64,000 nt of DNA from Polytrichum commune (taxonomy: Eukaryota; Streptophyta; Polytrichopsida; Polytrichales; Polytrichaceae), in NCBI GenBank assembly GCA_950295325.1, contig OX485806.1, positions 57,407,169 to 57,471,168 of the forward strand. The letters are read 5' to 3'. A program made the translations under genes and the position numbers. This document shows, piece after piece, positions 1 to 64,000 of this stretch. The notes beneath the pieces are model-generated. The model ran no database searches, had not been told where the DNA came from, and saw only the letters and a list, made by a program, of their open reading frames with translations. Positions within the stretch are counted from its first letter, which is position 1; each line of letters opens with the position of its first letter.

Positions 1-883
1 GCCACGTATAAATCTCCACCCTTGTTGCCCGAGGCCTGAAGCCACTTGTTGTGGACGGACTCCGCAAGATTGCACGACGGCATCTCGGCCAACTGGTCTT
101 GAGTCAGAACCTTTTCCTGATTGGAGAGTGCAGAGGGAGTATTAGAGGGAGCACATAGAGAGGAAACTAAATCTAGTAAAAGACAATTATGAATCATGAA
201 GGGGATTTACCAGTTCCATGAAACCACCCCATTGAAGGTAGCGGAAGTGCCAGAAAGCAAGCCATAGCTGGAGGTGCTTGAGACCGTCCTCACTTGTACA
301 ATTCGATGATGCCCACCAAGACTTGATAGCTAGGTACCTAGTCTCCGCCTCTGCCATAGAGGACGCATTGCGATATTGAAGGCAAAGGTGTCTATGTTGG
401 TCTTGTAACTCATGCTTTATGTAGGATTTCGTATGTTTCTCGAGCGACTGTTTCCAATGGAAAAAACAAGTGCGCTCACGGCCCTCCATAGGAACTTTGG
501 GATCTCCTGAACCATACACAATGCGCACAGCGTTCCAATTGGCTTGCGCACTGTCCGCCATGAAGCCAATAAAGTTAGGATGCGGGATACCGTGGCGGGC
601 CATGACATGGTTGAGGTTCTGCTAGAAGAGCACTTGGGCATCCTTATCCTCCGATTGGAAATCACAACATGAAATGGTCATGACCCGTTGATAAGTCCCA
701 TCGTAGACATGAGTGGCCATGGTGGTCCACCCTTTGACCCGCTTGACGTGATCGGACATAATCCAGGCGTTCTCAAGGTCCCCACCCGGTTGCATCCGAC
801 GAACCAAATCCACCCCGCTTCCAGGACCAACCTCGGACATCTTGAAGACGAACACCTTGTCGCAGGGTTGTCTATCGCGACGT
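1..883 (-). pseudogene. MULE-like transposase fragment (element A)
   Basis: Part of a MULE-superfamily transposase, cut by the window edge. Two exons are visible: 211-883 and 1-116, with donor GTAAAT at 210 and acceptor CAG at 117. Exon one has the catalytic-core signatures shared with the copies at 28.7-30.5 kb and 54.4-58.1 kb: SDHVKR, the QSEDKDAQ stretch, FMADSAQANW (an expected DDE acidic position) and C-x-FHW (the MULE C-x2-H). Exon two starts the AEMPSCNLAESVHNKW block with the last acidic residue. A TAG at 622-624 interrupts the frame where copy B has tryptophan; copy E has the same stop. Homology stops abruptly near 883, so the 5' part is deleted or replaced. It is not functional as it stands. 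Confidence 0.8.
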
Positions 884-1109
884 CATGACGGTGTCGTGCC
901 GTGACGGACCCCTCCGTCACGACAAATAGGGTCCACGTAGGGTCAGCATAGGGGGAACGGACTAGGGTGGGTAAAATACTTACCTTCTTGCCAAGGTGGC
1001 GTCCTATGTGGCAGAAAACGCCGACGTGGTCGTGGATATGCCTAGCGCCAGGTAAATCATTTTGCCATTTTGTTTACCATTTTGTTAAAATCAAAGTAGT
1101 AAAAAACGA
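884..1109. other. spacer at 5' break of transposase A
   Basis: No gene is recognised here. It contains an imperfect hairpin, CGTGACGGA-CCCC-TCCGTCACG near 899-920. It replaces the 5' part of the transposase that the other copies have at this place. Confidence 0.4.
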
Positions 1110-1640
1110 CTAAGGAGGGTGTGGGGCGGACGGGGGACGAGGGTGGGGGGGGGAACGGAGTGGACGGGGTCGGGAACGGGGGCGGGAATGGGGGGGGGGG
1201 AACGGAGTGGACGGGGTTGGGAACGGGGGCGGACGGGGGGGGGGGATTTTTTTTTTTAAAAATGGGGCGGACGGGGAAGAGAAAAAAAAACTGGGGCGGA
1301 CGGGGGCGTACGGGGTTGGGAACGGAGCGGACGGGGGGGGGATTTTTTAAAAAAAAAAAAAAAAGGCGGACGGGGAAGGGGGGAAAAAAAACAAAAAAAA
1401 ACTGGGGCGGATGGGGGAGCGGATGGGGGAGCGGATGGAGGGGCGGACGGGGCGCGGATGGGGGAGCGGATGGAGGGGCGGACGGGGCGGACGGGGCGGA
1501 TGGGGGAGCGGACGGAGGGGCGGACGGGGGGGAACGGGGCGGACGGGGGGAACGGGGCGTACGGGGTTGGGAACGGAGCGGACTGGGTCGGGGACTGGGT
1601 CGGGACTGGGTCGCGAACGGGAACGAAGTTCGGCCATTGA
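1110..1640. repeat. G-rich simple repeat between divergent genes
   Basis: Low-complexity DNA built from GGGGCGGACGGGG and GCGGATGGGGGA type units with long G runs and A/T homopolymers on the plus strand. Long open frames exist on both strands (proline/serine-rich on minus, glycine/arginine-rich on plus), but they follow from the repeat. Many GGG or longer tracts are spaced closely enough for G-quadruplexes. It lies in the intergenic space between the transposase (minus) and the ParB-MTase (plus), where a shared promoter would be expected. Confidence 0.85.
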
Positions 1641-2335
1641 GCTGGAAGCCATGAAGGCAAAAAAACAGAAACGTAAATGAACAAAGATGCAAAGATTTAT
1701 AAGGAAGAAGAATGGTGAAGACAAACGTTGTGATGTCACCATGTGCATCACCGAAGGAACAGAATTCGAGGAACTAATGTATATAAAAAAGGAGTAGGGG
1801 GAGGATGCCAAAAAGGGAAAACAAGGGATGGCTGCCAAAAAGAGGGAAACCCTAACCCTGAAGCACTGGCAATATAAAGAACAATACAAGCAAAGGAACG
1901 AGTTATTATGTGAGTGCGATGCCCTAATAGAAGAGTATAGGAGAGAGACGATTATTGGGACGCCGGGACGCACACATGAAGGAACGAGGAAATAGTCAAG
2001 TCTCCACAGCCGATCCTGGAAGGAAGAGGAAGAAAAGAAAGGGAGGGACGAGTTTTAGCAATTCAAAGCAGAGGCGACGGAGAGAGCTTAGGAAGAAGGA
2101 GCAATCTTGTACACAGGGAAGTGAACCACCAACAGATTTGAGCAAGACGGGCGGAGAGGCAGAGACAGAGACGTCTAGCAGGAACGAGGAACTGGAACGG
2201 ATAGAGGAAGAACGGGAGAAGGGTGGATCACAAGAACAATCGATGGGAGAGAGTGAGCATCGAAGCGATTCGGATTCAAGCGAATCTGAGGAGGAGACAA
2301 AGGAGGACTCAATGGGCACAGTAAGTTTGGTTTAG

Positions 2336-2800
2336 CGTATTATGCACTAGGCTCAGATATACATTTAGGTAATTTACAAGATGGCATTTGATATTGAGTT
2401 ATGTAATGTGATTCTTCATGACCAACACGTTGAATGTTGAAAGCTCTCTTTTTGTTAAAGTTGGTTAGATGGGGATATACAACCGAACCCTCTCGGAAAC
2501 GAGAGGGTCAACAATTATGCACCACGAATAGGGTATTGGCTAAGCATGAAGTTGTGCGGGGCCGCCACCTCCCAAACATGGCCCATAGCAACTAGGCTTT
2601 CCGCCCATTATATTTTGGGGCAAGGTACCTAGGAAATAGAAGAGTTCGAAAATAGATGGAGGTAGTCCACCCTAGCCGACAACCTTGCGGTGTAGTGTCG
2701 AATGTGGAAGGAGCATCCACAATCCCATAGTTCGGAGAAGTTCGGCATAGACAGGTTTGATGTTTAAACCTGCATTTTGTTTGAATAAGTGGCCATGTTT
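2336..2800. other. start of intron 1, copy A
   Basis: Intronic sequence after donor GTAAGT at 2321. No gene is recognised. One palindrome of the CCCTCTCGG...CGAGAGGG type lies at about 2488-2510, ahead of the tandem array. Confidence 0.5.
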
Positions 2801-4060
2801 GCGGTTTCAAATTTGTAGTTGATAAGCAAGGTTCAGATTATGAGCCTAATTAGTGGCCATGTTAGAGGTTTCAGATTTGTAGTTGATAAGCAAGGTTCCG
2901 ATTATGAGCCTAATAAGTGGCCAAGTTAGAGGTTTCAGATTTGTAGTTGATAAGCTAGGTTCAGATTATGAGCCTAATAAGTGGCCATGTTTGCGGTTTT
3001 AGATTTGTAGTTGATAAGCAAGGTTCAGATTATGAGCCTAATAAGTGGCCAAGTTAGAGGTTTCAGATTTGTAGTTGATAAGCAAGGTTCAGATTATGAG
3101 GGAAATAAGTGGCCATGTTAGAGGTTTCAGATTTGTAGTTGATAAGCAAGGTTCAGATTATGAGCCTAATAAGTGGCCAAGTGAGAGGTTTCAGATTTGT
3201 AGTTGATAAGCTAGGTTCAGATTTTGAGCCTAATCTATAGCCATGTTAGAGGGTTCAAATTTCTAGTGTGTAAGCTAATTCCATATTTTTAGTCTAGTTT
3301 TGAGGTCCAATAAATATTTGGACAGGGGGGGGGGACCCTCTCGATTCCGAGAGGGTGGGGATAGTGGGGTTTTAGTGGGCCATGTGTAAGGTTTCAGCTT
3401 TGTATTTGATAAGCAAGGTTTTGATTATGAGCCTAATAAGTGGCCATGTTAGTGGTTTCATATTTGTAGTTAATGAGCTAGGTTCAGATTTTGAGCCTAA
3501 TATGTGGCCATGTTAGAGGGTTCAGATTTCTAGTATATACGTTAAGATCAGATTTTCAGTCTAGTTTTGAGGTCCACTACATATTTGGACAAGGGGGGGG
3601 GCCTCTCGTTTGCGAGAGGGTGGAGTAAGTGGGGTTTTAGTGGTCCATGTTAAGGTATCAGATTTGTAGTTAATGAGCTAGGTTCATATTATTAGCCTAA
3701 TATGTGGCCACGTTAGAGGGTTCATATTTCTAGTATGTAAGCTAATTCCATATTTTCAATCTAATTTTGAGGTCCACTAAATATTTGGACAAGGGGAGGG
3801 GGGACCCTCTCGATTCCGAGAGGGTGGGGATAGTGGGGTCTTAGTGGGCCATGTGTAAGGTTTTAGCTTTGTATTTGATAAGCAAGGTTTTGATTATGAG
3901 CCTAATAAGTGGCCATGTTAGTGGTTTCAGATTTGTAGTTAATGAGCGAGGTCTAGATTTTGAGCCTAATATGTGGCCATGTTAGAGGGTTCAGATTTCT
4001 AGTATATACGTTAAGATCATATTATGAGTCCAAGGTTTAGACCCTCTCGGAAACCAAAGG
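2801..4060. repeat. family-1 minisatellite in intron 1, copy A
   Basis: Tandem units of about 61-64 bp of the type TCAGATTATGAGCCTAATAA, GTGGCCATGTTAGAGGTTT, CAGATTTGTAGTTGATAAGC. At about 3332, 3602, 3805 and 4041 the array is punctuated by CCCTCTCG-NNN-CGAGAGGGTGGGG palindromes, some imperfect, preceded by G runs. The array fills most of the intron between exon 1 (ends 2320) and exon 2 (starts 4261). Confidence 0.9.
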
Positions 4061-5997
4061 GTGGGTGTGAGGGGCCCAGGTTGAGTTCTTTGTTGTCAAT
4101 AGTGGATTCTGATTTGGAGATATAGTGAATAAGGGGATTTTTCTTGGAATCGACAGGGTGGGTCATGTAGGATTACAGGGGCAGGTTGGAGGTTTCTAAT
4201 TTGGAAAGACTATGCTTTGTTGTGTTTTCTAGTGTCTTAAGGTGTATTTTGTGCATGCAGGCATCGGAGTCTTTGGCTCTTCCTGTAGCACGGGTGCAAT
4301 ACATGGCGGATGGGGTTGTTATATTGTCGCCTCTTGAGGCTAGCCATGCGGCTTTGGATGACATCTCACAAGAAGAGGTGTTTGATTCATACATCTGATA
4401 CTGGTGTTCTTGTATTGTATCAATGCTTCATTCACATTCTGGGTTTAGAGTTTTTTTCTTATGCTTTGCTTCTCTTATGTTGTAGATTGATGTTCCGGCT
4501 GTACCCGACTGCATAAAACCTCTTGCTGAGTTGAATCTACCTGAAGCAGAGTTAACGGTTCGTAGATCGCAAAAACAAAACTCCAACACCGTGATTCAGC
4601 AGGTTCGATTCAAGCCTCTAGGGAAGTCTCGTTTCTCAATTCCATTGTGTCGGTTGCGGACTCTTCCTCTTGTTCGGCCAATCAACGACGTTGATGTTTC
4701 TCGTTTGGAGAATGAGTTTGTGATGGGGTATCGTGATGGTGACCGAGCTATGTACGTCTCAACATACAACAACCTCGATGAGCCTCTTGATGTCTCCGAT
4801 GACATCAAGTCCTCCTGGAGTCCATTATGGCAGGAGGCCAATGCAGAGTTTGATGCCATACTCCAAATAGACTTCGACCTTGCTTACTTTGTTGGCAAAA
4901 TGTTCTTCGTGTGGGAAGGGAACCATCGATTGACAGCTTGGTGGAGGCACATCAACAATCATCACCCGTTGGACAAAAATTGGCATATATGGGCTGATTG
5001 TATTGTGGTGGATGCAAGAAATTGCACCGCTCCCTTCCTTAATGCTATGAATGACATCAACTGGTGAGTTCAACATTTAATGTTGTTGATCCTCTCTTTT
5101 GTTTGTTCGCATTTTTTCCTCTAACATTTTATTTGTCTAGGTCCACGGAGCATGACCATGTTAAGGACAACCTCCCCGCCAAGTTACTTCGCATTCGTAC
5201 GTTTGGAAAGATGAGGCTAGAGGAGTTCAAAGACCTCCTTTCCGTTTCGGACTACAAGATGTGTGAGTCCAAGATGGAGAAGAGTCCTACTTGGTATCCC
5301 CTGACATTAGATGTCTTCGTCAAGTTCTTATACAAGGTAAATTTTGTGTACATTTTCCACTCCCATCTTTCTCCCACGTCTATGTACGCTTCTTATCCTT
5401 ATTTTTGTTTGTTTCAGAGGGAGATATCCAACGCGGCTGATACCGCGGCAAGGTCATATCATGAGGCTACTCCGGAGGCTCAGAGAACTGCTACCGATAT
5501 TTGGAATGCTATGACAAAAGCCCAAGATAGGTTGATCAAAACCATTCGTTCTCGGAACTTTGAGAAGTTCATTTCCGTTGCCCACAAGGACAACGGTGAT
5601 GATTTCTTCAACGAGGTGTCTCTCCTATCTTTGTTTTTTGGTTTAGTTTTTCATCCTCCTATGAATTTTGCCGTGCTTGTTTTATCTTTATTTTACTTAT
5701 CTTTCTTCTATGTGGCAGATTGGCCGTCATTTCTCCACTTTCCTGGTCACTGATATGACAATTGAGAAACTTCAAAAGGTGGCCACCGCACATGTAGATT
5801 CCCACTTCAAGGGCAAGTGGCTACGTTGGTGGAACTCTCCTCCCGAGGTCAAGGATAAGAATAGATTTCCCTCCGATCTCCCTCTTAGGGAGAAAGTCCT
5901 CGACAACTGGCTCAACAAAGCTTCTTTCTGGGCTCAGGTGCATCCTCAGTATTTTGACTCCGTTTCTTCTTTTCCATTCTACATGTGGGATTCGAGT

Positions 5998-8430
5998 GGG
6001 TCATGCCAAGGTTTCGGATTTCAAGGGGATAGTGGGGTATTAGTGGGCCATGTTGAGGTTTCGGATTTGAATTAGATAAGCTAAATTCAGATGATGAGTC
6101 GAATAAGTGGCCAGGTTGATGTATCAGATTTCTAGTTAATAAGCTAAGTTCAGATTTTCAGCCTAATAAATGGCCAGGTTAAGGTTTCAGTTTTCTAGAA
6201 TATAAGCTAAGTTCTGATTATGAGTTGTATAAGTGGCCATGTTTGAGGTTTCAGACTTCTAGTTGATAAGCAAGGTTCAGATTATGAGTCTCATAAGTGG
6301 CCAGTTTAAGGTTTCAGATTTGAAGTTGATAAACAAGGTTCAGATTATGAGCCTAATAAGTGGCCAAGTTAGAGGTTTCAGATTTGTAGTTGATAAGCTA
6401 GGTTCAGATTATGACGGAAATAAGTGGCCATGTTTGCGGTTTTAGATTTGTAGTTGATAAGCAAGGTTCAGATTATGAGCCTAATAAGTGGCCAAGTTAG
6501 AGGTTTCAGATTTGTACTTGATAAGCTAGGTTCAGATTATGAAAGAAATAAGTGGCCATGTTTGCGGTTTCAGATTTGTAGTTGATAACCAAGGTTCAGA
6601 TTATGAGCCTAATAAGTGGCCAAGTGAGAGGTTTCAGATTTGTACTTGATAAACTAGGTTCAGATTATGAGGGAAATAAGTGGCCATGTTAGTGGTTTCA
6701 GATTTGTAGTTAATGAGCTAGGTTCAGATTATGAGCCTAATAAATGGCCAAGTGAGAGGTTTCAGATTTGTAGTTGATAAGCTAGGTTCAAATTTTGAGC
6801 CTAATATGTGGCCATGTTAGAGGGTTCAGATTTCTAGTATGTAATCTAATTCCAGATTTTTAGTCTAGTTTTGAGGTCCACTAAATATTTGGACAGGGGG
6901 GCGGACCCTCTCGATTCTGAGAGGGTGGGGTAAGTGTGGTTTTAGCGGGCCATGTGTAAGGTTTCAGCTTTGTATTTGATAAACAAGGTTTTGATTATGA
7001 GCCTAATAAGTGGCCATGTTAGTGGTTTCAGATTAGTAGTTAATAAGCTAGGTTCAGATTATGAGCCTAATAAGTGGCCATGTTAGAGGTTTCAGATTTG
7101 TACTTGATAAGCAAGGTTCAGATTATGAAGGAAATAAGTGGCCATGTTTGCGGTTTCAGATTTGTAGTTGATAAGCAAGGTTCAGATTATGAGCGTAATA
7201 AGTGGCCAAGTGAGAGGTTTCAGATTTGTACTTGACAAACTAGGTTCAGATTATGAGGGAAATAAGTGGCCATGTTAGTGATTTCAGATTTGTAGTTAAT
7301 GAGCTAGGTTCAGATTATGAGCCTAATAAGTGGCCAAGTGAGAGGTTTCAGATTTGTAGTTGATAAGCTAGGTTCAAATTTTGAGCCTAATATGTGGCCA
7401 TGTTAGAGGGTTCAGATTTCTAGTATGTAATCTAATTCCAGATTTTCAGTCTAGTTTTGAGGTCCACTAAATATTTGGACGGGGGGGGACCCTCTCGGTT
7501 CCGAGAGGGTGGGGTAAGTGGGGTTTTAGCAGGCCATGTGTAAGGTTTCAGCTTTGTATTTGATAAGCAAGGTTTTGATTATGAGCCTAATAAGTGGCCA
7601 TGTTAGTGGTTTCAGATTAGTAGTTAATAAGCTAGGTTCAGATTATGAGCCTAATAAGTGGCCATGTTAGAGGGTTCAGATTTGTAGTTGATAAGTAAGA
7701 TTCAGATCATGAGGGAAATAAGTGGCCATGTTAGAGGGTTCAGATTTCTAGTATGTAAGCTAATTCCAGATTTTCAGTCTAATTTTGAGGTCAAAAAAAT
7801 ATTTGGACCAGGGGGGGCCTCTTGTTTCCGAGAGGGTGGGGTAAGTGGGGTTTTAGTGGGCCATGTTAAGGTATCAGATTTGTACTTAATGAGCTAGGTT
7901 CAAATTATTTGCTTAATATGTGGCCATGTTAGAGGGTTCAGATTTCTAGTATGTAAGCTAATTCCATATTTTCAATCTAATTTTGAGGTCCACTAAATAT
8001 TTGGACAAGGGGGAAGGGCCTCTCGATTCCGAGAGGGTGGGGATAGTGGGGTTTTAGTGGGCCATGTATAAGGTTTCAGATTTGTACTTGATAAGCTAGG
8101 TTCAGATTATGAGGGAAATAAGTGGCCATGTTTGCGGTTTCAGATTTGTACTTGATAAGCTAGGTTCAGATTATGAGGGAAATAAGTGGCCATGTTTGCG
8201 GTTTCAGATTTGTAGTTGATAAGCAAGGTTCAGATTATGAGTCTAATAAGTGGCCATGTTAGTGGTTTCAGATTTGTAGTTGATAAGCAAGGTTCAGATT
8301 ATGAGCCTAATAAGTGGCCATGTTTGAGGTTTCAGATTTGTAGTTGATAAGCTAAATTCAGATTTTCAGCCTAATAAGTGGCCAGGTTAAGGTTTCAGAT
8401 TTCTAGTTAATAAGCTAAGTTCAGATTTCT
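5998..8430. repeat. family-1 minisatellite in intron 6, copy A
   Basis: The same approximately 61-64 bp unit as in intron 1, in the same orientation relative to the gene, with palindromes at about 6904, 7487, 7810 (imperfect) and 8010. It fills the intron between exon 6 (ends 5937) and exon 7 (starts 8559). Presence of one private repeat family in two introns of one gene copy implies spread between the introns. Confidence 0.9.
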
Positions 8431-10498
8431 AATGTCTTAAGGGGCCATGTTAGAGGTCTATGTTGTCAAAATTGGATTTTGTTTTTGATATATGGTTCAA
8501 GTTAGAGTGGAGTATGTTATCAAGTACCATCCCCTTACTATTTTCTTTGTTGTCATAGTTGGAGAAGGGGGTTGAGGGCGAGATAGCTTCAGTTAAAAAT
8601 GAGTGTTCCGTTGAAATCGATTGGAGTTCCGCGGAGGATATTTATCAACCGGCCAATTATGTTGAGCATTGGAGGCTGAATCTTTGGGACAAGGCATTTT
8701 TGGTTTATTTTGACGACAAGGGAGATTTGAAATTTATCAAAGGCCTTGATCTCATGGATTTTAAGGAAGGCCCCATAGCAATCAAACGCGTCGCTTACCG
8801 GTAATATTTTGAGTTTTCTTTTAGTTCATATAGTTTTTGTTTCATTTCTATCCCGCCACCGTTTTTGTTTATGATGTTCTTCATTTTATAGGTTCATCCA
8901 CCGTGAGCTCGTTTTGAAGAATGCTTTGCCTTCTTCGTGCTTGCCAACCTTCCTTGTAGATAGGGTCGATGTCAACTCCGATCTTTGTGTGTATACGCCC
9001 GTGCAAGTTTCCAAGTTTTCGGAGTCTCACTTGCAGGCTGGGGGATGGTACTTGGATTGTTCTAGAGGATTTGTGCCTGAGGTAGAGAAGCCTCTTTTTT
9101 CCAGCCTTGTGATTAGTGCTCCCGAGGTGACCTTTGTCCCCTTTGAGGAACCCGACATTGTTGAGCTTCCTCCTCCACCGCCCAAGGCACCAAAGGGAAA
9201 GGAAAGAGCTAGGAATACCGGCACTCAATCAACTCGGTCTGCCTCAAAGACCCTTGTTCAACCACCCACCCTTTTACAGAGTCCACCTAGCACTCCCTCC
9301 GTTGCTCCATCAGTTGCTCCATCAGCTGCCCCCTCTATCACTCCCTCCACATCTCGTCCACAAACTATTGCTACTCCTTCACACAGTGGCACTTCTCTAC
9401 TCTCCTTGCCTCGCAAGAGGAAGGCCGCCCTCTTGGATACGAATGCCACCTCTTCGGATTCCCCTACCACGCTTGCCCTCATCAAAAATGTGGACATGGT
9501 ACAACTCATGCTCGATTCCGACCTTGCAGGAGGTCCCCTCCCGGCATATACGCGCATCCAAGAGTCCAAGACTTCTACGTCGCCGATGATTGGTTCGGAA
9601 TGGCTGATTTGGACCTCCAATCTCCGGTGGACCCCTCTGGAGTGGTAAGCAACTATCCATCTCCTAGTCCATTTTTGTTTTGTTTTTCATTTTACTTATT
9701 CCGATTCTTATGAAATCGTTGTCATTTTTTCAGACTCGCAAATTCAATATCAAGGTTCTTATTCGTGCTAACTCCGTTCTGAAAGTGCGACCGGAGGCCG
9801 CCCAAGAGTATGGTTACTACCTCCAGCGAGATGGATGGTTGAATACTTTCACCGATGAGAAGAGCCAGACAATGCGCAGTGATGGGATACCCTGGAGAGG
9901 TGCTCGCAAAAAACATCAAGTTTTTTTTCTATCATTTTTGTTAGTCTCACCGATAATAATGATGTTATTATAGATTGGCAATGTGGTGTAGGTGGTTCGA
10001 TTACAGCGTGTTGCTCCATTGAGAGGCATATTGTGGCCCTTGAGAGTGACCCAGTGATTTTTAATGCGATACTACTCCCCATGCGTGAAAACCAACCTTC
10101 GCGACCTCCCCGCTCAAATGCCACACTGTCCACCTTTATGTTTGATCCTCCTAAGAAGATGACCAAACGCGCATTCGGTTTTCTTTGTACGTAAGTTTTA
10201 TTTCTATGTTTTCTCATATTTACGTTCTTGTCATTTTCCCATCTTTGTGTGTCATGTTGTTTCTAATCTTATTGCTTATTGGTTTAGAGCGCCAAGGGAG
10301 AACGCATGTATGAGTTCGAGTCCTTCCAAGACGTTCGAGCTCCCAACCTATGCTGCTAGTCTTGCCAATCTTTTAGCGGAAGCTCCGTTTCCACCTCCTA
10401 ATCGCATCCGACCTTTCAACAAACTAATGGAGGATTTTCTAGACATAGAGGCCGAGGAGGGTGAGGATAGTGATAGACATGGTAGTCCTAGTTCTTGA

Positions 10499-10940
10499 CT
10501 ACGCCTTGGACCTCCATTTTGTTTGTATTGATTTTACTTTATAAGTTTATTTCTTCAATTTTTATGTGGCTATTGCAAACCTCATTCAATCCCTTATTGA
10601 AGTTGGTTGGTGTTTGATTTCAATTCTCTAGATAGGTTGGGTAGACGGGTTGAGTATATTTTGAAGGTTGTGAGTGACTTTGAATGGTTTGAATGTTTGT
10701 GTTGAACTTTAACTCTTGGCCACATTCCATACCTCTTGAATGTTTGTATTAAGGCTTAACTCATATGTTCAATTGATGACGTAAGCCCTAATTTAATATA
10801 AACGTATTCGAAACCTAGACTATAAGATGTTTGATAACAAACACTATCTTCCACGCCTATAGGTTCGGTTGGTTCACCGAACAAGGTTCGGTTATTATTT
10901 ACACGGGAATGGGGTGGCTTTTTCGACAAATTGAAGACAA
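10499..10940. other. 3' flank of ParB-MTase A
   Basis: AT-rich sequence after the TGA with no recognised gene. A short inverted motif TTCGGTTGGTTCACCGAAC lies at about 10864. The region leads into the terminal repeats of element A. Confidence 0.4.
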
Positions 10941-11071
10941 ACTATCACTAAATTCCACGGAAATAGGCACGACTTCCCCTAAAATATTCCAACAAATTTG
11001 AAAATCTCCGCTCTCCAATCTCCGCTCTCCAATCTCCGCTCTCCGAGCTATGCTCACATACTTGAGTTTCC
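10941..11071. repeat. right end of element A
   Basis: Contains the subterminal motif ATTCCACGGAAATAGG (10952), three AATCTCCGCTCTCC iterations and the terminal GAGCTATGCTCACATA-CTTGAGTTTCC. The reverse complement matches the ends at 17206 and 38440 in order and spacing of motifs. The other end of this element is outside the window, so the target duplication cannot be checked. Confidence 0.7.
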
Positions 11072-11084
11072 GACTAGTGGGTAT

Positions 11085-11785
11085 GTGGACTGGAATGGAC
11101 CCTCTTGGTTCCGAGAGGGTCGTAGTGGAGGAATGTAGGACCAGATTTTGAACTTGAATGTTGAAGGCTTGTTTGTGAATATAGGTTGGACTAGTGGGTA
11201 TGTGGATTGGAATGGACCCTTTCGGTTCCGAGAGGGTCTTAGTGGAGGAATGTAGGACCGGATTTTGAACTTGAATGTTGAAGGCTTGTTTGTGAATATA
11301 GGTTGGACTAGTGTGTATGTGGACTGGAATGGACCCTCTCGGTTCCGAGAGGGTCTTAGTGGAGGAATGTAGGACCAGATTTTGAACTTGAATGTTGAAG
11401 GCTTGTTTGTGAATATAGGTTGGAGTAGTTGGTATGTGGACTGGATTGGACCCTCTCGGGTCCGAGAGGGTTTATGTGGAGGAATGTGGGAACAAATTTT
11501 GCACTTGAATGTTGAAGGCTTGTTTGTAAATATAGGTTGGAGTAGTTGGTATATAGGTTGGACTAGTGTGTATGTGGACTGGAATGGACCCTCTCGGTTC
11601 CGAGAGGGTCTATGTGGAGGAATGTGGGAAGAAATTTTGCACTTGAATGTTGATGGTTTGTTTGTGAATATAGGTTGGAATAGTTGGTATATAGGTTGGA
11701 GTAGTGTGTATGTGGATTGGAATGGACCCTATCGGTTCCGAGAGGGTCTTATTTGAGGAATGTAGGACCTGATTTTGAACTGAAT
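11085..11785. repeat. family-2 palindromic minisatellite (6 units)
   Basis: Six units of about 116-139 bp, each with a palindrome close to GGACCCTCTCGGTTCCGAG (plus its matching right arm) at about 11101, 11217, 11333, 11450, 11589 and 11725. The spacer text (TTGAATGTTGAAGGCTTGTT, ATATAGGTTGGA, TATGTGGACTGGAATGG) is the same as in intron 1 of copy E. The open frame through 11382-11756 is repeat-derived. This is a leftover of another element's intron into which element A inserted. Confidence 0.9.
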
Positions 11786-11918
11786 GTTGAAGGCTTGTAT
11801 GAGCCCAAATGAGGTGCACATATGCGTACTTAGGCTTAGAGGTTACTAGAAGTAGAATTTGACCTTTGGACAGTTGTTGGAGATATCACCCATGGCTCGT
11901 AAGATTCTCAAGGAATGA

Positions 11919-12572
11919 ATGCCGGTGAATAGGAGGACTAGAAAGGTGAAGACTAGGGTGGCTGCTAGAATTCAATTGCAAGGAGGAGGGTGTGATGTCA
12001 AGGCAATTGAAATCGAAGTTGTGGTGGTGGACAAAGTGGTTCCGAACGTGTTAATGGATGGAGGTAGTGGTCTAAACATCTTGCCGGAGCACACCATGAA
12101 GAGGTTGGGTCTTACGGGTCCTTCACCTCTCATCATCAACATGACGAATCAAACTCCGGCCGTGCCATTGGGAATGATTAAGGATTGTAGGATTAACACC
12201 GATGGCGAAGAATATGTGGTCACTTTTTATGTCATCAAGATGCATTCTAACAAGGACACATTTCCCATCTTGTTAGGAAGGCCATGGTTGAGAATGTCAG
12301 AGGCTATAGTCGAATGGGGAGGGCCCCAGCCTTCCATCACTTATGGTCCTAAGGATAATAGGGTCAAGGTTTCTATAGGATCATTAGGTGGTTGGATGAG
12401 AAAGGAGATCTCCTCATCCTCCGAGGATGAGATTGATGACAAAGAAGACCACAATGATGGTAAGGCATTGGTAGGAGTGGTCCATGCGGGTGGTCATGGT
12501 AAAATCATGGATTCAGTATCAGGTGGCTTAGGTCCTAGTTTCTATTATTATGGGGATGATGGGGAATATTAA
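11919..12572 (+). pseudogene. gypsy aspartic protease region
   Basis: Encodes the retropepsin-like part of a gypsy polyprotein: NVLMDGGSGLNILP holds the active-site Asp in the D-G/S-G/S form common in plant gypsy elements, followed by hydrophobic strands and FPILLGRPWLR, the usual end of this domain. The frame breaks with TAA right after GEY at 12570 in a place where the minus-strand relative at 23.0 kb reads on, so this copy is defective. About 80% of codons can be matched by eye to 23160-23816. Confidence 0.85.
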
Positions 12573-12728
12573 CAGTGGTTGAAAGATTATCCTGAGTCGG
12601 AGTTTAATGTGATGGTGACGTCTCACCATGCATATTTGAACGACGAGGTTATTAGTTCTAGGGGTGAGGAATATTCCTTGTTGGAACCATATGAGGTGCT
12701 CACCGAAGAATAATGGATTTTAGGCGAA

Positions 12729-14157
12729 TTGACACCTTGGATAGATGGTGTGGAGGTTAGTGACGTTAGTCTAGTACATGTTGATGGGACTCAGGATGAG
12801 GAGGTTATTGTGGCAGCTGTGAGATTGGAGGAACCTCTGCACTGCAAGACTTCGTCGACGCGCATAATGGTTGGACAGGATGTCAAGGATTATCCTAAGG
12901 TTCCTCCGGATTGGTATAGGAACAAGGATGAACAAACTCATGTGTCGAAAGCGGATTGGAAGTATGTGGATGTGACAACCCGGAATGGGAATGTTAGACA
13001 AATGAAGATGGTGTCTAAGTTGGAGGAGAAAAAAATCAAGGAATATAGCGAGTTGGTGGATGAATTTAATGACATTTTTGCCTGGTTGTACAATGAGCTT
13101 AAGGGGATCCCTAGAGAGATGGTGGAGCATCGCATTCATTTGATTCCGGGTGCTAGGCCAATTAGACAAAAGGAGAGAAGAATGAACCCACAATTACATT
13201 TGGTTAAGGTCGAATTAAAGAGATTATTGAAGGTCGGGTTTATTAAGTCGGTGGATATTACGGATTGGGTTTCTCTAATGATCTTGGTGAAGAAAAGAAT
13301 GGAAAGTTGAGGGCGTGTGTCGATTATCGGAAGTTGAATACGTACACACAAAAAAATCATTTTCCATTACCATTCATCACCCTATTGTTAGTGGAGGTAG
13401 ATGGTCATGCAAGATACACGTTCACAGATGGGTATGTAAGCTACAATCAAATTTCCATCGTTTTTCAAGATATTTATAAGACGGCCTTCACCACTCTTTG
13501 GGGCACCTTTGTTTGGGTTATCATGCCTTTTGGTTTATGTAACGCTTCGGCTACATTCCAAAGGTTGGTCATGTACATTTTTACCGACTTGATGTACAAG
13601 TCTATGACTGTGTTCGTAGATGATTTTAGCACTCAGTCCAGTGCTAGTTCGCATTTATAGTGTATTAGGGAGGTTTTGATTAAATGTAGGAAAATGCAGT
13701 TTGCTTTGAATCCGGATAAAACATTCTTAGATGTTCGAAAGGAAGTATTAATGGGTTATGTTGTGAGTGAGAAGGGAAGAAAGCCTGACCCCGAGAAGAT
13801 ACCCGTGATATATGGATTTCCGCCTCCCACCAATGCTAGGAAAATAGCCAAGTTGTTAGGACATGTGGGTTGGTATAGGGAATTGATTCCAAATTATTCT
13901 AAGATAGCTGCTCCCATTACTTAGTTGCTAAGGAAGGATTGTAGATTTGAATGGACAGAGGCTCGCCAAAGGGCATTTGAGGAATTGAGGGATAAATTGA
14001 ATACCTATCCGGTGTTGGTACCACCGGACTAGGGAAAACCTTTCCAAGTGTTTTCTGATGCTAGCTCAGTAGCTGTAGGTAGTGTATTATATCAAGCAAC
14101 GGGAGAAAAGAAGAAGGATCAACATGTGGCTTATGCAAGCCGGCAGTTGACACCGGG
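12729..14157 (+). pseudogene. gypsy reverse transcriptase / RNase H start, degenerate
   Basis: Reverse transcriptase signatures in order: HRIHLIPGARPIRQKERR, ACVDYRKLN, MPFGLCNASATFQRL and VFVDDF (the YVDD box), then GHVGWYRELIPNYSKIA of the thumb, and FSDASSVAVGSVLYQ opening RNase H. Frames change near 13290, and TAG stops fall at about 13658, 13922 and 14030. The copy is cut at 14157 where the telomere-like patch begins. It is a dead fragment. Confidence 0.88.
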
Positions 14158-14200
14158 ACCCCCAAACCCTAAACCCTAAACCCCAAACCCCAAACCCAAA
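14158..14200. repeat. telomere-like patch
   Basis: CCCAAACCCTAAACCCTAAA followed by degenerate CCCCAAA units, about 40 bp, the complement of the plant TTTAGGG telomere unit. It sits exactly at the junction between a plus-strand gypsy fragment and a minus-strand gypsy fragment, and so looks like filler from break repair or an interstitial telomere seed. Confidence 0.75.
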
Positions 14201-14260
14201 GACTTGGTGACAAGGCTCATCCCACTCTTGGGATAGCCATTTATTTCACAAGTCGCACAA
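14198..14260 (-). mobile_element. gypsy fragment, minus, left piece
   Basis: Reverse complement of the sequence at about 62800-62860 (reverse transcriptase thumb end, SQEWDEPFHQVF). Together with 16510-17205 it makes one minus-strand fragment of the gypsy family seen at 62.1-62.9 kb, interrupted by an unrecognised insertion. Confidence 0.7.
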
Positions 14261-16510
14261 AGTGGGACAACCATCGATCCTCATGCTCTTATATGCAATG
14301 GCCATCCATTTTGCCTCAACATCCGCCAATGGTAAAGTCACTTGTGGGAGTCCAATATTCGACGGAAATACGGAAATACGGATCCATTTTCCATATTTTA
14401 CCCTGCTCGTATGAGGACAATAGGGTCTCTTAGGGTAAATTAATTGTACTAGGAAATAGGGCATTTTAAATCTGCCTCGCACGATAAAAATGATAAAAAT
14501 GAGCATTATTACCGGTCCGTCAAATTGGATTAAGAGGGGACCGTTTGATCATGCTCTGGACTGCTGGTCCGGACCAAGTAACGGTTACGCCAAGATTAAA
14601 CAACGGTCCGGAAGTGGAGAGACGGTTACAACGGACTTATGGCGGTTGGGGGGAAAACCGTTGGTGAACCGTCGGAAAACGTTTGGCAACCGTTTTCCGT
14701 TAAAACGAACGGTAACAACGGAAGGAAGAGGGAGGAATGATATTTAAGGATCCCTTCCTTTTCCTCCCACTTTTTTTGTTCGCAAGAGGAAAATTGTTGA
14801 GAGAACGAGTGGTGAGGTTGTTTTTTTTTCCGAGCCGCCAGCAGTTGGATTGCTGGGACTCCGCAATTTCCAGTTACCGGCAGTTGGCTTGCCGGAACTC
14901 TGTAGCAATTAGTCGGAAAAAAGGGAATCCGGAGGGGAGAGAATTTCCGGAGCTGTGTCAGAGGTTGAGGAAAGGTAGGAAAATGCCGGAAGCACGGGAA
15001 GAGGATAGGAGGGAATCCATCCCGATTCCGCTCAAAGCCCTCATCCCTGCAATTCCGAGGGAGGACAGGGAGCTGCAGGAGCTAGTGGAGGATCTCCGGG
15101 TCATGGGCTGCGCGGGGTTGCTCTCCAAACCCTGGAACCTCCGAGCGGAAGATACCCTCCGGGAGTTCAAGTTTGAGAGAGGGAATCAGTGGCTAGGAAC
15201 CAAGAGAAAGGATCCGGATAGTTGGACTCCGAAAGTTTGGAATAGTGTCTATGGGTTTCCGAGAGGAATTGCAGAGGGATGGGCCGGACGCCGCGATGGC
15301 CTGTTCGCCGGAAAGTTTAGAGGGGACGCGGATCCGAAGGACGGCTTTCACCCCGGGAACTGCCGGAACCTTAAAGAGCGGAGGGTCTTAGAGTTCCTCC
15401 TGCCCATCCTTAACCCGGACAAGCCTAAGCGGATTAGCCTTACCATGGCTAACACCCTGTTCAGTGCTATGTCCGGAGTCGGGCCCGTGAATTGGGGGTT
15501 GATAATTCAGGAAATAGTAGGTGGTGCGAGAAGTCGCCCTGGTCCAGAATCCGCCAACGTCTGCGAGACCCAACCAGCAGGGAGGCGGCTCTCGACCTGC
15601 CAGTTCCGGGAGAGCTCCGAAAAGGATCCGCTCTCCCCAGGTAAGGCGGAAGAGCACCGGGTCTGTTAGATCCGGACGAGGCAAGTCCTCTGTTCCACAG
15701 ACTTCGGATCGGTCCCGGACTCCGGACAGAGCTCGGACCCCGATAAGGCACCAAACTTCGGATCGAGAGGCAACTCTGAGTAGGGGTAAGGCCCCTATGA
15801 CCCAAGCCTCGCCGTCGTCTCCTCTAGACTACCAAATGGTGAACACATTCCCTCCGCCACCCTCAAGGGCGGCCTCCAATAGGGATCCACGGACTACCTC
15901 GATATCGGGCGAGTAGAATTCGGAACAGCACACCGGAAGCGATCCTTTCCCGATTCGGAGCGTCCGGGAGGGAAGTACAATTTCCGGATCACCACAGACA
16001 GAAGGAGCAACGGACTCGCAGGATGAGATTGCTCCTTCTCCAAACATGAGGAGGATGCTTACGCGGCTGCAGAAGGCATCGCCGGGAGGGGCCTCATCCG
16101 CCGTCAACGGCCTCGGCAGCCATTCGAAGGAAAAAACAGCTCAGAAGAAGCACCGCTCTTCTTAGCTTAGGATGGTAGTTAGATTAGTTAGGCAGAATAG
16201 AGGTAGGAAGATAGGATTTAGGAGTTTTTGAAGTTAAGGAATAAAATTCTCTCTTGGGTTTTTGTCAGCGGAAAATCTGGATCTTGATCCGGGAAATCGG
16301 AGAGGAATGAAGCAGTTAGGGTTTTCTTAGCGGCGGCCGCCTGGGTTGCCGCCATCAGGTTAGGGATTTTTGGGCCTCTACTTAAGGCTGAATAAGGAGC
16401 TGGAGAGGGGTTCCTTCTCCATTGTTGTATTCTGATTGCTCAAACTCTAATAAACTCCTTACTTTCTCACTCCTTGACTTTCGTTGATTGATTTTGTGTA
16501 CGAATGATTC
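14261..16510 (+). mobile_element. unrecognised insertion with a gag-like ORF
   Basis: About 2.25 kb of higher-GC DNA lying between two parts of one gypsy fragment, so probably an inserted element. Frames 14737-15669 and 15521-15916 (+) overlap. The first has a well-defined globular stretch (EDTLREFKFERGNQWLG, GRRDGLFAGKF, KERRVLEFLLPILNPDK, LTMANTLFSAMSGV); the second is a basic Arg/Ser/Pro-rich tail (RSRTPDRARTPIRHQTSDR). Gag followed by a nucleic-acid-binding tail would fit, with a +1 shift or indel between them, but no motif proves it. The 3' part (16190-16500) has no ORF and resembles an LTR or 3' UTR. I could not define its ends. Confidence 0.4.
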
Positions 16511-17205
16511 GGACAACTTCCTTTGTCACCACATACCTCAAGAACTCAATCTCTCGTTGAGCAACATTATTTTTTATTCCTTGGCGGTAACTTTTTGAAC
16601 AACACATTGGTGAATACATCCTTGTACCTCACCAACATCCCACCAATGTGGTTTGGGAAGGCCCATCTTTCCTAGCCTCCCCATACGTTCTTTGGAGTTG
16701 CTCTAATTGAACCACGACCATTATGTTTTCTATTTTTCATTTGGTTCATTAAGACCAAATTCAACTTGGAACCTCCTACCATAGGAATCCTTGTCAATTT
16801 GAACTTCAATTCCTTGCCATTATGACACATCATAATGCACTGCAAGAACACCGGCATGCACCTCACATCTATCATGTGAGTTTCAAAGAAGGCGGCCTTC
16901 ACAATGACATGCATTTCATCTATTTCACATAGTGTGAAATTTTGACGAAAATCCAATGTCCCACATTGAAAGGTTACATGCATCACGGCCTCCTTTGGCT
17001 CATGCGGTTTGCCCTTTCCAAACCGCACCTTGGTGGGCTTGCCCGCTCTATCAATTGGCAAGCCCCAACTCCCTTGTGAGTTTTGGGCTCAAGAAGGAAT
17101 GCCTTGCCTCTTTGTCAACCCATGAGACATTTCTCCCATTCATTTGAGCCTCAAGGTACAAAAGACTTGGCCTCGGCTTAAGGCTCCCAGCCTTAGCCAC
17201 AATGC
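16511..17205 (-). pseudogene. gypsy pol fragment (protease/RT spacer), minus
   Basis: The frame at 16672-17061 on minus encodes FQCGTLDFRQNFTLCEIDEM, then FFETHMIDVR and KFKLTRIPMVGGSKLNLVLM, a gypsy-type retropepsin-like region with its linker, close to 62130-62490 on plus. Upstream text on minus (QMNGR-NVSW..., KPTKVRFGKGK) continues the match. It is truncated at 17205 where the end of element D begins, so D inserted into this fragment. Confidence 0.75.
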
Positions 17206-17490
17206 GGGAAACTTAGTAGTGTGAGCGTAGAGCGGACATTGGAGAGCAGAAAATTTAGATTTTGTTGGGTAATTTTAGGAGAAACAGTGCCTATTTCCGT
17301 GGAATTAGAGATAGTTTGAATCCAATTTGTTGGAAAGGCACCCCATGCCCGTGGACATAAGGGTTTAGGTGTTGGAAAGGCACCCCATGCCCGACAAAAT
17401 GTAGGTTAAGTTAGGTGCCAACCTCAAGACTTACAAAAATGTGTATTCAGTTCAAGTAGCTATATACAAATTACTCTACTTTTTTTCCAT

Positions 17491-18054
17491 CTACACCCTA
17501 TCGGCCGGGCATGTCCAATATGGATAAAATGATTCAAAGATCATGCCATAGATCTCCACCGCACACCAGCAGCTCTCCAATTCATACCTTAGCTTAGCCA
17601 ATGAACGCAATGACAAATCCCCCAAGTGTAATATAAGAATCTTCCTGGGAATTTTTGAGGTGACGTGCCTGTTGTGTGAGAACCAAAAGGAGTTCATTTG
17701 AAATTGATGTATGAAGTTATGTTCGCGTATCAAACACACCCTCGGGACACCATTGGGACCCATGGAGTATTCATGCTGAGCCAAACAAAAAGCATTGTAC
17801 TGCACACTTTTATTTACAATCGTTTTCCATGCTTTGCAACATAGCCTCAAACTATGGATTAGCAAGAAACGGAGTTGGGTGTCCAATACCGTCTCCCGGC
17901 CTGTATCCACATTTGCGGCACCCACCAACAAGTTTGGGACCAATACCGTCAATTGTACATCTTTGTCCAAATACAACACAAGTGGCTCCATTACGTGGGA
18001 TTGGCGTGATTTTCCCCACCCTGATACATCATTTAAACCACAAACATTCATCAT
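17491..18054 (-). CDS. unrecognised ORF with an F-box-like stretch
   Basis: 187 codons from an ATG, no introns evident. I do not recognise the family. The stretch SLRLCCKAWKTIVNKSVQYN resembles the helix of F-box proteins (L-R-x-C-K-x-W), followed by MGPNGVPR and a hydrophobic, aromatic C-terminus. It lies between the end of element D and the D methyltransferase gene, on the same strand as that gene, about 1.8 kb beyond its stop. Elements A and B have nothing similar in that place, so it may be captured sequence or an older insertion. There is no evidence that it is expressed. Confidence 0.35.
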   Translation of the reverse strand: MMNVCGLNDVSGWGKSRQSHVMEPLVLYLDKDVQLTVLVPNLLVGAANVDTGRETVLDTQLRFLLIHSLRLCCKAWKTIVNKSVQYNAFCLAQHEYSMGPNGVPRVCLIREHNFIHQFQMNSFWFSHNRHVTSKIPRKILILHLGDLSLRSLAKLRYELESCWCAVEIYGMIFESFYPYWTCPADRV

Positions 18055-18059
18055 ATGAA

Positions 18060-18340
18060 TGAAAGTTGAAAATTTGGCCTACCCATCTAGGCTCTCGGAA
18101 GTGAGAGCATCCAAAAAATCAAAAACATTCAAAACCTGAATCAAAGTTGAGAATGTGGCCAACACATATAGGCCAGAGGAAGCGAAAGCATCCAAACAAT
18201 CTAAAACATTCAACACCTGAATCAAACTTCAGAATGTGGACTACACATCTAGGGCCATCGGAAGTGGAGCATTCAAAAAATCAAAAAGATTCATCACCTG
18301 AATCAAAGTTGAGAATCTGGTAGAAACGGAGTTGAGAGTC
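18060..18340. repeat. approximately 78-bp tandem repeat
   Basis: Three to four degenerate copies of a unit containing ACCTGAATCAAAGTTGAGAA, TGTGGCC-ACACATCTAGG, and GAAGTGAGAGCATCCAAA. It lies just upstream of the 17491 ORF on its strand. Confidence 0.7.
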
Positions 18341-18599
18341 CGAACACTCACCAGGATGGAGTAGCATAATGCTTGCGCTTGAAAGTCTTCCATGCCAAAT
18401 TGGAGAGCATGTGCTTGGAGTGCTACCATGTGAAAAGGGTGCACGGGGATGTGACCATAATTGGTAGGATATATGCTTTGAATGCATTAGATTAATGGGA
18501 TGAATCTGAACTTGATTAGGGGATCTTAGCTAGTACAACACATAATGACAGAGGATGCAATATATAACATTATGGCTATAATGCCACATGCAAAAATCT

Positions 18600-19680
18600 G
18601 GATCTTACCCCCTACCTGTGGACCCTCTCGGAACCGAGAAGGTCCCTAAATAGTCCCACCCCTTGACAAATATGAACCCAAAAAAGAAAGGTTCAAGATA
18701 TAGTCCAACCCGAGATAGTCCAACCCCTTAACTGGACAAATATGAACGCAACAAAAAAAAGACTGAACCCGTCAAACCCAACTTGTTTAGACACCTATAA
18801 ATGTGGTGCAAACCCCCAACCACTGGACCCTCTTGAAACCGAGAGGGTCACTAAGTAGTCCAACCACTTAACTTGACAAATATGAGCCCAAAAAAAAAAG
18901 GTTCAACCCGTCAAACCCAACTTGTTTAGACACACAAAAATCTAGATGAAACCCCCAACCCATGGACCCTCTTGGAACCGAGAGGGTCCCTAGATAGTCC
19001 AACCCCTTAACTAGGCAAATATGAATCCAACAAAAAAAAGACTGAACCCGTCAAACCCAACTTGTTTAGACACCAAAAAATGTGGATGAAACCCCCAACC
19101 CATGGACCTTCTCGGAACCGAGTGGGTCCCTAGATAGTCCAACCCCTTAACTGGAAAAATATGAACCCAACAAAAAAAGACTGAACCCATCAAACCCAAC
19201 TTGTTTAGACACATAAAAATGTGGATGAAACCCCCAACCTATGGACCCTCTCGGAACCGAGAGGGTCCCTAGATAGTCCAACCCCTTAACTGGACAAATA
19301 TGAACCCAACAAAAAAAGACTGAACCCGTCAAACCCAACTTCTTTAGACACATAGAAATGTGGATGAAACCCCCAACCTATGGACCCTCTCGGAACCGAG
19401 AGGGTCCCTAGATAGCCCAACCCCTTAACTGGACAAATATGAACCCAACAAAAAAAGACTGAAACCGTCAAACCCAACTTGTTTAGACACCTATAAATGT
19501 GGTGGAAACCCCCAACAGGGGGACCCTCTCGGAACCGAGAGGGTCCTTACATTGCCGAACACATTAACATTAGAAATATGAACCCAACCAAAAAAGATAC
19601 AACCCCATCCACCCGAACCTATCTTAAATCTTGTTCTTGATTCCTATACTAAGACCCTCTCGGTTCCGAGAGGGTCAAAT
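18600..19680. repeat. family-2 palindromic minisatellite, 8 palindromes
   Basis: Units of about 139 bp (one of about 200 bp) carrying GGACCCTCTCGGAACCGAGAG-type palindromes near 18624, 18826, 18964, 19103, 19242, 19381, 19520 and 19652. The spacer text (AACCCGTCAAACCCAACTTG, TTTAGACACC) differs from the family-2 arrays of element E, yet the palindrome is nearly identical. Reading frames at 19011-19477 are repeat-derived. The array follows the 3' end of the D methyltransferase gene. Confidence 0.9.
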
Positions 19681-19907
19681 TCCAGCCAAAAACAAACTAG
19701 TTGAACCTATGAACCCACTAGTTGGACATATGTAGAAATACAAGCTGTGAACCTTCAAGAGCAAATGAAATCGAACAACAAAATAAGATGACGGAGGAGT
19801 TGAATGTGGTTTGAAAAAGGGAAATGGAAATTCAACAAATGAACTTATAAATAACTCAAACATAAAGAATACATAGGAGATAGGAGTTCCAAACGCACGA
19901 GGCGTAG
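19681..19907. other. spacer between array and D gene
   Basis: No gene is recognised. It is the 3' flank of the D methyltransferase gene on minus. Confidence 0.4.
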
Positions 19908-20714
19908 TCAACAATTATGACTACCATGTCTATCACTATCCTTGCCCTACTCAACCTCTAGGTCTAGGAAATCCAATACTACTTTGTTTAGAGGGCGGGT
20001 GTGAGTAGGAGGTGGGGACGGTGCTTCCGCCAAAAGATGGGCAAGGTCAGCGGCATACGAAGGAAGCTCGAAGGGGTTGCAAATACGTCCGCATTAAGGA
20101 TACGAATGGGGCTCTCATTTTGAACTTTGCACATATAGGACAAAAAAACAAAAAAATGAGCACAAGCCAAAAAGTCCGATTCGAGAAGATAGAAATGCAA
20201 AAAAACAAGTAAGAAGCCAAGAACGAAATTACGCAGACAACAAATCAAAAATGCGCTTCGCCATCTTCCGGGGAGGAGGAGCAAAAACCGATCCTCATTG
20301 TAGGGCAGCATGTTGAGAAGTGTGTTCTTGCTCAGTCTTACGCATGGGGAGGAGGATGGACTTGAAGATGTCGATATCCAACTCAAGCACCACAATATGG
20401 TGTTGAATAGAACGACATGCAATGACAGAACCTCCTAGAAAAACGAAATGTGAAAAGATGAGCATAAGGGAATGAATGGGAAATGAAGCAAGTAAAAAAA
20501 AAACAAAACAATAAAGAAGAAAAACCAACCAAGGCCACATTGCCAATCCATGATAATGTCGTCCTTGTCCGTGAGGGCGGACAAAATGATGGAGAAGAAC
20601 TTGGGGCGTTTTTCACGAGCACCTCTCCAAGGTACCCCGTCTTCCCTCATCGACTGGTTCTTGGCATCGGCAAAGCTGTTGAGCCAACCATCTCTCTTGA
20701 GATTGTAACCCATG
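19908..20714 (-). pseudogene. ParB-MTase copy D, last three exons
   Basis: The 3' part of the gene on minus: exons 20530-20714, 20233-20434 and 19908-20124 with GT-AG borders. Exon one reads RDGWLNSFADAKNQ, VPWRGAREKRPKFF, then DWQCGL. Exon two resumes G-GSVIACRSI and RHIV-like HHIVVLELD, so the methyltransferase motif I is split by an intron exactly after its central glycine position, as in copy B. The last exon has FELPSYAADLAHLLAEAP and DSDRHGS, matching the end of copy A. A TGA at 20295 and a TAG in the last exon break it. Everything upstream of RDGW is lost to the gypsy LTR at 20715. Confidence 0.78.
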
Positions 20715-21975
20715 TGTGAGGCCAAACCACCCATACTTATGCGTCGTAGTCCGGGTGAGGGCATGGAGCTCACATTAATCCCTATGTCATTGTCAATGTC
20801 AATATGGTCGGGCTCCACCGCATTCCACATTGATGTGAACACACCAGGTTCTTTATAACATGAGTACAAGATTTGAAAAATGATCCTTTCCTTTATTGCA
20901 CTCTTCCACACAAGTTCACAATACCACACACAATCCCTCACCTAAGATTCACTCCCTAATTTCACCACATTACATTGAGTGGCTCCCTAATCCTCCATTA
21001 ACCCCATTTACTAGCCTAATATCTTGTTTTTACCCTATCCAACCTTTCCACCATGTAATATAGCATTAATACTAACCCCCCCTACGCTAATTAAGATTCA
21101 GCCTCGGTTCCCTAATCACGAAACTACGCTGTTAAGCTTTGGGACTCTGCCCGTCATCACTCGTCACCGGGTAGGCAGTCGGTCCTTGAGCCAGCAGTCT
21201 GGCCACCTAGCTCAGCTCTTCGGAGTTCTGGCCACCGAGCTTAGCTTTTCGGAGTCCTGGCCACCGAGCTGAGCTCTTCGGAGTCTGGCCACCGAGCTTA
21301 GCTCTTCGGCATTCTGTCTACCGAGCTCAATTCTTCGGCATTCTGGCTACCGAGCTCAGCTCTTCGGCATTCTGGCACTTAGCTCAGTCCTCAGAATTCT
21401 GGCTACCGAGCTCAGCTCTTCGGCATTCTGGCACCTAGCTCCGCCCTCGGAATTCTGGTTACCGAGGTCAGCTCTTCGGCATTCTCGCATCTAGCTCCGC
21501 CTTTCGGAGCCGCATTCTGGTTCTTCTCCTAGGAACAACAACCACACAAAAAAGGAGCAATCTCCTCTTTCTCTCCGCATTTCTCCACCCCCTTAGGAAC
21601 CCGAACCAAACTTATGCATAAATCACCCTTCAACCCTTAAAACCAACACACTAAAGCCCCAATGCAAACATTAACCCCGAACCCCTTGTGGGCAAGCTCC
21701 ACGCCCAATTCGGACACCTATACCGGCCTTAAGCCCAAGCTCACATTCCCTTTCCTAATAACAAAAGTACTAACTACAATTACTTTAACTAAATCTAATT
21801 AACACTACCCTTTCTCAACACACAAATGACGTAAATCACTTGTTAACACAAAAACACACTAAACCCAAAGGTTACACTCTTTTTAGTTTTGAAATAGCAA
21901 TCACAATAAAAAAAAGACAAACTCCTAATAACTTTTGAAGTTAACCACACATGTGGGCACCATTTTGGGCTCACA
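20715..21975 (-). mobile_element. gypsy LTR, about 1.26 kb
   Basis: Bounded by TGTGAGGCC... and ...GGGCTCACA, an inverted TGTGAG/CTCACA pair, directly after the integrase tail on minus, so it is the 3' LTR of the gypsy element at 21976-24973. It contains a tandem repeat at 21190-21520 (about 25-30 bp unit TCTGGCTACCGAGCTCAGCT / CTTCGGCAT). A relative in the same orientation lies at 62908. The insertion interrupts the D methyltransferase gene. Confidence 0.75.
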
Positions 21976-22418
21976 TAATTGGCGACCATCGGGGGATGGA
22001 TCCCAAAGACTCTTGCTTCGCAGGCAAGTTGTTGATCAAGCTCGATACTCCTTGCACCGACTCCCCGCGGTTCGACTTGGAAAACTTTCCCGCTCAATGT
22101 TTCCAATTGCATTGAGTTGTTGGGAAACACCTCTCGAACAAGATAGGCGCCTAAGCAAACAACATCAAACTTACCCGGGAAGTCAAGTTTCCGTGCATCT
22201 TGAATCATCATCATCATTCCCGGTTGTAGTGTTTTTTTCTTGTGTCGCTTGTCAAAGATTATCTTTCTTCTCCTTTGAATTGCCTCGATGTGTTGAGCGG
22301 CCATCCGTCTTCTCTCATCAAGCTCCTCCAAATTCGTTAGCCGATTCTTCAATGACTGACTTTCTATAAGACGTGAGCTTATTGCAACCTTGAGAGACTC
22401 CACTGCAAACTGGATCAA
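21950..22418 (-). pseudogene. gypsy integrase C-terminal tail
   Basis: RLTNLEELDERRRMAAQHIE, RRRKIIFDKRHKKKTLQPG, then GKFDVVCLGAYLVREVFPNN and MQLETLSGKVF. This is the recognisable tail of plant gypsy integrase after the catalytic core (the D-x-x-x-FDK and LGPYxV pattern). The core itself is deleted. Confidence 0.8.
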
Positions 22419-24973
22419 TGTCTAGGCAACCTTCTCCTAGGACTAGAAAAACACTGGTCTTCGACTTCATCATCAGACATCTCGATGTAACACTGTTGGT
22501 ATCCCAAATGAATCCTAATACCACCTTTCACCCATAGTTTCCAGAGTTTAACCCAGCATTGTTGTGGGTCGCAAGAAAACCACTCTAACATCAACTCCTA
22601 ATGGGCACATTCACATATTTCCAATCCGCCTCCGTCACATGAACTTGCTCATATTTGTTTCTATACCAATCCGCCGGTACCTTAGGATAATCCTTGACAT
22701 CTTATCCAACCACAATTCTCGTCGACGTAGTCTTGAAGTGCAAAGGTTCTTCTAACCTAGCAGCTTCTATAATAGCCTCCTCATCTTAAGTCTCATCCAC
22801 GTGTACTAGACTTACGTCACTCACCTCTACACTATCTACCCAAGGTGTCAATCCCCCTAAAATCCACTCCTCCTCGGTGAGCATCTCACATGGTTTTAAC
22901 AAAGAATATTCTTCGCTCCTTGAACTAAGAATATCATCTCTCAACATTGCAAGGTGGGACGTGACCATAATATCGAACTCCGACTCCGGATAATCCTTCA
23001 ACCATTGGGCATACTCCCCATCATCCCCATAATTATAGAAACTAGGACCTAGACCACCCGATCTTGCGTCCCACCCGAATGAACTACTCCTACCAATGCC
23101 TCATCATTCTTGCCCTCCTCCTTGGCATCACCTTCATGTTTCGAAGATGAAGCAATTTCTTATCTAATCCAACCACCTAACGATCCTATGGAAACTTTGA
23201 CCCTATTATCCTCAATACCATAAGTAATAGATGGCTTGACTCCCCCCCAATCCACTACGGCATCCGACATTCTCAACCAAGGTCTACCCAACAAAATGGG
23301 AAATGTATCATTGTTAGAATGCATCTTGATGACATGAAAAGTGACCACATACTCTTCTCCTCCTGTGCTAATCCTACAATCCTTAATCATTCCCAATGGT
23401 ACGGCCGAATTTTGATTCGCCATATTGATGATGAAAGGTGACGGACCCGTAAGACTAAGACCCAACCTCTTCATGGTATGCTCCGGTAAGATGTTTAGTC
23501 CGCTACCTCCATCCACTAACACATTCGGAACCACCTTGTCCACCACCATAACCTCAATTTCGATTGGTTTAAAATCACGTCTTTCTCCTTGCATGTGAAC
23601 TCTAGCCGCCATCCTAGTCTTAACCTTCCTAGTCCTCCTAGTTACCGGCATTCCTTTCTTGAGTCTTCCTAGCCACGGGTAAAATCTCCAATAATTGTCC
23701 AAAGGTAATATCAGCTTTAATTGAGCTAAAATCGGCCCATAAATCCTAGCCACTCGACTTCTCCACTTTGGCCTTGCCAACACCATCAAACTCATCCAAA
23801 GAAATTCCCGGTCCATTCTCCCAACTCACTACCGTCTAAATCATGAATGACATTAGGCCTCTCCCTATCATGAAGAATCACATTCTTCTTCTCTAACTCC
23901 CTAGTGGCTCTTCTAGCTACTCTAGCTACCTTATCCAATTCGGAAAGGTTAGGAGCCTCATCCGAAGAATACTCCTCTTGACCCTCTACTCCTACCTCAA
24001 ATGGGGTCTTCCCTCTCCTAGCTCTAGTGGTCACCGCTAATGCTGGTGCCTCATGAGTGTCCTCATCTCCTAGACTCTTCAACTCATATGTGATTGCGTT
24101 GGTGTGTGGAGGCCATTCACCTTGTTCCTCTCCAAATGGAATTTGGAGAGGAAGGGTGTCATCATGATGTGACTCCACTACACCATCCATAAACCTGACA
24201 TCCTGAGAATTAGACGGACCCGGATCCGTAGGAGGAGCTTGTCGCCTATTATCGAAATTTTGTGGACCCCCTTGCCTACCTTGAATCGGAATGTAGCCAT
24301 TCGCCGTTTGCAATCCCGCCGGTGGATGAAAGGTTTGTCTCGCATTACCATGGTCGTAATACAAATACGGTGGCCTAAGGTCATTCGGTGGTCCACCTTG
24401 AGGTCTAGCTCCCCTCATGTTGTCCCTCGCTTGTTGTTGTGAATTGGCCACCAGGTAAGTCACACTAATAATCTTATCCGGTTGATGACATTTGTCCGAA
24501 GGATGGTTTCCTCCACAATTGCTACAACCATGACCTTGGCCCTTGGACCAGCATCGACCTTGTGCATGCCATCTTCCATAAAATGGATGGAACTCCTTCT
24601 TCTCCATGTTTTGACCACCTTGACCTCTAGGAGGACGTCCCCTATTGTTACCTTGTCCATATTGAGGGTGTCCTTGACCTCTTTGGTTTTGTAAAGGTGG
24701 ACCACCGTTTCCTCTTTGATCACGGTTTTGTGCACTTCTACAGAACTGACGAGTGTGGCCAGGTTCGCCTCATTGAACACACCACAATCCCGATGCATGT
24801 CTACTCGACTCAACCAGAGGAGAGGACCTGGTTGTTGATTCTTGATCATCAAAGATATTTGATCCGTAAGACTTTGCATTTGATTAATCACGGCCTCTTG
24901 AAATCCCAATTGACTAGCACCCAACCGTCTCTCCACTTCCTCAAGGTGAGGATCCGCTCTTGGGGCCGGTAAT
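21976..24973 (-). mobile_element. gypsy retrotransposon internal region, RT deleted
   Basis: Minus-strand gypsy element reading gag (24.9-23.8 kb), protease (23.8-23.2 kb), linker (23.0-22.6 kb), then directly integrase tail (22.4-21.95 kb) and LTR. The reverse transcriptase and integrase core are missing. Element E starts at 24974 within the gag region. Confidence 0.85.
23160..23816 (-). pseudogene. gypsy aspartic protease region
   Basis: Same family as 11919-12572: VLVDGGSGLNILPEHTMKRL with the active-site DGGSG, and PILLGRPWLRMSDAVV at its end. The frame is open over 218 codons, but the polyprotein is broken upstream and downstream. Confidence 0.83.
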
Positions 24974-25000
24974 GGGACGACACAGCTATGTGAGCCTAGA
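23792..25000 (-). pseudogene. gypsy gag with zinc knuckle
   Basis: The frame 23792-24607 includes CSNCGGNHPSDKC, a CX2CX4HX4C zinc knuckle of gag nucleocapsid, then a Pro/Gln-rich region and an acidic linker to protease. Further 5' gag text is in another frame at 24460-24973 (RVDMHRDCGVFNEANL on minus, and VIAR-type text with QMQSLTDQISLMIKNQ), so there are shifts. It is truncated at its 5' end by element E. Confidence 0.78.
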
Positions 25001-25160
25001 GCGGAGAACAAAGATTTGGAGAGCGGAGAGCGGAGATGAAGAAAGAATAGCAAACTTTTCAGATTAAATCTAGCAAAAATGTTAAATAGCAAAGTATACT
25101 TGGAATATTCCAAATAATTCCAAAAATAGTATAAATGTATTACCTATTTCCGTGGAATGG
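24974..25160. repeat. left end of element E (transposase side)
   Basis: GGGACGACACAGC-TATGTGAGCC, repeated GGAGAGCGGAGAGCGGAGA, and the subterminal CCTATTTCCGTGGAAT at 25143. It aligns with the reverse complement of the right end of element B (59469-59636). The candidate flanking 9-mer is GCCGGTAAT; its partner would be beyond the window. Confidence 0.7.
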
Positions 25161-25543
25161 ATAGGTCCAACAATAAATGAAAATGATCTGAATTTGAAAT
25201 GAAGTCGTTAAATTTAGAATACGGGAAGTGCAAAAATGATATAAGAATTATGATAAAATAGATAAGTATATGATTTAAACCAAGGGTGATTCCAAAAAAG
25301 AATAATTGAAAATGATTTTATCGAATTTGGTATAATTGAAGAATGAGTCAATGAAAATACAAATGGCGACCAACTTGCTTCATTTTTATTCCATCACTTT
25401 TATATTTATCCTATATGTGAGTCAATTCTAGAGTTTGGACTCGCACAATTATTATTTGTGGAGATTATCTTCAGCTCAAAATATAAAAGGACATAAGTTA
25501 GACTCGTATCCAATACGGATGTAGAGTGTTTAGGGACACAATG
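25161..25543. other. subterminal AT-rich region of element E
   Basis: No gene is recognised; AT-rich DNA between the end of the element and the solo LTR at 25544. Confidence 0.4.
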
Positions 25544-26480
25544 TGTCGCGCACCTCTCCATGAGGAGTGCCCGCAACACCATGGGCACAAGGGGGACCCC
25601 GGAGTGACACCCGGGACTTGTGGCGCCATTGGTGAGAGGGCCCAAGTACTCTTAGCATGGGTGAGGGCCCGGGGCGTTGAGAACGCCTCTCACCCACGGG
25701 GACTAAGAGTCATGAGGGTAAGGCCATAAGTTATGAGTAGCTTATGGCGGTGGAATTCTAGAATGCTAAGGAACACCTCAATCGGAGGTGCTAGCTAGGA
25801 GATATGGCCATTTGAGTGGGGCGCTGTCCCGGGACAACACCCTGGGACAGCAGTGACCTGGGAGTGGTGCCCGGGACTGTCAAGGTTTAAAGAGCCATAA
25901 CTTCCTCAATACTTGCCTGAATGAGGCAAGTGAGGGGTCCATCGGCATCTACGCAAAGAGTAGGTGACGATAGAGTGGTCGCTCAATAGCATCTGACATC
26001 ATATGTAGAAGTTATGGTGGTCTGAAGCTGCTGGGGGGTTCCAGCCCCAGCGGCTAAGGGAAAATGTCCACTTGGCCCCAACCCTTGTAGAGAGACAAAA
26101 GGATACTTGATGGTGGGGTAGGGGCCCCGCCCAAAGTCCTAGAAGCTTATATGGGTGAGGCGGCTTAGCCGACCGACCCCCCCGGAGCATACTTGGCAAT
26201 GTGCTCCGGGTAGTTGTAGTGTTGTTTTGGCAACACGATGATCAACTCAAGAGTGGACTTCCATGGATGGAAGTCCACCTTAGACATTGGCTACCTACGA
26301 AGGGGAGAGTCCCGAATGCATGTGTAGGAGGGTTTGGTGACCTAGCCATGAGCTTGAAGGTCCGCGGTTTTGGGAGCTAACCATGCATGTGCGTGGGATG
26401 TGCAGGTTAGCGCTCGTGGCACTTGCTAGGTTGGAAAGGCGGTCAAGCTAAGTGAAGGAAAACTAGCAAGGGTTGCGACA
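25544..26480 (+). mobile_element. solo LTR with 5-bp duplication CAATG
   Basis: 937 bp, starts TGTCGCGCACC and ends GGTTGCGACA, flanked on both sides by CAATG (25539-25543 and 26481-26485). No internal retrotransposon sequence remains, so it is a solo LTR. The duplication includes the ATG of gene X. Frames inside the LTR (also in its relatives at 30652, 42523, 46289, 59646) are not genes. Confidence 0.9.
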
Positions 26481-26482
26481 CA

Positions 26483-26980
26483 ATGGGAGAGGAGAGAAAC
26501 ATGTTCGCTGGCCTAGGATGGGAGAAGGAGATTAGGAGTCTAGGAGATCCCCATGTTCCTTTTAATCCATCGCCAGAACATGACAAAGGTGTTGGAAAGC
26601 AATGTAGTGATGACTACGAGCTCACTCCATTTTTGCAGTCCACACAAGCCTGGAGGTGGAGGATGCAGGAGGAGCAGAAACAATATGCAAAGAAAAATAA
26701 AATGCGAGCAGATGTGCAGGAGAAGGACGCTGATGTGAATGAAGAGGCGGATTTGAATGAAGACAAGACGACGAACGGGGAGGATGAGGTGAAGGTAGTA
26801 GGCGAATCTTCGAGGTCTTTGTCGTTTCGTGAGAGGATGAGAAGATTGTCGCCGCATCGTCGTCCACTGAAGGATCGAATGAGGAATAAAAGGGTGTCAT
26901 ACATTGATTTGGTTCGACCGAGTCCACCTCCATCAAGAAGGGACGATGAAACATCTAGAAAGTTGGCCAAACGGAAGTAG
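26483..26980 (+). CDS. Element-encoded protein X (copy E, intact)
   Basis: 165 codons, intact, single exon, ending TAG. I do not recognise the family. It begins MGEERNMFAGLGWEKEIRSL, has FLQSTQAWRWRMQEEQKQ, an acidic Lys/Glu/Asp middle, then VVGESSRSLSFRERMRRL and a basic end (KLAKRK). A second copy at 58678-59133 keeps the N-terminus, the WRWR-EEQK box and the KRK end. In both elements it lies 3' to 3' (convergent) with the transposase, on the side of the terminal repeat. That placement recalls mudrB beside mudrA in maize MuDR, but I see no sequence similarity to claim. The charge pattern suggests a nuclear, nucleic-acid- or transposase-binding role; this is inference. The start is fixed by alignment of MG-ER in both copies. 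Confidence 0.7.
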   Translation: MGEERNMFAGLGWEKEIRSLGDPHVPFNPSPEHDKGVGKQCSDDYELTPFLQSTQAWRWRMQEEQKQYAKKNKMRADVQEKDADVNEEADLNEDKTTNGEDEVKVVGESSRSLSFRERMRRLSPHRRPLKDRMRNKRVSYIDLVRPSPPPSRRDDETSRKLAKRK

Positions 26981-27197
26981 ATTTGATAGACATAGGTAGC
27001 ACCTTCAAATTGAACATGAAATGTTCAACCGGGAGAGAGATATATGACACATTTGAATATTGTAATACAAAATTTTGAAGCGAATAAAAATAATCCATGA
27101 GATTATATTTATTATAGCAATCAATTATGAGTTCACATTCGGTCCAAAACTGACCACATCCATTAGGACAAAATGTAGTGCTAGGATGAGAATAATT

Positions 27198-30100
27198 CTA
27201 GGAAGTAGACTGCGTCAAGAGGCCCCCTTCGAGGATGAGTTTGACCTCATTGAAGCTAAAGGTAGGGGCGTGAATGAACAAGTCAACTTCGGGGTCTACA
27301 TTAAAGACCTTGACAAATATGAAGTAGAGGTGCTTACAATGCAGGAACGAATTTCGTTTACGGCCAAACTTTGATATCATATCCTTGAAGGCCGGGCAAT
27401 TACACTCGGGCAGGGAACTGACTGTGAGTTGGTAAATTGATTGGGTAGGTGCAGGTTTGGACTGCAACATGATAACGTAACCAAATCCAATGCGTGGAAT
27501 CATGGTGACCTTCAAAATGGTCCCGTCCATAGCTTATGCAGATGCGACCATCTGCATTTGTTTTGTTGATGGTGCGGTCGCAGACCGTCTCGTAGTCTTG
27601 GACTGCCTGGAAGAATGATACGAGTCTGGGTTGGCAGAAACGTCCACTCCAGATAGGTCGAGTGGAGGAGCCGATGTGTTGAAGAGGCGAGTGGGCGTGA
27701 TGCACTTTTTTTAAGGGAGCTGAAAGCCGGCGTTCTCAAGGTTAGGGATCTCCGGACGAGTGAGGTTGGTACCAATTTTGACAAGCCACACGAGCGGGAT
27801 TGGAGGTCGTTCTTGGTCTGCAGAGAATTTGTCGACCCACTTGCGACGGGATCCTTTGACACAACGTTCAATGTCGTCTGGGCAAAAAAAAAACTTCTCG
27901 ACCTTAGGTGTTGTGAATTTGTAATAGTTCCAAACTCCAATGTATGCCGGTGCAGGGGTGCTCTTGGAGTTGGAGACGATTTTGGCAGTGCATTTCTTCT
28001 TGGTGACAGCATGCATGGCCCAACATGCTTTGGAGGAATTGTAAGGAACTCGAGCAATATGCCAGAGCTTCTCGTCCACATTGGATTCTTGTACGGCAGT
28101 GACACGACGGAAATCCAATCCAGTAGGAGGGGGTGGTGGAACCTCGATCACTGTCGGGGAGGACTCCTCGACGATGGTAGGCAAAGGTGAAGCGTGAGAT
28201 CTTGTGGTTCTCTGAGCGACACGAGGGCGAGAGAAGTTGAGGGTGTCGGGGCGGTGGGTTTCATCATCAGCTCCAATGGGGATGTCAGGCTTGCGTTTCT
28301 GGGAGCCAAAGACCTCGGGACCCTCAAGGTGGGGACTACGAGTACAAAATTCCTCTTTGCTAGGCATGTCAAAAAGAACCTTTTGCAGGATAGCGGGGTC
28401 ACCAGTACATTGAGCATGACGTTGAGCAGCACGAAGCTTGAGTTCTTCTTTGCTAGGGCCATCGCCCCCAACGCCACCCTTAAGAAACTGATGGTACGCC
28501 ACAACTTGGAGGAAGGCTCGAATATAGTCATCCACAGTGGCCACGTATAGATCGCCACCTTTGTTGCTAGACGCTTGGAGGCATTTGTTGTGAATGGACT
28601 CGGCAAGGTTGCAATTGGGCATTTGTGCAAATTCCTCGGCGGTCATGATTTTCTCCTGCGAAATGGAAAGGGTGTGCAAGAAATAAAAAAAGCTTGAAAA
28701 AAAGATAAAACAGAAAAAAAAACAATAACACTAAAGACGCACCAATTCCATGAAGCCACCCCATTGTCGATAACGAAAGTGCCAAAAGGCCAGCCAAAGC
28801 TGAAGGTGTTTCAGCCCCTCCTCGGAGGTGCAGTTAGACGAAGCCCACCAGGCCTTGATGGCGAGGTACCTCGTTTCCGCCTCGAGCATAGAGGATGCGT
28901 CGCGATACTGGAGGCAGATACGTTTGTGTTGGTATTGCAAGTCATGCTTGATATATAGCTTGGTGTGTTTCTCCAAAGACTGGGTCCAATGGAAGTAGCA
29001 CGTTCTCTCACGCCCATCCATGGGAACCTTTGGGTGTCCGGACCCGCAAACGATCCTCACGGCATTCCAATTGGCTTGGGCACTGTCTGCCATGAAGCCT
29101 TTGAAGTGGGGCTTGGGGATTCCATGGCGGGCCATGACATGGTTGAGGTTATGCTAGAAAAAAACTTGAGCATCCTTGTCCTCGGATTGGAAGTCGCAGC
29201 AAGCGATGGTCCTGATGCGCTGGTAGGTACCGTCGTGTACGTGGCAGGCCATGGTGGTCCAATTGGCGACGCGTTTGACATGGTCGGACATGATCCAAAC
29301 ATGCTCAAGATCATTGCCAGGTTGCATGCGCTTAACCAAGTCGACCCCACTACCAAGGCCGACCTTGGACATCTTGAAAACAAAAACCTTGTCTGTAGCG
29401 TCACCTTGGCCTGGGAATTGATTCCGCTGGACATAGGCCCAGGTGCTGACACCTCGAAGCTTGGCGATGCCATCCATAACCCCCAATCTACATAAGTATT
29501 TGAAAGTGGTAACCTTGTTACGGAGGTGGGGGGAATGCAACTCCTTGCAACGATCAAAAACAGGCTCAAGTTCTTCCAAGGAAAGGAGTTGATGAGGATC
29601 AGTATCATTGCGGAGGAGGAACTCACCCACAAGGTCCTTGCTGGCTTCAAGGACGATTTTGCTATGAGTGGCTTGGGGCGTTCGCTTGACGTGCTCCTCG
29701 ATGAGGGCGTCGATGCGCTGTTGGCTATCTCTGCAATTGCCAACATTGACGGGATGATGATGGTTGCCGAGATGAATACAGGCACGCTGAGTGGTGCCTT
29801 TGCCGTGGACGTAGAAGATTTTGGCAGGACATGGTGCAATGCATTTGGGAGGCTCCTTACATATCCGACACATTAGAGTGGATCCCAAAGGCAAGGGTCC
29901 ACCAACGAGGAAGGGCTCCTTGGTGAATCCGTCGAAATCAGTATCATTGACAGGGGAAGTCCGATGAGCACGTTGTAGGTAATCGCACTGAGGATTTTGG
30001 CATTGGAGGTGGCCAACACAACTGGAGGAGCGAAAAGCAAGGCCAATGTCATTGGTGATATTGGTGGTCTGGGTCTTAGTCCAAACATGGCCGTCATAGC

Positions 30101-30570
30101 GTTTGTCCATGCCGTCCATGGATTGGGCCTTCTTATGAGAGGAAGAGACACTAAGTGGGGGTAGGACAAACATAAAATCACCATCAAAGCAAGGCGGCAG
30201 GTAATTCATCTCTTGAATTTGTAAGGTATCATAATCCAGCTTCTTGAGGATGTTCTTCCTACCGGGCATGGAAGCAAAAGAACGTAGAAATTGAAGAATG
30301 GAATTTCGGGGTTTGGCTGGAAAGGGAGGAAGAGGAGACGGAGGAGGCGGGGTAACAAAGGTGGAACGGACGGAGGATGGGGATGGCTTGTGAATGGGAG
30401 TGGATACGGGGGGCTCATCACCGTCAGAGGAATCGGAAAGATGTATGACAGTGTGCATACCGGGTTCAGTCTTAACTTTGACCAAGGGAGGAGTATTGAA
30501 AGTGGAAGCAAAGGAATGGGGAGGGGTACGGATACCCGTGGATACATTCGTGGAAGGACATAAGGACTAG
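27198..30570 (-). pseudogene. MULE-like transposase with SWIM finger, copy E
   Basis: Two exons on minus: about 30570-28743 and 28655-27198 (donor GTGCGT, acceptor GCAG). Order: acidic VIHLSDSSDGDE motif near the start; GMPGRKNILKKLDYD; zinc-binding region 1 (KRYDGHVWTK, SSSCVGHLQCQNPQCDYL); zinc-binding region 2 (CRICKEPPKC to ACIHLGNHHHP), WRKY/GCM-like; the DDE core with QSEDKDAQ, FMADSAQANW, C-x-FHW and PNCNLAESIH; and a C-terminal SWIM finger (CNCPAF...CKH). Typical for MULE. Broken by TAG at 29154-29156, TAA near 27712 (after FQLP) and TAA near 27530. No in-frame ATG precedes KVKTEPG before a stop near 30570; copy B has an extra 5' module that may be missing here. Ends TAG near 27198. 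Confidence 0.88.
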
Positions 30571-30646
30571 ATTTTGAATTGAATGTAGGGTACGTTGTAT
30601 GAGTAGATAGGGAAAACTTGTGTCCACTAGTTCGGTTCATAGTGCC
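30547..30646. repeat. 97-bp tandem unit (left of LTR)
   Basis: First copy of a unit AAGGACATAAGGACTAGATT, TTGAATTGAA...AGTTCGGTT(G/C)A-AGTGCCGGAA. Further copies continue after the LTR at 31644. Confidence 0.75.
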
Positions 30647-30651
30647 GGAAA

Positions 30652-31643
30652 TGTCGCGCACCTCTCCATGAGGAGTGCCCGAAACACCATGGGCACAAAG
30701 GGGACCCCGGAGTGACACCCAGGACTTGTGGCGCCGTTGGTGAGAGGGCCCAAGTGATCCTAGTGTGGGTGAGGGCCCCGGGCGTTGGGAACGCCTCCCA
30801 CCCACGGAGACTAGGAGGCACAAGGGTAAGGCCATAAGCTATGCGTAGCTCATGGCGTGGTGATTTGAGAATGCTCAAGAACACCTCAATCGGAGGTGTG
30901 AGCTAGGAGTTATGGCCATTAGAGTGGGGCGCTGTCCCGGGACAGCGCCCTGGGACAGCGCCCTGGTACAGCAGTGCCTGGGTGTGATTCCCGGGACTGC
31001 CAAGGTTCAAAGAGGCATAACTTCCTCAAGACTTGCCCGAATGGGGAAAGTGAGGAGTCCATCGGCATCTACGTGAAACGCACATGAAGATGGAATGGTT
31101 GGTTGTTATGATCAGACATCATACAAGGAAGTTATGATGGTCTGAAGCTGCTAGGGGGGGGGTTCTAGGCCCAGCAGCTAAAGGAAAATGTCCACTTGGC
31201 CCCAACTCTTGGTAGAGAGACAAGAGGTTGGTTGACGGTGGGGGAGGGGCCCTGCGTGAAGTCCTAGAGGATTATATGGGTGAGGTGGTGTGGCCTCACC
31301 CACCCAAGGCCGAACGGCAAGGCCTCCATGGGTTTTGGCCCATTGTGAGGCCATATTTGCCTAGTACGCTTCGGGTTGTTGTAGTGTTGCTCCGGTAACG
31401 CCATGATCAACATAGGATTGGACTTCCATGGATGAAAGTCCACATTGGGGAAATGGGTTACCAATTAAGGGGTGAGTCCCGAAACTAAAGTAGGAGGGTT
31501 GGTTCCCCTCCTATGAACTATATGGTCCGGGGTAGGAGGAGCTAACCATTAGCATGGCGGAATGCGAAGGGTTAGCGCTCGTAACCTTTGCTAGAATTGA
31601 AAATTGGCAAGATTGTCAAGGGGGGCTAGCAAGGGTTGCGACA
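30652..31643 (+). mobile_element. solo LTR with 5-bp duplication GGAAA
   Basis: 992 bp, TGTCGCGCACC to GGTTGCGACA, flanked by GGAAA at 30647-30651 and 31644-31648. It carries the internal palindrome (GCGCTGTCCCGGGACAGCGC). It sits in the spacer between the transposase and ParB-MTase of element E. Confidence 0.9.
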
Positions 31644-32100
31644 GGAAAGGACATAAGGACTAGATATTGAATTGAAGGTAGTGTATGATGTATGAGTAGA
31701 TAGGGCAAACTTGGGGGCACTAGTTCGGTTGACAGTGCCGGAAAGGACATAAGGACTACATTTTGAATTGAAAGTAGTGTATGTTGTACGAGTAGATAAG
31801 GTAAACTTGGGTGCACTAATTCGGTTGATAGTGCCGGCTAGGCCATAAGGAATAGTTTCCGAATTGAGGTATAGGGTTTTTGAATTGAATACATATCACT
31901 TGTGTGGTGTAGCTTGGCATAGTTGTTGAGGTGAATGTTGTGAGGCATGTATGTGTAGCAAGGGTTCACTTGTCTAGGCCATTACGGCTTATAGTTAGTC
32001 GGCCATGAGGACCGGGTAGGCCATGAGGACTAGTTTTTCAATTGAGGGTTAGGGTTTTGAATTGAGAAGCTCGTGTGGACAAACTCGGCTAGGTATTGGG
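31644..32100. repeat. 97-bp tandem units in E promoter region
   Basis: Two further units at about 31645 and 31742, then diverged pieces to about 32100 with AGTGCCGGCTAGGCCATAAG. No gene. It is part of the head-to-head spacer between the two genes of element E. Confidence 0.7.
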
Positions 32101-32159
32101 AGGCGGGCAAGAGACTAGAAATGGAGGTGAATGCTGTGAATTACATATTCCTTATGTTT

Positions 32160-33420
32160 TAGGAATAGGACCCTCTCGGATCCGAGAGGGTCATTGATGT
32201 TTCTTCCTAATGACCAGATTTTGATTGAAATGATTTGAGGCATGAATGTTTAAGTGTATGTTTGATATGTTTTCGGTTTCGGCCTTGTTGTGTATGGGCA
32301 GGGGTGGGACCCTCTCGGATCCGGGAGGGTCATCAGGTAGTGCTTTGAAGGGCAAGATTTTGATTGAAATGATTTAAGGCATGTATGTTTAAGTGTATGT
32401 TTGATATGTTTTATGTTTCGGCCTTGTTGTGTATGGGCTGGGGTAGGACCCGAGAGGGTCATCGGGTAGTGCTCTAAAGGGCCTGATTTTGATTGAAATG
32501 ATATGAGGCATGTATGTTTAAGTTTATGTTTCATATGTTTTCTGTTTCGGCCTAATTAGGTATGGGCTGGGGTAGGACCCTCTCGGATCCGAGAGGGTCA
32601 AGGAGTAGGGCTTTGAAGGGCCAGATTTTGATTGAAATGTTCAAGGCATGTATGTTTAAGTGTAGGTTTGATATAATTTTTGTGTCGGCCTAGTGATGTA
32701 TGGGCTCGGGAAGGACCCTCTCGGATCCGAGAGGGTCAAGGAGTAGGGCTATGAATGGCTAGATTTGGATTGAAATGATTTGAGGCATGTATGTTTGATA
32801 TGTTTTATGTTTCGGCCTTGTTGTGTATGGGCTGGGATAGGACCCTCTCGGATCCGAGAGGGTCAAGGAGTAGGGCTATGAATGGCTAGATTTGGATTGA
32901 AATGATTTGAGGCATGTATGTTTGATATGTTTTATGTTTCGGCCTTGTTGTGTATGGGCTGGGATAGGACCCTCTCGGATCCGAGAGGGTCATCGAGTAG
33001 TGCTATGAAGGGCCTGATTTGGATTGAAATGATATGAGGCATGTATGTTGAAGTTTATGTTTCATATGTTTTTTGTTTCGGCCTAGTTATGGATGGGCTA
33101 GGGTAGGACCCTCTTGGATCCGAGAGGGTCATCGGGTAGTGCTTTGAAGGGCCTGATTTTGATTGAAATGATATGAGGCATGTATGTTGAAGTTTATGTT
33201 TCATATGTTTTTTGTTTCGGCCTTGTTATGTATGGGTTGGGGTAGGACCCTCTCAGATCCGAGAGGGTCATCGGGTAGTGCTATGAAGGGCCAGATTTGG
33301 ATTGAAATGACATGAGGCATGTATGTTTAAGTTTATGTTTCATATGTTTTCTGTTTCGGCCTAGTTATGTATGGGCTCGGGAGGGACCCTCTCGGATCCG
33401 AGAGGGTCAAGGAGTAGTGC
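32160..33420. repeat. family-2 palindromic array upstream of ParB-MTase E
   Basis: About ten units of 126-140 bp, each with GGACCCTCTCGGATCCGAGAG-type palindromes (32168, 32307, 32447 partial, 32575, 32713, 32841, 32967, 33105, 33245, 33384). The centre here is GGATCC, a perfect palindrome containing GATC. Spacer text: TTTGATTGAAATGATTTGAG, GCATGTATGTTTAAGT, TTTCGGCCTTGTTGTGTATG. The last unit ends about 130 bp before the start codon at 33552, so the array is upstream of or within the promoter. Confidence 0.92.
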
Positions 33421-33551
33421 TATGAATGGCCAGATTTTGATTGAAATGATTTGAGGCATGTATGATTAAATGTATGTTTAAGTGTATGAGAGGAATGCTG
33501 AGAGAGTAGAGAGCGCAAGAGAGAGCAAGGGAGGGAAACTTCTACGCACAC

Positions 33552-33881
33552 ATGAAGGAACCAGATCAAAATACAGTCTCTACAATAGATCCAGGAAAGA
33601 AGGAGAAGAAGAGAAAGGGAGGCACGAGTTTCAAGAATTCAAAACAGAGGAGACGGAGAGAGCTTAAGAAGAAGGAGGAAACGTGCATAGAAGGAAGAGC
33701 GACCCCATCAGAGTCGAAGAATACGTGTGCAGTGAACAAGGGAAGGTCGAATCTGCAGTCGATAGACGAAGAAGGGGAGGACGGTGGTTCACAAGCACCA
33801 TCTATGGCAGAGAGCGAGCATCGGAACAATTATAATCAGAGTGGGTCTCGCGAGGAGACAAGGGACAATACGACTATTACA
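33552..33881 (+). pseudogene. ParB-MTase copy E, exon 1
   Basis: 110 codons from ATG to donor GTAAGT at 33882. It aligns with exon 1 of copy A: MKEPDQNTVSTIDPGKK, KKRKGGTSFKNSKQRRRREL, then an acidic, Ser-rich half (DEEGEDGGSQAPSMAESEH). The dense basic run is a likely nuclear localisation and DNA-contact segment. The exon ends in phase 0 and joins exon 2 at 37698. The gene is broken downstream by an LTR in exon 2 and a frameshift in exon 3. Confidence 0.75.
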
Positions 33882-33989
33882 GTAAGTTTGTTGTTGAGGT
33901 TATATGGACAAGGGGTACGACAAGTATTAGGAATATAGAAATATGAGAATGGAAATTCAAATCTCTAAATATGGAAGAAACCTTGTATA

Positions 33990-36900
33990 TAGGTTGGAAT
34001 ACTTTGTATGTGTAATGGAGTGGACCCTCTCGGTTCCGAGAGGGTCCTAGTGTAGGACACGATTTTGCACTTGAAGGTTGAAAGCTAGTTTGTGTATATA
34101 GGGTGGAATACTTTGTACTTGGAATGGAGTGGACCCTCTCGGATTTGAGAGGGTCTCAGTTGAGGAATGAAGGAAAAGATTTTGCACGGGGAGGTTGAAA
34201 GCTTATTAGGGTTTAAAGGCGGGAATACTTTGTATGTGGACAGGAGTGGACCCTCTCGGGTGAAAGTTGAAGGCTTGTTGGTGAATATAGCTTGAACTAG
34301 TTGGTATGTGGGCTGCAATGGACCCACTCGGAACCGGGAGGGTCTTAGTCGAGGAATGGATTCTGCATGGGCAAGTTGAAAGCTAGTTAGGGTTTATAGG
34401 TTGGACTAGGGTTTATGTGGACTGGAATGGACCCTCTAGGGTCCAAGAGGGTCTTCCTTGAAGAATGTATGACCAGATTTTGAACATGAGTGTGGAAGGC
34501 TTGTTTGTGAATACAGGTTGGAGTAGTGTGAATATAGGTTGGAGAAGTATGTATGTGACCTGGAATGGACGCTCTCGGAACCGAGAGTGTCTACGTTGAA
34601 GAATGTGTGACCAGATTTTGATCTTGAATGTGGAAGGATTGTTTGGGCATATAGGTTGGACTAGTGGACTGGAATGGAACCGAGAGGGTCTTACATGAGA
34701 AATGTAGGACCAGATTGTGATCATGAATGTGGAAGGCTTGTATGTGAATATGCATAGGGTTTGTTGGTATATAGGTTGGACTAGTATGTATGCGGATTGG
34801 AATGGACGCTCTCGGTTCCGAGAGTGTCTAGGTTGAAGAATGTATGACCAGAATTTGAACATGAATGTGTAAGGCTTGTTTGGGCATATAGATTGGAGTA
34901 GTGTGTATATAGGTTGGACTAGTGGACTGGAATGGACCCTCTCGGAACCGAGAGGGTCAAACATGTGGAATGTAGGACCAAATTTTAATCTTGAATGTTG
35001 AATGTTTGTTTGTGAATATAGGTTGGACATGTTGGTATATAGGTTGGAGTAGTGTGTATGTGGGCTGGACTGGACTGGACTCTCTCGGTTCCGAGAGGGT
35101 CTTAGTGGAGGAGTGTAGGACCAGATTGCAATTTTGAATGTTGAAGGCTTGTTTGTGAATATAGGTTGGAGAAGTGTGTATGTGGACAGGACTGGACCCT
35201 CTCGGTTCCGAGAAGGTATTAGAGGGGGATTGTATCACCAGATTTTAGTCTTGAATGTGTAAGGTTTGTTTGTGAATATAGTTTGGAGTAGTATGAATAT
35301 AGGTTGGACTAGTGGATTGGAATGGAACCTCTCGGAACCGAGAGGGTCTTACATGAGAAATGTGGGACCAGATTGTGATCATGAATGTGGAAGGCTTGTA
35401 TGTGAATATGCATAGGGTTTGTTGGTATATAGGTTGGACTAGTATGTATGTGGACTGGAATGGACCCTCTCGGTTCCGAGAGGGTCTAGGTTGAAGAATG
35501 TGTGACCAGCATTTGAACATGAATGTGTAAGGCTTGTTTGGGCATATAGGTTGGAGTACTATGTATATAGGTTGGACTAGTGGACTGGAATGGACCCTCT
35601 CGGAACCGAGAGGGTCAAACATGTGGAATGTAGGACCAGATTGTAATCTTGAATGTTGAATGTTTGTTTGTGAATATAGGTTGGACATGTTGGTATATAG
35701 GTTGGAGTAGTGTGTATGTGGACTGGACTGGACTCTCTCGGTTCCGAGAGGGTCTAGCTTGAAGAATGTGTGACCATATTTTGATCTTGAATGTGGAAGG
35801 ATTGTTTGGGCATATAGGTTGAAGTAGTGTGTATATAGGTTGGACTAGTGGACTGGAATGGAACCTCTCGGAACCGAGAGGGTACGTCTTACTTGACGAA
35901 TGTTGGACCAGATTTCAATCTTGAATGTGTAAGGCTTGTTTGTAAATATAGGCTGGATTTGTTGGTATATAGGTTGGAGTAGTGTGTATGTGGACTGGAA
36001 TGGACCCTCTCGGTTCCGAGTGGGTCTTAGTGGAGGAGTGTAGGACCAGATTGCAATTTTGAATGTTGAAGGCTTGTTTGTGAATATAGGTTGGAGAAGT
36101 ATGCATGTGGATTGGACTGGACCCTCTCGGTTCCGAGAGGGTCTTAGAGGGGGAATGTATGACCAAATTTTAGTCTTGAATGTGTAAGGCTTGTCTGTGA
36201 CTATGCATAGGGTTTGTTGGTATATAGGTTGGACTAGTATGTATGTAGACTGGAATGGACCCTCTCGGTTCCGAGAGGGTCTAGGTTGAAGAATGTGTAA
36301 GGCTTGTTTGGGCATATAGGTTGGACTAGTATGAATATAGGTAGGACTAGTGGACTGGAATGGATCCTCTCGGAACCGAGAGGGTCTTACATGTGGAATG
36401 TACGACCAGATTTTATTGTTGAATGTTGAAGGCTTGTTTGTGAATATAGGTTGGACATGTTGGTATACAGGTTGGAGTAGTGTGTATGTGGACACAACTG
36501 GACCCTCTCGGTTCCGAGAGGGTCTTAGTGGAGGAGTGTAGGACCAGATTGCAATTTTGAATGATGAAGGCTTGTTTATGAATATAGGGTGGAGAAGTGT
36601 GTATGTGGACTGGACTGGACCCTCTCAGTTCCGAGAGGGTCTTAGAGGGGGAATGTTTGACCTAATTTTAGTCTTGAATGTGTAAGGCTTGTTTGTGAAT
36701 ATAGTTTGGAGTAGTATGAATATAGGTTGGACTGGTGGAGTGGAATGACCCTCTCGGAACCGAGAGGGTCTTACATGACGAATCTTGGACCAGATTTTAA
36801 TGTTGAATGTGTAAGGCTTGTTTGTGAATACAGGCTCGACTTGTTGGTATATAGGTTGGACTAGTATGTATGTGGACTGGAATGGACCCTCTCGTTTCCG

Positions 36901-37640
36901 AGAGGGTCTAGGTTGAAGAATGTGTGACCAGAATTTGAACATGAATGTGTAAGGTTTGTTTGGGCATATAGGTTGGAGTATTATGAATATAGGTAGGACT
37001 AGTGGACTGGAATGGACTTTCTCGGAACCGAGAGGGTCTTACATGTGGAATATAGGACCAGATTTTAATGTTGAATGTTGAAGGCTTGTTTGTGAATATA
37101 GGTTGGACATGTTGGTATATAGGTTGGACTAGTGTGTATGTGGACTGGACTAGACCCTCTCGGTTCCGAGAGGGTCTTAGTGGAGGAGTGTAGGACCAGA
37201 TTGCAATTTTGAATGTGGAAGGCTTGTTTGTGAAAATAGGTTGGAGAATTGTGTATGTGGATTGGACTGGACCCTCTCGGTTCCGAGAGGGTCTTAGAGG
37301 GGGAATGTTGGACCAGATTTTAGTCTTGAATGTGTAACGCTTGTTTGTGAATATAGTTTGGAGTAGTATGAATATCGATTGGACTCTCGGTTCCAAGAGG
37401 GTCTAAGTGGGGGAATATATGACCAGATTTTGAACATGACTGTGGAAGGCTTTAGGGGGCATATAGGTTGAATTGGTGTGTATATAGGTTTGACTCGTGG
37501 ACTGGAATGGACCTCTCGGTTCCGAGGGGGTCGTCATTGAAGAATGTGTGACCAGGTTTTGAACATGAATGTGGAAGGCTTGTTTGTGAACATAGGTTGG
37601 AGTCAGTGGTATATAGGTTGGATTAGAGTGTATGTGGACT
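33990..37640. repeat. family-2 palindromic array in intron 1, copy E
   Basis: About 29 units of roughly 105-140 bp, each with CCCTCTCGG-TT/AA-CCGAGAGGG arms, for example near 34022, 34569, 34807, 34935, 35077, 35197, 35463, 35595, 36003, 36120, 36258, 36501, 37153 and 37270. Units with TT and AA centres are mixed in a higher-order pattern of about 650 bp. The open frames on minus through this region (GLYTF-, SEPRGS- and PSRNREGP-like peptides) are repeat translations, not genes. Confidence 0.93.
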
Positions 37641-37697
37641 GGAGAAATTTAGATAAATTCAACTAGTGTGAACTCATTGTGTCATGAAATTGTACAG

Positions 37698-37751
37698 GGA
37701 TCGCAATCCATGGACATCATGCTATCGGAGGAGCCCTCAATGGAGGAACAT
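37698..37751 (+). pseudogene. ParB-MTase copy E, exon 2 (first half)
   Basis: Follows acceptor TGTACAG at 37697 and reads GSQSMDIMLSEEPSMEEH in phase with exon 1. It is interrupted by a solo LTR at 37752. The second half is at 59937-59960. Confidence 0.7.
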
Positions 37752-38439
37752 TGTCGCAACCCTTGCTAGCCCCCCTTGACAATCTTGCCAATTTTCAATT
37801 CTAGCAAAGGTTACAAGCGCTAACCATTTGCATTCCGCCATGCTAATAGTTAGCTCCTCCTACCCCGGACCTTAAAGTTCATAGGAGGGAACCAACCCTC
37901 CTACTTTGCTTTTGGGACTCACCCCTTAATCGGTAACCCATTCCTAGATGTGGACTTCCATCCATGGAAGTCCAATCCCTTGTTGATCATCGTGTTGCCA
38001 GAGCAACACTACAACAACCCGAACCATACTAGACAACTATGGCCTCACATTGGGCCAATCCCATGGAGGCCGTGCCGTTCGGCCTCGGGTGGGTGAGGCC
38101 ACACCACCTCACCCATATAAGCCTCTAGGACTCTACACGGGGCCCCTACCCCACCGTCAACCAACCTCTTGTCTCTCCACCAAAAGTTGGGGCCAAGTAG
38201 ACATTTTCCCTTAGCTGCTGGGCCTAGAAGCCCCAGCAGCTTCAGACCATCATAACTTCCTTGTATGATGTCTGATCATAACAAACGACCCCCCCCCCAT
38301 TGTCATCTACGCTTCACGTACATGCCGATGGACTCCTCACTTGCCCCAATAGGGCAAGTCTTGGGGAAGTTATGCCTGTTTGAACCTTGGCAGTCCCGGG
38401 AATCACTCCCAGGCACTGCTGTACCAGGGCGCTGTCCCG
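37752..38439 (-). mobile_element. solo LTR, first part, split by element B
   Basis: Starts TGTCGCAACCC (LTR reversed) after the duplication AACAT at 37747-37751. Runs to the internal GCGCTGTCCCG, where element B begins. The remainder is at 59646-59931 followed by AACAT at 59932-59936. Confidence 0.9.
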
Positions 38440-38614
38440 GGGGGAAAGTTAGTATGCGAGCGGAGAGCGAAGAGCAGAGAGCGAAGAGCGGAGAACTCAA
38501 TTTGAGACATGATATGAGAGAGAAAATGCACCTATAACCGCGGGATTGAGGGAAAATGGAAGAACTATTTTTAGAAAATGTGGAGAGGTATGGACTCTAT
38601 TACCGTGGAAATAA
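38440..38614. repeat. left end of element B (methyltransferase side)
   Basis: GGGGGAAAGTTAGTATGCGA, then GCGGAGAGCGAAGAGC iterations and a subterminal TACCGTGGAAATA at about 38600. Matches the end of element D at 17206. Confidence 0.8.
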
Positions 38615-40071
38615 AGTAACATTTCCCTATTCATAAAGTTAATAGAGTTTTGAAACATAGAAATATTAAAATAAAATTCAAAATTAGGGCTTACATCACT
38701 ATGACGTTACAATTATAATTACCGAAATGGTGTGCTATATTACATAATACGGTAAATTAAATAATATTTACTATTTGAACGTGACACGAAGGAGGTTGGC
38801 GAAAACAAATCTCCACATACGGTCCACCCTCTATTACTGTTACACCTATAAGTGTTAACCATTTCCAAATGCTTACTTTATTCTACTCCATACATATTGC
38901 ACACTATAAATGTTAAACCTGTTAATTGTTAACAAAATGGTGTTCACTTCTTTGTGAAGTTGACTCTATAAATGTTAACGACTGAAATACATTCATAAAT
39001 ACATGAGGGTTAACAGTATAAGATTTAGAAAGATCTGTTGTCAAGTATCGGACTTGTTTTTGGAGGGGCCTAGACAGATGATAAATCCCATTCGCAAATG
39101 CCCACAACTGGCACATATTCTCCTACCGACGAGTCTGCAAATAAAACTAAACACCTAGCCTACCCAAAAAAACACAAATACAACCTTATGACCAATAAAC
39201 TGAATTCTAAAAAATTCAAAACAGATATCTAAGTTACCACTTGGATTAGCAAACATTGGCAGTGTACTTTACCATTTATTCAACCCAGCATCTGCCTAAG
39301 ATCGCAAGCAATCATTGAAAAAATGTATGAAAACGATAATAGAAGCCATAACCATTATCATCAAGATTGCCTTCTTCATCTGCATCACTATCACCAAGGA
39401 TAGTAATTACGCCTGGCAGGTTCTCAACCTGTATGCCTTCCTCTACCCCCAAGGCTTCCTCCACAATGACAACATCATCAATGTCTTCCTCCTCCACGTC
39501 ATCAACATCAATGTAGACCATTGTGTAATATAGGTGTGCACCTCATATCATTTTTGATAATTGGAATATTGAAAACCACACCACACTTTATAAATCCAAA
39601 TACCAATCAATCAAACCCAAAATCACTCAACCATGAGGTCGTCACTACTAGATTCCCTACTTCCAAAGATACTACCCTCATGGCCGCCCTCATTTTGTTA
39701 ATTGTTAACAAAATGGTGTTCCCTTCTTTGTAAAGTTGAATCTATAAATGTTAACGACTGAAATACATTCATAATTCACACATGATTTGTAAACTTGATA
39801 TTGAATAAAGTTTTGATTGGGTTTGCAATTTTGTGTATGGTATTCTCTCAGAATTATTCTTCACAATTGCTTATAGTTAAGACATGTTAAGATTTGTATA
39901 TTGCTCAACATTTGAGGGTGAACATTATAGATGGTGATCAAAAATGAAGAATGCAATGCGGGAACAACGAAAAGATGCATTCAATGAGATAATTGGAATA
40001 TTGAAATCCACACCACACTTTATAAATCCATATACCGATAAATCAAACCAACAAATCAATCAAACCCAAAA
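38615..40071. repeat. 3' flank of ParB-MTase B with a tandem duplication
   Basis: Two imperfect copies of one block: TTAATTGTTAACAAAATGGT with GTTAACGACTGAAATACATT at about 38924-39010 and again at 39697-39775, and the 3' end of the gene (CACTCAAC-ATGAGGTCGTCA, CTAGATTCCCTACTTCCAAA) at 39620-39690 and 40070-40140. So the last exon tail is present twice. No RNA gene is seen. Confidence 0.7.
39312..39521 (-). CDS. small acidic ORF, unrecognised
   Basis: 69 codons, beginning MVYIDVDDVEEEDIDDVVIV and rich in Asp/Glu. It lies downstream of the ParB-MTase B stop on the same strand, inside the duplicated block. Acidic tails also end the ParB-MTase proteins of copies A and B, so this may be a detached or alternative last exon. 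It could equally be chance. Confidence 0.25.
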   Translation of the reverse strand: MVYIDVDDVEEEDIDDVVIVEEALGVEEGIQVENLPGVITILGDSDADEEGNLDDNGYGFYYRFHTFFQ

Positions 40072-43000
40072 TCACTCAACAATGAGGTCGTCAATACTAG
40101 ATTCCCTACTTCCAAAGATACTACCCTCATGGCCGCCCTCATCTGAAGTGGAATCTAAGCTATGGCACTCATTATCCACCTCCGCAGAAAGGTCGAAGAA
40201 GTCTAAGGCACGGGGGTCATAACCCGGAGACGGAGTACTAGCTTCGGTAGGAGAAGGTTGTGCCGCTAGTACCATCGCCATATCATGGGCATAGATAGGC
40301 AATGTGAAACCCATGGTGGGAGTACCCAACACATCCGCACCAACGCCAAGTCTAAAAAAAAACACGAAAATTGTAAGAAAGAGGATGGAAAGTGTAAAAG
40401 CCGAATGGACAAGGAAAATAAGCGAAGAAGGTCATCATATTCACTTACTGCGAGGGCTCTGGCCTCGATCGCTTCAAGGCCGGCTGCCTCTTCTGCGTGC
40501 CTTGTGTAGCCTGCGTGGGAGCAACAACAATGGATGGAGCCTTCACCGCAGGCTGAACACTCTTGAGTGGCTTAAGGACACGGTTGAAGGTGTCCTCGTC
40601 CTCCTCAAGAGCAACGACATGGCGCCCAAGCTGCCTGCATGCATGGATACAAGTCCCTGTTGCAGAGTAAGCCACATTTCAGTCAACCCCCTTACTCAGT
40701 TAGCCACAAAATCAACATTTCAGACCTCATTCAAGGCCTAACTAAGGCCACATTTCAGACAGCCCCCTTACTCAGTTAGCCACAAAATCAACACTTTGAG
40801 CCTAATTCAAGACCTAACTAAGCCACATTTAAGTCAGCCCCCTTACTCAGTTACCCACAAAATCAACCCATCAGACCTCATTCAAGGCCTAACTAAGGTT
40901 ACATTTCAGTTTGCCCCCTTACTCAGTTAGCCACAAAATGAACACTTTGAGCCTAATTCAAGACCTAACTAAACCACATTTAAGTCAACCCCCTTACTCA
41001 GTTAGCCACAAAATCAACACTTTGAGCCTCATTAAAGACCTAACTAAGCCACATCAAAGTCAGCCCCTTACACAGATAGCCACAAAATCAACACTGTGAG
41101 CCTAATTGAAGGCCTAACTAAGGCCACATTTTAGTCAGCCCCTAACACAGATAGCCACAAAATCAGCACTGTGAGCCTAATTCAAGAACCAACTAAGGCC
41201 ACATTTCAGTCAGCCCCTTACTCAGTTAGCCACAAAATCAACAATTTGAGCCTCATTAAAGACCTAACTAAGCCACATTCCAGTCGGCCCCTTACTCAGT
41301 TAGCCACAAAATCAACATTTTGAGCCTAATTGAAGGCCTAACTAAGGCCACATTTCAGTCAGCCCCTAACACAGATAGCCACAAAATCAACACTGTGAGC
41401 CTAATTCAAGAACCAACTAAGGCCACATTTCAGTCAGCCCCTTACTAAGTTAGCCACAAAATCAACATTTTGAGCCTCATTAAAGACCTAACTAAGCCAC
41501 ATTCCAGTCAACCCCTTACACAGTTAGCCACACAATCAACATTTTAAGCCTAATTGAAGGCCACATTAAGGCCACATTTCAGTCAATCCACTAGTTCATA
41601 TAGACAAATTTCTAAGTTGTTAGAGGTTCTGAAGTTGGTCTGGGATGCTTTATCGGATCCGACTATGCCCTTTAGGCCTAACTTGAGACCTCACAAACAT
41701 GCACTCCTAAACCATATGGCCAGAAATTAGAATCCCAAAGAACTAACTAAGGCCACATTTCAGTCAGCCCCTTACTCAGTTAGACAAAAAATCAAAACTT
41801 TGAGCCTCATTAAAGACCTAACGAAGGCCACATATCAGTCAACCCACTAGTTCATATAGACAAATTTCTAAGTTGTTAGAGGTTCTGAAGTTGGTCTCGG
41901 ATGCTTTATCGGATCCGACTATGCCCTTTAGGCCTAACCTGAGACCTCAAAAACATGCACTCCTAAACCATATGGCCAGAAATAAGAATCCCTAAGAACT
42001 AACTAAGGCCACATTTCAGTCTGCCCCTTACTCAGTTAGCCAGAAAAACAACACTTTGAGCCTAATTCAAGACCTAACTAAGCCACATTTAAGTCAGCCC
42101 CCTTACTCAGTTAGCCACAAAATCAACACTTTGAGCCTTATTGAAGAGCTAAGTAAGCCATATTTAAGTCAGCATCCTTACTCAGTTAGCCACAAAAACA
42201 ACACTTTGAGCCTAATGGAAGACCTAACTAAGCCACATTTAAGTCAGCCCCCTTACTTAGTTAGCCACAAAATCAACACTTTGAGCCTTATTGAAGAGCT
42301 AAGTAAGCCATATTTAAGTCAGCCCCCTTACTCAGTTAGCCACAAAATCAACATCTCAGACATCATTCAAGAACTAACTAACGCCACATTTCAGTCAACC
42401 CACTAGTTCATATAGCCAAATTTCTAAGTTTTTAGAGGTTCTCAACTTGGACTTGGATGCATTGTCGGATCCGACAATGCCATTTACGCCTAACCTGAGA
42501 CCTCACAAACATGCACCCCTCATGTCGCAACCCTTGCTAGCCCCCCTTGACCATCTTGCCAATTTTCATTTCCTAGCAAAGGTTACGAGCGCTAACCCTT
42601 CGCATACCGCCATGCTAATGGTTAGCTCCTCTCACCCCGGACCTTATAGTTCATAGGAGGGGAACCAACCCTCCTACTTTGCTTTCGGGACTCACCCCTT
42701 CAATCGGTAACCAACCCCGTTAATCGGTAACCAATCCTTAGATGTGGACTTCCATCCATGGAAGTCCAATCTTATGTTGATCATCGCGTTGCCGGAGCAA
42801 CACTACAACAACCCGAACCATACTAGGCAACTATGGCCTCACATTAGGCCAATGCCAATGGAGGCCGTGCCGTTCGGCCTCGGGTGGGTGAGGCCACACC
42901 ACCTCACCCATATAAGCCTCTAGGACTCTACGCGGGGCCCCTACCCCACCGTCAACCAACCTCTTGTCTCTCTACCAAGAGTTGGGGCCAAGTGGACATT

Positions 43001-46000
43001 TTCCCTTAGCTGCTAGGCCTAGAAACCCCCCAGCAGCTTCAGACCATCATAACTTCCTTGTATGATGTCTGATCATAACAACCAACCACTCCATCTTCAT
43101 CTACGCTTCACGTAGATGCCGATGGACTCCTCACTTGCCTCATTCAGGCAAGTCTTGAGGAAGTTATGCCTATTTGAACCTTGGCAGTCCCGGGAATCAC
43201 TCCCAGGCACTGCTGTACCAGGGCGCTGTCCCGGGACAGCGCCCCACTCAAATGGCCATAACTCCTAGCTCACACCTCCAATTGAGGTGTTCTTGAGCAT
43301 TCTAGAATCACCATGCCATGAGCAACGCATAGCTCATGGCCTTACCCTCATGCCTCCTAGTCTCCGTGGGTGGGAGGCGTTCCCAACGCCCGGGGCCCTC
43401 ACCCACACTAGGATCACTTGGGCCCTCTCACCAACGGCGCCACAAGTCCCGGGTGTCACTCCGGGGTCCCCCTTGTGCCCATGGTGTTTCGGGCACTCCT
43501 CATGGAGAGGTGCGCGACACCTCAACCATATGGCCAGAAATTTGAATCCCTAAGATCTACCTAATGCCTCATTTCAGACAGCCCCCTTACTCAGTTAGCC
43601 ACAAAATCAACACTTTGAGCCTCATTAAAGACCTTACTAAGCCACATCAGAGTCAGCCCCTTACTCAGTGAGCCACAAATTGAACATCTCAGACCTCTAA
43701 CATCTAAGGCCAGATTTAAGTCAACCAACTAGTTCATATAGCCAAATTTCTAAGTTTTTAGAGGTTCTCAACTAGGAATTAGGACATACCAATGCCCGCA
43801 TTAACGTCCACCACAACCTGTCCAATGTCCGTAGTGGCCATTATCAAGGAGGACATGAAAGCAACATCTTTCTCACGGGGACCACGCCAAGCTTTGGAGC
43901 CGTCCATGAGAGGAGTTGCGGTATAATTCATAATCGCATCATCCATGTCGAGCTCAATGCCAAGAGCCTTGAGCTCATTGGCATCGCGAAGTCGAAATGA
44001 CGAGTGCCGCGGCCGCTTATCAAGGTCGGATCCAATTGTTTTGGTGGCACGAACAAGTAGTACAACCTGGAAGAGGTTGGTGGTCTTGTCCTTATGCTTA
44101 GCTGAAGATAGGCGAAGACGGTTGACTCCCAGCCACTCCTTGAAGATCGTGAACCCAAAAGCAGCAAAGTGGTCTTCAATGCTCTCCCTAAAGTCACCAT
44201 TGTCATCAGGATGAAAGAGGAGGAGAGCTCCATCGTCATGCAGGATCTCATCCGCAAAATCAAAGAGCTCACCTAGAAAATCGCTATCCAATGCATTCCA
44301 CGAAGGTACACTATAGGAAGGATGGGAGACATTAGGTACAGGCAGGTTCTCCGGGATGTCGGCAATGACAAGATCAGCCATGCCCACATCTGACCTCGCA
44401 ACACCTAGAGCTCTCTTGGGATGGGAGGGTGGAAGAGAAAGAATGAAGTTTGAAATCTCATGAAAATGACGACGTTGATGAACAATGGAGGAATTCAACA
44501 TGAATTCTGAAACAACGGGAGGACGCCTAACAGATGAAAGAATGGGCGGAGGAGGCGGCCTGGATAGAGTAGGTAATTCACTTAGAGTTGCAGTGGATGC
44601 AACTGCCGCCTCAGGTGAAGCAGGGGGAGGGGGATCATCCTCCACAGGCTTGAGCTTCCTCGCGCGCTTCTTGAGTGATGACTCGTCTTGAGTCGCACGC
44701 TTCCTCCTCTTGGACTTCTGAGTGTTGGGCTCATCGAGAGTCGCAACAACCTCATCCACCTCCTAAAGCTCACTCTCTAGAAGAACAACCTCATCGCTTT
44801 GAGCAGGAGGCAGGTTCAGCTCTCCACCGGAGAGGCGAATCTTCAACTCCGCCTCCTCATCCGGTTGCCACGTCTTCTTACATTCCAAGTACCAGCAACA
44901 CTCGCGGAGATGCGGGAGGGAAAAGTTGCGTTTTTGAGCCGGGGAAAAAACGAATGTGGGTGAAGAGGAATCTGACCATGCGTCTAGAAATGGAGGGAGC
45001 TTCTTCAAAGCCTTCTTCTTGAAAAGCTCATGCTTGATGTACCTTCACAACCAAGGAGTGAGGCCAATCAACAACTTATAAAAGAACTAACGTATCGAAA
45101 GATTAAGTGATTGAGACTTCCTCACACCTCATTCAGACCTCGCAAACTAGGACCTCTAAATGATATGGCCAGAAATTTAAATACTTAGTACTTAAGTAAG
45201 CCACATTTCATTCTGCCCCGTTACTCAGTAAGCCACAAAATCAACAATTTGAGCCTACCTAAAGGCCACATGAAGGCCACATTTCAGTCAACACACTAGC
45301 TAATATAGCCAAATTTCCAAGTTTTTATAGGTTCTGAAGTTGGTCTCGGATGGTTTATCGGATCCGACAATGCCCTGTAGGCCCCCACCCTGAGACCTCA
45401 CAAACATGCACCCCTCAACCATATGGCCAGAAATTTGAATCCCTAAGAACTAACTAATGCCTCATTTCAGTCTGCCCCTTACTCAGTTAGCCACAAAATC
45501 AAAACTTTGAGCCTCATTGAAGACCTAACTAAGGCCACATTTCAGTCAGCCCCTTATTCAGATAGCCACAAAATCAACACTATGAGCCTAATTCAAGAAC
45601 TAACTAAAGCAAGATTACAGTCAACACCTTACTTAGTTAGCCACATAATCAACACTTGGAGCCTAATTGAAGGCCTAACTAAGGCCACATTTCAGACAAC
45701 CCCTAACATAGATAGCCACAAAATCAACATTGTGAGCCTAATTCAAGAACCAACTAAGGCCACATTTCAGTCAACCCACTAGCTAATATAGCCAAATTTC
45801 TAAGTTTCTAAAGGTTCTGAAGTTGGTCTCGGATGCTTTATCGGATCCGACAATGCCCTTTAGGCCTTACCTGAGACCTCACAAACATGCACCCCTCAAC
45901 CATGTGGCCAGAAATTTGAATACTTAGTACCTAACTTAGCCCACATATAAGTCAACTCACTTATGGAGTTAGCCACAAAATGAATTTTTCAGACCTCATT

Positions 46001-49000
46001 CAAGGCCACACTAAGCCAACTTTCTAAGTTTTTAGAGGTTCTCAACTTCGTCTTGGATGCTTTGTCGGATCCGACAATGCCCTTTAGGCCTAACCTGAGA
46101 CCTCACAAACATCCACCCCTCAACCATATGGCCAGAAATTTGGATTATAAAGACCTAACTAAGGCCACATTTCAGGGTGCCCCTTACTCAGTTAGCCACA
46201 AAATCAAAACTTTGAGCATCATTAAAGACCTAACCAAGGCCACATCAAAGTCAGCCCCTACCTCAGATAGCCAGAAATCAACACTGTGTGTCGCGCACCT
46301 CTCCATAAGGAGTGCCCGAAACACCATGGGCACAAGGGGGACCCCGGAGTGACACCCGGGACTTGTGGCGCCATTGGTGAGAGGGCCCAAGTGATCCTAG
46401 TGTGGGTGAGGGCCCCGGGCGTTGGGAACGCCTCCCACCCACTGAGACTAGGAAGCATGAGGGTAAGGCCATGAGCTATGCGTAGCTCATAGCGTGGTGA
46501 TTCTAGAATGCTCAAGAACACCTCAATCGGAGGTGTGAGCTAGGAGTTATGGCCATTTGAGTGGGGCGCTGTCCCGGGACAGCGCCCTGGTGCAGCAGTG
46601 CCTGGGAGTGACTCCCGGGACTGCCAAGGTTCAAAGAGGCATAACGTCCTCATAACTTGCCGAAATGGGGCAAGTGAGGAGTCCATCGGCATCTATGTGA
46701 AGCGTGGATGGAGATGGAGGGGTTGGTGGTTAGCATCAGACATCATACAAGGAAGTTATGATGGTCTGAAGTTGCTGGGGGGTTCTAGGCCCAGCAGCTA
46801 AAGGAAAATGTCCACTTGGCCCCAACTCTTGGTAGAGAGACAAGAGGTTGGTTGACGGTGGGGTAGGGGCCCCGCGTGAAGTCCTAGAGGCTTATATGGG
46901 TGAGGTGGTGTGGCCTCACCCACCCGAGGCCGAACGGCAAGGCCTCCATGGGCATTGGCCCATTGTGAGGCCATAGTTGCCTAGTATGCTTCGGGTTGTT
47001 GTAGTGTTGCTCCGGCAACGCGATGATCAACATAGGATTGGACTTCCATGGATGGAAGTCCACATTGGGGAAATGGGTTACCGATTAAGGGGTGAGTCCC
47101 GAAAGCAAAGTAGGAGGGTTGGTTCCCTCCTATGAACTATTGGTCCGGGGTAAGAGGAGCTATCCATTAGCATGGCGGAATGCGAATGGTTAGCGCTCGT
47201 AACCTTTGCTAGAATTGAAAATTGGCAAGATTGTCAAGGGGGGCTAGCAAGGGTTGCGACACTGTGAGCCTAATTCAAGAACTAACTAAGGCCACATTTC
47301 AATCAGCCCTTTACACAGTTAGCCACAAAATCAACAATTTGACTGTTACTGAAGGCCACATTAAGGCCACATTTCAGTCAACCCACTAGTTCATATTGAC
47401 AAATTTCGAAGTTATTAGAGGTTGTGAAGTTGGTCGCGGATGCTTTGTCGGATCCGACAATGCCCTTTAGGCCCAACCTGAGACCTCACAAACATGCACC
47501 CCTCAACAATATGGCCAGAAATTTGGATTCCCAAGAACTAACTACTGCCACATTTCAGGCTGCCCCTTACTCAGTTAGCCACAAAATTAAAACTTTGAGC
47601 CTCATGAAAGACATAACCAAGGTCACATTAAACTCAGTTCCTTACTCAGTTAGCCACAAAATCAATATTTTGAGCCTAATTGAATGCCACATTAAGGCCA
47701 CATTTCAGTCAACCAACTAGTTCATAAAGCCAACTTTCTAAGTTTTTTAGAGGTTCTCAACTTGGTCTTGGATGCATTGTCGGATCCGACAATGCCCTTT
47801 AGGCCTAACCTGAGACCTCACAAACATGCACCCCTCAACCATATGGCCAGAAATTTAAATACTTAGTACATAACTAAGGCCACATTTTAGTTAGCCCCCT
47901 TAATCAGGTAACCACAAAATCAACATTTCAGAACTCATTAATGGCCACACTAAGGCTACATTTAAGTCAACCCACTAATTCATATAAACAAATTTCTAAG
48001 TTTTTAGAGGTTCTCAACTTTGTCTCTTATGCTTTGTCGGATCCGACAATGCCCTTTAGGCCCAACCTGAGACCTCACAAACATGCACCCCTCAACAATA
48101 TGGCCAGAAATTTGAATCCATAAGATCTAACCAAGGCCACATTAAAGTCAGCCCCTTGCTCAGTTAGCCAAAAATTCAACAATTTCAGACTTCATTAATG
48201 GCCATACTAAAGCTACATTAGAGGTTCTCAACTTGGTCTTAGATGCATTGTCGGATCCGACAATGACCTTTAGGCCTTACCTGAGACCTCACAAACATGC
48301 ACCCCTCAACTATATGGCCAGAAATTTGGATTATAAAGACCACACTAAGGCCACATTAAAGTCAGCCCCCTTCATCAGTTAGCCACAAATTAAACATTTC
48401 AGACCTCATTAATGGCCACACTAAGGCTACATTTAAGTCAACCCCCTAGTTCATATAGCCAAATTTCTAAGTTTTTAGAGGTTCTCAACTTGGTCTTGGA
48501 TGCTTTGTCGGATCCGACAATGCCCTTTAGGCCTTACCTGAGACCTCACAAACATGCACCCCTCAATCATATGGCTAGAAATTTGAATCCCTAAGAACTA
48601 ACTAATGCCTCATTTCAGTCAGCCCCCTTCCTCAGTTAGCCACAAAATCAACACTTTGAGCCTCATTAAAGACCTAACTAAGCCACATCAAAGTCAGCCC
48701 CTTACTCAGTTAGCCACAAAATCAATATTCTGAGACTCATTCAAGACCACATTAAGGCCATAATTAAGTGAACCCACTAGTTCATATAGCCATTTTCTAA
48801 GTTTTTAGAGGTTCTCAACTTTGTCTCTTATGCTTTGTCGGATCCGACAATGCCCTTTAGGCCCAACCTGAGACCTCACAAACATGCACCCCTCAACAAT
48901 ATGGCAAGAATTTTGGATTCCCAAGAACTAACTACTGCCACATTTCAGGCTGCCCCTTACTCAGTTAGCCACAAAATCAATATTGCAGACCTCATTAATG

Positions 49001-52000
49001 GCCACACTAAGGCTACATTTAAGTCAACCCACTAATTCATATAGCCAAATTTCCAAGTTTTTATAGGTTCTGAAGTTGGTCTCGGATGGTTTATTGGATC
49101 CGACAATGCCCTTTAGGCCCAACCTGAGACCTCACAAACATGCACCCCTCAACCATATGGACAAAAATTTGTATACTTAGTACCTAAATAAGCTACATCT
49201 TAGTCGCCAACTAGCTCACGACGAGCTCTAAAAGGAATAGATTAAATGGTTTTAAATAAATGAGGAGAACAAATGATGTCTCAACTAACGTACCGAAAAA
49301 TTAAGCGCTTGACAATGTTGTCAGAGCCTTTGACATCCTTCCACCACGTCCCCTTTCCGTAGATATCTGAACCTGAAAAGTGACCTATGAACACCTTATC
49401 CCAAAGGTAGATCCACCACTTCTCCAAGTAATATGGCAATGAATCAACTTCGACATCTCCGTCAAGCCCACCCAATGCGTCAAGTATATCAGGTAACTCC
49501 TTGACCACTGCATCCTCAAGCTGTGGATAAATTCAAGGCCAAGATAAGAATCGGCATAGAATGAAGAGTTGATTGGTAAGTAAGGATAAGGAGGATAGAC
49601 GTACCCCTGCCCAGAACGCTGCTTTATTGAGCCAAGGTTTCAAGGTGTCCTCGCTTGCAGGACTTTTGGGGAACCGGATAGCTTCACGATTGAAATTTCC
49701 ACTGTTCCACCACTTTAGCCAACGGACTTTATACTATGGCTCCACAGCAGCTGTGGCAATGAGTTGCAATTTCTCCAATGTCATCTCAATCTTCTTAGAA
49801 TGGTGGCCGCTATAATGCCTAGTAACCTGAAACAAATGTCATCAAAAAAGAAGGCGGAGTAAATTTAATCATGAATTTACGAGAAAGTGCTGAAATGAAT
49901 GCGAGCAATACCGAAGGTATAATTCCGAAGGTTGGTGAGAACCTCTTCCAGGAAGTCTTTTCCAAGGGCCGGGTTTGCGATTGATTGTTGCTTGTTGAAC
50001 TTGTGTCCAAGTTCCTTTGTCGTCTTCTTTATCACAGCGTCCAATACTTCACCCAACCCGTTCCCCGACTGTTCCTCTGGAGGCACTTCCTCCTTGTATA
50101 TTTGGGTAGCCTCATCTACCGCATCGGCTATCTCTTGCTGAACATATATTCTAAATTGTTAGATCACGACTAAAAGTAATGAATGCGAAGTAGAGGGTTG
50201 AGAAATTTGGAGTGACTTACATTGAAAATGAAGGACACCATAAGATCCTGGGTCAGCGGGTACCAAGGGCTCTTGGGGCCTCTGCTCTTGCACGCTTGGA
50301 ATTGCTCCTCGGTCAATAAGGGCTGATAGTAGCTAAGATCATACGAACCGTATTTTTTAATGCGGTGTAGAGTGTGTACGAGGCTAGTTTTAATGTGCGC
50401 GGTTTGGTTAGCCCTGTTGCGGTAGAGACAAATGTCATTAAATGCAAATAAAAAATGAAGGAAACAACGATATGAAAAATTATCATACTTACTTATTGAT
50501 GTCGTGCATTGCGTTAAGGACGTCCCCACGCCCACCCGTTGTGTCCAAGATGACACATTCTGGGCAACCATGCTTCTCGTACGAGAGTGCATCGTCTTTG
50601 TGATCTGTTTCAATACACTCCTTCCAGGCTAACAAGCGATGGTTACCATCATACACAAAGAACATACATCCACTGAGGCTCATCAAGTCTTTATCCTTGC
50701 GCAAAAGAGACTCAAACTTATTATTTTCTGCATTCCATAGGTCTCCCCATTCACGCCTGTCTTTCGCTGAAATGAATCGATTATCTCCGGACTCATTTGT
50801 AGTAGACACATAAAAAGTGGCTGACCCAGCTCGGTATCCAAATTGAAATGCCGACATGAGCTTTGTAATGTTGCTGCGGAAGGTTGGGCGAACCAATGGC
50901 ATGTGAATCAACCTGCACAGGGGGATTCTCATGGAGGACTTTTCCACATGTAGGATTCTCATGCCCTCAACAACTGAAAAGCTATCTTTCTTTAAATTGT
51001 GGCGAATTCGATATTCCATTGCACGAACACCCACATCCGAATCTGCAAGTGAGCCGCAGAGTGGCATCCCGGGTGTCGGCGCCTCGCTACTACCTGGTGT
51101 AAGCCCAGTATTTTGATCACATGACAAGGGAGACCCTTGCTCCCTATGCTCCTCAACACTAAGGGATGACCCAGCGCCAATACGACCCCCAACATCCACA
51201 GACTCACGATCGGCATCCATCTCAACGATCTGCGGACAACCAATTTATTGAAAGAATGAAGAGCATTCAAATGAACCCAACTTACATTACAATCAACCCC
51301 CCAAAATCCTAAAAAATCAAACCTCATTCATGCCACAGTACTGTCAACCCCCTAGTTCAGATAGCCAGAATTCTACGCTTTTAAGGGTTCTTAAAGCTGT
51401 TTCGGAGGCAATGTCGGATCCGACATAGCCCTTAAAGCCTAACCTAACACCAAACAAATATGGACAACTATACCATATGGCCAGAAATTTGAATAGTTAG
51501 TACCTAACTATGCCCACATTTCAGTCAGCCCACTTATAGAGTTAGCCACGAACTCAACATTTTGAGCCTCACTTAGGACACACTAATGCCTCATCTCAGA
51601 CGCCCCCTAGTTCATATAGCCAAATTTCTAAGTTTTTAGAGGTTCTCAAATTGGTCTTGGATGCTTTGTCGGATCCGACAATACCATTTAGGCCTAAGCT
51701 GAGACTTAACAAACATGCACCCTCAACAGTATGGCCAGAAATTTGAAAACTTAGTACATAACTAAAACCACATTCAAGTCAGCCCCCTTACTCAGTTAGC
51801 CACAAAATCAATATTCTGATCCTTATTCCAGACAACATTCAGGCCACATTTAAGTGAACCCACTAGTTCATTTAGCCATTTTCTAACTTTATAGAGGTTC
51901 TCAACTTGGTCTCTTATGCCTTGTCGGATCCGACAATGCCCATTAGGCGTAACCTGAGACCTCACAAACATGCACCCATCAACTATATGGCCAGAAATTT

Positions 52001-53847
52001 GGATTATAAAGACCTAACTAAGGCCACATTAAAGTCAGCCCCCTTACTCAATTAGCCACAAAATCAACATTTCATACCTAAGTAATTGACACACTAAGGC
52101 TACATTTCAGTCAACCCCCTAGTTCATATAGCCAAATTTCCAAGTTTTTAGAGGTTCTCAACTTGGTCTTGGATGCTTTGTCGGATCCGACAATGCCCTA
52201 TAGGCCTTACCTGAGACCTCACAAACATGCACCCCTCAACCATATGGCCAGAAATTTGGATTATAAAGACCTAACTAAGGCCACATTAAAGTCAATTCAC
52301 TTATGGAATTAGCCACAAAATGAATTTTTCAGACCTCATTCAAGGCCACACTAAGCCAACTTTATAAGTTTTTAGAGGTTCTCAACTTGGTCTTGGATGC
52401 TTTGTCGGATCCGACAATGCCCTATAGGCCTTACCTGAGACCTCACAAACATGCACCCCTCAACCATATGGCCAGAAATTTGGATTATAAAGACCTAACT
52501 AAGGCCACATTAAAGTCAATTCACTTATGGAGTTAGCCACAAATTCGACAATTTCAGCCTCATTCAAAACCTAACTAAGGCCACATCAAAGTCAACCCCT
52601 ACTCAGTTACCCACATTCCAAGTATTGTGAGGTTCTCAGGCTGGTCTTGGATGCTTTGTCGGATCCGACAATGCCCTCTAGGCCTAACCTGTGGCCTCCC
52701 AAACATGCACCCCTCAACCACATGGCCAGAAATTTGAATCCCTAAGTACTAACTAAGGCCATTTCAGTCTGCCCCCTTACTCAGTTAGCATGAAAATGAA
52801 CACTTTGAGCCTCATTAAAGACCTAACTAAGCCACATCTAAGTCAGCCCCTTACTCAGTTATCCACAAAATCAACATCTCACACCTCATTCAATAACTAA
52901 CTAAGGCCACATTTAAGTCAACCCACTATTTCATGTAGCCAAATTTCTAAGTATTTAGAGGTTCTCAACTTGGTCTTCGATGCTTTGTCGGATCCGACAA
53001 TGCCCTTTAGGCCTTACCTGAGACCTCACAAACAAGCACCCCTCACTTCATATGATGACTACATAATTCATATAACCACAAAATAAACCTTTTTGACCTC
53101 ACCTGAGACCTCTCCACGAGGCGACCACTGCCCTCCCCTCGAATCCCTCCCCCTCTCCAAATTGAGGCTGCAACCTTGAACTCTGTGTTCACTCCTCGTA
53201 TTTGGAGGAATACCCTATTTTTGAGGTTTGTTGTAATGCGGGGAACGATGGTATGTTACTGTTGCGTCAGTCTTGTTCCCTTCCTCTTCCGAGTCATTGT
53301 GACCACCCTTTGCATTGTGAGTGCTTCCACATGCCCACACTTGCTGCCTTGTTTACCTCACGATTACTACCCCTAATTTCTAGTGCATATATATTAACAA
53401 TGTCTAGTGCCAAACTTGCAATGATACGACAAAGCATCGAAAATATCATTACTCGAATGCATAGGATAGTTTCCTCTCATGCCATAATGTTTCCTTTCAA
53501 GCCAACTATACACGGGACTCATAAAATTTAAATAAATTCAAACTAAATGTAATGTAAGCAGAGCATACCTTAATTTCTTCATTGTCCAAGGAGGTGTCTT
53601 CCTCTCCTAATGAGAATAACCTAATGGGAGCAACCTCCGCCTTTTCAAATGACTCAACATTTCGTTTTGAACGACTGTGATTAGCTTTTGTTGAATTATC
53701 CCCTTTTCTTCCCATGGTTGACCTCAATTTGTACAGGGTCACTACCTTATCTATAGTAGCGAACCTCTCCTTTCTCTCAATGCGCCTCTGTTTCTCATTA
53801 GTCTTCCTCTCTTCTCGATCTGCTCTCGCTCTTGACCGAGTGTTCAT
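40072..53847 (-). CDS. ParB-like / DNA methyltransferase-like gene, copy B
   Basis: Best preserved copy, about 1,200 residues, minus strand. Exons: 53847-53569, 51229-50493, 50413-50221, 50137-about 49912, 49826-49605, 49520-49294, 45042-43790, 40656-40449, 40351-40072. Exon 1 is basic (NTRSRARADREERK). The second exon holds the ParB-like domain: MRIPLCRLIHMPLVRP, FGYRAGSATFYVST, and FFVYDGNHRLLAWKE. Exons three to six are helical. The long 43790-45042 exon has a Lys/Arg then Pro-rich linker, then a beta-class methyltransferase: MADLVIADIPENL (motif IV place, DIPE instead of DPPY), DFADEILHDDGALLLFHPDD, TTNLFQVVLLVRATK, WRGPREKDVAFMSSL and VVVDVNAGIG, completed across an intron by GTCIHACRQLGRHVVALEED (motif I). 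Ends TGA. Two TAG codons (49734-49736, 44763-44765) lie in otherwise continuous frame. The border near 49912 is uncertain. Confidence 0.8.
40660..42522. repeat. family-3 minisatellite, third block, part 1
   Basis: About 75-bp units (GCCACATTTCAGTCAGCCCC, TTACTCAGTTAGCCACAAAA, TCAACACTTTGAGCCT) with longer segments bearing TCGGATCCGA palindromes at about 41654, 41909 and 42465. It lies in the intron that splits motif I of ParB-MTase B. Confidence 0.92.
42523..43519 (-). mobile_element. solo LTR with 5-bp duplication CCTCA
   Basis: 997 bp, reversed (TGTCGCAACCC to GTGCGCGACA), flanked by CCTCA at 42518-42522 and 43520-43524. It has the 24-bp perfect palindrome centred on TCCCGGGA and was used here as the uninterrupted reference for the copy split by element B. 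Confidence 0.92.
43520..43785. repeat. family-3 minisatellite, third block, part 2
   Basis: Continuation of the array after the LTR, ending beside the donor GTATGT (43789 on minus) of the exon that ends in VVVDVNAGIG. Confidence 0.85.
45110..46288. repeat. family-3 minisatellite, second block, part 1
   Basis: Same monomer and palindrome segments (TCGGATCCGACAATGCCCT near 45358, 45840, 46066). Lies in the intron between the 49294-49520 exon and the 43790-45042 exon of ParB-MTase B. Confidence 0.92.
46289..47261 (+). mobile_element. solo LTR with 5-bp duplication CTGTG
   Basis: 973 bp, TGTCGCGCACC to GGTTGCGACA, flanked by CTGTG at 46284-46288 and 47262-47266. Inserted in the family-3 array of ParB-MTase B. 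Confidence 0.92.
47262..49260. repeat. family-3 minisatellite, second block, part 2
   Basis: Array continues with palindromes TTGTCGGATCCGACAA near 47447, 47777, 48037, 48250, 48508 and 48838 and a mutated one near 49093. Spacer text ACCTGAGACCTCACAAACAT, GCACCCCTCAACCATATGG is strongly conserved between units. Confidence 0.92.
51300..53115. repeat. family-3 minisatellite, first block (intron 1, copy B)
   Basis: Seven palindromes (51414, 51667, 51922, 52179, 52404, 52660, 52987), each GTCGGATCCGAC or longer, in the same repeat text as the other two blocks. Fills most of intron 1 between exon 1 (53569-53847) and the ParB-domain exon (50493-51229). Confidence 0.92.
53116..53568. other. 5' part of intron 1, copy B
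   Basis: Unique intronic sequence between donor GTATGC (53568 on minus) and the array. No gene is recognised; frames here are short and unsupported. Confidence 0.4.
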
Positions 53848-54420
53848 CTCTAACCATGCTCAAGCATCTATGCGCCATCATTATGTTCCTATTGTTTTGG
53901 ATTTAGATAATTAACCTGCAGTTTCCTTATTTATTCCTTGGTTTATGCACACTCCATTCAAACACTAAAAAAGGCGCCACTATTGTCTATTCTACCTAAT
54001 CGGTGTCAGCTATATTGTTGTGATTAAGGGATGACTACTATTGTAGTACATCCTATTCATACATGACACTGGTTTTCTAGAATTTACATAAATAACTATT
54101 GATTATTAATTGATCTAGCGGGTTATCATATATTCGGACATTGCAGTCCACCCTAGGTGTATATAATACCCGATTACTTGTACTTGGCTGATATAATTTG
54201 GAGTATCGTGACCTACTTGCCGCTCTCTTTCAGACTCCTTGGTTTAGGGTGTTACACATTTAGAAGTATCATTCATGTTTTCCTTCATAGATCATCCGTC
54301 GTTTGGATCTTGTCCATCATCGTTGTCTTTGGCAATGCATTTCTAATATAAAGGTATCCCACTATGTCGAGAAACCTCTTTCATATTTCCGTCATCGTGC
54401 AAGTCCTCATTCCCCTCATC
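53848..54420. promoter_or_regulatory. divergent promoter region of element B
   Basis: AT-rich space between the ParB-MTase start (minus) and the transposase start (plus), the only place for both promoters. GTGTATATAATA at 54158-54169 is a TATA-like box facing the transposase, about 250 bp before its ATG. No minisatellite here, unlike element E. Confidence 0.4.
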
Positions 54421-57400
54421 ATGGCTCATGTGCCTGCTAACGGAGAAGTGCCCATGGCAATCCTCTATGCTGATGGACAGAGAGTCCCACTTACCTTTCG
54501 GATGGAGGACAGCGGTCTAGCTTACGTGACGTCCCAGCGTTTGAGTAGTCGGTTCGGTTTCAGAGAGGACACTATTAATGTTGAGGAGGATATATTTTTG
54601 ATGTTCTCACGTCAGAACTTACACACACCCTTGGTCGCATTTCGCATCGAGATGAGAACAATAACATGTTTTGGACTCTTCATCCAGGTAGTTACCGAGT
54701 CTATGGCCTCACTGAATCTCAGATGGCTGCTTCTACTGAGATCCTCACTCCTCGCTCTTCCTCTACCTGCACCATTCAAACTCCTATGCCACGTGATGAG
54801 AAGGTCAAGCTCGAGCCCGGTCTCGAGACGCCTATTGTAGAGAACTCTAGAGTAGAATCTGTAATTACGCTTTCTTCCGATGACGAGGTCAGTCCCACCA
54901 AGCCCCCGCCTCAGGTTATAGTTGGTGGGGACCCTCCTAAAGTATATCCTTTGTCGCAAGATACTGTTAGCATAGTACCATTTCTTAAAAAACTTGCAGG
55001 AATGCCTGGGAGAAAAAACATTCTTAAAAAATTAGACTACTCGGTGATTAGACACGAGAGGGTAGACTACCTTCCTGCTGTGTTTGATGGTGCGGTTATA
55101 TTTGAGTTGCCACCCACTGGTCACACGGCCGCACGGTCACAGGCCAAATCAATGCAGGGAATGGACAAGCGATACGACGGCCATGTATGGACGAAGACCA
55201 TCACCACCAACATCACAAACGAATTTGGTTTGTCCTTCCGTTCTTCCGCATGCGTTGGACACCTGCGTTGCAACAACAAGGAGTGCGAATATTTGATCCG
55301 CCGACCTCGCATTTTCCAAGTCAACGAAACAGAGTTTGAAGGTTGTACCTTCCAAGCCTTTGTAGTGGATCGAGCACCCCCCCTGACTCTACGCTTGTTT
55401 GCAAGGTATGTAAAGAGCCCCCAACATGTATTGCTACATGTGGGGCGAAAATTTATTATGTTGCTGGCAAAAACAATCACACAAGAGCGTGCATCCACAT
55501 TGGAACTCACGATCACCCTGTCAAGGTGGGCGACTACAGAGACACTAAGGCTGAGATCAGTGGCCTAATTGAAGAACAGATCGAGAAGACTCCCCAGGCT
55601 ACCAAGAGTGCAGTGGTGCTGGAGGCTAGCAAAGTTCTAATTGGCAATTATCTTCTTCAACCTGATGATGTGCCACCAAAGAAGCTTAGTCTAGAGGAAC
55701 TTGTTCCTGTACTTGACCGATGCAAGGACATGGCTTCCCCGAACATCCGCAACAAGGTCATGAGTTTCCGTTTCCTCAGAAGGTATGGTGTCATGGACTC
55801 TATCACCAAACTTCGCGGAATCAGTTTATGGGCCATTGTTCAGGAGAACAAATTCCTTGGTCAAGGGGCTGATCTTGATAAGGTTTTTGTCTTCAAGATG
55901 TCGGAAGTTGGGCCTGGTAGTGGGGTAGACTTGGTCAAGCGTATGCAGCCCGACGAAGATCTGGAGAATGCTTGGATGATGTTCGACCATGTGAAACGGG
56001 TTAGACAATGGACCACAATGGCATGCCACGTGTATGACTCCATGTATTGTCGTGTCATGACCATTGCAAGCTGTGACATGCAATCGGAGGACTGTGATGC
56101 CCAGATCGTTTTCTGGAAGAATCTCAATGCTGTGATGGAGAGGAATGGTGTTGTCCATACCAACTTCAAGGGTTTCATGGCCGACAGCGCCCAGGCCAAT
56201 TGGAATGAAGTTCGGGTCATATATGGCAACGGGAAGAAGGAGGACCGCATGGATGACCGGGAGAGAACCTGTCAATTTCACTGGACCCAGTCTATGGTTA
56301 AGTATACCGAGAAGTACATTCCCGAAGAATTCAAGGAGCAGCACAAGAAGATGTGCCACCAGTATAGGACGGCGAGGACCATGGACGAAGCAGAGAGTAT
56401 GTACCACGGGCTACATGCATGGTGGGTATCTGCCGGGGCAGTGACAGAGAAGGCCCTAAACAAACTAGAGCTCTGGCTTGCATTCTGGCACTACCGTTAT
56501 CGCCAATGGGGAGGCTTCATGACCGGGGTATGTTTTCCCAATACATTTCATTTTATTTTCATTCTTTTCAATGTGCTCTTATCTCAAACAACTCTTCTGT
56601 AATCTCTAATTGCTTCCAAAAATTTTATCGCAGAAATTTACAGAAGAAGAACTAGCAGAAATGCCTTCATGTAATCTCGCTGAATCAATACACAACAAGT
56701 GGCTTCAAGCCTCTGGGAACAACGGCGGCGACCTCTACGTTGCTACAGTTGACGACTTCGTTCGAGGCTTCCTACAAGTTGTCAATTACACCAGTTCCTC
56801 AAAGGTGACGTGGGCAAAACATGCCCTACAAAGAAAGAGCTGAAACTAAGGATGGCAGAGCGTAGGGCGAAGCAAACAGGTAATCCTTTAGTGCTTGAAG
56901 ACCCCATGATGGACATGCCTGGAGCAGATGAATTTTGTACCCGTATTCCTGGCATGGCTGGAGAAGAGGTATTCGGGTCCTCGAAGCGGAAGGCATATCT
57001 GCCTCTTGGAGCTGAAGAGGAGTCTCATCGGTCTGACAAGGTTAACTTCTCACATCCAAGAGGTTCAGGACGTGCTGTGAGGGCTCATCCTGTGCAGATG
57101 CCCATCATTCTTCAAGATACTGAAGATGATACGATCGTCCAAGATATTCATCATGAGCCTGAGCCTGAGAACATCCCTGCGTCCTCGCCGAACGAGGGGG
57201 GATCCGTCATGTCAGTGTTGTTGAAGAGACAAAGGTTGACGTCAAGGAGTGGCACATATCAAGACTCCCCAAGACCTCGGCGAAGTGCTGCTGGGCCCAG
57301 AGAGCTGTCACGAAGAAGAAGTGTACTGAGAGAATTGTGAGAGGCGCCAATTTCACCGCCGCGCCTACCTACACCGGAGTTTGGACTAATATACGCAGGA

Positions 57401-58119
57401 ACTAATCTGAGAGGACAAAATTCTTCTTCTGCTCCAATGACATTGACCGGTGCGTGAAGGGTACAAGGCGCAAATGGGTTGCTCAGCACTCAGCATACCA
57501 TGAAATGCCGCCGATTCCAGACGTTTGGCCGGTGAAGCTAGGCAAAAACCTCAAGCCTACTGAAATTCTTGCCCTTGAAGCGGCTGGATTCCAGCTCCCG
57601 TTGAAAAAGCCGGTCTCTCCAAGACGTTTGTTCTCTTCTGCTCCGCCGCCTGCAAATCTGAGCGCGGTACCCGTTCCTGCAGAACCAGACCGCTATCCTG
57701 GCAAGAGAGACGACAAGATTGTGAAACGCACTGCCACTCGCCCAAATCCCCCGCAACGACTCTCCATGGCCTCCTCCGACTCTTTGAAAGCTTGCATCCG
57801 TTCCATCAATATGATACCTCATCCAGGACATGGTTGCATTATCGGGTTGGATTCGGGTGTTTCTCCTACCATCACACAGTATCAGGTCACCATCAGTTCT
57901 TTCGTAGGTTGCACTTGCCCTGCATTCAAGAAGACGATGACCAAGTTCCGAGGGAAGACCCAATTCTCTTATTGCAAGCATGTGTATTTCATATTTTTGA
58001 AGGTTTGCAACCGTCATCCCGAGGCCGACCTTTTCATTCACGCGCCTACCTTTAGCTTCAACGAGGTCAAGCTAGTCCTAGAAAGCGGACTCTTGACTCA
58101 CCCTTTGGCTAAAAACTAG
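54421..58119 (+). pseudogene. MULE-like transposase with SWIM finger, copy B
   Basis: Two exons, 54421-about 56527 and 56634-58119. The N-terminus has a beta-rich module (YADGQRVPLTFRMEDSGLAY, FWTLHPGSYRVYGL) not seen in copies A and E. Then ESVITLSSDDE, a SUMO-interacting-type motif; GMPGRKNILKKLDYS; zinc region 1 (SSACVGHLRCNNKECEYL); zinc region 2 (CKVCKEPPTC to ACIHIGTHDHPV); DDE core with VYDSMYCRVMTIASCD, FMADSAQANWNEV, CQFHWTQS; then MPSCNLAESIHNKW with the last acidic residue; CCWAQRAVTKKKC; and a SWIM finger CTCPAF...YCKH near 57910-57980. Broken by single-base shifts near 54655, 55370, 56790 and 57235 and a TAA near 57402. It has TGG where copies A and E have the shared TAG. Ends TAG at 58117. 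Confidence 0.88.
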
Positions 58120-58436
58120 GAGGCAACCTACAAACATCCTAGATTCTTTTCAATGGACGGTGTCCATTCAAAATTCCCTTGTCATTACATGTACTTAGTC
58201 AGCAAGACAATATTCATAATATATTTTTCAATAAAAAGTGTTTTGTCATTCATACTATATAGACTATGCACGGCTACCTAAACCCTTACTAGCAGCTTAG
58301 GCAGAAAATATATATTTACAAGATTGCCTAAATTTTCTGGAAATACATTCAAGCATCAACAATTTAAGATACATGACGTTTCTCTTCGGCCTCTAGCGCA
58401 TTCAAGTGACTCTTCATCTGTAGCTCTACTCCGCAT
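58120..58436. other. 3' spacer between convergent genes, element B
   Basis: AT-rich 3' flank of the transposase with an AATAAAA signal near 58231. No gene is recognised. Confidence 0.4.
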
Positions 58437-58568
58437 AGAATACACAAAATGTAGTGAACTATGAAAGGAATATGGTTGAAAGAGATATGGCCAAATTCGA
58501 GTCATCGAATTTGGACACACCTCTTTCAACCATGTTCCTTTCATAGTTCACTACATTTTGTGTACTCT
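58437..58568. repeat. long near-perfect inverted repeat (64-nt arms)
   Basis: Left arm 58437-58500, four-base loop GTCA, right arm 58505-58568. By eye about 59 of 64 positions pair. The arm text includes ACACAAAATGTAGTGAACTA and GGTTGAAAGAG. It lies between the convergent 3' ends of the transposase and X, so readthrough from either gene would form a long hairpin RNA. It may also be a small foldback element. Confidence 0.85.
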
Positions 58569-58677
58569 TATCTCTTCCGAATCCCTCATTTCCAAGAACC
58601 GTCACCGCCAAAACCAATTGCAATAATTGATTAATATAATAAAGGTATGATTACAATGCTTCCTATGTCTATCAACT

Positions 58678-59133
58678 CTATTTCCGTTTCACATACTTCT
58701 TGGATGAATCCGAGGAAGGTGGACCCGGTCTAAGCAAATTCATATAAGAAAATGTTTTATCTCTCTTTCGATCCTTCAACGGTAGATGATGCGGCGGCAA
58801 GGCTCTCATCCGTTCGCAAAATGAAAGAGACTTCGAAGATTCCCCTACAACCTTCACCTCCTCCTCCTCCGTTTTGTTCGATTTGTCTTCATCCAAATCA
58901 GCGTCCTTCTCCGGCACATCTTCCTACCTCTTTTCTTTTTGCTCCTCCCGCGTCCTCCACCTCCATGCTTGTGTAGACTGCGAAAATGGAGTCAGGTCGT
59001 AGTCATCACTACTTCGATTTCCAGCAGCAAACGAAAATTCCGGCGATAAATTAACCGAAATATGAGGATCTGCTAGACTCCTAATTTCCTTATCCCATCC
59101 TAATCCAACAAACATATCTCTCTCATCACCCAT
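58678..59133 (-). pseudogene. Element-encoded protein X (copy B, one stop)
   Basis: Homologue of 26483-26980: MGDERDMFVGLGWDKEIRSL, FSQSTQAWRWRTREEQKEK, then DADLDEDK, VVGESSKSLSFCERMRAL and a KYVKRK end. A TAG at 58924-58926 interrupts an otherwise continuous frame, just before PEKDADL. The middle is shorter than in copy E. Same convergent position with the transposase and next to the end of the element. The N-terminal ATG at 59133 is chosen by alignment with copy E rather than the longer frame to 59175. Confidence 0.7.
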
Positions 59134-59468
59134 TGTATGCAAATGTATATACAATGATGTTGGGTATGAGTCCAATATATAATCTATTCGGCCACATACG
59201 ATAATTGCTAAAGTCCAAGATATAGAGTAGACTCACATATAAGACAAAGAAAAAAGTGATGAATGAAAACGAAGGAAGTTTATTATTTTGATTCCTTTGT
59301 ATTTTGATTGATTCATTCTTCAATTACACCAATCTCCGAAAATCCATTTTCATTGATTTTTTCTTGTGATCATCCTTGGTTTTAATAATTCAACCACCTC
59401 ACGGTTTCCAAATTTAATGAGACCATTCCAAATTCAGGGCCATATTTTAAATTTTATGACCTATACAT

Positions 59469-59636
59469 CCCACGGAAATAGGTCTAATTTTTTACTATTA
59501 TTGGCAGATTCTGGAATATTCCAAATAGATTATTTTTGTATTTGGAATATCCTAATTTTAGTCTAACAAGTTTACTATTTTTGTCTCATCTACGCTCTCC
59601 GCTCTCCAAATCTACGCTCGCATACAAGTCTCGTCC
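59469..59636. repeat. right end of element B (transposase side)
   Basis: Subterminal CCCACGGAAATAGG at 59469, then CTACGCTCTCCGCTCTCCAA, ATCTACGCTCGCATA, and terminal CAAGTCTCGTCC. Reverse complement matches the left end of element E (24974). Followed by the target copy GCTGTCCCG. Confidence 0.82.
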
Positions 59637-59645
59637 GCTGTCCCG

Positions 59646-59931
59646 GGACAGCGCCCCACTCAAATGGCCATAACTCCTAGCTCACACCTCCGATTGAGGT
59701 GTTCTTAAGCATTCTAGAATCACCACGCCATGAGCTACGCATAGCTCATGGCCTTACCCTTGTGCCTCCTAGTCTCCGTGGGTGGGAGGCGTTCCCAACG
59801 CCCGGGGCCCTCACCCACACTAGGATCACTTGGGCCCTCTCACCAATGGCGCCACAAGTACCGGGTGTCACTCCGGGGTCCCCCTTGTGCCCATGGTGTT
59901 TCGGGCACTCCTCATGGAGAGGTGCGCGACA
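59646..59931 (-). mobile_element. solo LTR, second part
   Basis: Completes the LTR begun at 37752: from GGACAGCGCCCCACTCAAAT to GTGCGCGACA, followed by the duplication AACAT. The frames at 59699-59966 are LTR shadows. Confidence 0.9.
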
Positions 59932-59936
59932 AACAT

Positions 59937-60677
59937 AATGTTGAAGTTGAGATTCACGTGGTATGAATAAGGCAGAGCTTCATCTATTTTGACAATATAT
60001 GTGTCAGTTACTGAATTCCCTTTTTCTCTTTGATTATATCTTGGGGTGGTCGTGTATTGAATTTTTTGGCCACTACAAAATGTTTTTGTGGCTACCCTTG
60101 TAGAATGATGCACCTGTGGGAACCGACTTTTTGCGTCCTCTTGATGAGTCCAATCCAGAAGAGACTGAGCTCTTGATTCGGAGATCGCAAAAAGAAGACT
60201 CTAATGTTGTGATTTACCGGCTTCGAATCAAGCATCTTCTGAAGTCGCGGTTTTGTATTCCATTGTGCCACTTGCGATGTCTTCCACTTCGTCCCATCAA
60301 CGAGGTTGATGTCGCTCGGTTGGAAAATGAGTTCGTCATGGGTTACCGTGACGGTGACCAGGCCTTGTATGTATCTCCCTACAACAACCTCAATGAGGTA
60401 CTTCATGTCTCCGATGACATTCAAGGTTCTTGGAGTAAATTATGGCAAGAGGTCAATGAGGAATTCAACGCCATGCTCCAAAATGACCTTGACCTTGAAC
60501 ACGTTGCTGAAAGATGTTCTACGTGTGGGAGGGTAACCATCGTTTGACAGGTTGGTGGAGGCACATAAATAAGCATCACTTGCTTGATAAAGATTGGCAT
60601 ATATCAGTTGAAAGTATTGTCGTGGATACAAGACATTCTACCGCAGTCTTCTTGAATGCCATGAATGACATCAATGG
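59937..60677 (+). pseudogene. ParB-MTase copy E, end of exon 2 and exon 3
   Basis: Exon 2 resumes NVEVEIHV to donor GTATGA at 59961. Exon 3 (60104-60677) carries the ParB-like domain: FCIPLCHLRCLPLRP, VMGYRDGDQALYVSPYNNL, and, after a one-base loss near 60510, the EGNHRLTGWW box in another frame, ending NAMNDING at donor GTAAGA (60678). It aligns with exon 3 of copy A nearly residue for residue. The gene is then cut by an LTR-retrotransposon fragment near 60746, so the methyltransferase part is not in the window. Confidence 0.8.
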
Positions 60678-60745
60678 GTAAGATGAGATTTATTTTCCTT
60701 GTTTTTTTATTTGTTTCTTATGCGTGTTACTATGATTCTCATGAT

Positions 60746-61039
60746 GAGGCCATAGTTGCCTAGTATGCTTCAGGTTGTTGTAGTGTTGCTCAGGCAACGC
60801 GATGATCAACATGGGATTGGACTTCCATGGACGGAAGTCCACATCTAGGAATGGGTTAACGATTAAGGGGTGAGTCCCAAAAGCAAAGTAGGAGGGTTGG
60901 TTCCCTCCTATGAACTATAGGTCCGGGGTAGGAGGAGCTAACCATAAGCATGGCGGAATGCAAATGGTTAACGCTCGTAACCTTTGCTAGAATTGAAAAT
61001 TGGCAAGATTGTCAAGGGGGGATTGCAAGGGTTGCGACA
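60746..61039 (+). mobile_element. partial 5' LTR of the TGTCGC family
   Basis: The last approximately 295 bp of the same LTR family as the solo LTRs, ending GGTTGCGACA, missing its first 700 bp. It is followed directly by a primer-binding site, which shows that this LTR family belongs to a real LTR retrotransposon and fixes its orientation. Confidence 0.85.
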
Positions 61040-61041
61040 CG

Positions 61042-61053
61042 TGGTATCAGAGC
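61042..61053 (+). promoter_or_regulatory. retrotransposon primer-binding site (initiator Met tRNA)
   Basis: TGGTATCAGAGC two bases after the LTR end GCGACA. This is the classic plant LTR-element sequence complementary to the 3' end of initiator methionine tRNA. Confidence 0.9.
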
Positions 61054-62906
61054 AGGGTTCCAAATTTTGAGCTCGCATGTTGAGGGAAACATGGCTATAA
61101 AAAAATGCGAGTTGTGATGGTGAGCCCATGATTTGCAAAAGGTTGTGAGGTTCAAATTGGAACAAGGATCATGTGCAAGTGGAGTTTGACCATACCATTG
61201 GTTCTAATGACAATGGTGGGCACTAAGGTGGATTCGGTAAGGAAAATGGAGGAGTGCTTTGAAAAGGGCTCCCGCAAACCTCAAAAAGTATTTGGGGTCT
61301 AGAATACCGAATGCACCTAAAACCTTGGAGGGTATTAATGTTGGATTGAAATTCCAATTTGAAATTGCTTAGAAAGTGGTGATGTTGGAATTGGTGCAAA
61401 TGAGGCACCCGGAGCCTCTTAAGGTCTATGTGCGCTATTCAAACGCACAAGTGAAGGATACACCTAAAATGGACGAGCTTTGTGAGACATGCATCGTTTT
61501 AGGTGGGAATTCAAAAGCGGGTGGTGAATACCTTGTTTAAGTCCCCAAAGTTTCTTGAGGACATGGCGGGGATCATCAAGATTGCAATAGCATTGAATTC
61601 CAAAAAGAAGTTGGATGGTACCTCACCTCAAAGTGGCTTTAGCCGAAAGAGGTCTCAAGGAAATGGACGCAAGTAGTCTGGCCCATTACACCAAGGCAAA
61701 TCATGCTCGTTTCGCGGACGGAATGTGAGAAGGTGGCTTTGTGGTACGAAGCCAAATCATATTTGTGCCGTATGTGGAATGTTAGAAGTTGGTTTTATGC
61801 TACTAATCCATATAATGGTTGCGCCGCGGACGGAAGGTTACAATGTGAATTGGTGGTACCAAGCTAGAACATATTTGTGCCGCGGACGGAATGTTAAAAG
61901 TTGGCTTTGCGTACCAAGCCAAAACATATTGTTGTCGTGGACCGAATGTTAGACTATGGCTTTGTGGCCAAGGCTAATAGCCTTAAGCCAAGGCCAAGTG
62001 TTTTATACCTTGAGGCTCAAATGAATGGGAGATATGTCTCATGAGTTGACAAAGAGGCAACGGACTCTTTCATGAGCCCAAAGCTCACAAGGGGGTTGGG
62101 GCTTGCCGACGCGTAGAGCGGGCAAGCCCACCAAGGTGCGGTTTGCAAAAAACAAATCACATGAAGCAAAGGAGGAGGCGATGCATGTCACCTTTTAATG
62201 TGGGACATTAGATTTTTGTCAAGATTTCATTCTATGTGAATTTAATGAGGTGCATGTCATTGTAAAGGTCACCTTCTTTGAAACTCACATGATAGATGTG
62301 AGGCCCAAGCCGGTGTGTTTGCGGTGCATTATGATATGTCATAATGGCAAAGAGATGAAGTTCAAATTGACAAGGAGTCCTATGGTAGGAGGATCCAAGT
62401 TGAATTTGATCTTAATGGACCAAATGAGAAATGGAAAACATAATGGTTGTGGTTCAATTGAAACAACTCCAAAGAACTTATGGGGAGGCTAGGAAAGATG
62501 GGCCTCCCCTAAACCACTTTGGTGGGATGTTGGTGAGATACAAGGATGTATTCACCAATGTGTTGCTCAAAAGTTACCGCCAATTAGTGAAAAATAACTT
62601 TGCTCAACAAGAGATTGAGTTCTTGAGGTATGTGGTGACAAAGGAAGTTGGTGGATGAACATGAAAAATGTCAAGGCAATCCAAGAGGAGAATTGGTCCT
62701 TGACTCAAGAAAAAAACTTAGGTCATTTGTTGGCCTAGCCAACTACTACCACCACTTCATTCGAGGTTTTTCTAAGGTTGCTAGGACCTTAGTGAATTTG
62801 TTGAAAAAATGGCTATCCCAAGAGTGGGATGAGCCTTTTCACCAAGTCTTTGGGGGAGCTTAAGACCAAGTTCTCTTCGCCACCCGTGGTCAAGTTCGCG
62901 GAGCTT
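61054..62906 (+). pseudogene. gypsy-type internal region, degenerate
   Basis: Starts with gag-like text with many stops (VYVRYSNAQVKDTPKMDELC near 61430), passes a tandem repeat at 61700-61975, then a protease/linker region (62130-62490: FFETHMIDVRPKPVCLRC, FKLTRSPMVGGSKLNLILM), LVRYKDVFTNVL that normally precedes reverse transcriptase, and then jumps to the thumb end (SFVGLANYYHHFIRGFSKVA near 62710). The reverse transcriptase core, RNase H and integrase are missing. Dead remnant of the element whose LTR ends at 61039, or of a mosaic. Confidence 0.75.
61700..61975. repeat. approximately 55-bp tandem repeat in gypsy remnant
   Basis: About five degenerate units with CGCGGACGGAATGTTA, AAGTTGGCTTTG, ACCAAGCCAAAACATATTTG. 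Translations give repeated KPNHICA / CRGRNVKSWL peptides. Confidence 0.7.
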
Positions 62907-62907
62907 G

Positions 62908-63521
62908 TGTGAGGCCAAACCGCCCACCCTTAAGCATCCTAGTCCGGGTGAGGGAATGGGGATCACATTCATGTTCACATAACTCTTTCTTGTCAACTTG
63001 TAAGAATTCCTTACATTTCCCATCAATCATTGCACACCAATTTATTCCATGAACTGAGTACAAGCGTTGAAAAATGCTTTTCTATAGTATTTCAATCCTA
63101 ACACACCCTAAATCAATATTACGTCATAATCTAAGTAACTAACTATTCCATCATCTATTGTATCACTTTGGGCTCCCCCCCCTTATCTCACATCGGTCTA
63201 GACCTCGTTAGGCAACCACCTAATCCCCTTGAGGCCCAGCCTCTAAACCTTTAAGCAGCAACATTAATCCAAAACCTTAGGCCCAACAGTAATCCAGCCC
63301 TTAGGCGCAACAGTAATCCAACACCTTAGTCGCAACAGTAATCTAGCCCTTAGTCGCAACAGAAACCCAGCACCATAGTCGCAACAGTAGTCCTGCCCTT
63401 AGTCGCAACAGTAATCCAACCCTTAATCGCAACAGAAACCCAGCACCATAGTCGCAACAGTAGTCCTACCCTTAGTCGCAACAGTAATCCAGCCCTTAGG
63501 TCCAACAGTAATCCAGCCCTT
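62908..63521 (-). mobile_element. partial gypsy LTR (TGTGAG family) with 24-bp minisatellite
   Basis: Starts TGTGAGGCCAAACCGCCCAC, as does the LTR at 20715, same orientation. At 63260-63520 it contains about ten copies of CTTAGTCGCAACAGTAATCC (AG). Cut at 63522 by another LTR. Confidence 0.7.
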
Positions 63522-64000
63522 TGTTGCAACCCTTGCTAGTTTTCCTTCACTTAGCTTGACCGCCTTTCCAACCTAGCAAGTGCCACGAGCGCTAACCTGC
63601 ACATCCCACGCACATGCATGGTTAGCTCCCAAAACCGCGGACCTTCAAGCTCATGGCTTGGTCACCAAACCCTCCTACACATGCATTCAGAACTCTCCCC
63701 TTAGTAGGTAGCCAATGGCTAAGGTGGACTTCCATCCATGGAAGTCCACTCTTGAGTTGATCATCGTGTTGCCAAAACAACACTACAACTACCCGGAGCA
63801 CATTGCCAAGTATGCTCCGGGGGGTCGGTCGGCTAAGCCGCCTCACCCATATAAGCCCTTACCCTCATGACTCTTAGTCCGCGTGGGTGAGAGGCGTTCT
63901 CAACGCCCGGGGCCCTCACCCATGCTAAGAGTACTTGGGCCCTCTCACCAATGGCGCCACAAGTCCCGGGTGTCACTCCGGGGTCCCCTTTGTGCCCATG
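63522..64000 (-). mobile_element. partial LTR of the TGTCGC family
   Basis: TGTTGCAACCCTTGCTAGTT onward, the reverse complement of the LTR type at 25544-26480, running off the window. It is shorter in the middle (63855 jumps to ACCCTCATGACTCTTAGTCC), so internally deleted. Confidence 0.85.

Follow-up and report, generated by a model that had tools for sequence, protein, structure and literature searches.

A family of giant MULE-like transposons with a resident ParB-like/methyltransferase gene and arrays of candidate palindromic binding sites in Polytrichum commune

A stretch of 64,000 nucleotides from Polytrichum commune (contig OX485806.1, positions 57,407,169 to 57,471,168), hereafter the window, carries a member, element A, of what sequence comparison shows almost certainly to be a family of cut-and-paste DNA transposons of giant size, whose terminal repeats are short and imperfect and whose target-site duplications measure 10 bp. 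These elements are ordered as left end (L), a leftward ParB-like/methyltransferase (MTase) gene, an array of palindromes, a rightward transposase gene, optionally protein X, and right end (R). Our confidence in the anatomy of the family and in the residency of the ParB-like/MTase gene is very high. As an explanation of the whole, we lean modestly towards a giant transposon family whose ParB-like protein would sit on the palindromes. Coordinates are collected in Table 1.

Table 1. Features of element A and of related elements, in positions of the window
Feature	Position	Strand	Description and basis
Element A	38441..59636	+	21,196 bp, L-to-R orientation; ends from 7 other paired copies, target-site duplication, empty site
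Left target-site duplication	38431..38440	.	GCTGTCCCGG, 10 bp; flank comparison
Right target-site duplication	59637..59646	.	GCTGTCCCGG, 10 bp; flank comparison
Left terminus of element A	38441..38495	+	GGGGAAAGTTAGTATGCGAGC, then 7-bp iterations of GAGAGCG type
Right terminus of element A	59585..59636	-	GGACGAGACTTGTATGCGAGC (inward reading), then GAGAGCGG iterations
ParB-like/MTase gene	40072..51220	-	8 exons; exon match to intact compact copy
Exons 1-4	51220-50493, 50413-50221, 50137-49943, 49826-49605	-	
Exons 5-8	49520-49294, 45042-43790, 40656-40449, 40351-40072	-	
ParB-like part	50493..51040	-	conserved IPLCR...GNHR..AW motif; weak PHROG ParB match in compact copy
Methyltransferase-like part	43790..44500	-	motif IV DIPE, WRGPREK stretch, motif I start; completed by exon 40656-40449
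Head-to-head intergenic array	51411..53000	.	7 TCGGATCCGA sites, units of roughly 255 bp
Intron 5 sites	45355..48850	.	9 more TCGGATCCGA sites
Intron 6 sites	41650..42480	.	3 more TCGGATCCGA sites
Transposase gene	54585..58119	+	several ORFs, broken in window copy; C-terminal SWIM-like finger
Protein X	58681..59133	-	small and charged; lies between transposase and right end; window copy has 1 stop
Transposase half of second such element	26483..37700	-	X + 26483; transposase - 30566-27512; palindrome array
ParB-like exon	60108..60675	+	read as other half of second element
Third element (B)	4486..11071	+	ParB-like/MTase gene; L-type end at about 11071

An earlier note, made from the letters of the window, had proposed a complete transposon of about 21 kb with both ends visible, and sister copies, the target-site duplication and the empty site all bear this out. 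We placed the ends of element A where they are given in Table 1 because the sister copies start with GGGGAAAGT and finish with AAGTCTCGTCC. The case rests on these copies, since the end core GCTCGCATA by itself is not special in the window (11 matches at one mismatch versus 6.2 expected). The flank repeat that the note had taken to be 9 bp long is the 10-bp GCTGTCCCGG. When the flanks of element A were joined (400 nt), they aligned over their full length to LTR copies, the best at 94.5% and 92.3% identity with one gap each and a third at 83.3% with two gaps, so that the LTR does become continuous once the segment is removed. The 94.5% and 92.3% copies sit inside introns of element A itself.

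Seven other pairs of L and R ends on the same strand all had 10-bp duplications, six of them exact and one with a single mismatch; the exact duplication at the pair C1:71.17 is a C-rich run. In a compact 15.4-kb subfamily, with 25 L ends at 91-94% identity, the nine copies that we checked had exact 10-bp duplications in every case. With the window copy counted, all 17 end pairs examined carry the duplication (16 exactly), and their spans run from 15.4 to 111 kb. The other insertions that the note had suggested looking for therefore exist, with 10-bp rather than 9-bp duplications, and for the ends examined an artefact in which they belong to short elements is rejected. The first pairing count drew on the main rows, 40 for L and 40 for R, after 3 and 4 short second pieces had been dropped, together with 63 of the 150 listed ParB rows and 100 transposase rows. 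The window also holds a second such element, which we read as split by an LTR and by element A, and whose relative of protein X is open at 26483-26980.

The long spliced gene joining ParB-like and methyltransferase-like domains was confirmed, with a match to eight exons on the minus strand. The window copy is not intact, with in-frame TAG stops at codons 403 and 615 of this gene; the compact copy has an open 8-exon frame of 1096 amino acids. Situated between the two ends, the gene faces the transposase head-to-head from the opposite strand, and it recurs at the same place and strand in the five divergent groups read, down to 32% identity. Among the 150 listed ParB rows, compared with 100+91 listed transposase rows, at least 37 (36 loci) have a listed head-to-head transposase within 15 kb, two have a listed one in reversed order and none has a listed one in another strand relation. 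Four of the 34 A-type rows that had no listed partner were fetched, and three of these have a head-to-head transposase; the fourth, locus L059, has none within 9.4 kb. The expectation that the gene is always found between the ends thus holds in that it adjoins the transposase copy after copy, and fails for one copy of A type, which has both its ends and a duplication but no match to codons 1-931. This copy keeps its ends, its duplication and 8 palindrome sites, and the gene is therefore not needed in cis. Between the compact copy and element A, dN/dS was 0.22 for the whole ParB-like/MTase gene (0.12 for the ParB-like part and 0.24 for the MTase part) and 0.26 for the transposase. As far as the compared sequences tell, the gene is under purifying selection like that on the transposase, and it is long-resident and constrained.

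Assignment of the family was less straightforward. The window transposase matched the SWIM model PF04434 at E 0.0015 and 18.5 bits, below the cut-off of 19.6; the compact copy gave E 0.14 and L030 no match. The transposase ORFs scanned matched neither PF10551, the MULE domain, nor any other MULE model of Pfam. Own-genome matches to PF10551 showed no overlap with transposase rows among the 142 listed, with one lying within 5 kb, and hhalign of the transposase against own-genome MULEs was not significant, the profiles being shallow. The 10-bp duplications (17/17 pairs) fall within the 8-11 bp given for MULEs in the available text of PMC6446971. What had been called a MULE/SWIM transposase thus keeps a duplication that fits MULEs, has no Pfam match as a MULE and has a weak SWIM match. 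The element is MULE-like rather than a MULE, because the PF10551 tests are negative: the duplication fits and the protein model does not. The KDZ model PF18758 found no match in the ORFs scanned or in the genome, and the control genomes were likewise without a match. Sola1 elements make 4-bp and EnSpm elements 3-bp duplications, and the 10-bp duplications do not fit membership in either. The small protein X proposed to lie inside the element is indeed there. The compact copy has just 0.57 kb from the transposase ORF to the right end, a space too small for a complete X gene in its usual layout.

We call the N-terminal domain ParB-like because its matches to PF02195, PHROG and hhalign profiles are not significant, and the label rests on motif and position. 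PF02195 (ParB_N) found no match in any of five sequences (E up to 1), a PHROG ParB profile matched one of three sequences, the compact copy, at the GNHR motif with E 0.29, and hhalign against ParB aligned the motif but fell short of significance. A PDB profile search with this part returned two unrelated matches (best E 0.49), tblastn against phages returned none, and no relative was among 30 pattern stretches in viral contigs. An AlphaFold model from two window rows had a pLDDT of 31 and was useless for the fold. The MTase part is better anchored. The N6/N4 methylase model PF01555 matched the spliced compact copy with 29.2 bits (cut-off 26.7, E 1.1e-6) and an L021-derived row with 21.9, under the cut-off, and profile matches were obtained to DpnA and CcrM. 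Conservation extends over the SAM-site motif I, the stretch preceding it and an acidic residue that follows. Active exocyclic-amino DNA methylases have (D/N/S)PP(Y/F/W) as motif IV, which is absent from all eight sequences covering the position: seven (A, compact, L021, L022, L025, L028 and L029) have D[IL]PE and L023 has DIQE. Since the phage methylase LPM4 has DLPF, the Leu is tolerated and the Glu is the odd residue. Because D[IL]PE replaces DPPY in seven of eight sequences, DNA methylation by the protein appears doubtful, and the MTase part is more likely a binding or dimerisation module, or one of changed chemistry, than an ordinary N6-adenine or N4-cytosine methylase.

TCGG-NN-CCGA palindromes with mirror-symmetric arms are arrayed between the two genes. 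Across the genome, the outer bases are symmetric at 3,951 of 3,993 STCGGATCCGAS sites, array sites being copies of each other and not independent; about 1,138 asymmetric sites would be expected if the sides were independent. Of the first 100 listed STCGGATCCGAS places, 89 have a listed ParB-like or transposase match less than 10 kb away; the zones so defined take up 1.4% of the chromosome concerned. Thirteen of 14 element loci examined have 6-32 TCGGNNCCGA sites, where first-order Markov shuffles gave at most 0.25 and light-harvesting and true-MULE control loci gave none; L059, with no transposase within 9.4 kb, has 13 palindrome sites. The exception is element B, with one site and none in its presumed intergenic region. 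Window positions 12-26 kb and L021-L025 had 6 and 13 sites and are not clean controls, because both contain pieces of such elements. The arms differ by array and are mostly symmetric (TTG/CAA, CTG/CAG, ATG/CAT, CTC/GAG, GCC/GGC, GTT/AAC, TGG/CCA), and the TCGG..CCGA core is common to arrays differing in unit length and sequence. At L066 an array was predicted before the sequence was examined and was found in a looser form. At L067 the prediction failed as written, since all nine sites are asymmetric at the first position of the arm and no perfect 14-bp palindrome with a TCGG core occurs. Other palindromes in such DNA are a 24-bp one in the LTR and CGCGCG-centred ones in L067. We take the TCGG-NN-CCGA palindromes to be candidate sites at which a protein of the element binds, the ParB-like protein being the likeliest.

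In the mechanism that we propose, the transposase would recognise the GAGAGCG iterations at the element ends, and the ParB-like protein, as a dimer, would bind the palindromes occupying the promoter region that the two genes share and, in element A, also those in two introns. By this binding it would recognise its own element, and it could control both divergent genes, shield them from host silencing, or both. Plasmid KorB/operator and ParB/parS arrays offer precedents, each pairing a protein of the ParB family with palindromic sites repeated along a mobile DNA. We put the link between the ParB-like protein and the palindromes at about an even chance. More tentatively, and with rather less than even weight, the ParB-like protein, fused to a catalytically altered methylase, may form a partition-like self-recognition system together with parS-like palindromes that lie in the common promoter and evolve along with it, in which subfamilies would be separate protein-site pairs telling self from sisters and giant elements would be kept expressed and unsilenced.

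Several other readings have to be set against this one. The palindromes might be sites of the transposase, X or a host factor, with the ParB-like/MTase protein acting otherwise, for example by nicking, which is reported for a Bacillus cereus ParB-methylase in the available part of PMC5512222, or by blocking silencing. A shared promoter location would suit any regulator, and linkage cannot separate element proteins that travel together; yet arms that vary by subfamily are contrary to a single host factor, and the compact copy has the array in spite of its lack of room for a whole X gene. We regard this reading as somewhat unlikely. Unlikely, too, is the role suggested for the Ectocarpus Sola1 gene, in which the protein would be catalytically active as an N6-adenine or N4-cytosine methylase and mark the DNA of its own element. 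The PF01555 score, profile relatives that are adenine methylases, the conserved motif I region, a BLAST alignment with the phage ParB-MTase Javan244 that passes through motif IV, and the palindromic form of the sites, frequent among methylase sites, speak for such activity, but the Glu in motif IV stays odd.

If the palindromes had arisen structurally, as hairpins or cruciforms left over from array expansion and kept symmetric through copying between arms, their tandem arrangement and the other palindromes in such DNA would be understood; we find this improbable given a core shared by otherwise dissimilar arrays. Least of all do we credit a chance passenger, as in Pack-MULEs. Captured genes are frequent in MULEs (PMC6446971, as far as its available text goes) and one copy is missing most of the gene, but its constant place and strand across divergent groups and the purifying selection on it leave this reading scarcely any room.

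The earlier note saw a new kind of autonomous transposon here. That no longer stands, as a ParB-methylase gene is already known from a brown-algal Sola1 element: the accessible text of PMC12477816 describes Sola1-1_Ec32 of Ectocarpus, a 21.5-kb element with an antiparallel 1104-aa ParB+MTase gene of proposed function, and it also mentions red- and green-algal transposons with similar proteins and giant EnSpm elements in red algae. As far as that description goes, both are DNA transposons of about 21 kb with a gene opposite the transposase strand that encodes one protein with ParB-like and N6/N4 methylase parts (1104 aa in Sola1-1_Ec32 and 1096 aa in the compact copy), whereas the superfamily differs (10-bp duplications here) and the host is a land plant rather than a brown alga. 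The host genome's light-harvesting genes, with 58 matches to PF00504, fit a land plant or a green alga, and their neighbours in the PDB, which after 9vfj are chains of the Physcomitrium structures 8htu and 7xqp, would suit a moss. With its occurrence in land-plant elements that make 10-bp duplications, a similar accessory gene accompanies transposases of different types, and is therefore probably a portable module that serves some function. The Arabidopsis MULE Hiun (VANDAL) is likewise a plant element with extra resident genes, vanB and vanC, one of Hiun's being anti-silencing; its description in the available text of PMC6446971 names no ParB-like or methylase part. The Streptococcus phage Javan244 protein QBX25231.1 (ParB_N + N6_N4_Mtase) has the same domain order, and its MTase part is 24% identical over 225 element residues; it has 415 aa, a significant PF02195 match and DPPY as motif IV, and the element protein has neither PF02195 nor DPPY. 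New here are the arrays of TCGG-NN-CCGA palindromes between transposon genes, which suggest that the element brings its own self-recognition system and make the job of the accessory gene concretely testable, namely by asking which protein binds. These arrays resemble KorB/operator and ParB/parS in being repeated palindromes on mobile DNA, with binding by the ParB-like protein as the candidate counterpart; if it does bind them, a parS-like system would exist in a plant transposon.

Whole-genome searches of this plant genome (408 Mb), in which the window lies at C4:57407169-57471168, were run separately with the left-end and right-end sequences of element A, and the best 40 of 688 left and best 40 of 360 right matches were considered. 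Pairing the best candidates by strand gave seven other left-right pairs, at C1:71.17, C6:6.87, C4:48.73, C2:53.5, C4:30.47, C4:46.2 and C3:8.7 Mb; an eighth left end, at C1:7.11, had no partner among the matches listed. The paired copies, whose ends were read and recounted by script, share the start GGGGAAAGT and the end AAGTCTCGTCC, and a 10-bp duplication flanks each of the seven (exact in 6/7, with one mismatch at C2:53.5). When the common start and end are applied to element A, GCTGTCCCGG flanks it on both sides. Its flanks, once joined, gave 400 nt that aligned over the full length to three other LTR copies in the window, with 94.5, 92.3 and 83.3% identity and 1, 1 and 2 gaps. The earlier note had read the segment as a genuine insertion into an LTR that becomes continuous on its removal, and had proposed a genome search for further insertions with both ends; all of this was borne out, except that the flanking repeat it gave as 9 bp is a duplication of 10 bp, here and in the other pairs.

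A compact subfamily was also present, with 25 left ends of 91–94% identity among the matches listed. One whole copy spans 15,392 bp between exact duplications (TAAATGGACA), and the duplications of eight further copies checked at both ends were exact in 8/8. Overall, the duplication was 10 bp in 17/17 end pairs examined and exact in 16. The C4:46.2 and C3:8.7 pairs still share a 10-bp duplication, so each looks like one insertion that nested DNA has enlarged. In the window, element A appears to have inserted into a solo-LTR-like insert that itself splits a second ParB-MTase element, giving three nesting layers; its insertion point lies inside a perfect 24-bp palindrome of the target LTR.

Features of the window and genome, with their TCGGNNCCGA sites
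Feature	Position	TCGGNNCCGA sites
Element A	38441-59636	19
A2 (copy of A)	C4:48.7	19
Whole compact copy (L016+L017)	C4:52561283	11
Second window element	26483-37700 and 60108-60675	27
B, third element, with ParB-like/MTase gene, X and transposase	1-11071 and L056	1 (at 7495)
Locus L028		32
Locus L029		14
Locus L030		9
Locus L057		9
Locus L058		10
Locus L059		13
Locus L060		6
Locus L066		12
Locus L067		9
A-type ends 111 kb apart	C4:46162088-46273260	
A-type ends 91 kb apart	C3:8664139-8755528	
Target-site LTR family, two copies in introns of the ParB-MTase gene of A	about 42600-43520, 46290-47260	
LTR palindrome GGGCGCTGTCCCGGGACAGCGCCC	30927, 43221, 46564	
Further tandem arrays, with TCGGTTCCGA and TCGGAACCGA sites	11072-11798 and 18628-19660	
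CGGACGCGCGTCCG palindrome array, 66-bp units, upstream of L023-group gene	L067:387-804	
Light-harvesting gene matches (L018-L020)	C5:1751760-1846160	

The element and its resident gene, which joins a ParB-like and a methyltransferase-like part, are real. Eight exons of the compact copy, joined as predicted from splice sites, form an open frame of 1096 aa, and all eight are matched in element A, whose copy is interrupted by two in-frame TAG stops. Comparing element A with the compact copy gave a dN/dS (our own Nei-Gojobori script) of 0.22 over the gene as a whole, with 0.12 in its ParB-like and 0.24 in its methylase part, and of 0.26 in the transposase ORF, values that are raised by post-insertion decay; the linker (0.54) and C-terminus (0.77) gave values from few changes.

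ParB-like and transposase matches were paired within 15 kb, both from the matches listed (150 ParB rows). A listed transposase lay head-to-head in the order of element A for at least 37 of these rows (36 loci; one row is a fragment) and in reverse order for 2, and no other strand relation within 15 kb occurred among the matches listed; for the remaining rows no partner was listed. Four of 34 A-type rows without a listed partner were fetched, and three had a head-to-head transposase within 9.4 kb; in the fetched DNA of L059 none lay within that distance of the ParB-like match. In A, A2, the C6:6.87 and C2:53.5 copies and the group whose transposase ORF has 766 aa, a small charged protein, X, occupies the space from the transposase to the right end; in B and in the second element of the window it adjoins the transposase. 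The compact copy has only 0.57 kb in that space. The full order left end, ParB, transposase, right end was found in three groups (window, C4:48.7 and C1:71.2) and, when read, in the C6:6.87 copy. The earlier note had asked whether the ParB-MTase gene is always found between the ends; in these it is, but the C2:53.5 copy, with both ends, its duplication, the transposase, X and 8 sites, retains no more than the last part of the gene, so that the gene is dispensable in cis. Four further groups, with identity over the first part as low as 32%, also have the gene: L021/L022, L023/L024/L025, window B and L028/L055.

Palindrome arrays, which the earlier note does not mention, were also present. Perfect palindromes of at least 14 bp were counted, and then TCGGNNCCGA sites, each against shuffles. 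Element A has 17 such palindromes (15 with one core, TCGG-NN-CCGA, and 2 from LTRs) versus 1.2 in shuffles, the compact element 12 (10 with the core), L028 31, and L029, L030, L057, L058, L060 and the second window element 7–11. There were none in B, L021 and L022; L023 had one, as did each of the light-harvesting, true-MULE and window 11–26 kb stretches. The light-harvesting gene matches at C5:1751760-1846160, fourteen with equal scores across about 95 kb, form a recent tandem array. Arrays of TCGGNNCCGA sites were present in 13/14 element loci, against at most 0.25 sites per locus in shuffles. The exception was B, whose site falls outside the stretch taken as intergenic; its arrays consist of 64-bp units with that single core site, the sole such case among the 14 loci. 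Elsewhere the sites are located between the ParB and transposase genes, except in A and A2, where 7/19 each are so placed and the remaining sites of A are in introns; this placement says little for L029, L059, L066 and L067, because the intergenic stretch is nearly all their fetched DNA. The tandem arrays with TCGGTTCCGA and TCGGAACCGA sites are probably pieces of other such elements.

Each core is flanked by arms of three bases that mostly mirror one another and vary from array to array (TTG/CAA, CTG/CAG, ATG/CAT, CTC/GAG, GCC/GGC, GTT/AAC, TGG/CCA). For the L021 and L023 groups, the expectation set down ahead of retrieving their intergenic DNA was arrays of perfect palindromes of at least 14 bp. 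This held in a looser form in L066, where arms are symmetric at the first three positions in 12/12 core sites but only 2 are perfect palindromes because 10 have the centre GT. It failed as written in L067, where core sites are present without any perfect palindrome having that core, and the weaker arms (GTC/CAC and others) are asymmetric at the first position in 9/9. Genome-wide, STCGGATCCGAS occurs 3,993 times versus 21 for the reversed control pattern: 666 sites are GTC..GAC, 42 asymmetric (18+24) and, by subtraction, 3,285 CTC..GAG. Independent outer bases would give about 1,138 asymmetric sites, although these figures are a description rather than a test, since the copies that make up an array do not vary independently. 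Within 10 kb of a listed ParB-like or transposase match on C1, a zone that makes up 1.4% of that chromosome, lay 45 and 44 of the first 50 places listed for each kind.

In the compact protein, once spliced, the methylase part matched N6_N4_Mtase at 29.2 bits, above the Pfam cut-off of 26.7; an L021-derived row (21.9) and the unspliced window exon (11.9) fell below it. A three-row methylase profile matched the solved structures of DpnA (2e-8) and CcrM (1.8e-5), and tblastn returned 68 phage records, four covering at least 80% at 20–24% identity. One of these four, Javan244, combines ParB_N with N6_N4_Mtase, like the proposed composition of the plant gene. Opposite its ANLVLTDPPYNV in the alignment, the plant element has ADLVIADLPENL. 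The D[IL]PE motif with Glu was found in A, compact, L021, L022, L025, L028 and L029, and L023 has DIQE; motif I and the following acidic residue are broadly conserved. Judged by sequence, we take this to be a protein of SAM fold, yet probably not an ordinary methylase. In another phage, Streptococcus phage Javan575 (L072), the ParB-MTase gene is split within the methylase part by an intein-like insert (Pfam Intein_splicing, Hint_2). The N-terminal stretch M-F-F-V-x-x-G-N-H-R-x-x-A-W, which we take to resemble the ParB/sulfiredoxin signature, was unchanged in 9/9 rows. We call this part only ParB-like because Pfam, PDB and hhalign gave no significant result and the PHROG ParB match had an E of 0.29.

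A dimeric protein contacting the arms of the palindromes, with contacts specific to each subfamily, would account jointly for the symmetry, the array form, the place between two promoters and the divergence. The natural candidate for the binder is the ParB-like protein of the element, since palindromic sites are what proteins of the ParB family use; we put its chances at about even. The palindromes may instead be bound by the transposase or X, and linkage alone does not separate the ParB-like protein from either.

As to superfamily, the earlier label of MULE-like transposon agrees with the 10-bp duplications, which fit MULEs, but not with the protein models. A search of open-licence literature for a Mutator-like transposon with ParB and methyltransferase found no paper; among the top matches listed in related searches, the one to the point was on Ectocarpus (PMC12477816). 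Its authors propose that proteins of this kind bind the transposon that encodes them and modify it. To that proposal the palindromes add candidate sites, while modification in this plant is made doubtful. The concept is already known; here it is met in a new transposon type and in a land plant, with an unexpected, testable site system.

Follow-up and report, generated by a model that had tools for sequence, protein, structure and literature searches.

A ParB-like and methylase-like gene carried by a Mutator-like transposon of the moss Polytrichum commune, with palindrome arrays that may serve self-recognition

To our knowledge, few transposons encode proteins with which they locate and shield their own copies. 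Among the Mutator-like elements of Arabidopsis, VANDAL21 encodes VANC, a sequence-specific anti-silencing protein; according to excerpts of the source (PMC5735166), VANC21 motifs form tandem arrays, located in introns as well as upstream of the transposase, and VANC proteins contain DUF1985 and DUF287. The moss element described here is similar, as far as those excerpts go (PMC5735166), in having an accessory gene within a Mutator-like transposon and short motifs in tandem arrays that vary by subfamily, but it encodes ParB-like and methylase-like folds instead of DUF1985/DUF287, its sites are long palindromes, and its anti-silencing role is proposed by analogy. No Pfam match to DUF1985 or DUF287 was found in exons 1-4 and 6-9 of its gene (the parts of exon 7 before and after its stop were scanned apart). 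ParB-parS partition systems likewise pair the ParB N-domain fold with long palindromes, arrayed on the mobile DNA that also encodes the protein; unlike in those systems, an HTH domain was not identified in the moss protein. Transposon-borne proteins related to DNA base modification occur elsewhere, and eukaryotic retrotransposons reportedly carry DNMTs. Fungal DNA transposons carry TET/JBP (PMC12730594, in excerpt); both cases involve other enzyme superfamilies than the moss protein, and a ParB part is not mentioned in the accounts consulted. A ParB fold together with a methylase is found in a 'DNA methylase' of Mycobacterium phage Vincenzo, a structural match to our ParB-like model (E 7e-3), and in a B. 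cereus ParB-methylase (PMC5512222, in excerpt). The moss protein differs from such phage and bacterial fusions, none of which appeared among the sequence matches listed, in its length (about 1,200 aa), its spliced plant nuclear gene and its non-canonical motif IV.

The gene (copy B) lies on the minus strand of the window, i.e. the whole 64,000-nt stretch of P. commune DNA analysed, and runs from an ATG at 53847 to a TGA ending at 40072, exactly the extent given in an earlier note on this DNA. With splice sites (GT/AG) and phase checked, the gene model has nine exons and eight introns, not the nine to ten introns that the note had counted. Exon 1 (53569..53847; all exons are on the minus strand) encodes a Lys/Arg-rich N-terminus, and exon 2 (50493..51229) contains the ParB-like domain, modelled over 180 aa (50495..51034). 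Exons 3 (50221..50413), 4 (49943..50137), 5 (49605..49826) and 6 (49294..49520) are followed by exon 7 (43790..45042), with a linker and the methylase domain as far as motif I, exon 8 (40449..40656), which completes motif I and adds the GRHVVALEED strand, and exon 9 (40072..40351), with an acidic C-terminal tail and the stop codon TGA. Two in-frame TAG codons interrupt copy B, at residue 499 in exon 5 and at residue 711 in the linker of exon 7.

Other copies in the window were recognized by homology. Copy A (1976..10510, plus strand), diverged and frame-broken, stands head-to-head with a transposase piece (3-861, minus strand), and the dyad CCTCTCG..CGAGAGG occurs at five sites in its introns. 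Two fragments correspond to the motif-I region of the methylase (copy C, 20340..20710, minus strand) and to the ParB-like exon (copy E, 60107..60675, plus strand, frame-broken). The frame damage in copies A, B and E consists of the two TAG codons in B and frame breaks in A and E; exons 2-9 are free of stops in four out of five young copies. The gene is more than a chance observation, given its homologous copies in the window, 131 genome matches to the part of exon 7 after its stop (some copies count twice), a dN/dS of 0.215 on the gene sequence, indicating purifying selection, and matches to the ParB-like and the methylase part, each, in a public protein collection. Ceratodon purpureus has one annotated relative.

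Shared ends, target duplications and genome-wide pairing with a transposase show copy B to be an accessory gene within a multi-copy DNA transposon of the Mutator-like type; the note's view of it as a gene resident in a eukaryote, with its introns as a sign of long residence, is unsupported. The whole transposon (element III, 38441..59636, 21,196 bp), whose ends match those of copies c6, c39 and c42, holds the gene, a transposase and a third open reading frame, ORF3. It is flanked by the target-site duplication GCTGTCCCGG (38431..38440 and 59637..59646), the left one within a copy of an LTR-like repeat that was the insertion site (uninterrupted copies of the repeat are found at 42523-43520 and 46285-47265). 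The left terminal repeat, GGGGAAAGTTAGTATGCGAGCGG (38441..38463, plus strand), is identical in c39, c42 and c6, and the right one reads inward as GGACGAGACTTGTATGCGAGCGT (59614..59636, minus strand); the inverted repeats are imperfect (in c39, 15 of 24 bases agree by eye). Mutator-like elements make target duplications of 8-11 bp, and here 10-bp duplications were found in all four copies with both ends found, together with the terminal inverted repeats expected of such elements. The earlier note had missed the transposon around the gene.

The coding blocks of the putative Mutator-like transposase (54352..58119, plus strand, a partial gene model) are head-to-head with copy B and include a SWIM-like zinc finger (E 0.0015, just below its cut-off) and DSAQANW and CxFHW motifs. 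This DSAQANW / CxFHW block, which we take to be a signature of MULE-type transposases, is present in 11 out of 12 loci scanned, and none of the Pfam transposase families matched. ORF3 (58678..59232, minus strand), convergent with the transposase, encodes a charged protein and has a second copy in the window (26456-26980, plus strand, 59% identity). A related element II has arrays with the dyad CCCTCTCGGNNCCGAGAGGG (32162..37643) around an exon-1 copy (33552-33872, plus strand), and a head-to-head transposase (27198-30566, minus strand).

The non-coding DNA of the element contains tandem palindrome arrays, TTGTCGGATCCGACAA and relatives, which lie in the gene introns in copy B and, in young copies, between exon 2 and the transposase; element II additionally has them between its two genes. 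By site count, TCGGATCCGA palindromes occur at three sites in intron 7 (41653..42474), nine in intron 6 (45358..48847; seven of them as the 14-mer TGTCGGATCCGACA) and seven in intron 1 (51414..52997). The 14-mer core has 658 sites genome-wide, as compared to 0 for a reversed control pattern, and among 50 of these sites listed (distinct, all on one contig, and compared with the 25 methylase-exon match starts there), 45 have a methylase-exon match no more than 30 kb away. A transposon-borne gene accompanied by such arrays suggests that the element finds and controls its copies through a protein that it encodes itself. Alternatively, the arrays may be ordinary satellite expansions in non-coding parts, unrelated to the protein, since tandem arrays grow by themselves; TCGGATCCGA is indeed absent from three of the six fetched copies (c8, c54 and c20). 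We consider this possible but doubtful, because arrays that differ in unit and spacing have dyad cores in common, TCGGATCCGA leads the 10-bp palindromes in 244 kb by a factor of three (87 sites, the next having 28), and subfamily differences at positions ±6 and ±8 occur on both sides so that the dyad is kept (as sites were picked by TCGGNNCCGA, the symmetry at ±2 to ±5 follows from that choice). The conservation of the palindrome core within the repeat unit ranks 6, 6, 1 and 2 of 101 windows, excluding sites with flanks half or less like the consensus (3/23 in copy B, 2/34 in c6, 0/24 in c39 and 10/36 in element II).

The protein might instead serve transposition, as a ParB-type partner that nicks DNA or recognizes ends for the transposase, working at the element ends or at the arrays and taking no part in silencing. 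Consistent with this, a methylase exon lies 7.9-25.6 kb upstream, on the opposite strand, in 30 of the 40 transposase copies scored (expected by chance at about 0.006 per copy), and a bacterial ParB-methylase is reported, in an excerpt of PMC5512222, to nick DNA. The pairing count compared the 40 scored transposase places (from 1008 candidates) with 122 of the 131 methylase-exon matches, the nine weakest being second pieces of matches already counted. We find this explanation unlikely, as the arrays sit in introns (in element II also between genes), away from the element ends, and for 10 of the 40 transposase copies the methylase exon was not found at the expected place.

The product of copy B joins a predicted ParB/sulfiredoxin fold to a beta-class-type methylase domain, under purifying selection. 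For exon 2, the fold proposed in the earlier note holds in structure prediction, the check it had named, and in structural alignment: the predicted model has the alpha+beta fold of the ParB N-domain. The GxxR/GxHR active-site box, which we take to be a mark of the ParB/sulfiredoxin superfamily, is also present, with GNH in 118 and GNHR in 112 of the 120 homologues listed. The motifs IPLCRL..RP, YRAG/YRDG and (E/D)GNHRL that the note had read in three copies are found in B and A, and in E only across its frame break, with IPLCHL. A profile scan of 46 members gave CB_ParB_C as the best ParB-named family (two members, E 0.089), and a PDB sequence search with the ParB-like part gave no match of note. 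The alignments used for folding contained 45 of these 120 homologues and, for the methylase part, 30 of the 62 related ORFs listed.

The C-terminal part is assigned to the beta-class methylases by sequence, as previously proposed, and weakly by a low-confidence structure model. The joined exon 7+8 piece of copy B matches PF01555 (N6_N4_Mtase), the profile named in the note, with 33.6 bits (gathering cut-off 26.7; E 4.8e-8); exon 7 alone gave no match at E <= 0.1, and one of the 31 members of the exon 7 alignment matched. Matching PDB sequences include DpnA (M1.HpyAVI; E 1.3e-4) and CcrM (3.5e-4), with MboIIA residues 30-151 matching query 61-178 at only 0.034. The moss protein shares region order with these enzymes, i.e. 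the permuted order claimed earlier (motif IV region first, then the variable region, and motif I C-terminal): PF01555 aligns in a single stretch (query 76-261), and the C-terminal parts of DpnA and CcrM match query 197-267 and 200-260, respectively. For motif I, DVNAGIG and GRHVVALEED are present across a phase-1 intron as described, but the spliced reading is DVNAGIGT rather than DVNAGIGGT. The motif IV region is likewise present, but copy B reads ADIPEN there, and the moss protein has D[IL]P[ED] where these enzymes have [DNS]PP[YFW].

A protein that marks the DNA of the element as an active N6-adenine or N4-cytosine methyltransferase, perhaps at GATC in the centre of TCGGATCCGA, would agree with the PF01555, CcrM and DpnA matches, with the motif-I-like stretch conserved among the related ORFs listed and with purifying selection on the methylase domain alone (dN/dS 0.25). 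Activity cannot be assumed, because the canonical motif IV occurs in none of the 62 related ORFs listed; of the 43 in which the region is visible (one of 44 pattern matches was spurious and was dropped), 30 have D[IL]P[ED], also seen in copy B, the young subfamily and c54, and 13 have other variants. In addition, Ala replaces the first Gly of motif I in the Ceratodon relative, and the dyad centre in element II is TT or AA in 21 of 27 sites, so GATC is absent there. We therefore regard an active enzyme as distinctly unlikely. Since motif IV is retained, though in a non-canonical form, the domain most likely works as a module of altered chemistry that binds SAM or DNA. An ordinary host gene, or one passively captured by a single element, would fit the spliced structure and the Ceratodon relative but is extremely improbable in view of the 131 genome matches, the transposase partnership and the target duplications, and for copy B the element boundaries refute it.

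The explanation we favour, to which we give an even chance, is that the accessory gene encodes a protein that recognizes the element's own palindrome arrays, with a logic like that of VANC in VANDAL21 and unrelated protein folds. The protein would recognize the palindromes as a dimer and, once bound, may coat or mark the element's own copies, which could then escape host silencing or be regulated as a group. A bolder version, which we consider quite improbable, is a eukaryotic ParB-parS-like self-recognition system, in which an NTP-gated ParB-fold clamp would load at regularly spaced palindromes in the non-coding DNA and spread, the methylase-derived domain would block or rewrite base modification, and each subfamily would guard its copies by means of a palindrome of its own.

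If self-recognition is true, the VANC strategy has evolved with other folds, whose kind is otherwise tied to conflict proteins of bacteria and phages, and the moss element would provide a second, independent model of the co-evolution of transposons and host silencing, as well as new modules for the sequence-specific binding of palindromic DNA. The conserved yet non-canonical motif IV also poses a testable question, namely what role a methylase fold plays without its usual catalytic motif.

Copy B, the ParB-like and methylase-like gene of the window, is borne on the minus strand at 40072-53847 as the earlier note proposed, with its start ATG at 53847 and a TGA stop whose last base is 40072. Its product of 1,197 residues is encoded by nine exons with consistent phases, separated by eight introns (all GT...AG), not by the nine to ten counted earlier. 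The motifs quoted in that note are present and, besides the intron number, need minor corrections: motif I reads DVNAGIGT after splicing instead of DVNAGIGGT, and the sequence at the motif IV position is ADIPEN, which is not canonical. Since two in-frame TAG codons interrupt the frame (residues 499 and 711), copy B is decaying. Just downstream, inside the same transposon, part of the last exon is present once more (39626-39760; 54% identity over 46 aa).

We searched the assembly to which the window belongs, 408 Mb in 64 contigs; nearly all of it lies in seven contigs (six of 42 to 78 Mb and a seventh of at least 67.7 Mb), and CCCTAAA telomere repeats are found at two of the three contig starts examined, the third being N. 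The source plant is probably a moss, perhaps one of the Polytrichaceae, a family with seven chromosomes. The transposase search gave 1008 candidates, and 40 copies were scored. As in the window, the methylase exon lies upstream of the transposase on the opposite strand in 30 of these 40 (chance about 0.006 per copy), and it was not found at that place in the other 10. Among six copies examined as 30-kb stretches, c8 has just an exon-1 piece upstream of the transposase, and c20 has no part of the gene within 20 kb of it. In both young copies examined, c39 and c42, a weak ParB-like fragment (30% identity; 18995-19159 of the 30-kb stretches) immediately precedes the transposase and has its orientation. 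The methylase exon has 131 genome matches, many with open frames of more than 400 codons. Among these matches, more than 30 short ones of near-equal score at query residues 125-227 (47-51% identity) point to a further, highly abundant subfamily in which the methylase exon is split differently.

The boundaries of two young, almost identical copies are sharp, and copy comparison gave the element ends as GGGGAAAGTTAGTATGCGAGCGG and GGACGAGACTTGTATG(C/T)GAGCG(G/T). Both termini were identified in four copies, namely c6, c39, c42 and the element of the window, and all four have 10-bp target duplications. This last one, element III (38441-59636), encloses copy B together with the neighboring transposase and ORF3; copy B is a transposon gene. 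The transposase is probably Mutator-like, based on the target duplication, a near-threshold SWIM finger and the DSAQANW / CxFHW motifs (11 of 12 loci scanned), which we take to be a Mutator-like transposase signature; no Pfam transposase profile matched. ORF3, which runs convergently to the transposase, encodes a charged protein (58678-59232, and 26456-26980 in a second element; 59% identity between the two); it gave no significant Pfam family in the one copy scanned and was not detected by tblastn in c39 and c42. A self-complementary stretch (58437-58568; 132 bp, 89%) separates transposase and ORF3.

Element III is inserted in an LTR-like repeat of roughly 1 kb (TGTCGCAACCC...GTGCGCGACA), of which there are many copies (42523-43520, 46285-47265, 30652-31643 and 25536-26481), nearby uninterrupted ones among them, and pieces (37752-38441, 59636-59935, 60745-61040 and 63522-64000); two copies lie in introns of copy B in opposite orientation. 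The window also holds two copies of a polyprotein that is Ty3/gypsy-type by eye (11919-13924 and 22786-24769, with one stretch weakly resembling an aspartic protease, E 0.005, below cut-off) and, outside element III, an inverted pair of 690 bp with 88% identity (16514-17205 and 61959-62650).

Exons 2-9 of five young copies (1,100 codons) are stop-free in four and differ mutually by 1-5 residues; exon 1 was not identified in young copies. Between copy B and c39, dN/dS is 0.215 overall (ParB-like exon core 0.125, exons 3-6 0.142, linker 0.186, methylase-like part 0.25, C-terminal tail 0.63), values that should be inflated by the decay of copy B.

Joined exons 7 and 8 of copy B match PF01555 (N6_N4_Mtase) above its cut-off (E 4.8e-8; 33.6 bits against 26.7), the profile suggested earlier; exon 7 alone gave no match to it at E <= 0.1. 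PF01555 is also found in the family member from the moss Ceratodon purpureus, the only organism-named relative among the 182 listed. The permuted beta-class order claimed from the sequence holds, as PDB matches of the joined piece run in the expected order (DpnA/M1.HpyAVI 1.3e-4, CcrM 3.5e-4, MboIIA weak at 0.034); with a two-sequence profile the values were 2e-4 for CcrM and 1.7e-3 for DpnA. The structure model of exon 7 is poor (pLDDT 51.7), and Foldseek with this low-confidence model placed CcrM and M1.HpyAVI on top of 26 matches at E <= 0.001, including METTL3 chains. In copy B, the young subfamily and the diverged copy c54, motif IV reads D[IL]P[ED], as it does in 30 of the 43 related ORFs showing the region (13 deviate); canonical [DNST]PP[YWF] occurs nowhere in the 62 related ORFs listed. 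Hence the altered motif is old and has mostly been retained, and catalysis cannot be taken for granted. This bears on one rival explanation, in which the protein would methylate the element's own DNA.

In copy B, introns 1, 6 and 7 contain tandem arrays of palindromes; young copies have them in the interval that separates exon 2 from the transposase. The spacing of sites is often 224 or 257 bp in copy B and c6, against about 170 bp for c39 and c42 and 127-139 bp or more for element II, and arrays with differing units have a dyad in common: TTGTCGGATCCGACAA in copy B and c6 (symmetry one base wider at 14 of 45 sites), CTGTCGGATCCGACAG in young copies, CCCTCTCGGNNCCGAGAGGG in element II (mostly imperfect, 21 of 27 sites being asymmetric at the centre), GTTTGGGTCGATCGACCCAAAC upstream of the c8 transposase, and, in the frame-broken copy A, the weaker dyad CCTCTCG-N4-CGAGAGG (five sites). 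TCGGATCCGA occurs 87 times in 244 kb (the runner-up 10-bp palindrome, an AT repeat, 28 times) and is absent from c8, c54 and c20. Genome-wide, TGTCGGATCCGACA has 658 occurrences versus 0 for the reversed pattern (about 1.5 expected by length alone); of 50 sites listed, every one has a methylase-exon match no more than 50 kb away, and for 45 the distance is at most 30 kb. Such linkage proves nothing alone, because the arrays travel with the element. Within the repeat units, core conservation ranks 6, 6, 1 and 2 of 101 windows (one rank per unit), and subfamily differences at +-6 and +-8 are two-sided, preserving symmetry.

Bacterial ParB-methylase fusions exist, one of them reported as DNA-nicking (PMC5512222), and a second rival explanation is that the protein would act in transposition. 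We consider self-recognition, in which the element's own protein would recognise the element, the likeliest mechanism. PMC5735166 describes VANDAL21, a Mutator-like element of Arabidopsis with an accessory protein, VANC21, whose 9-base binding motif forms tandem-repeat arrays both within introns and upstream of the transposase; these arrays vary by subfamily. Compared with that description, the array anatomy of element III is similar, whereas the proteins differ; by analogy, and with no membership claimed, VANDAL21 may thus illustrate a possible mode of action for element III.
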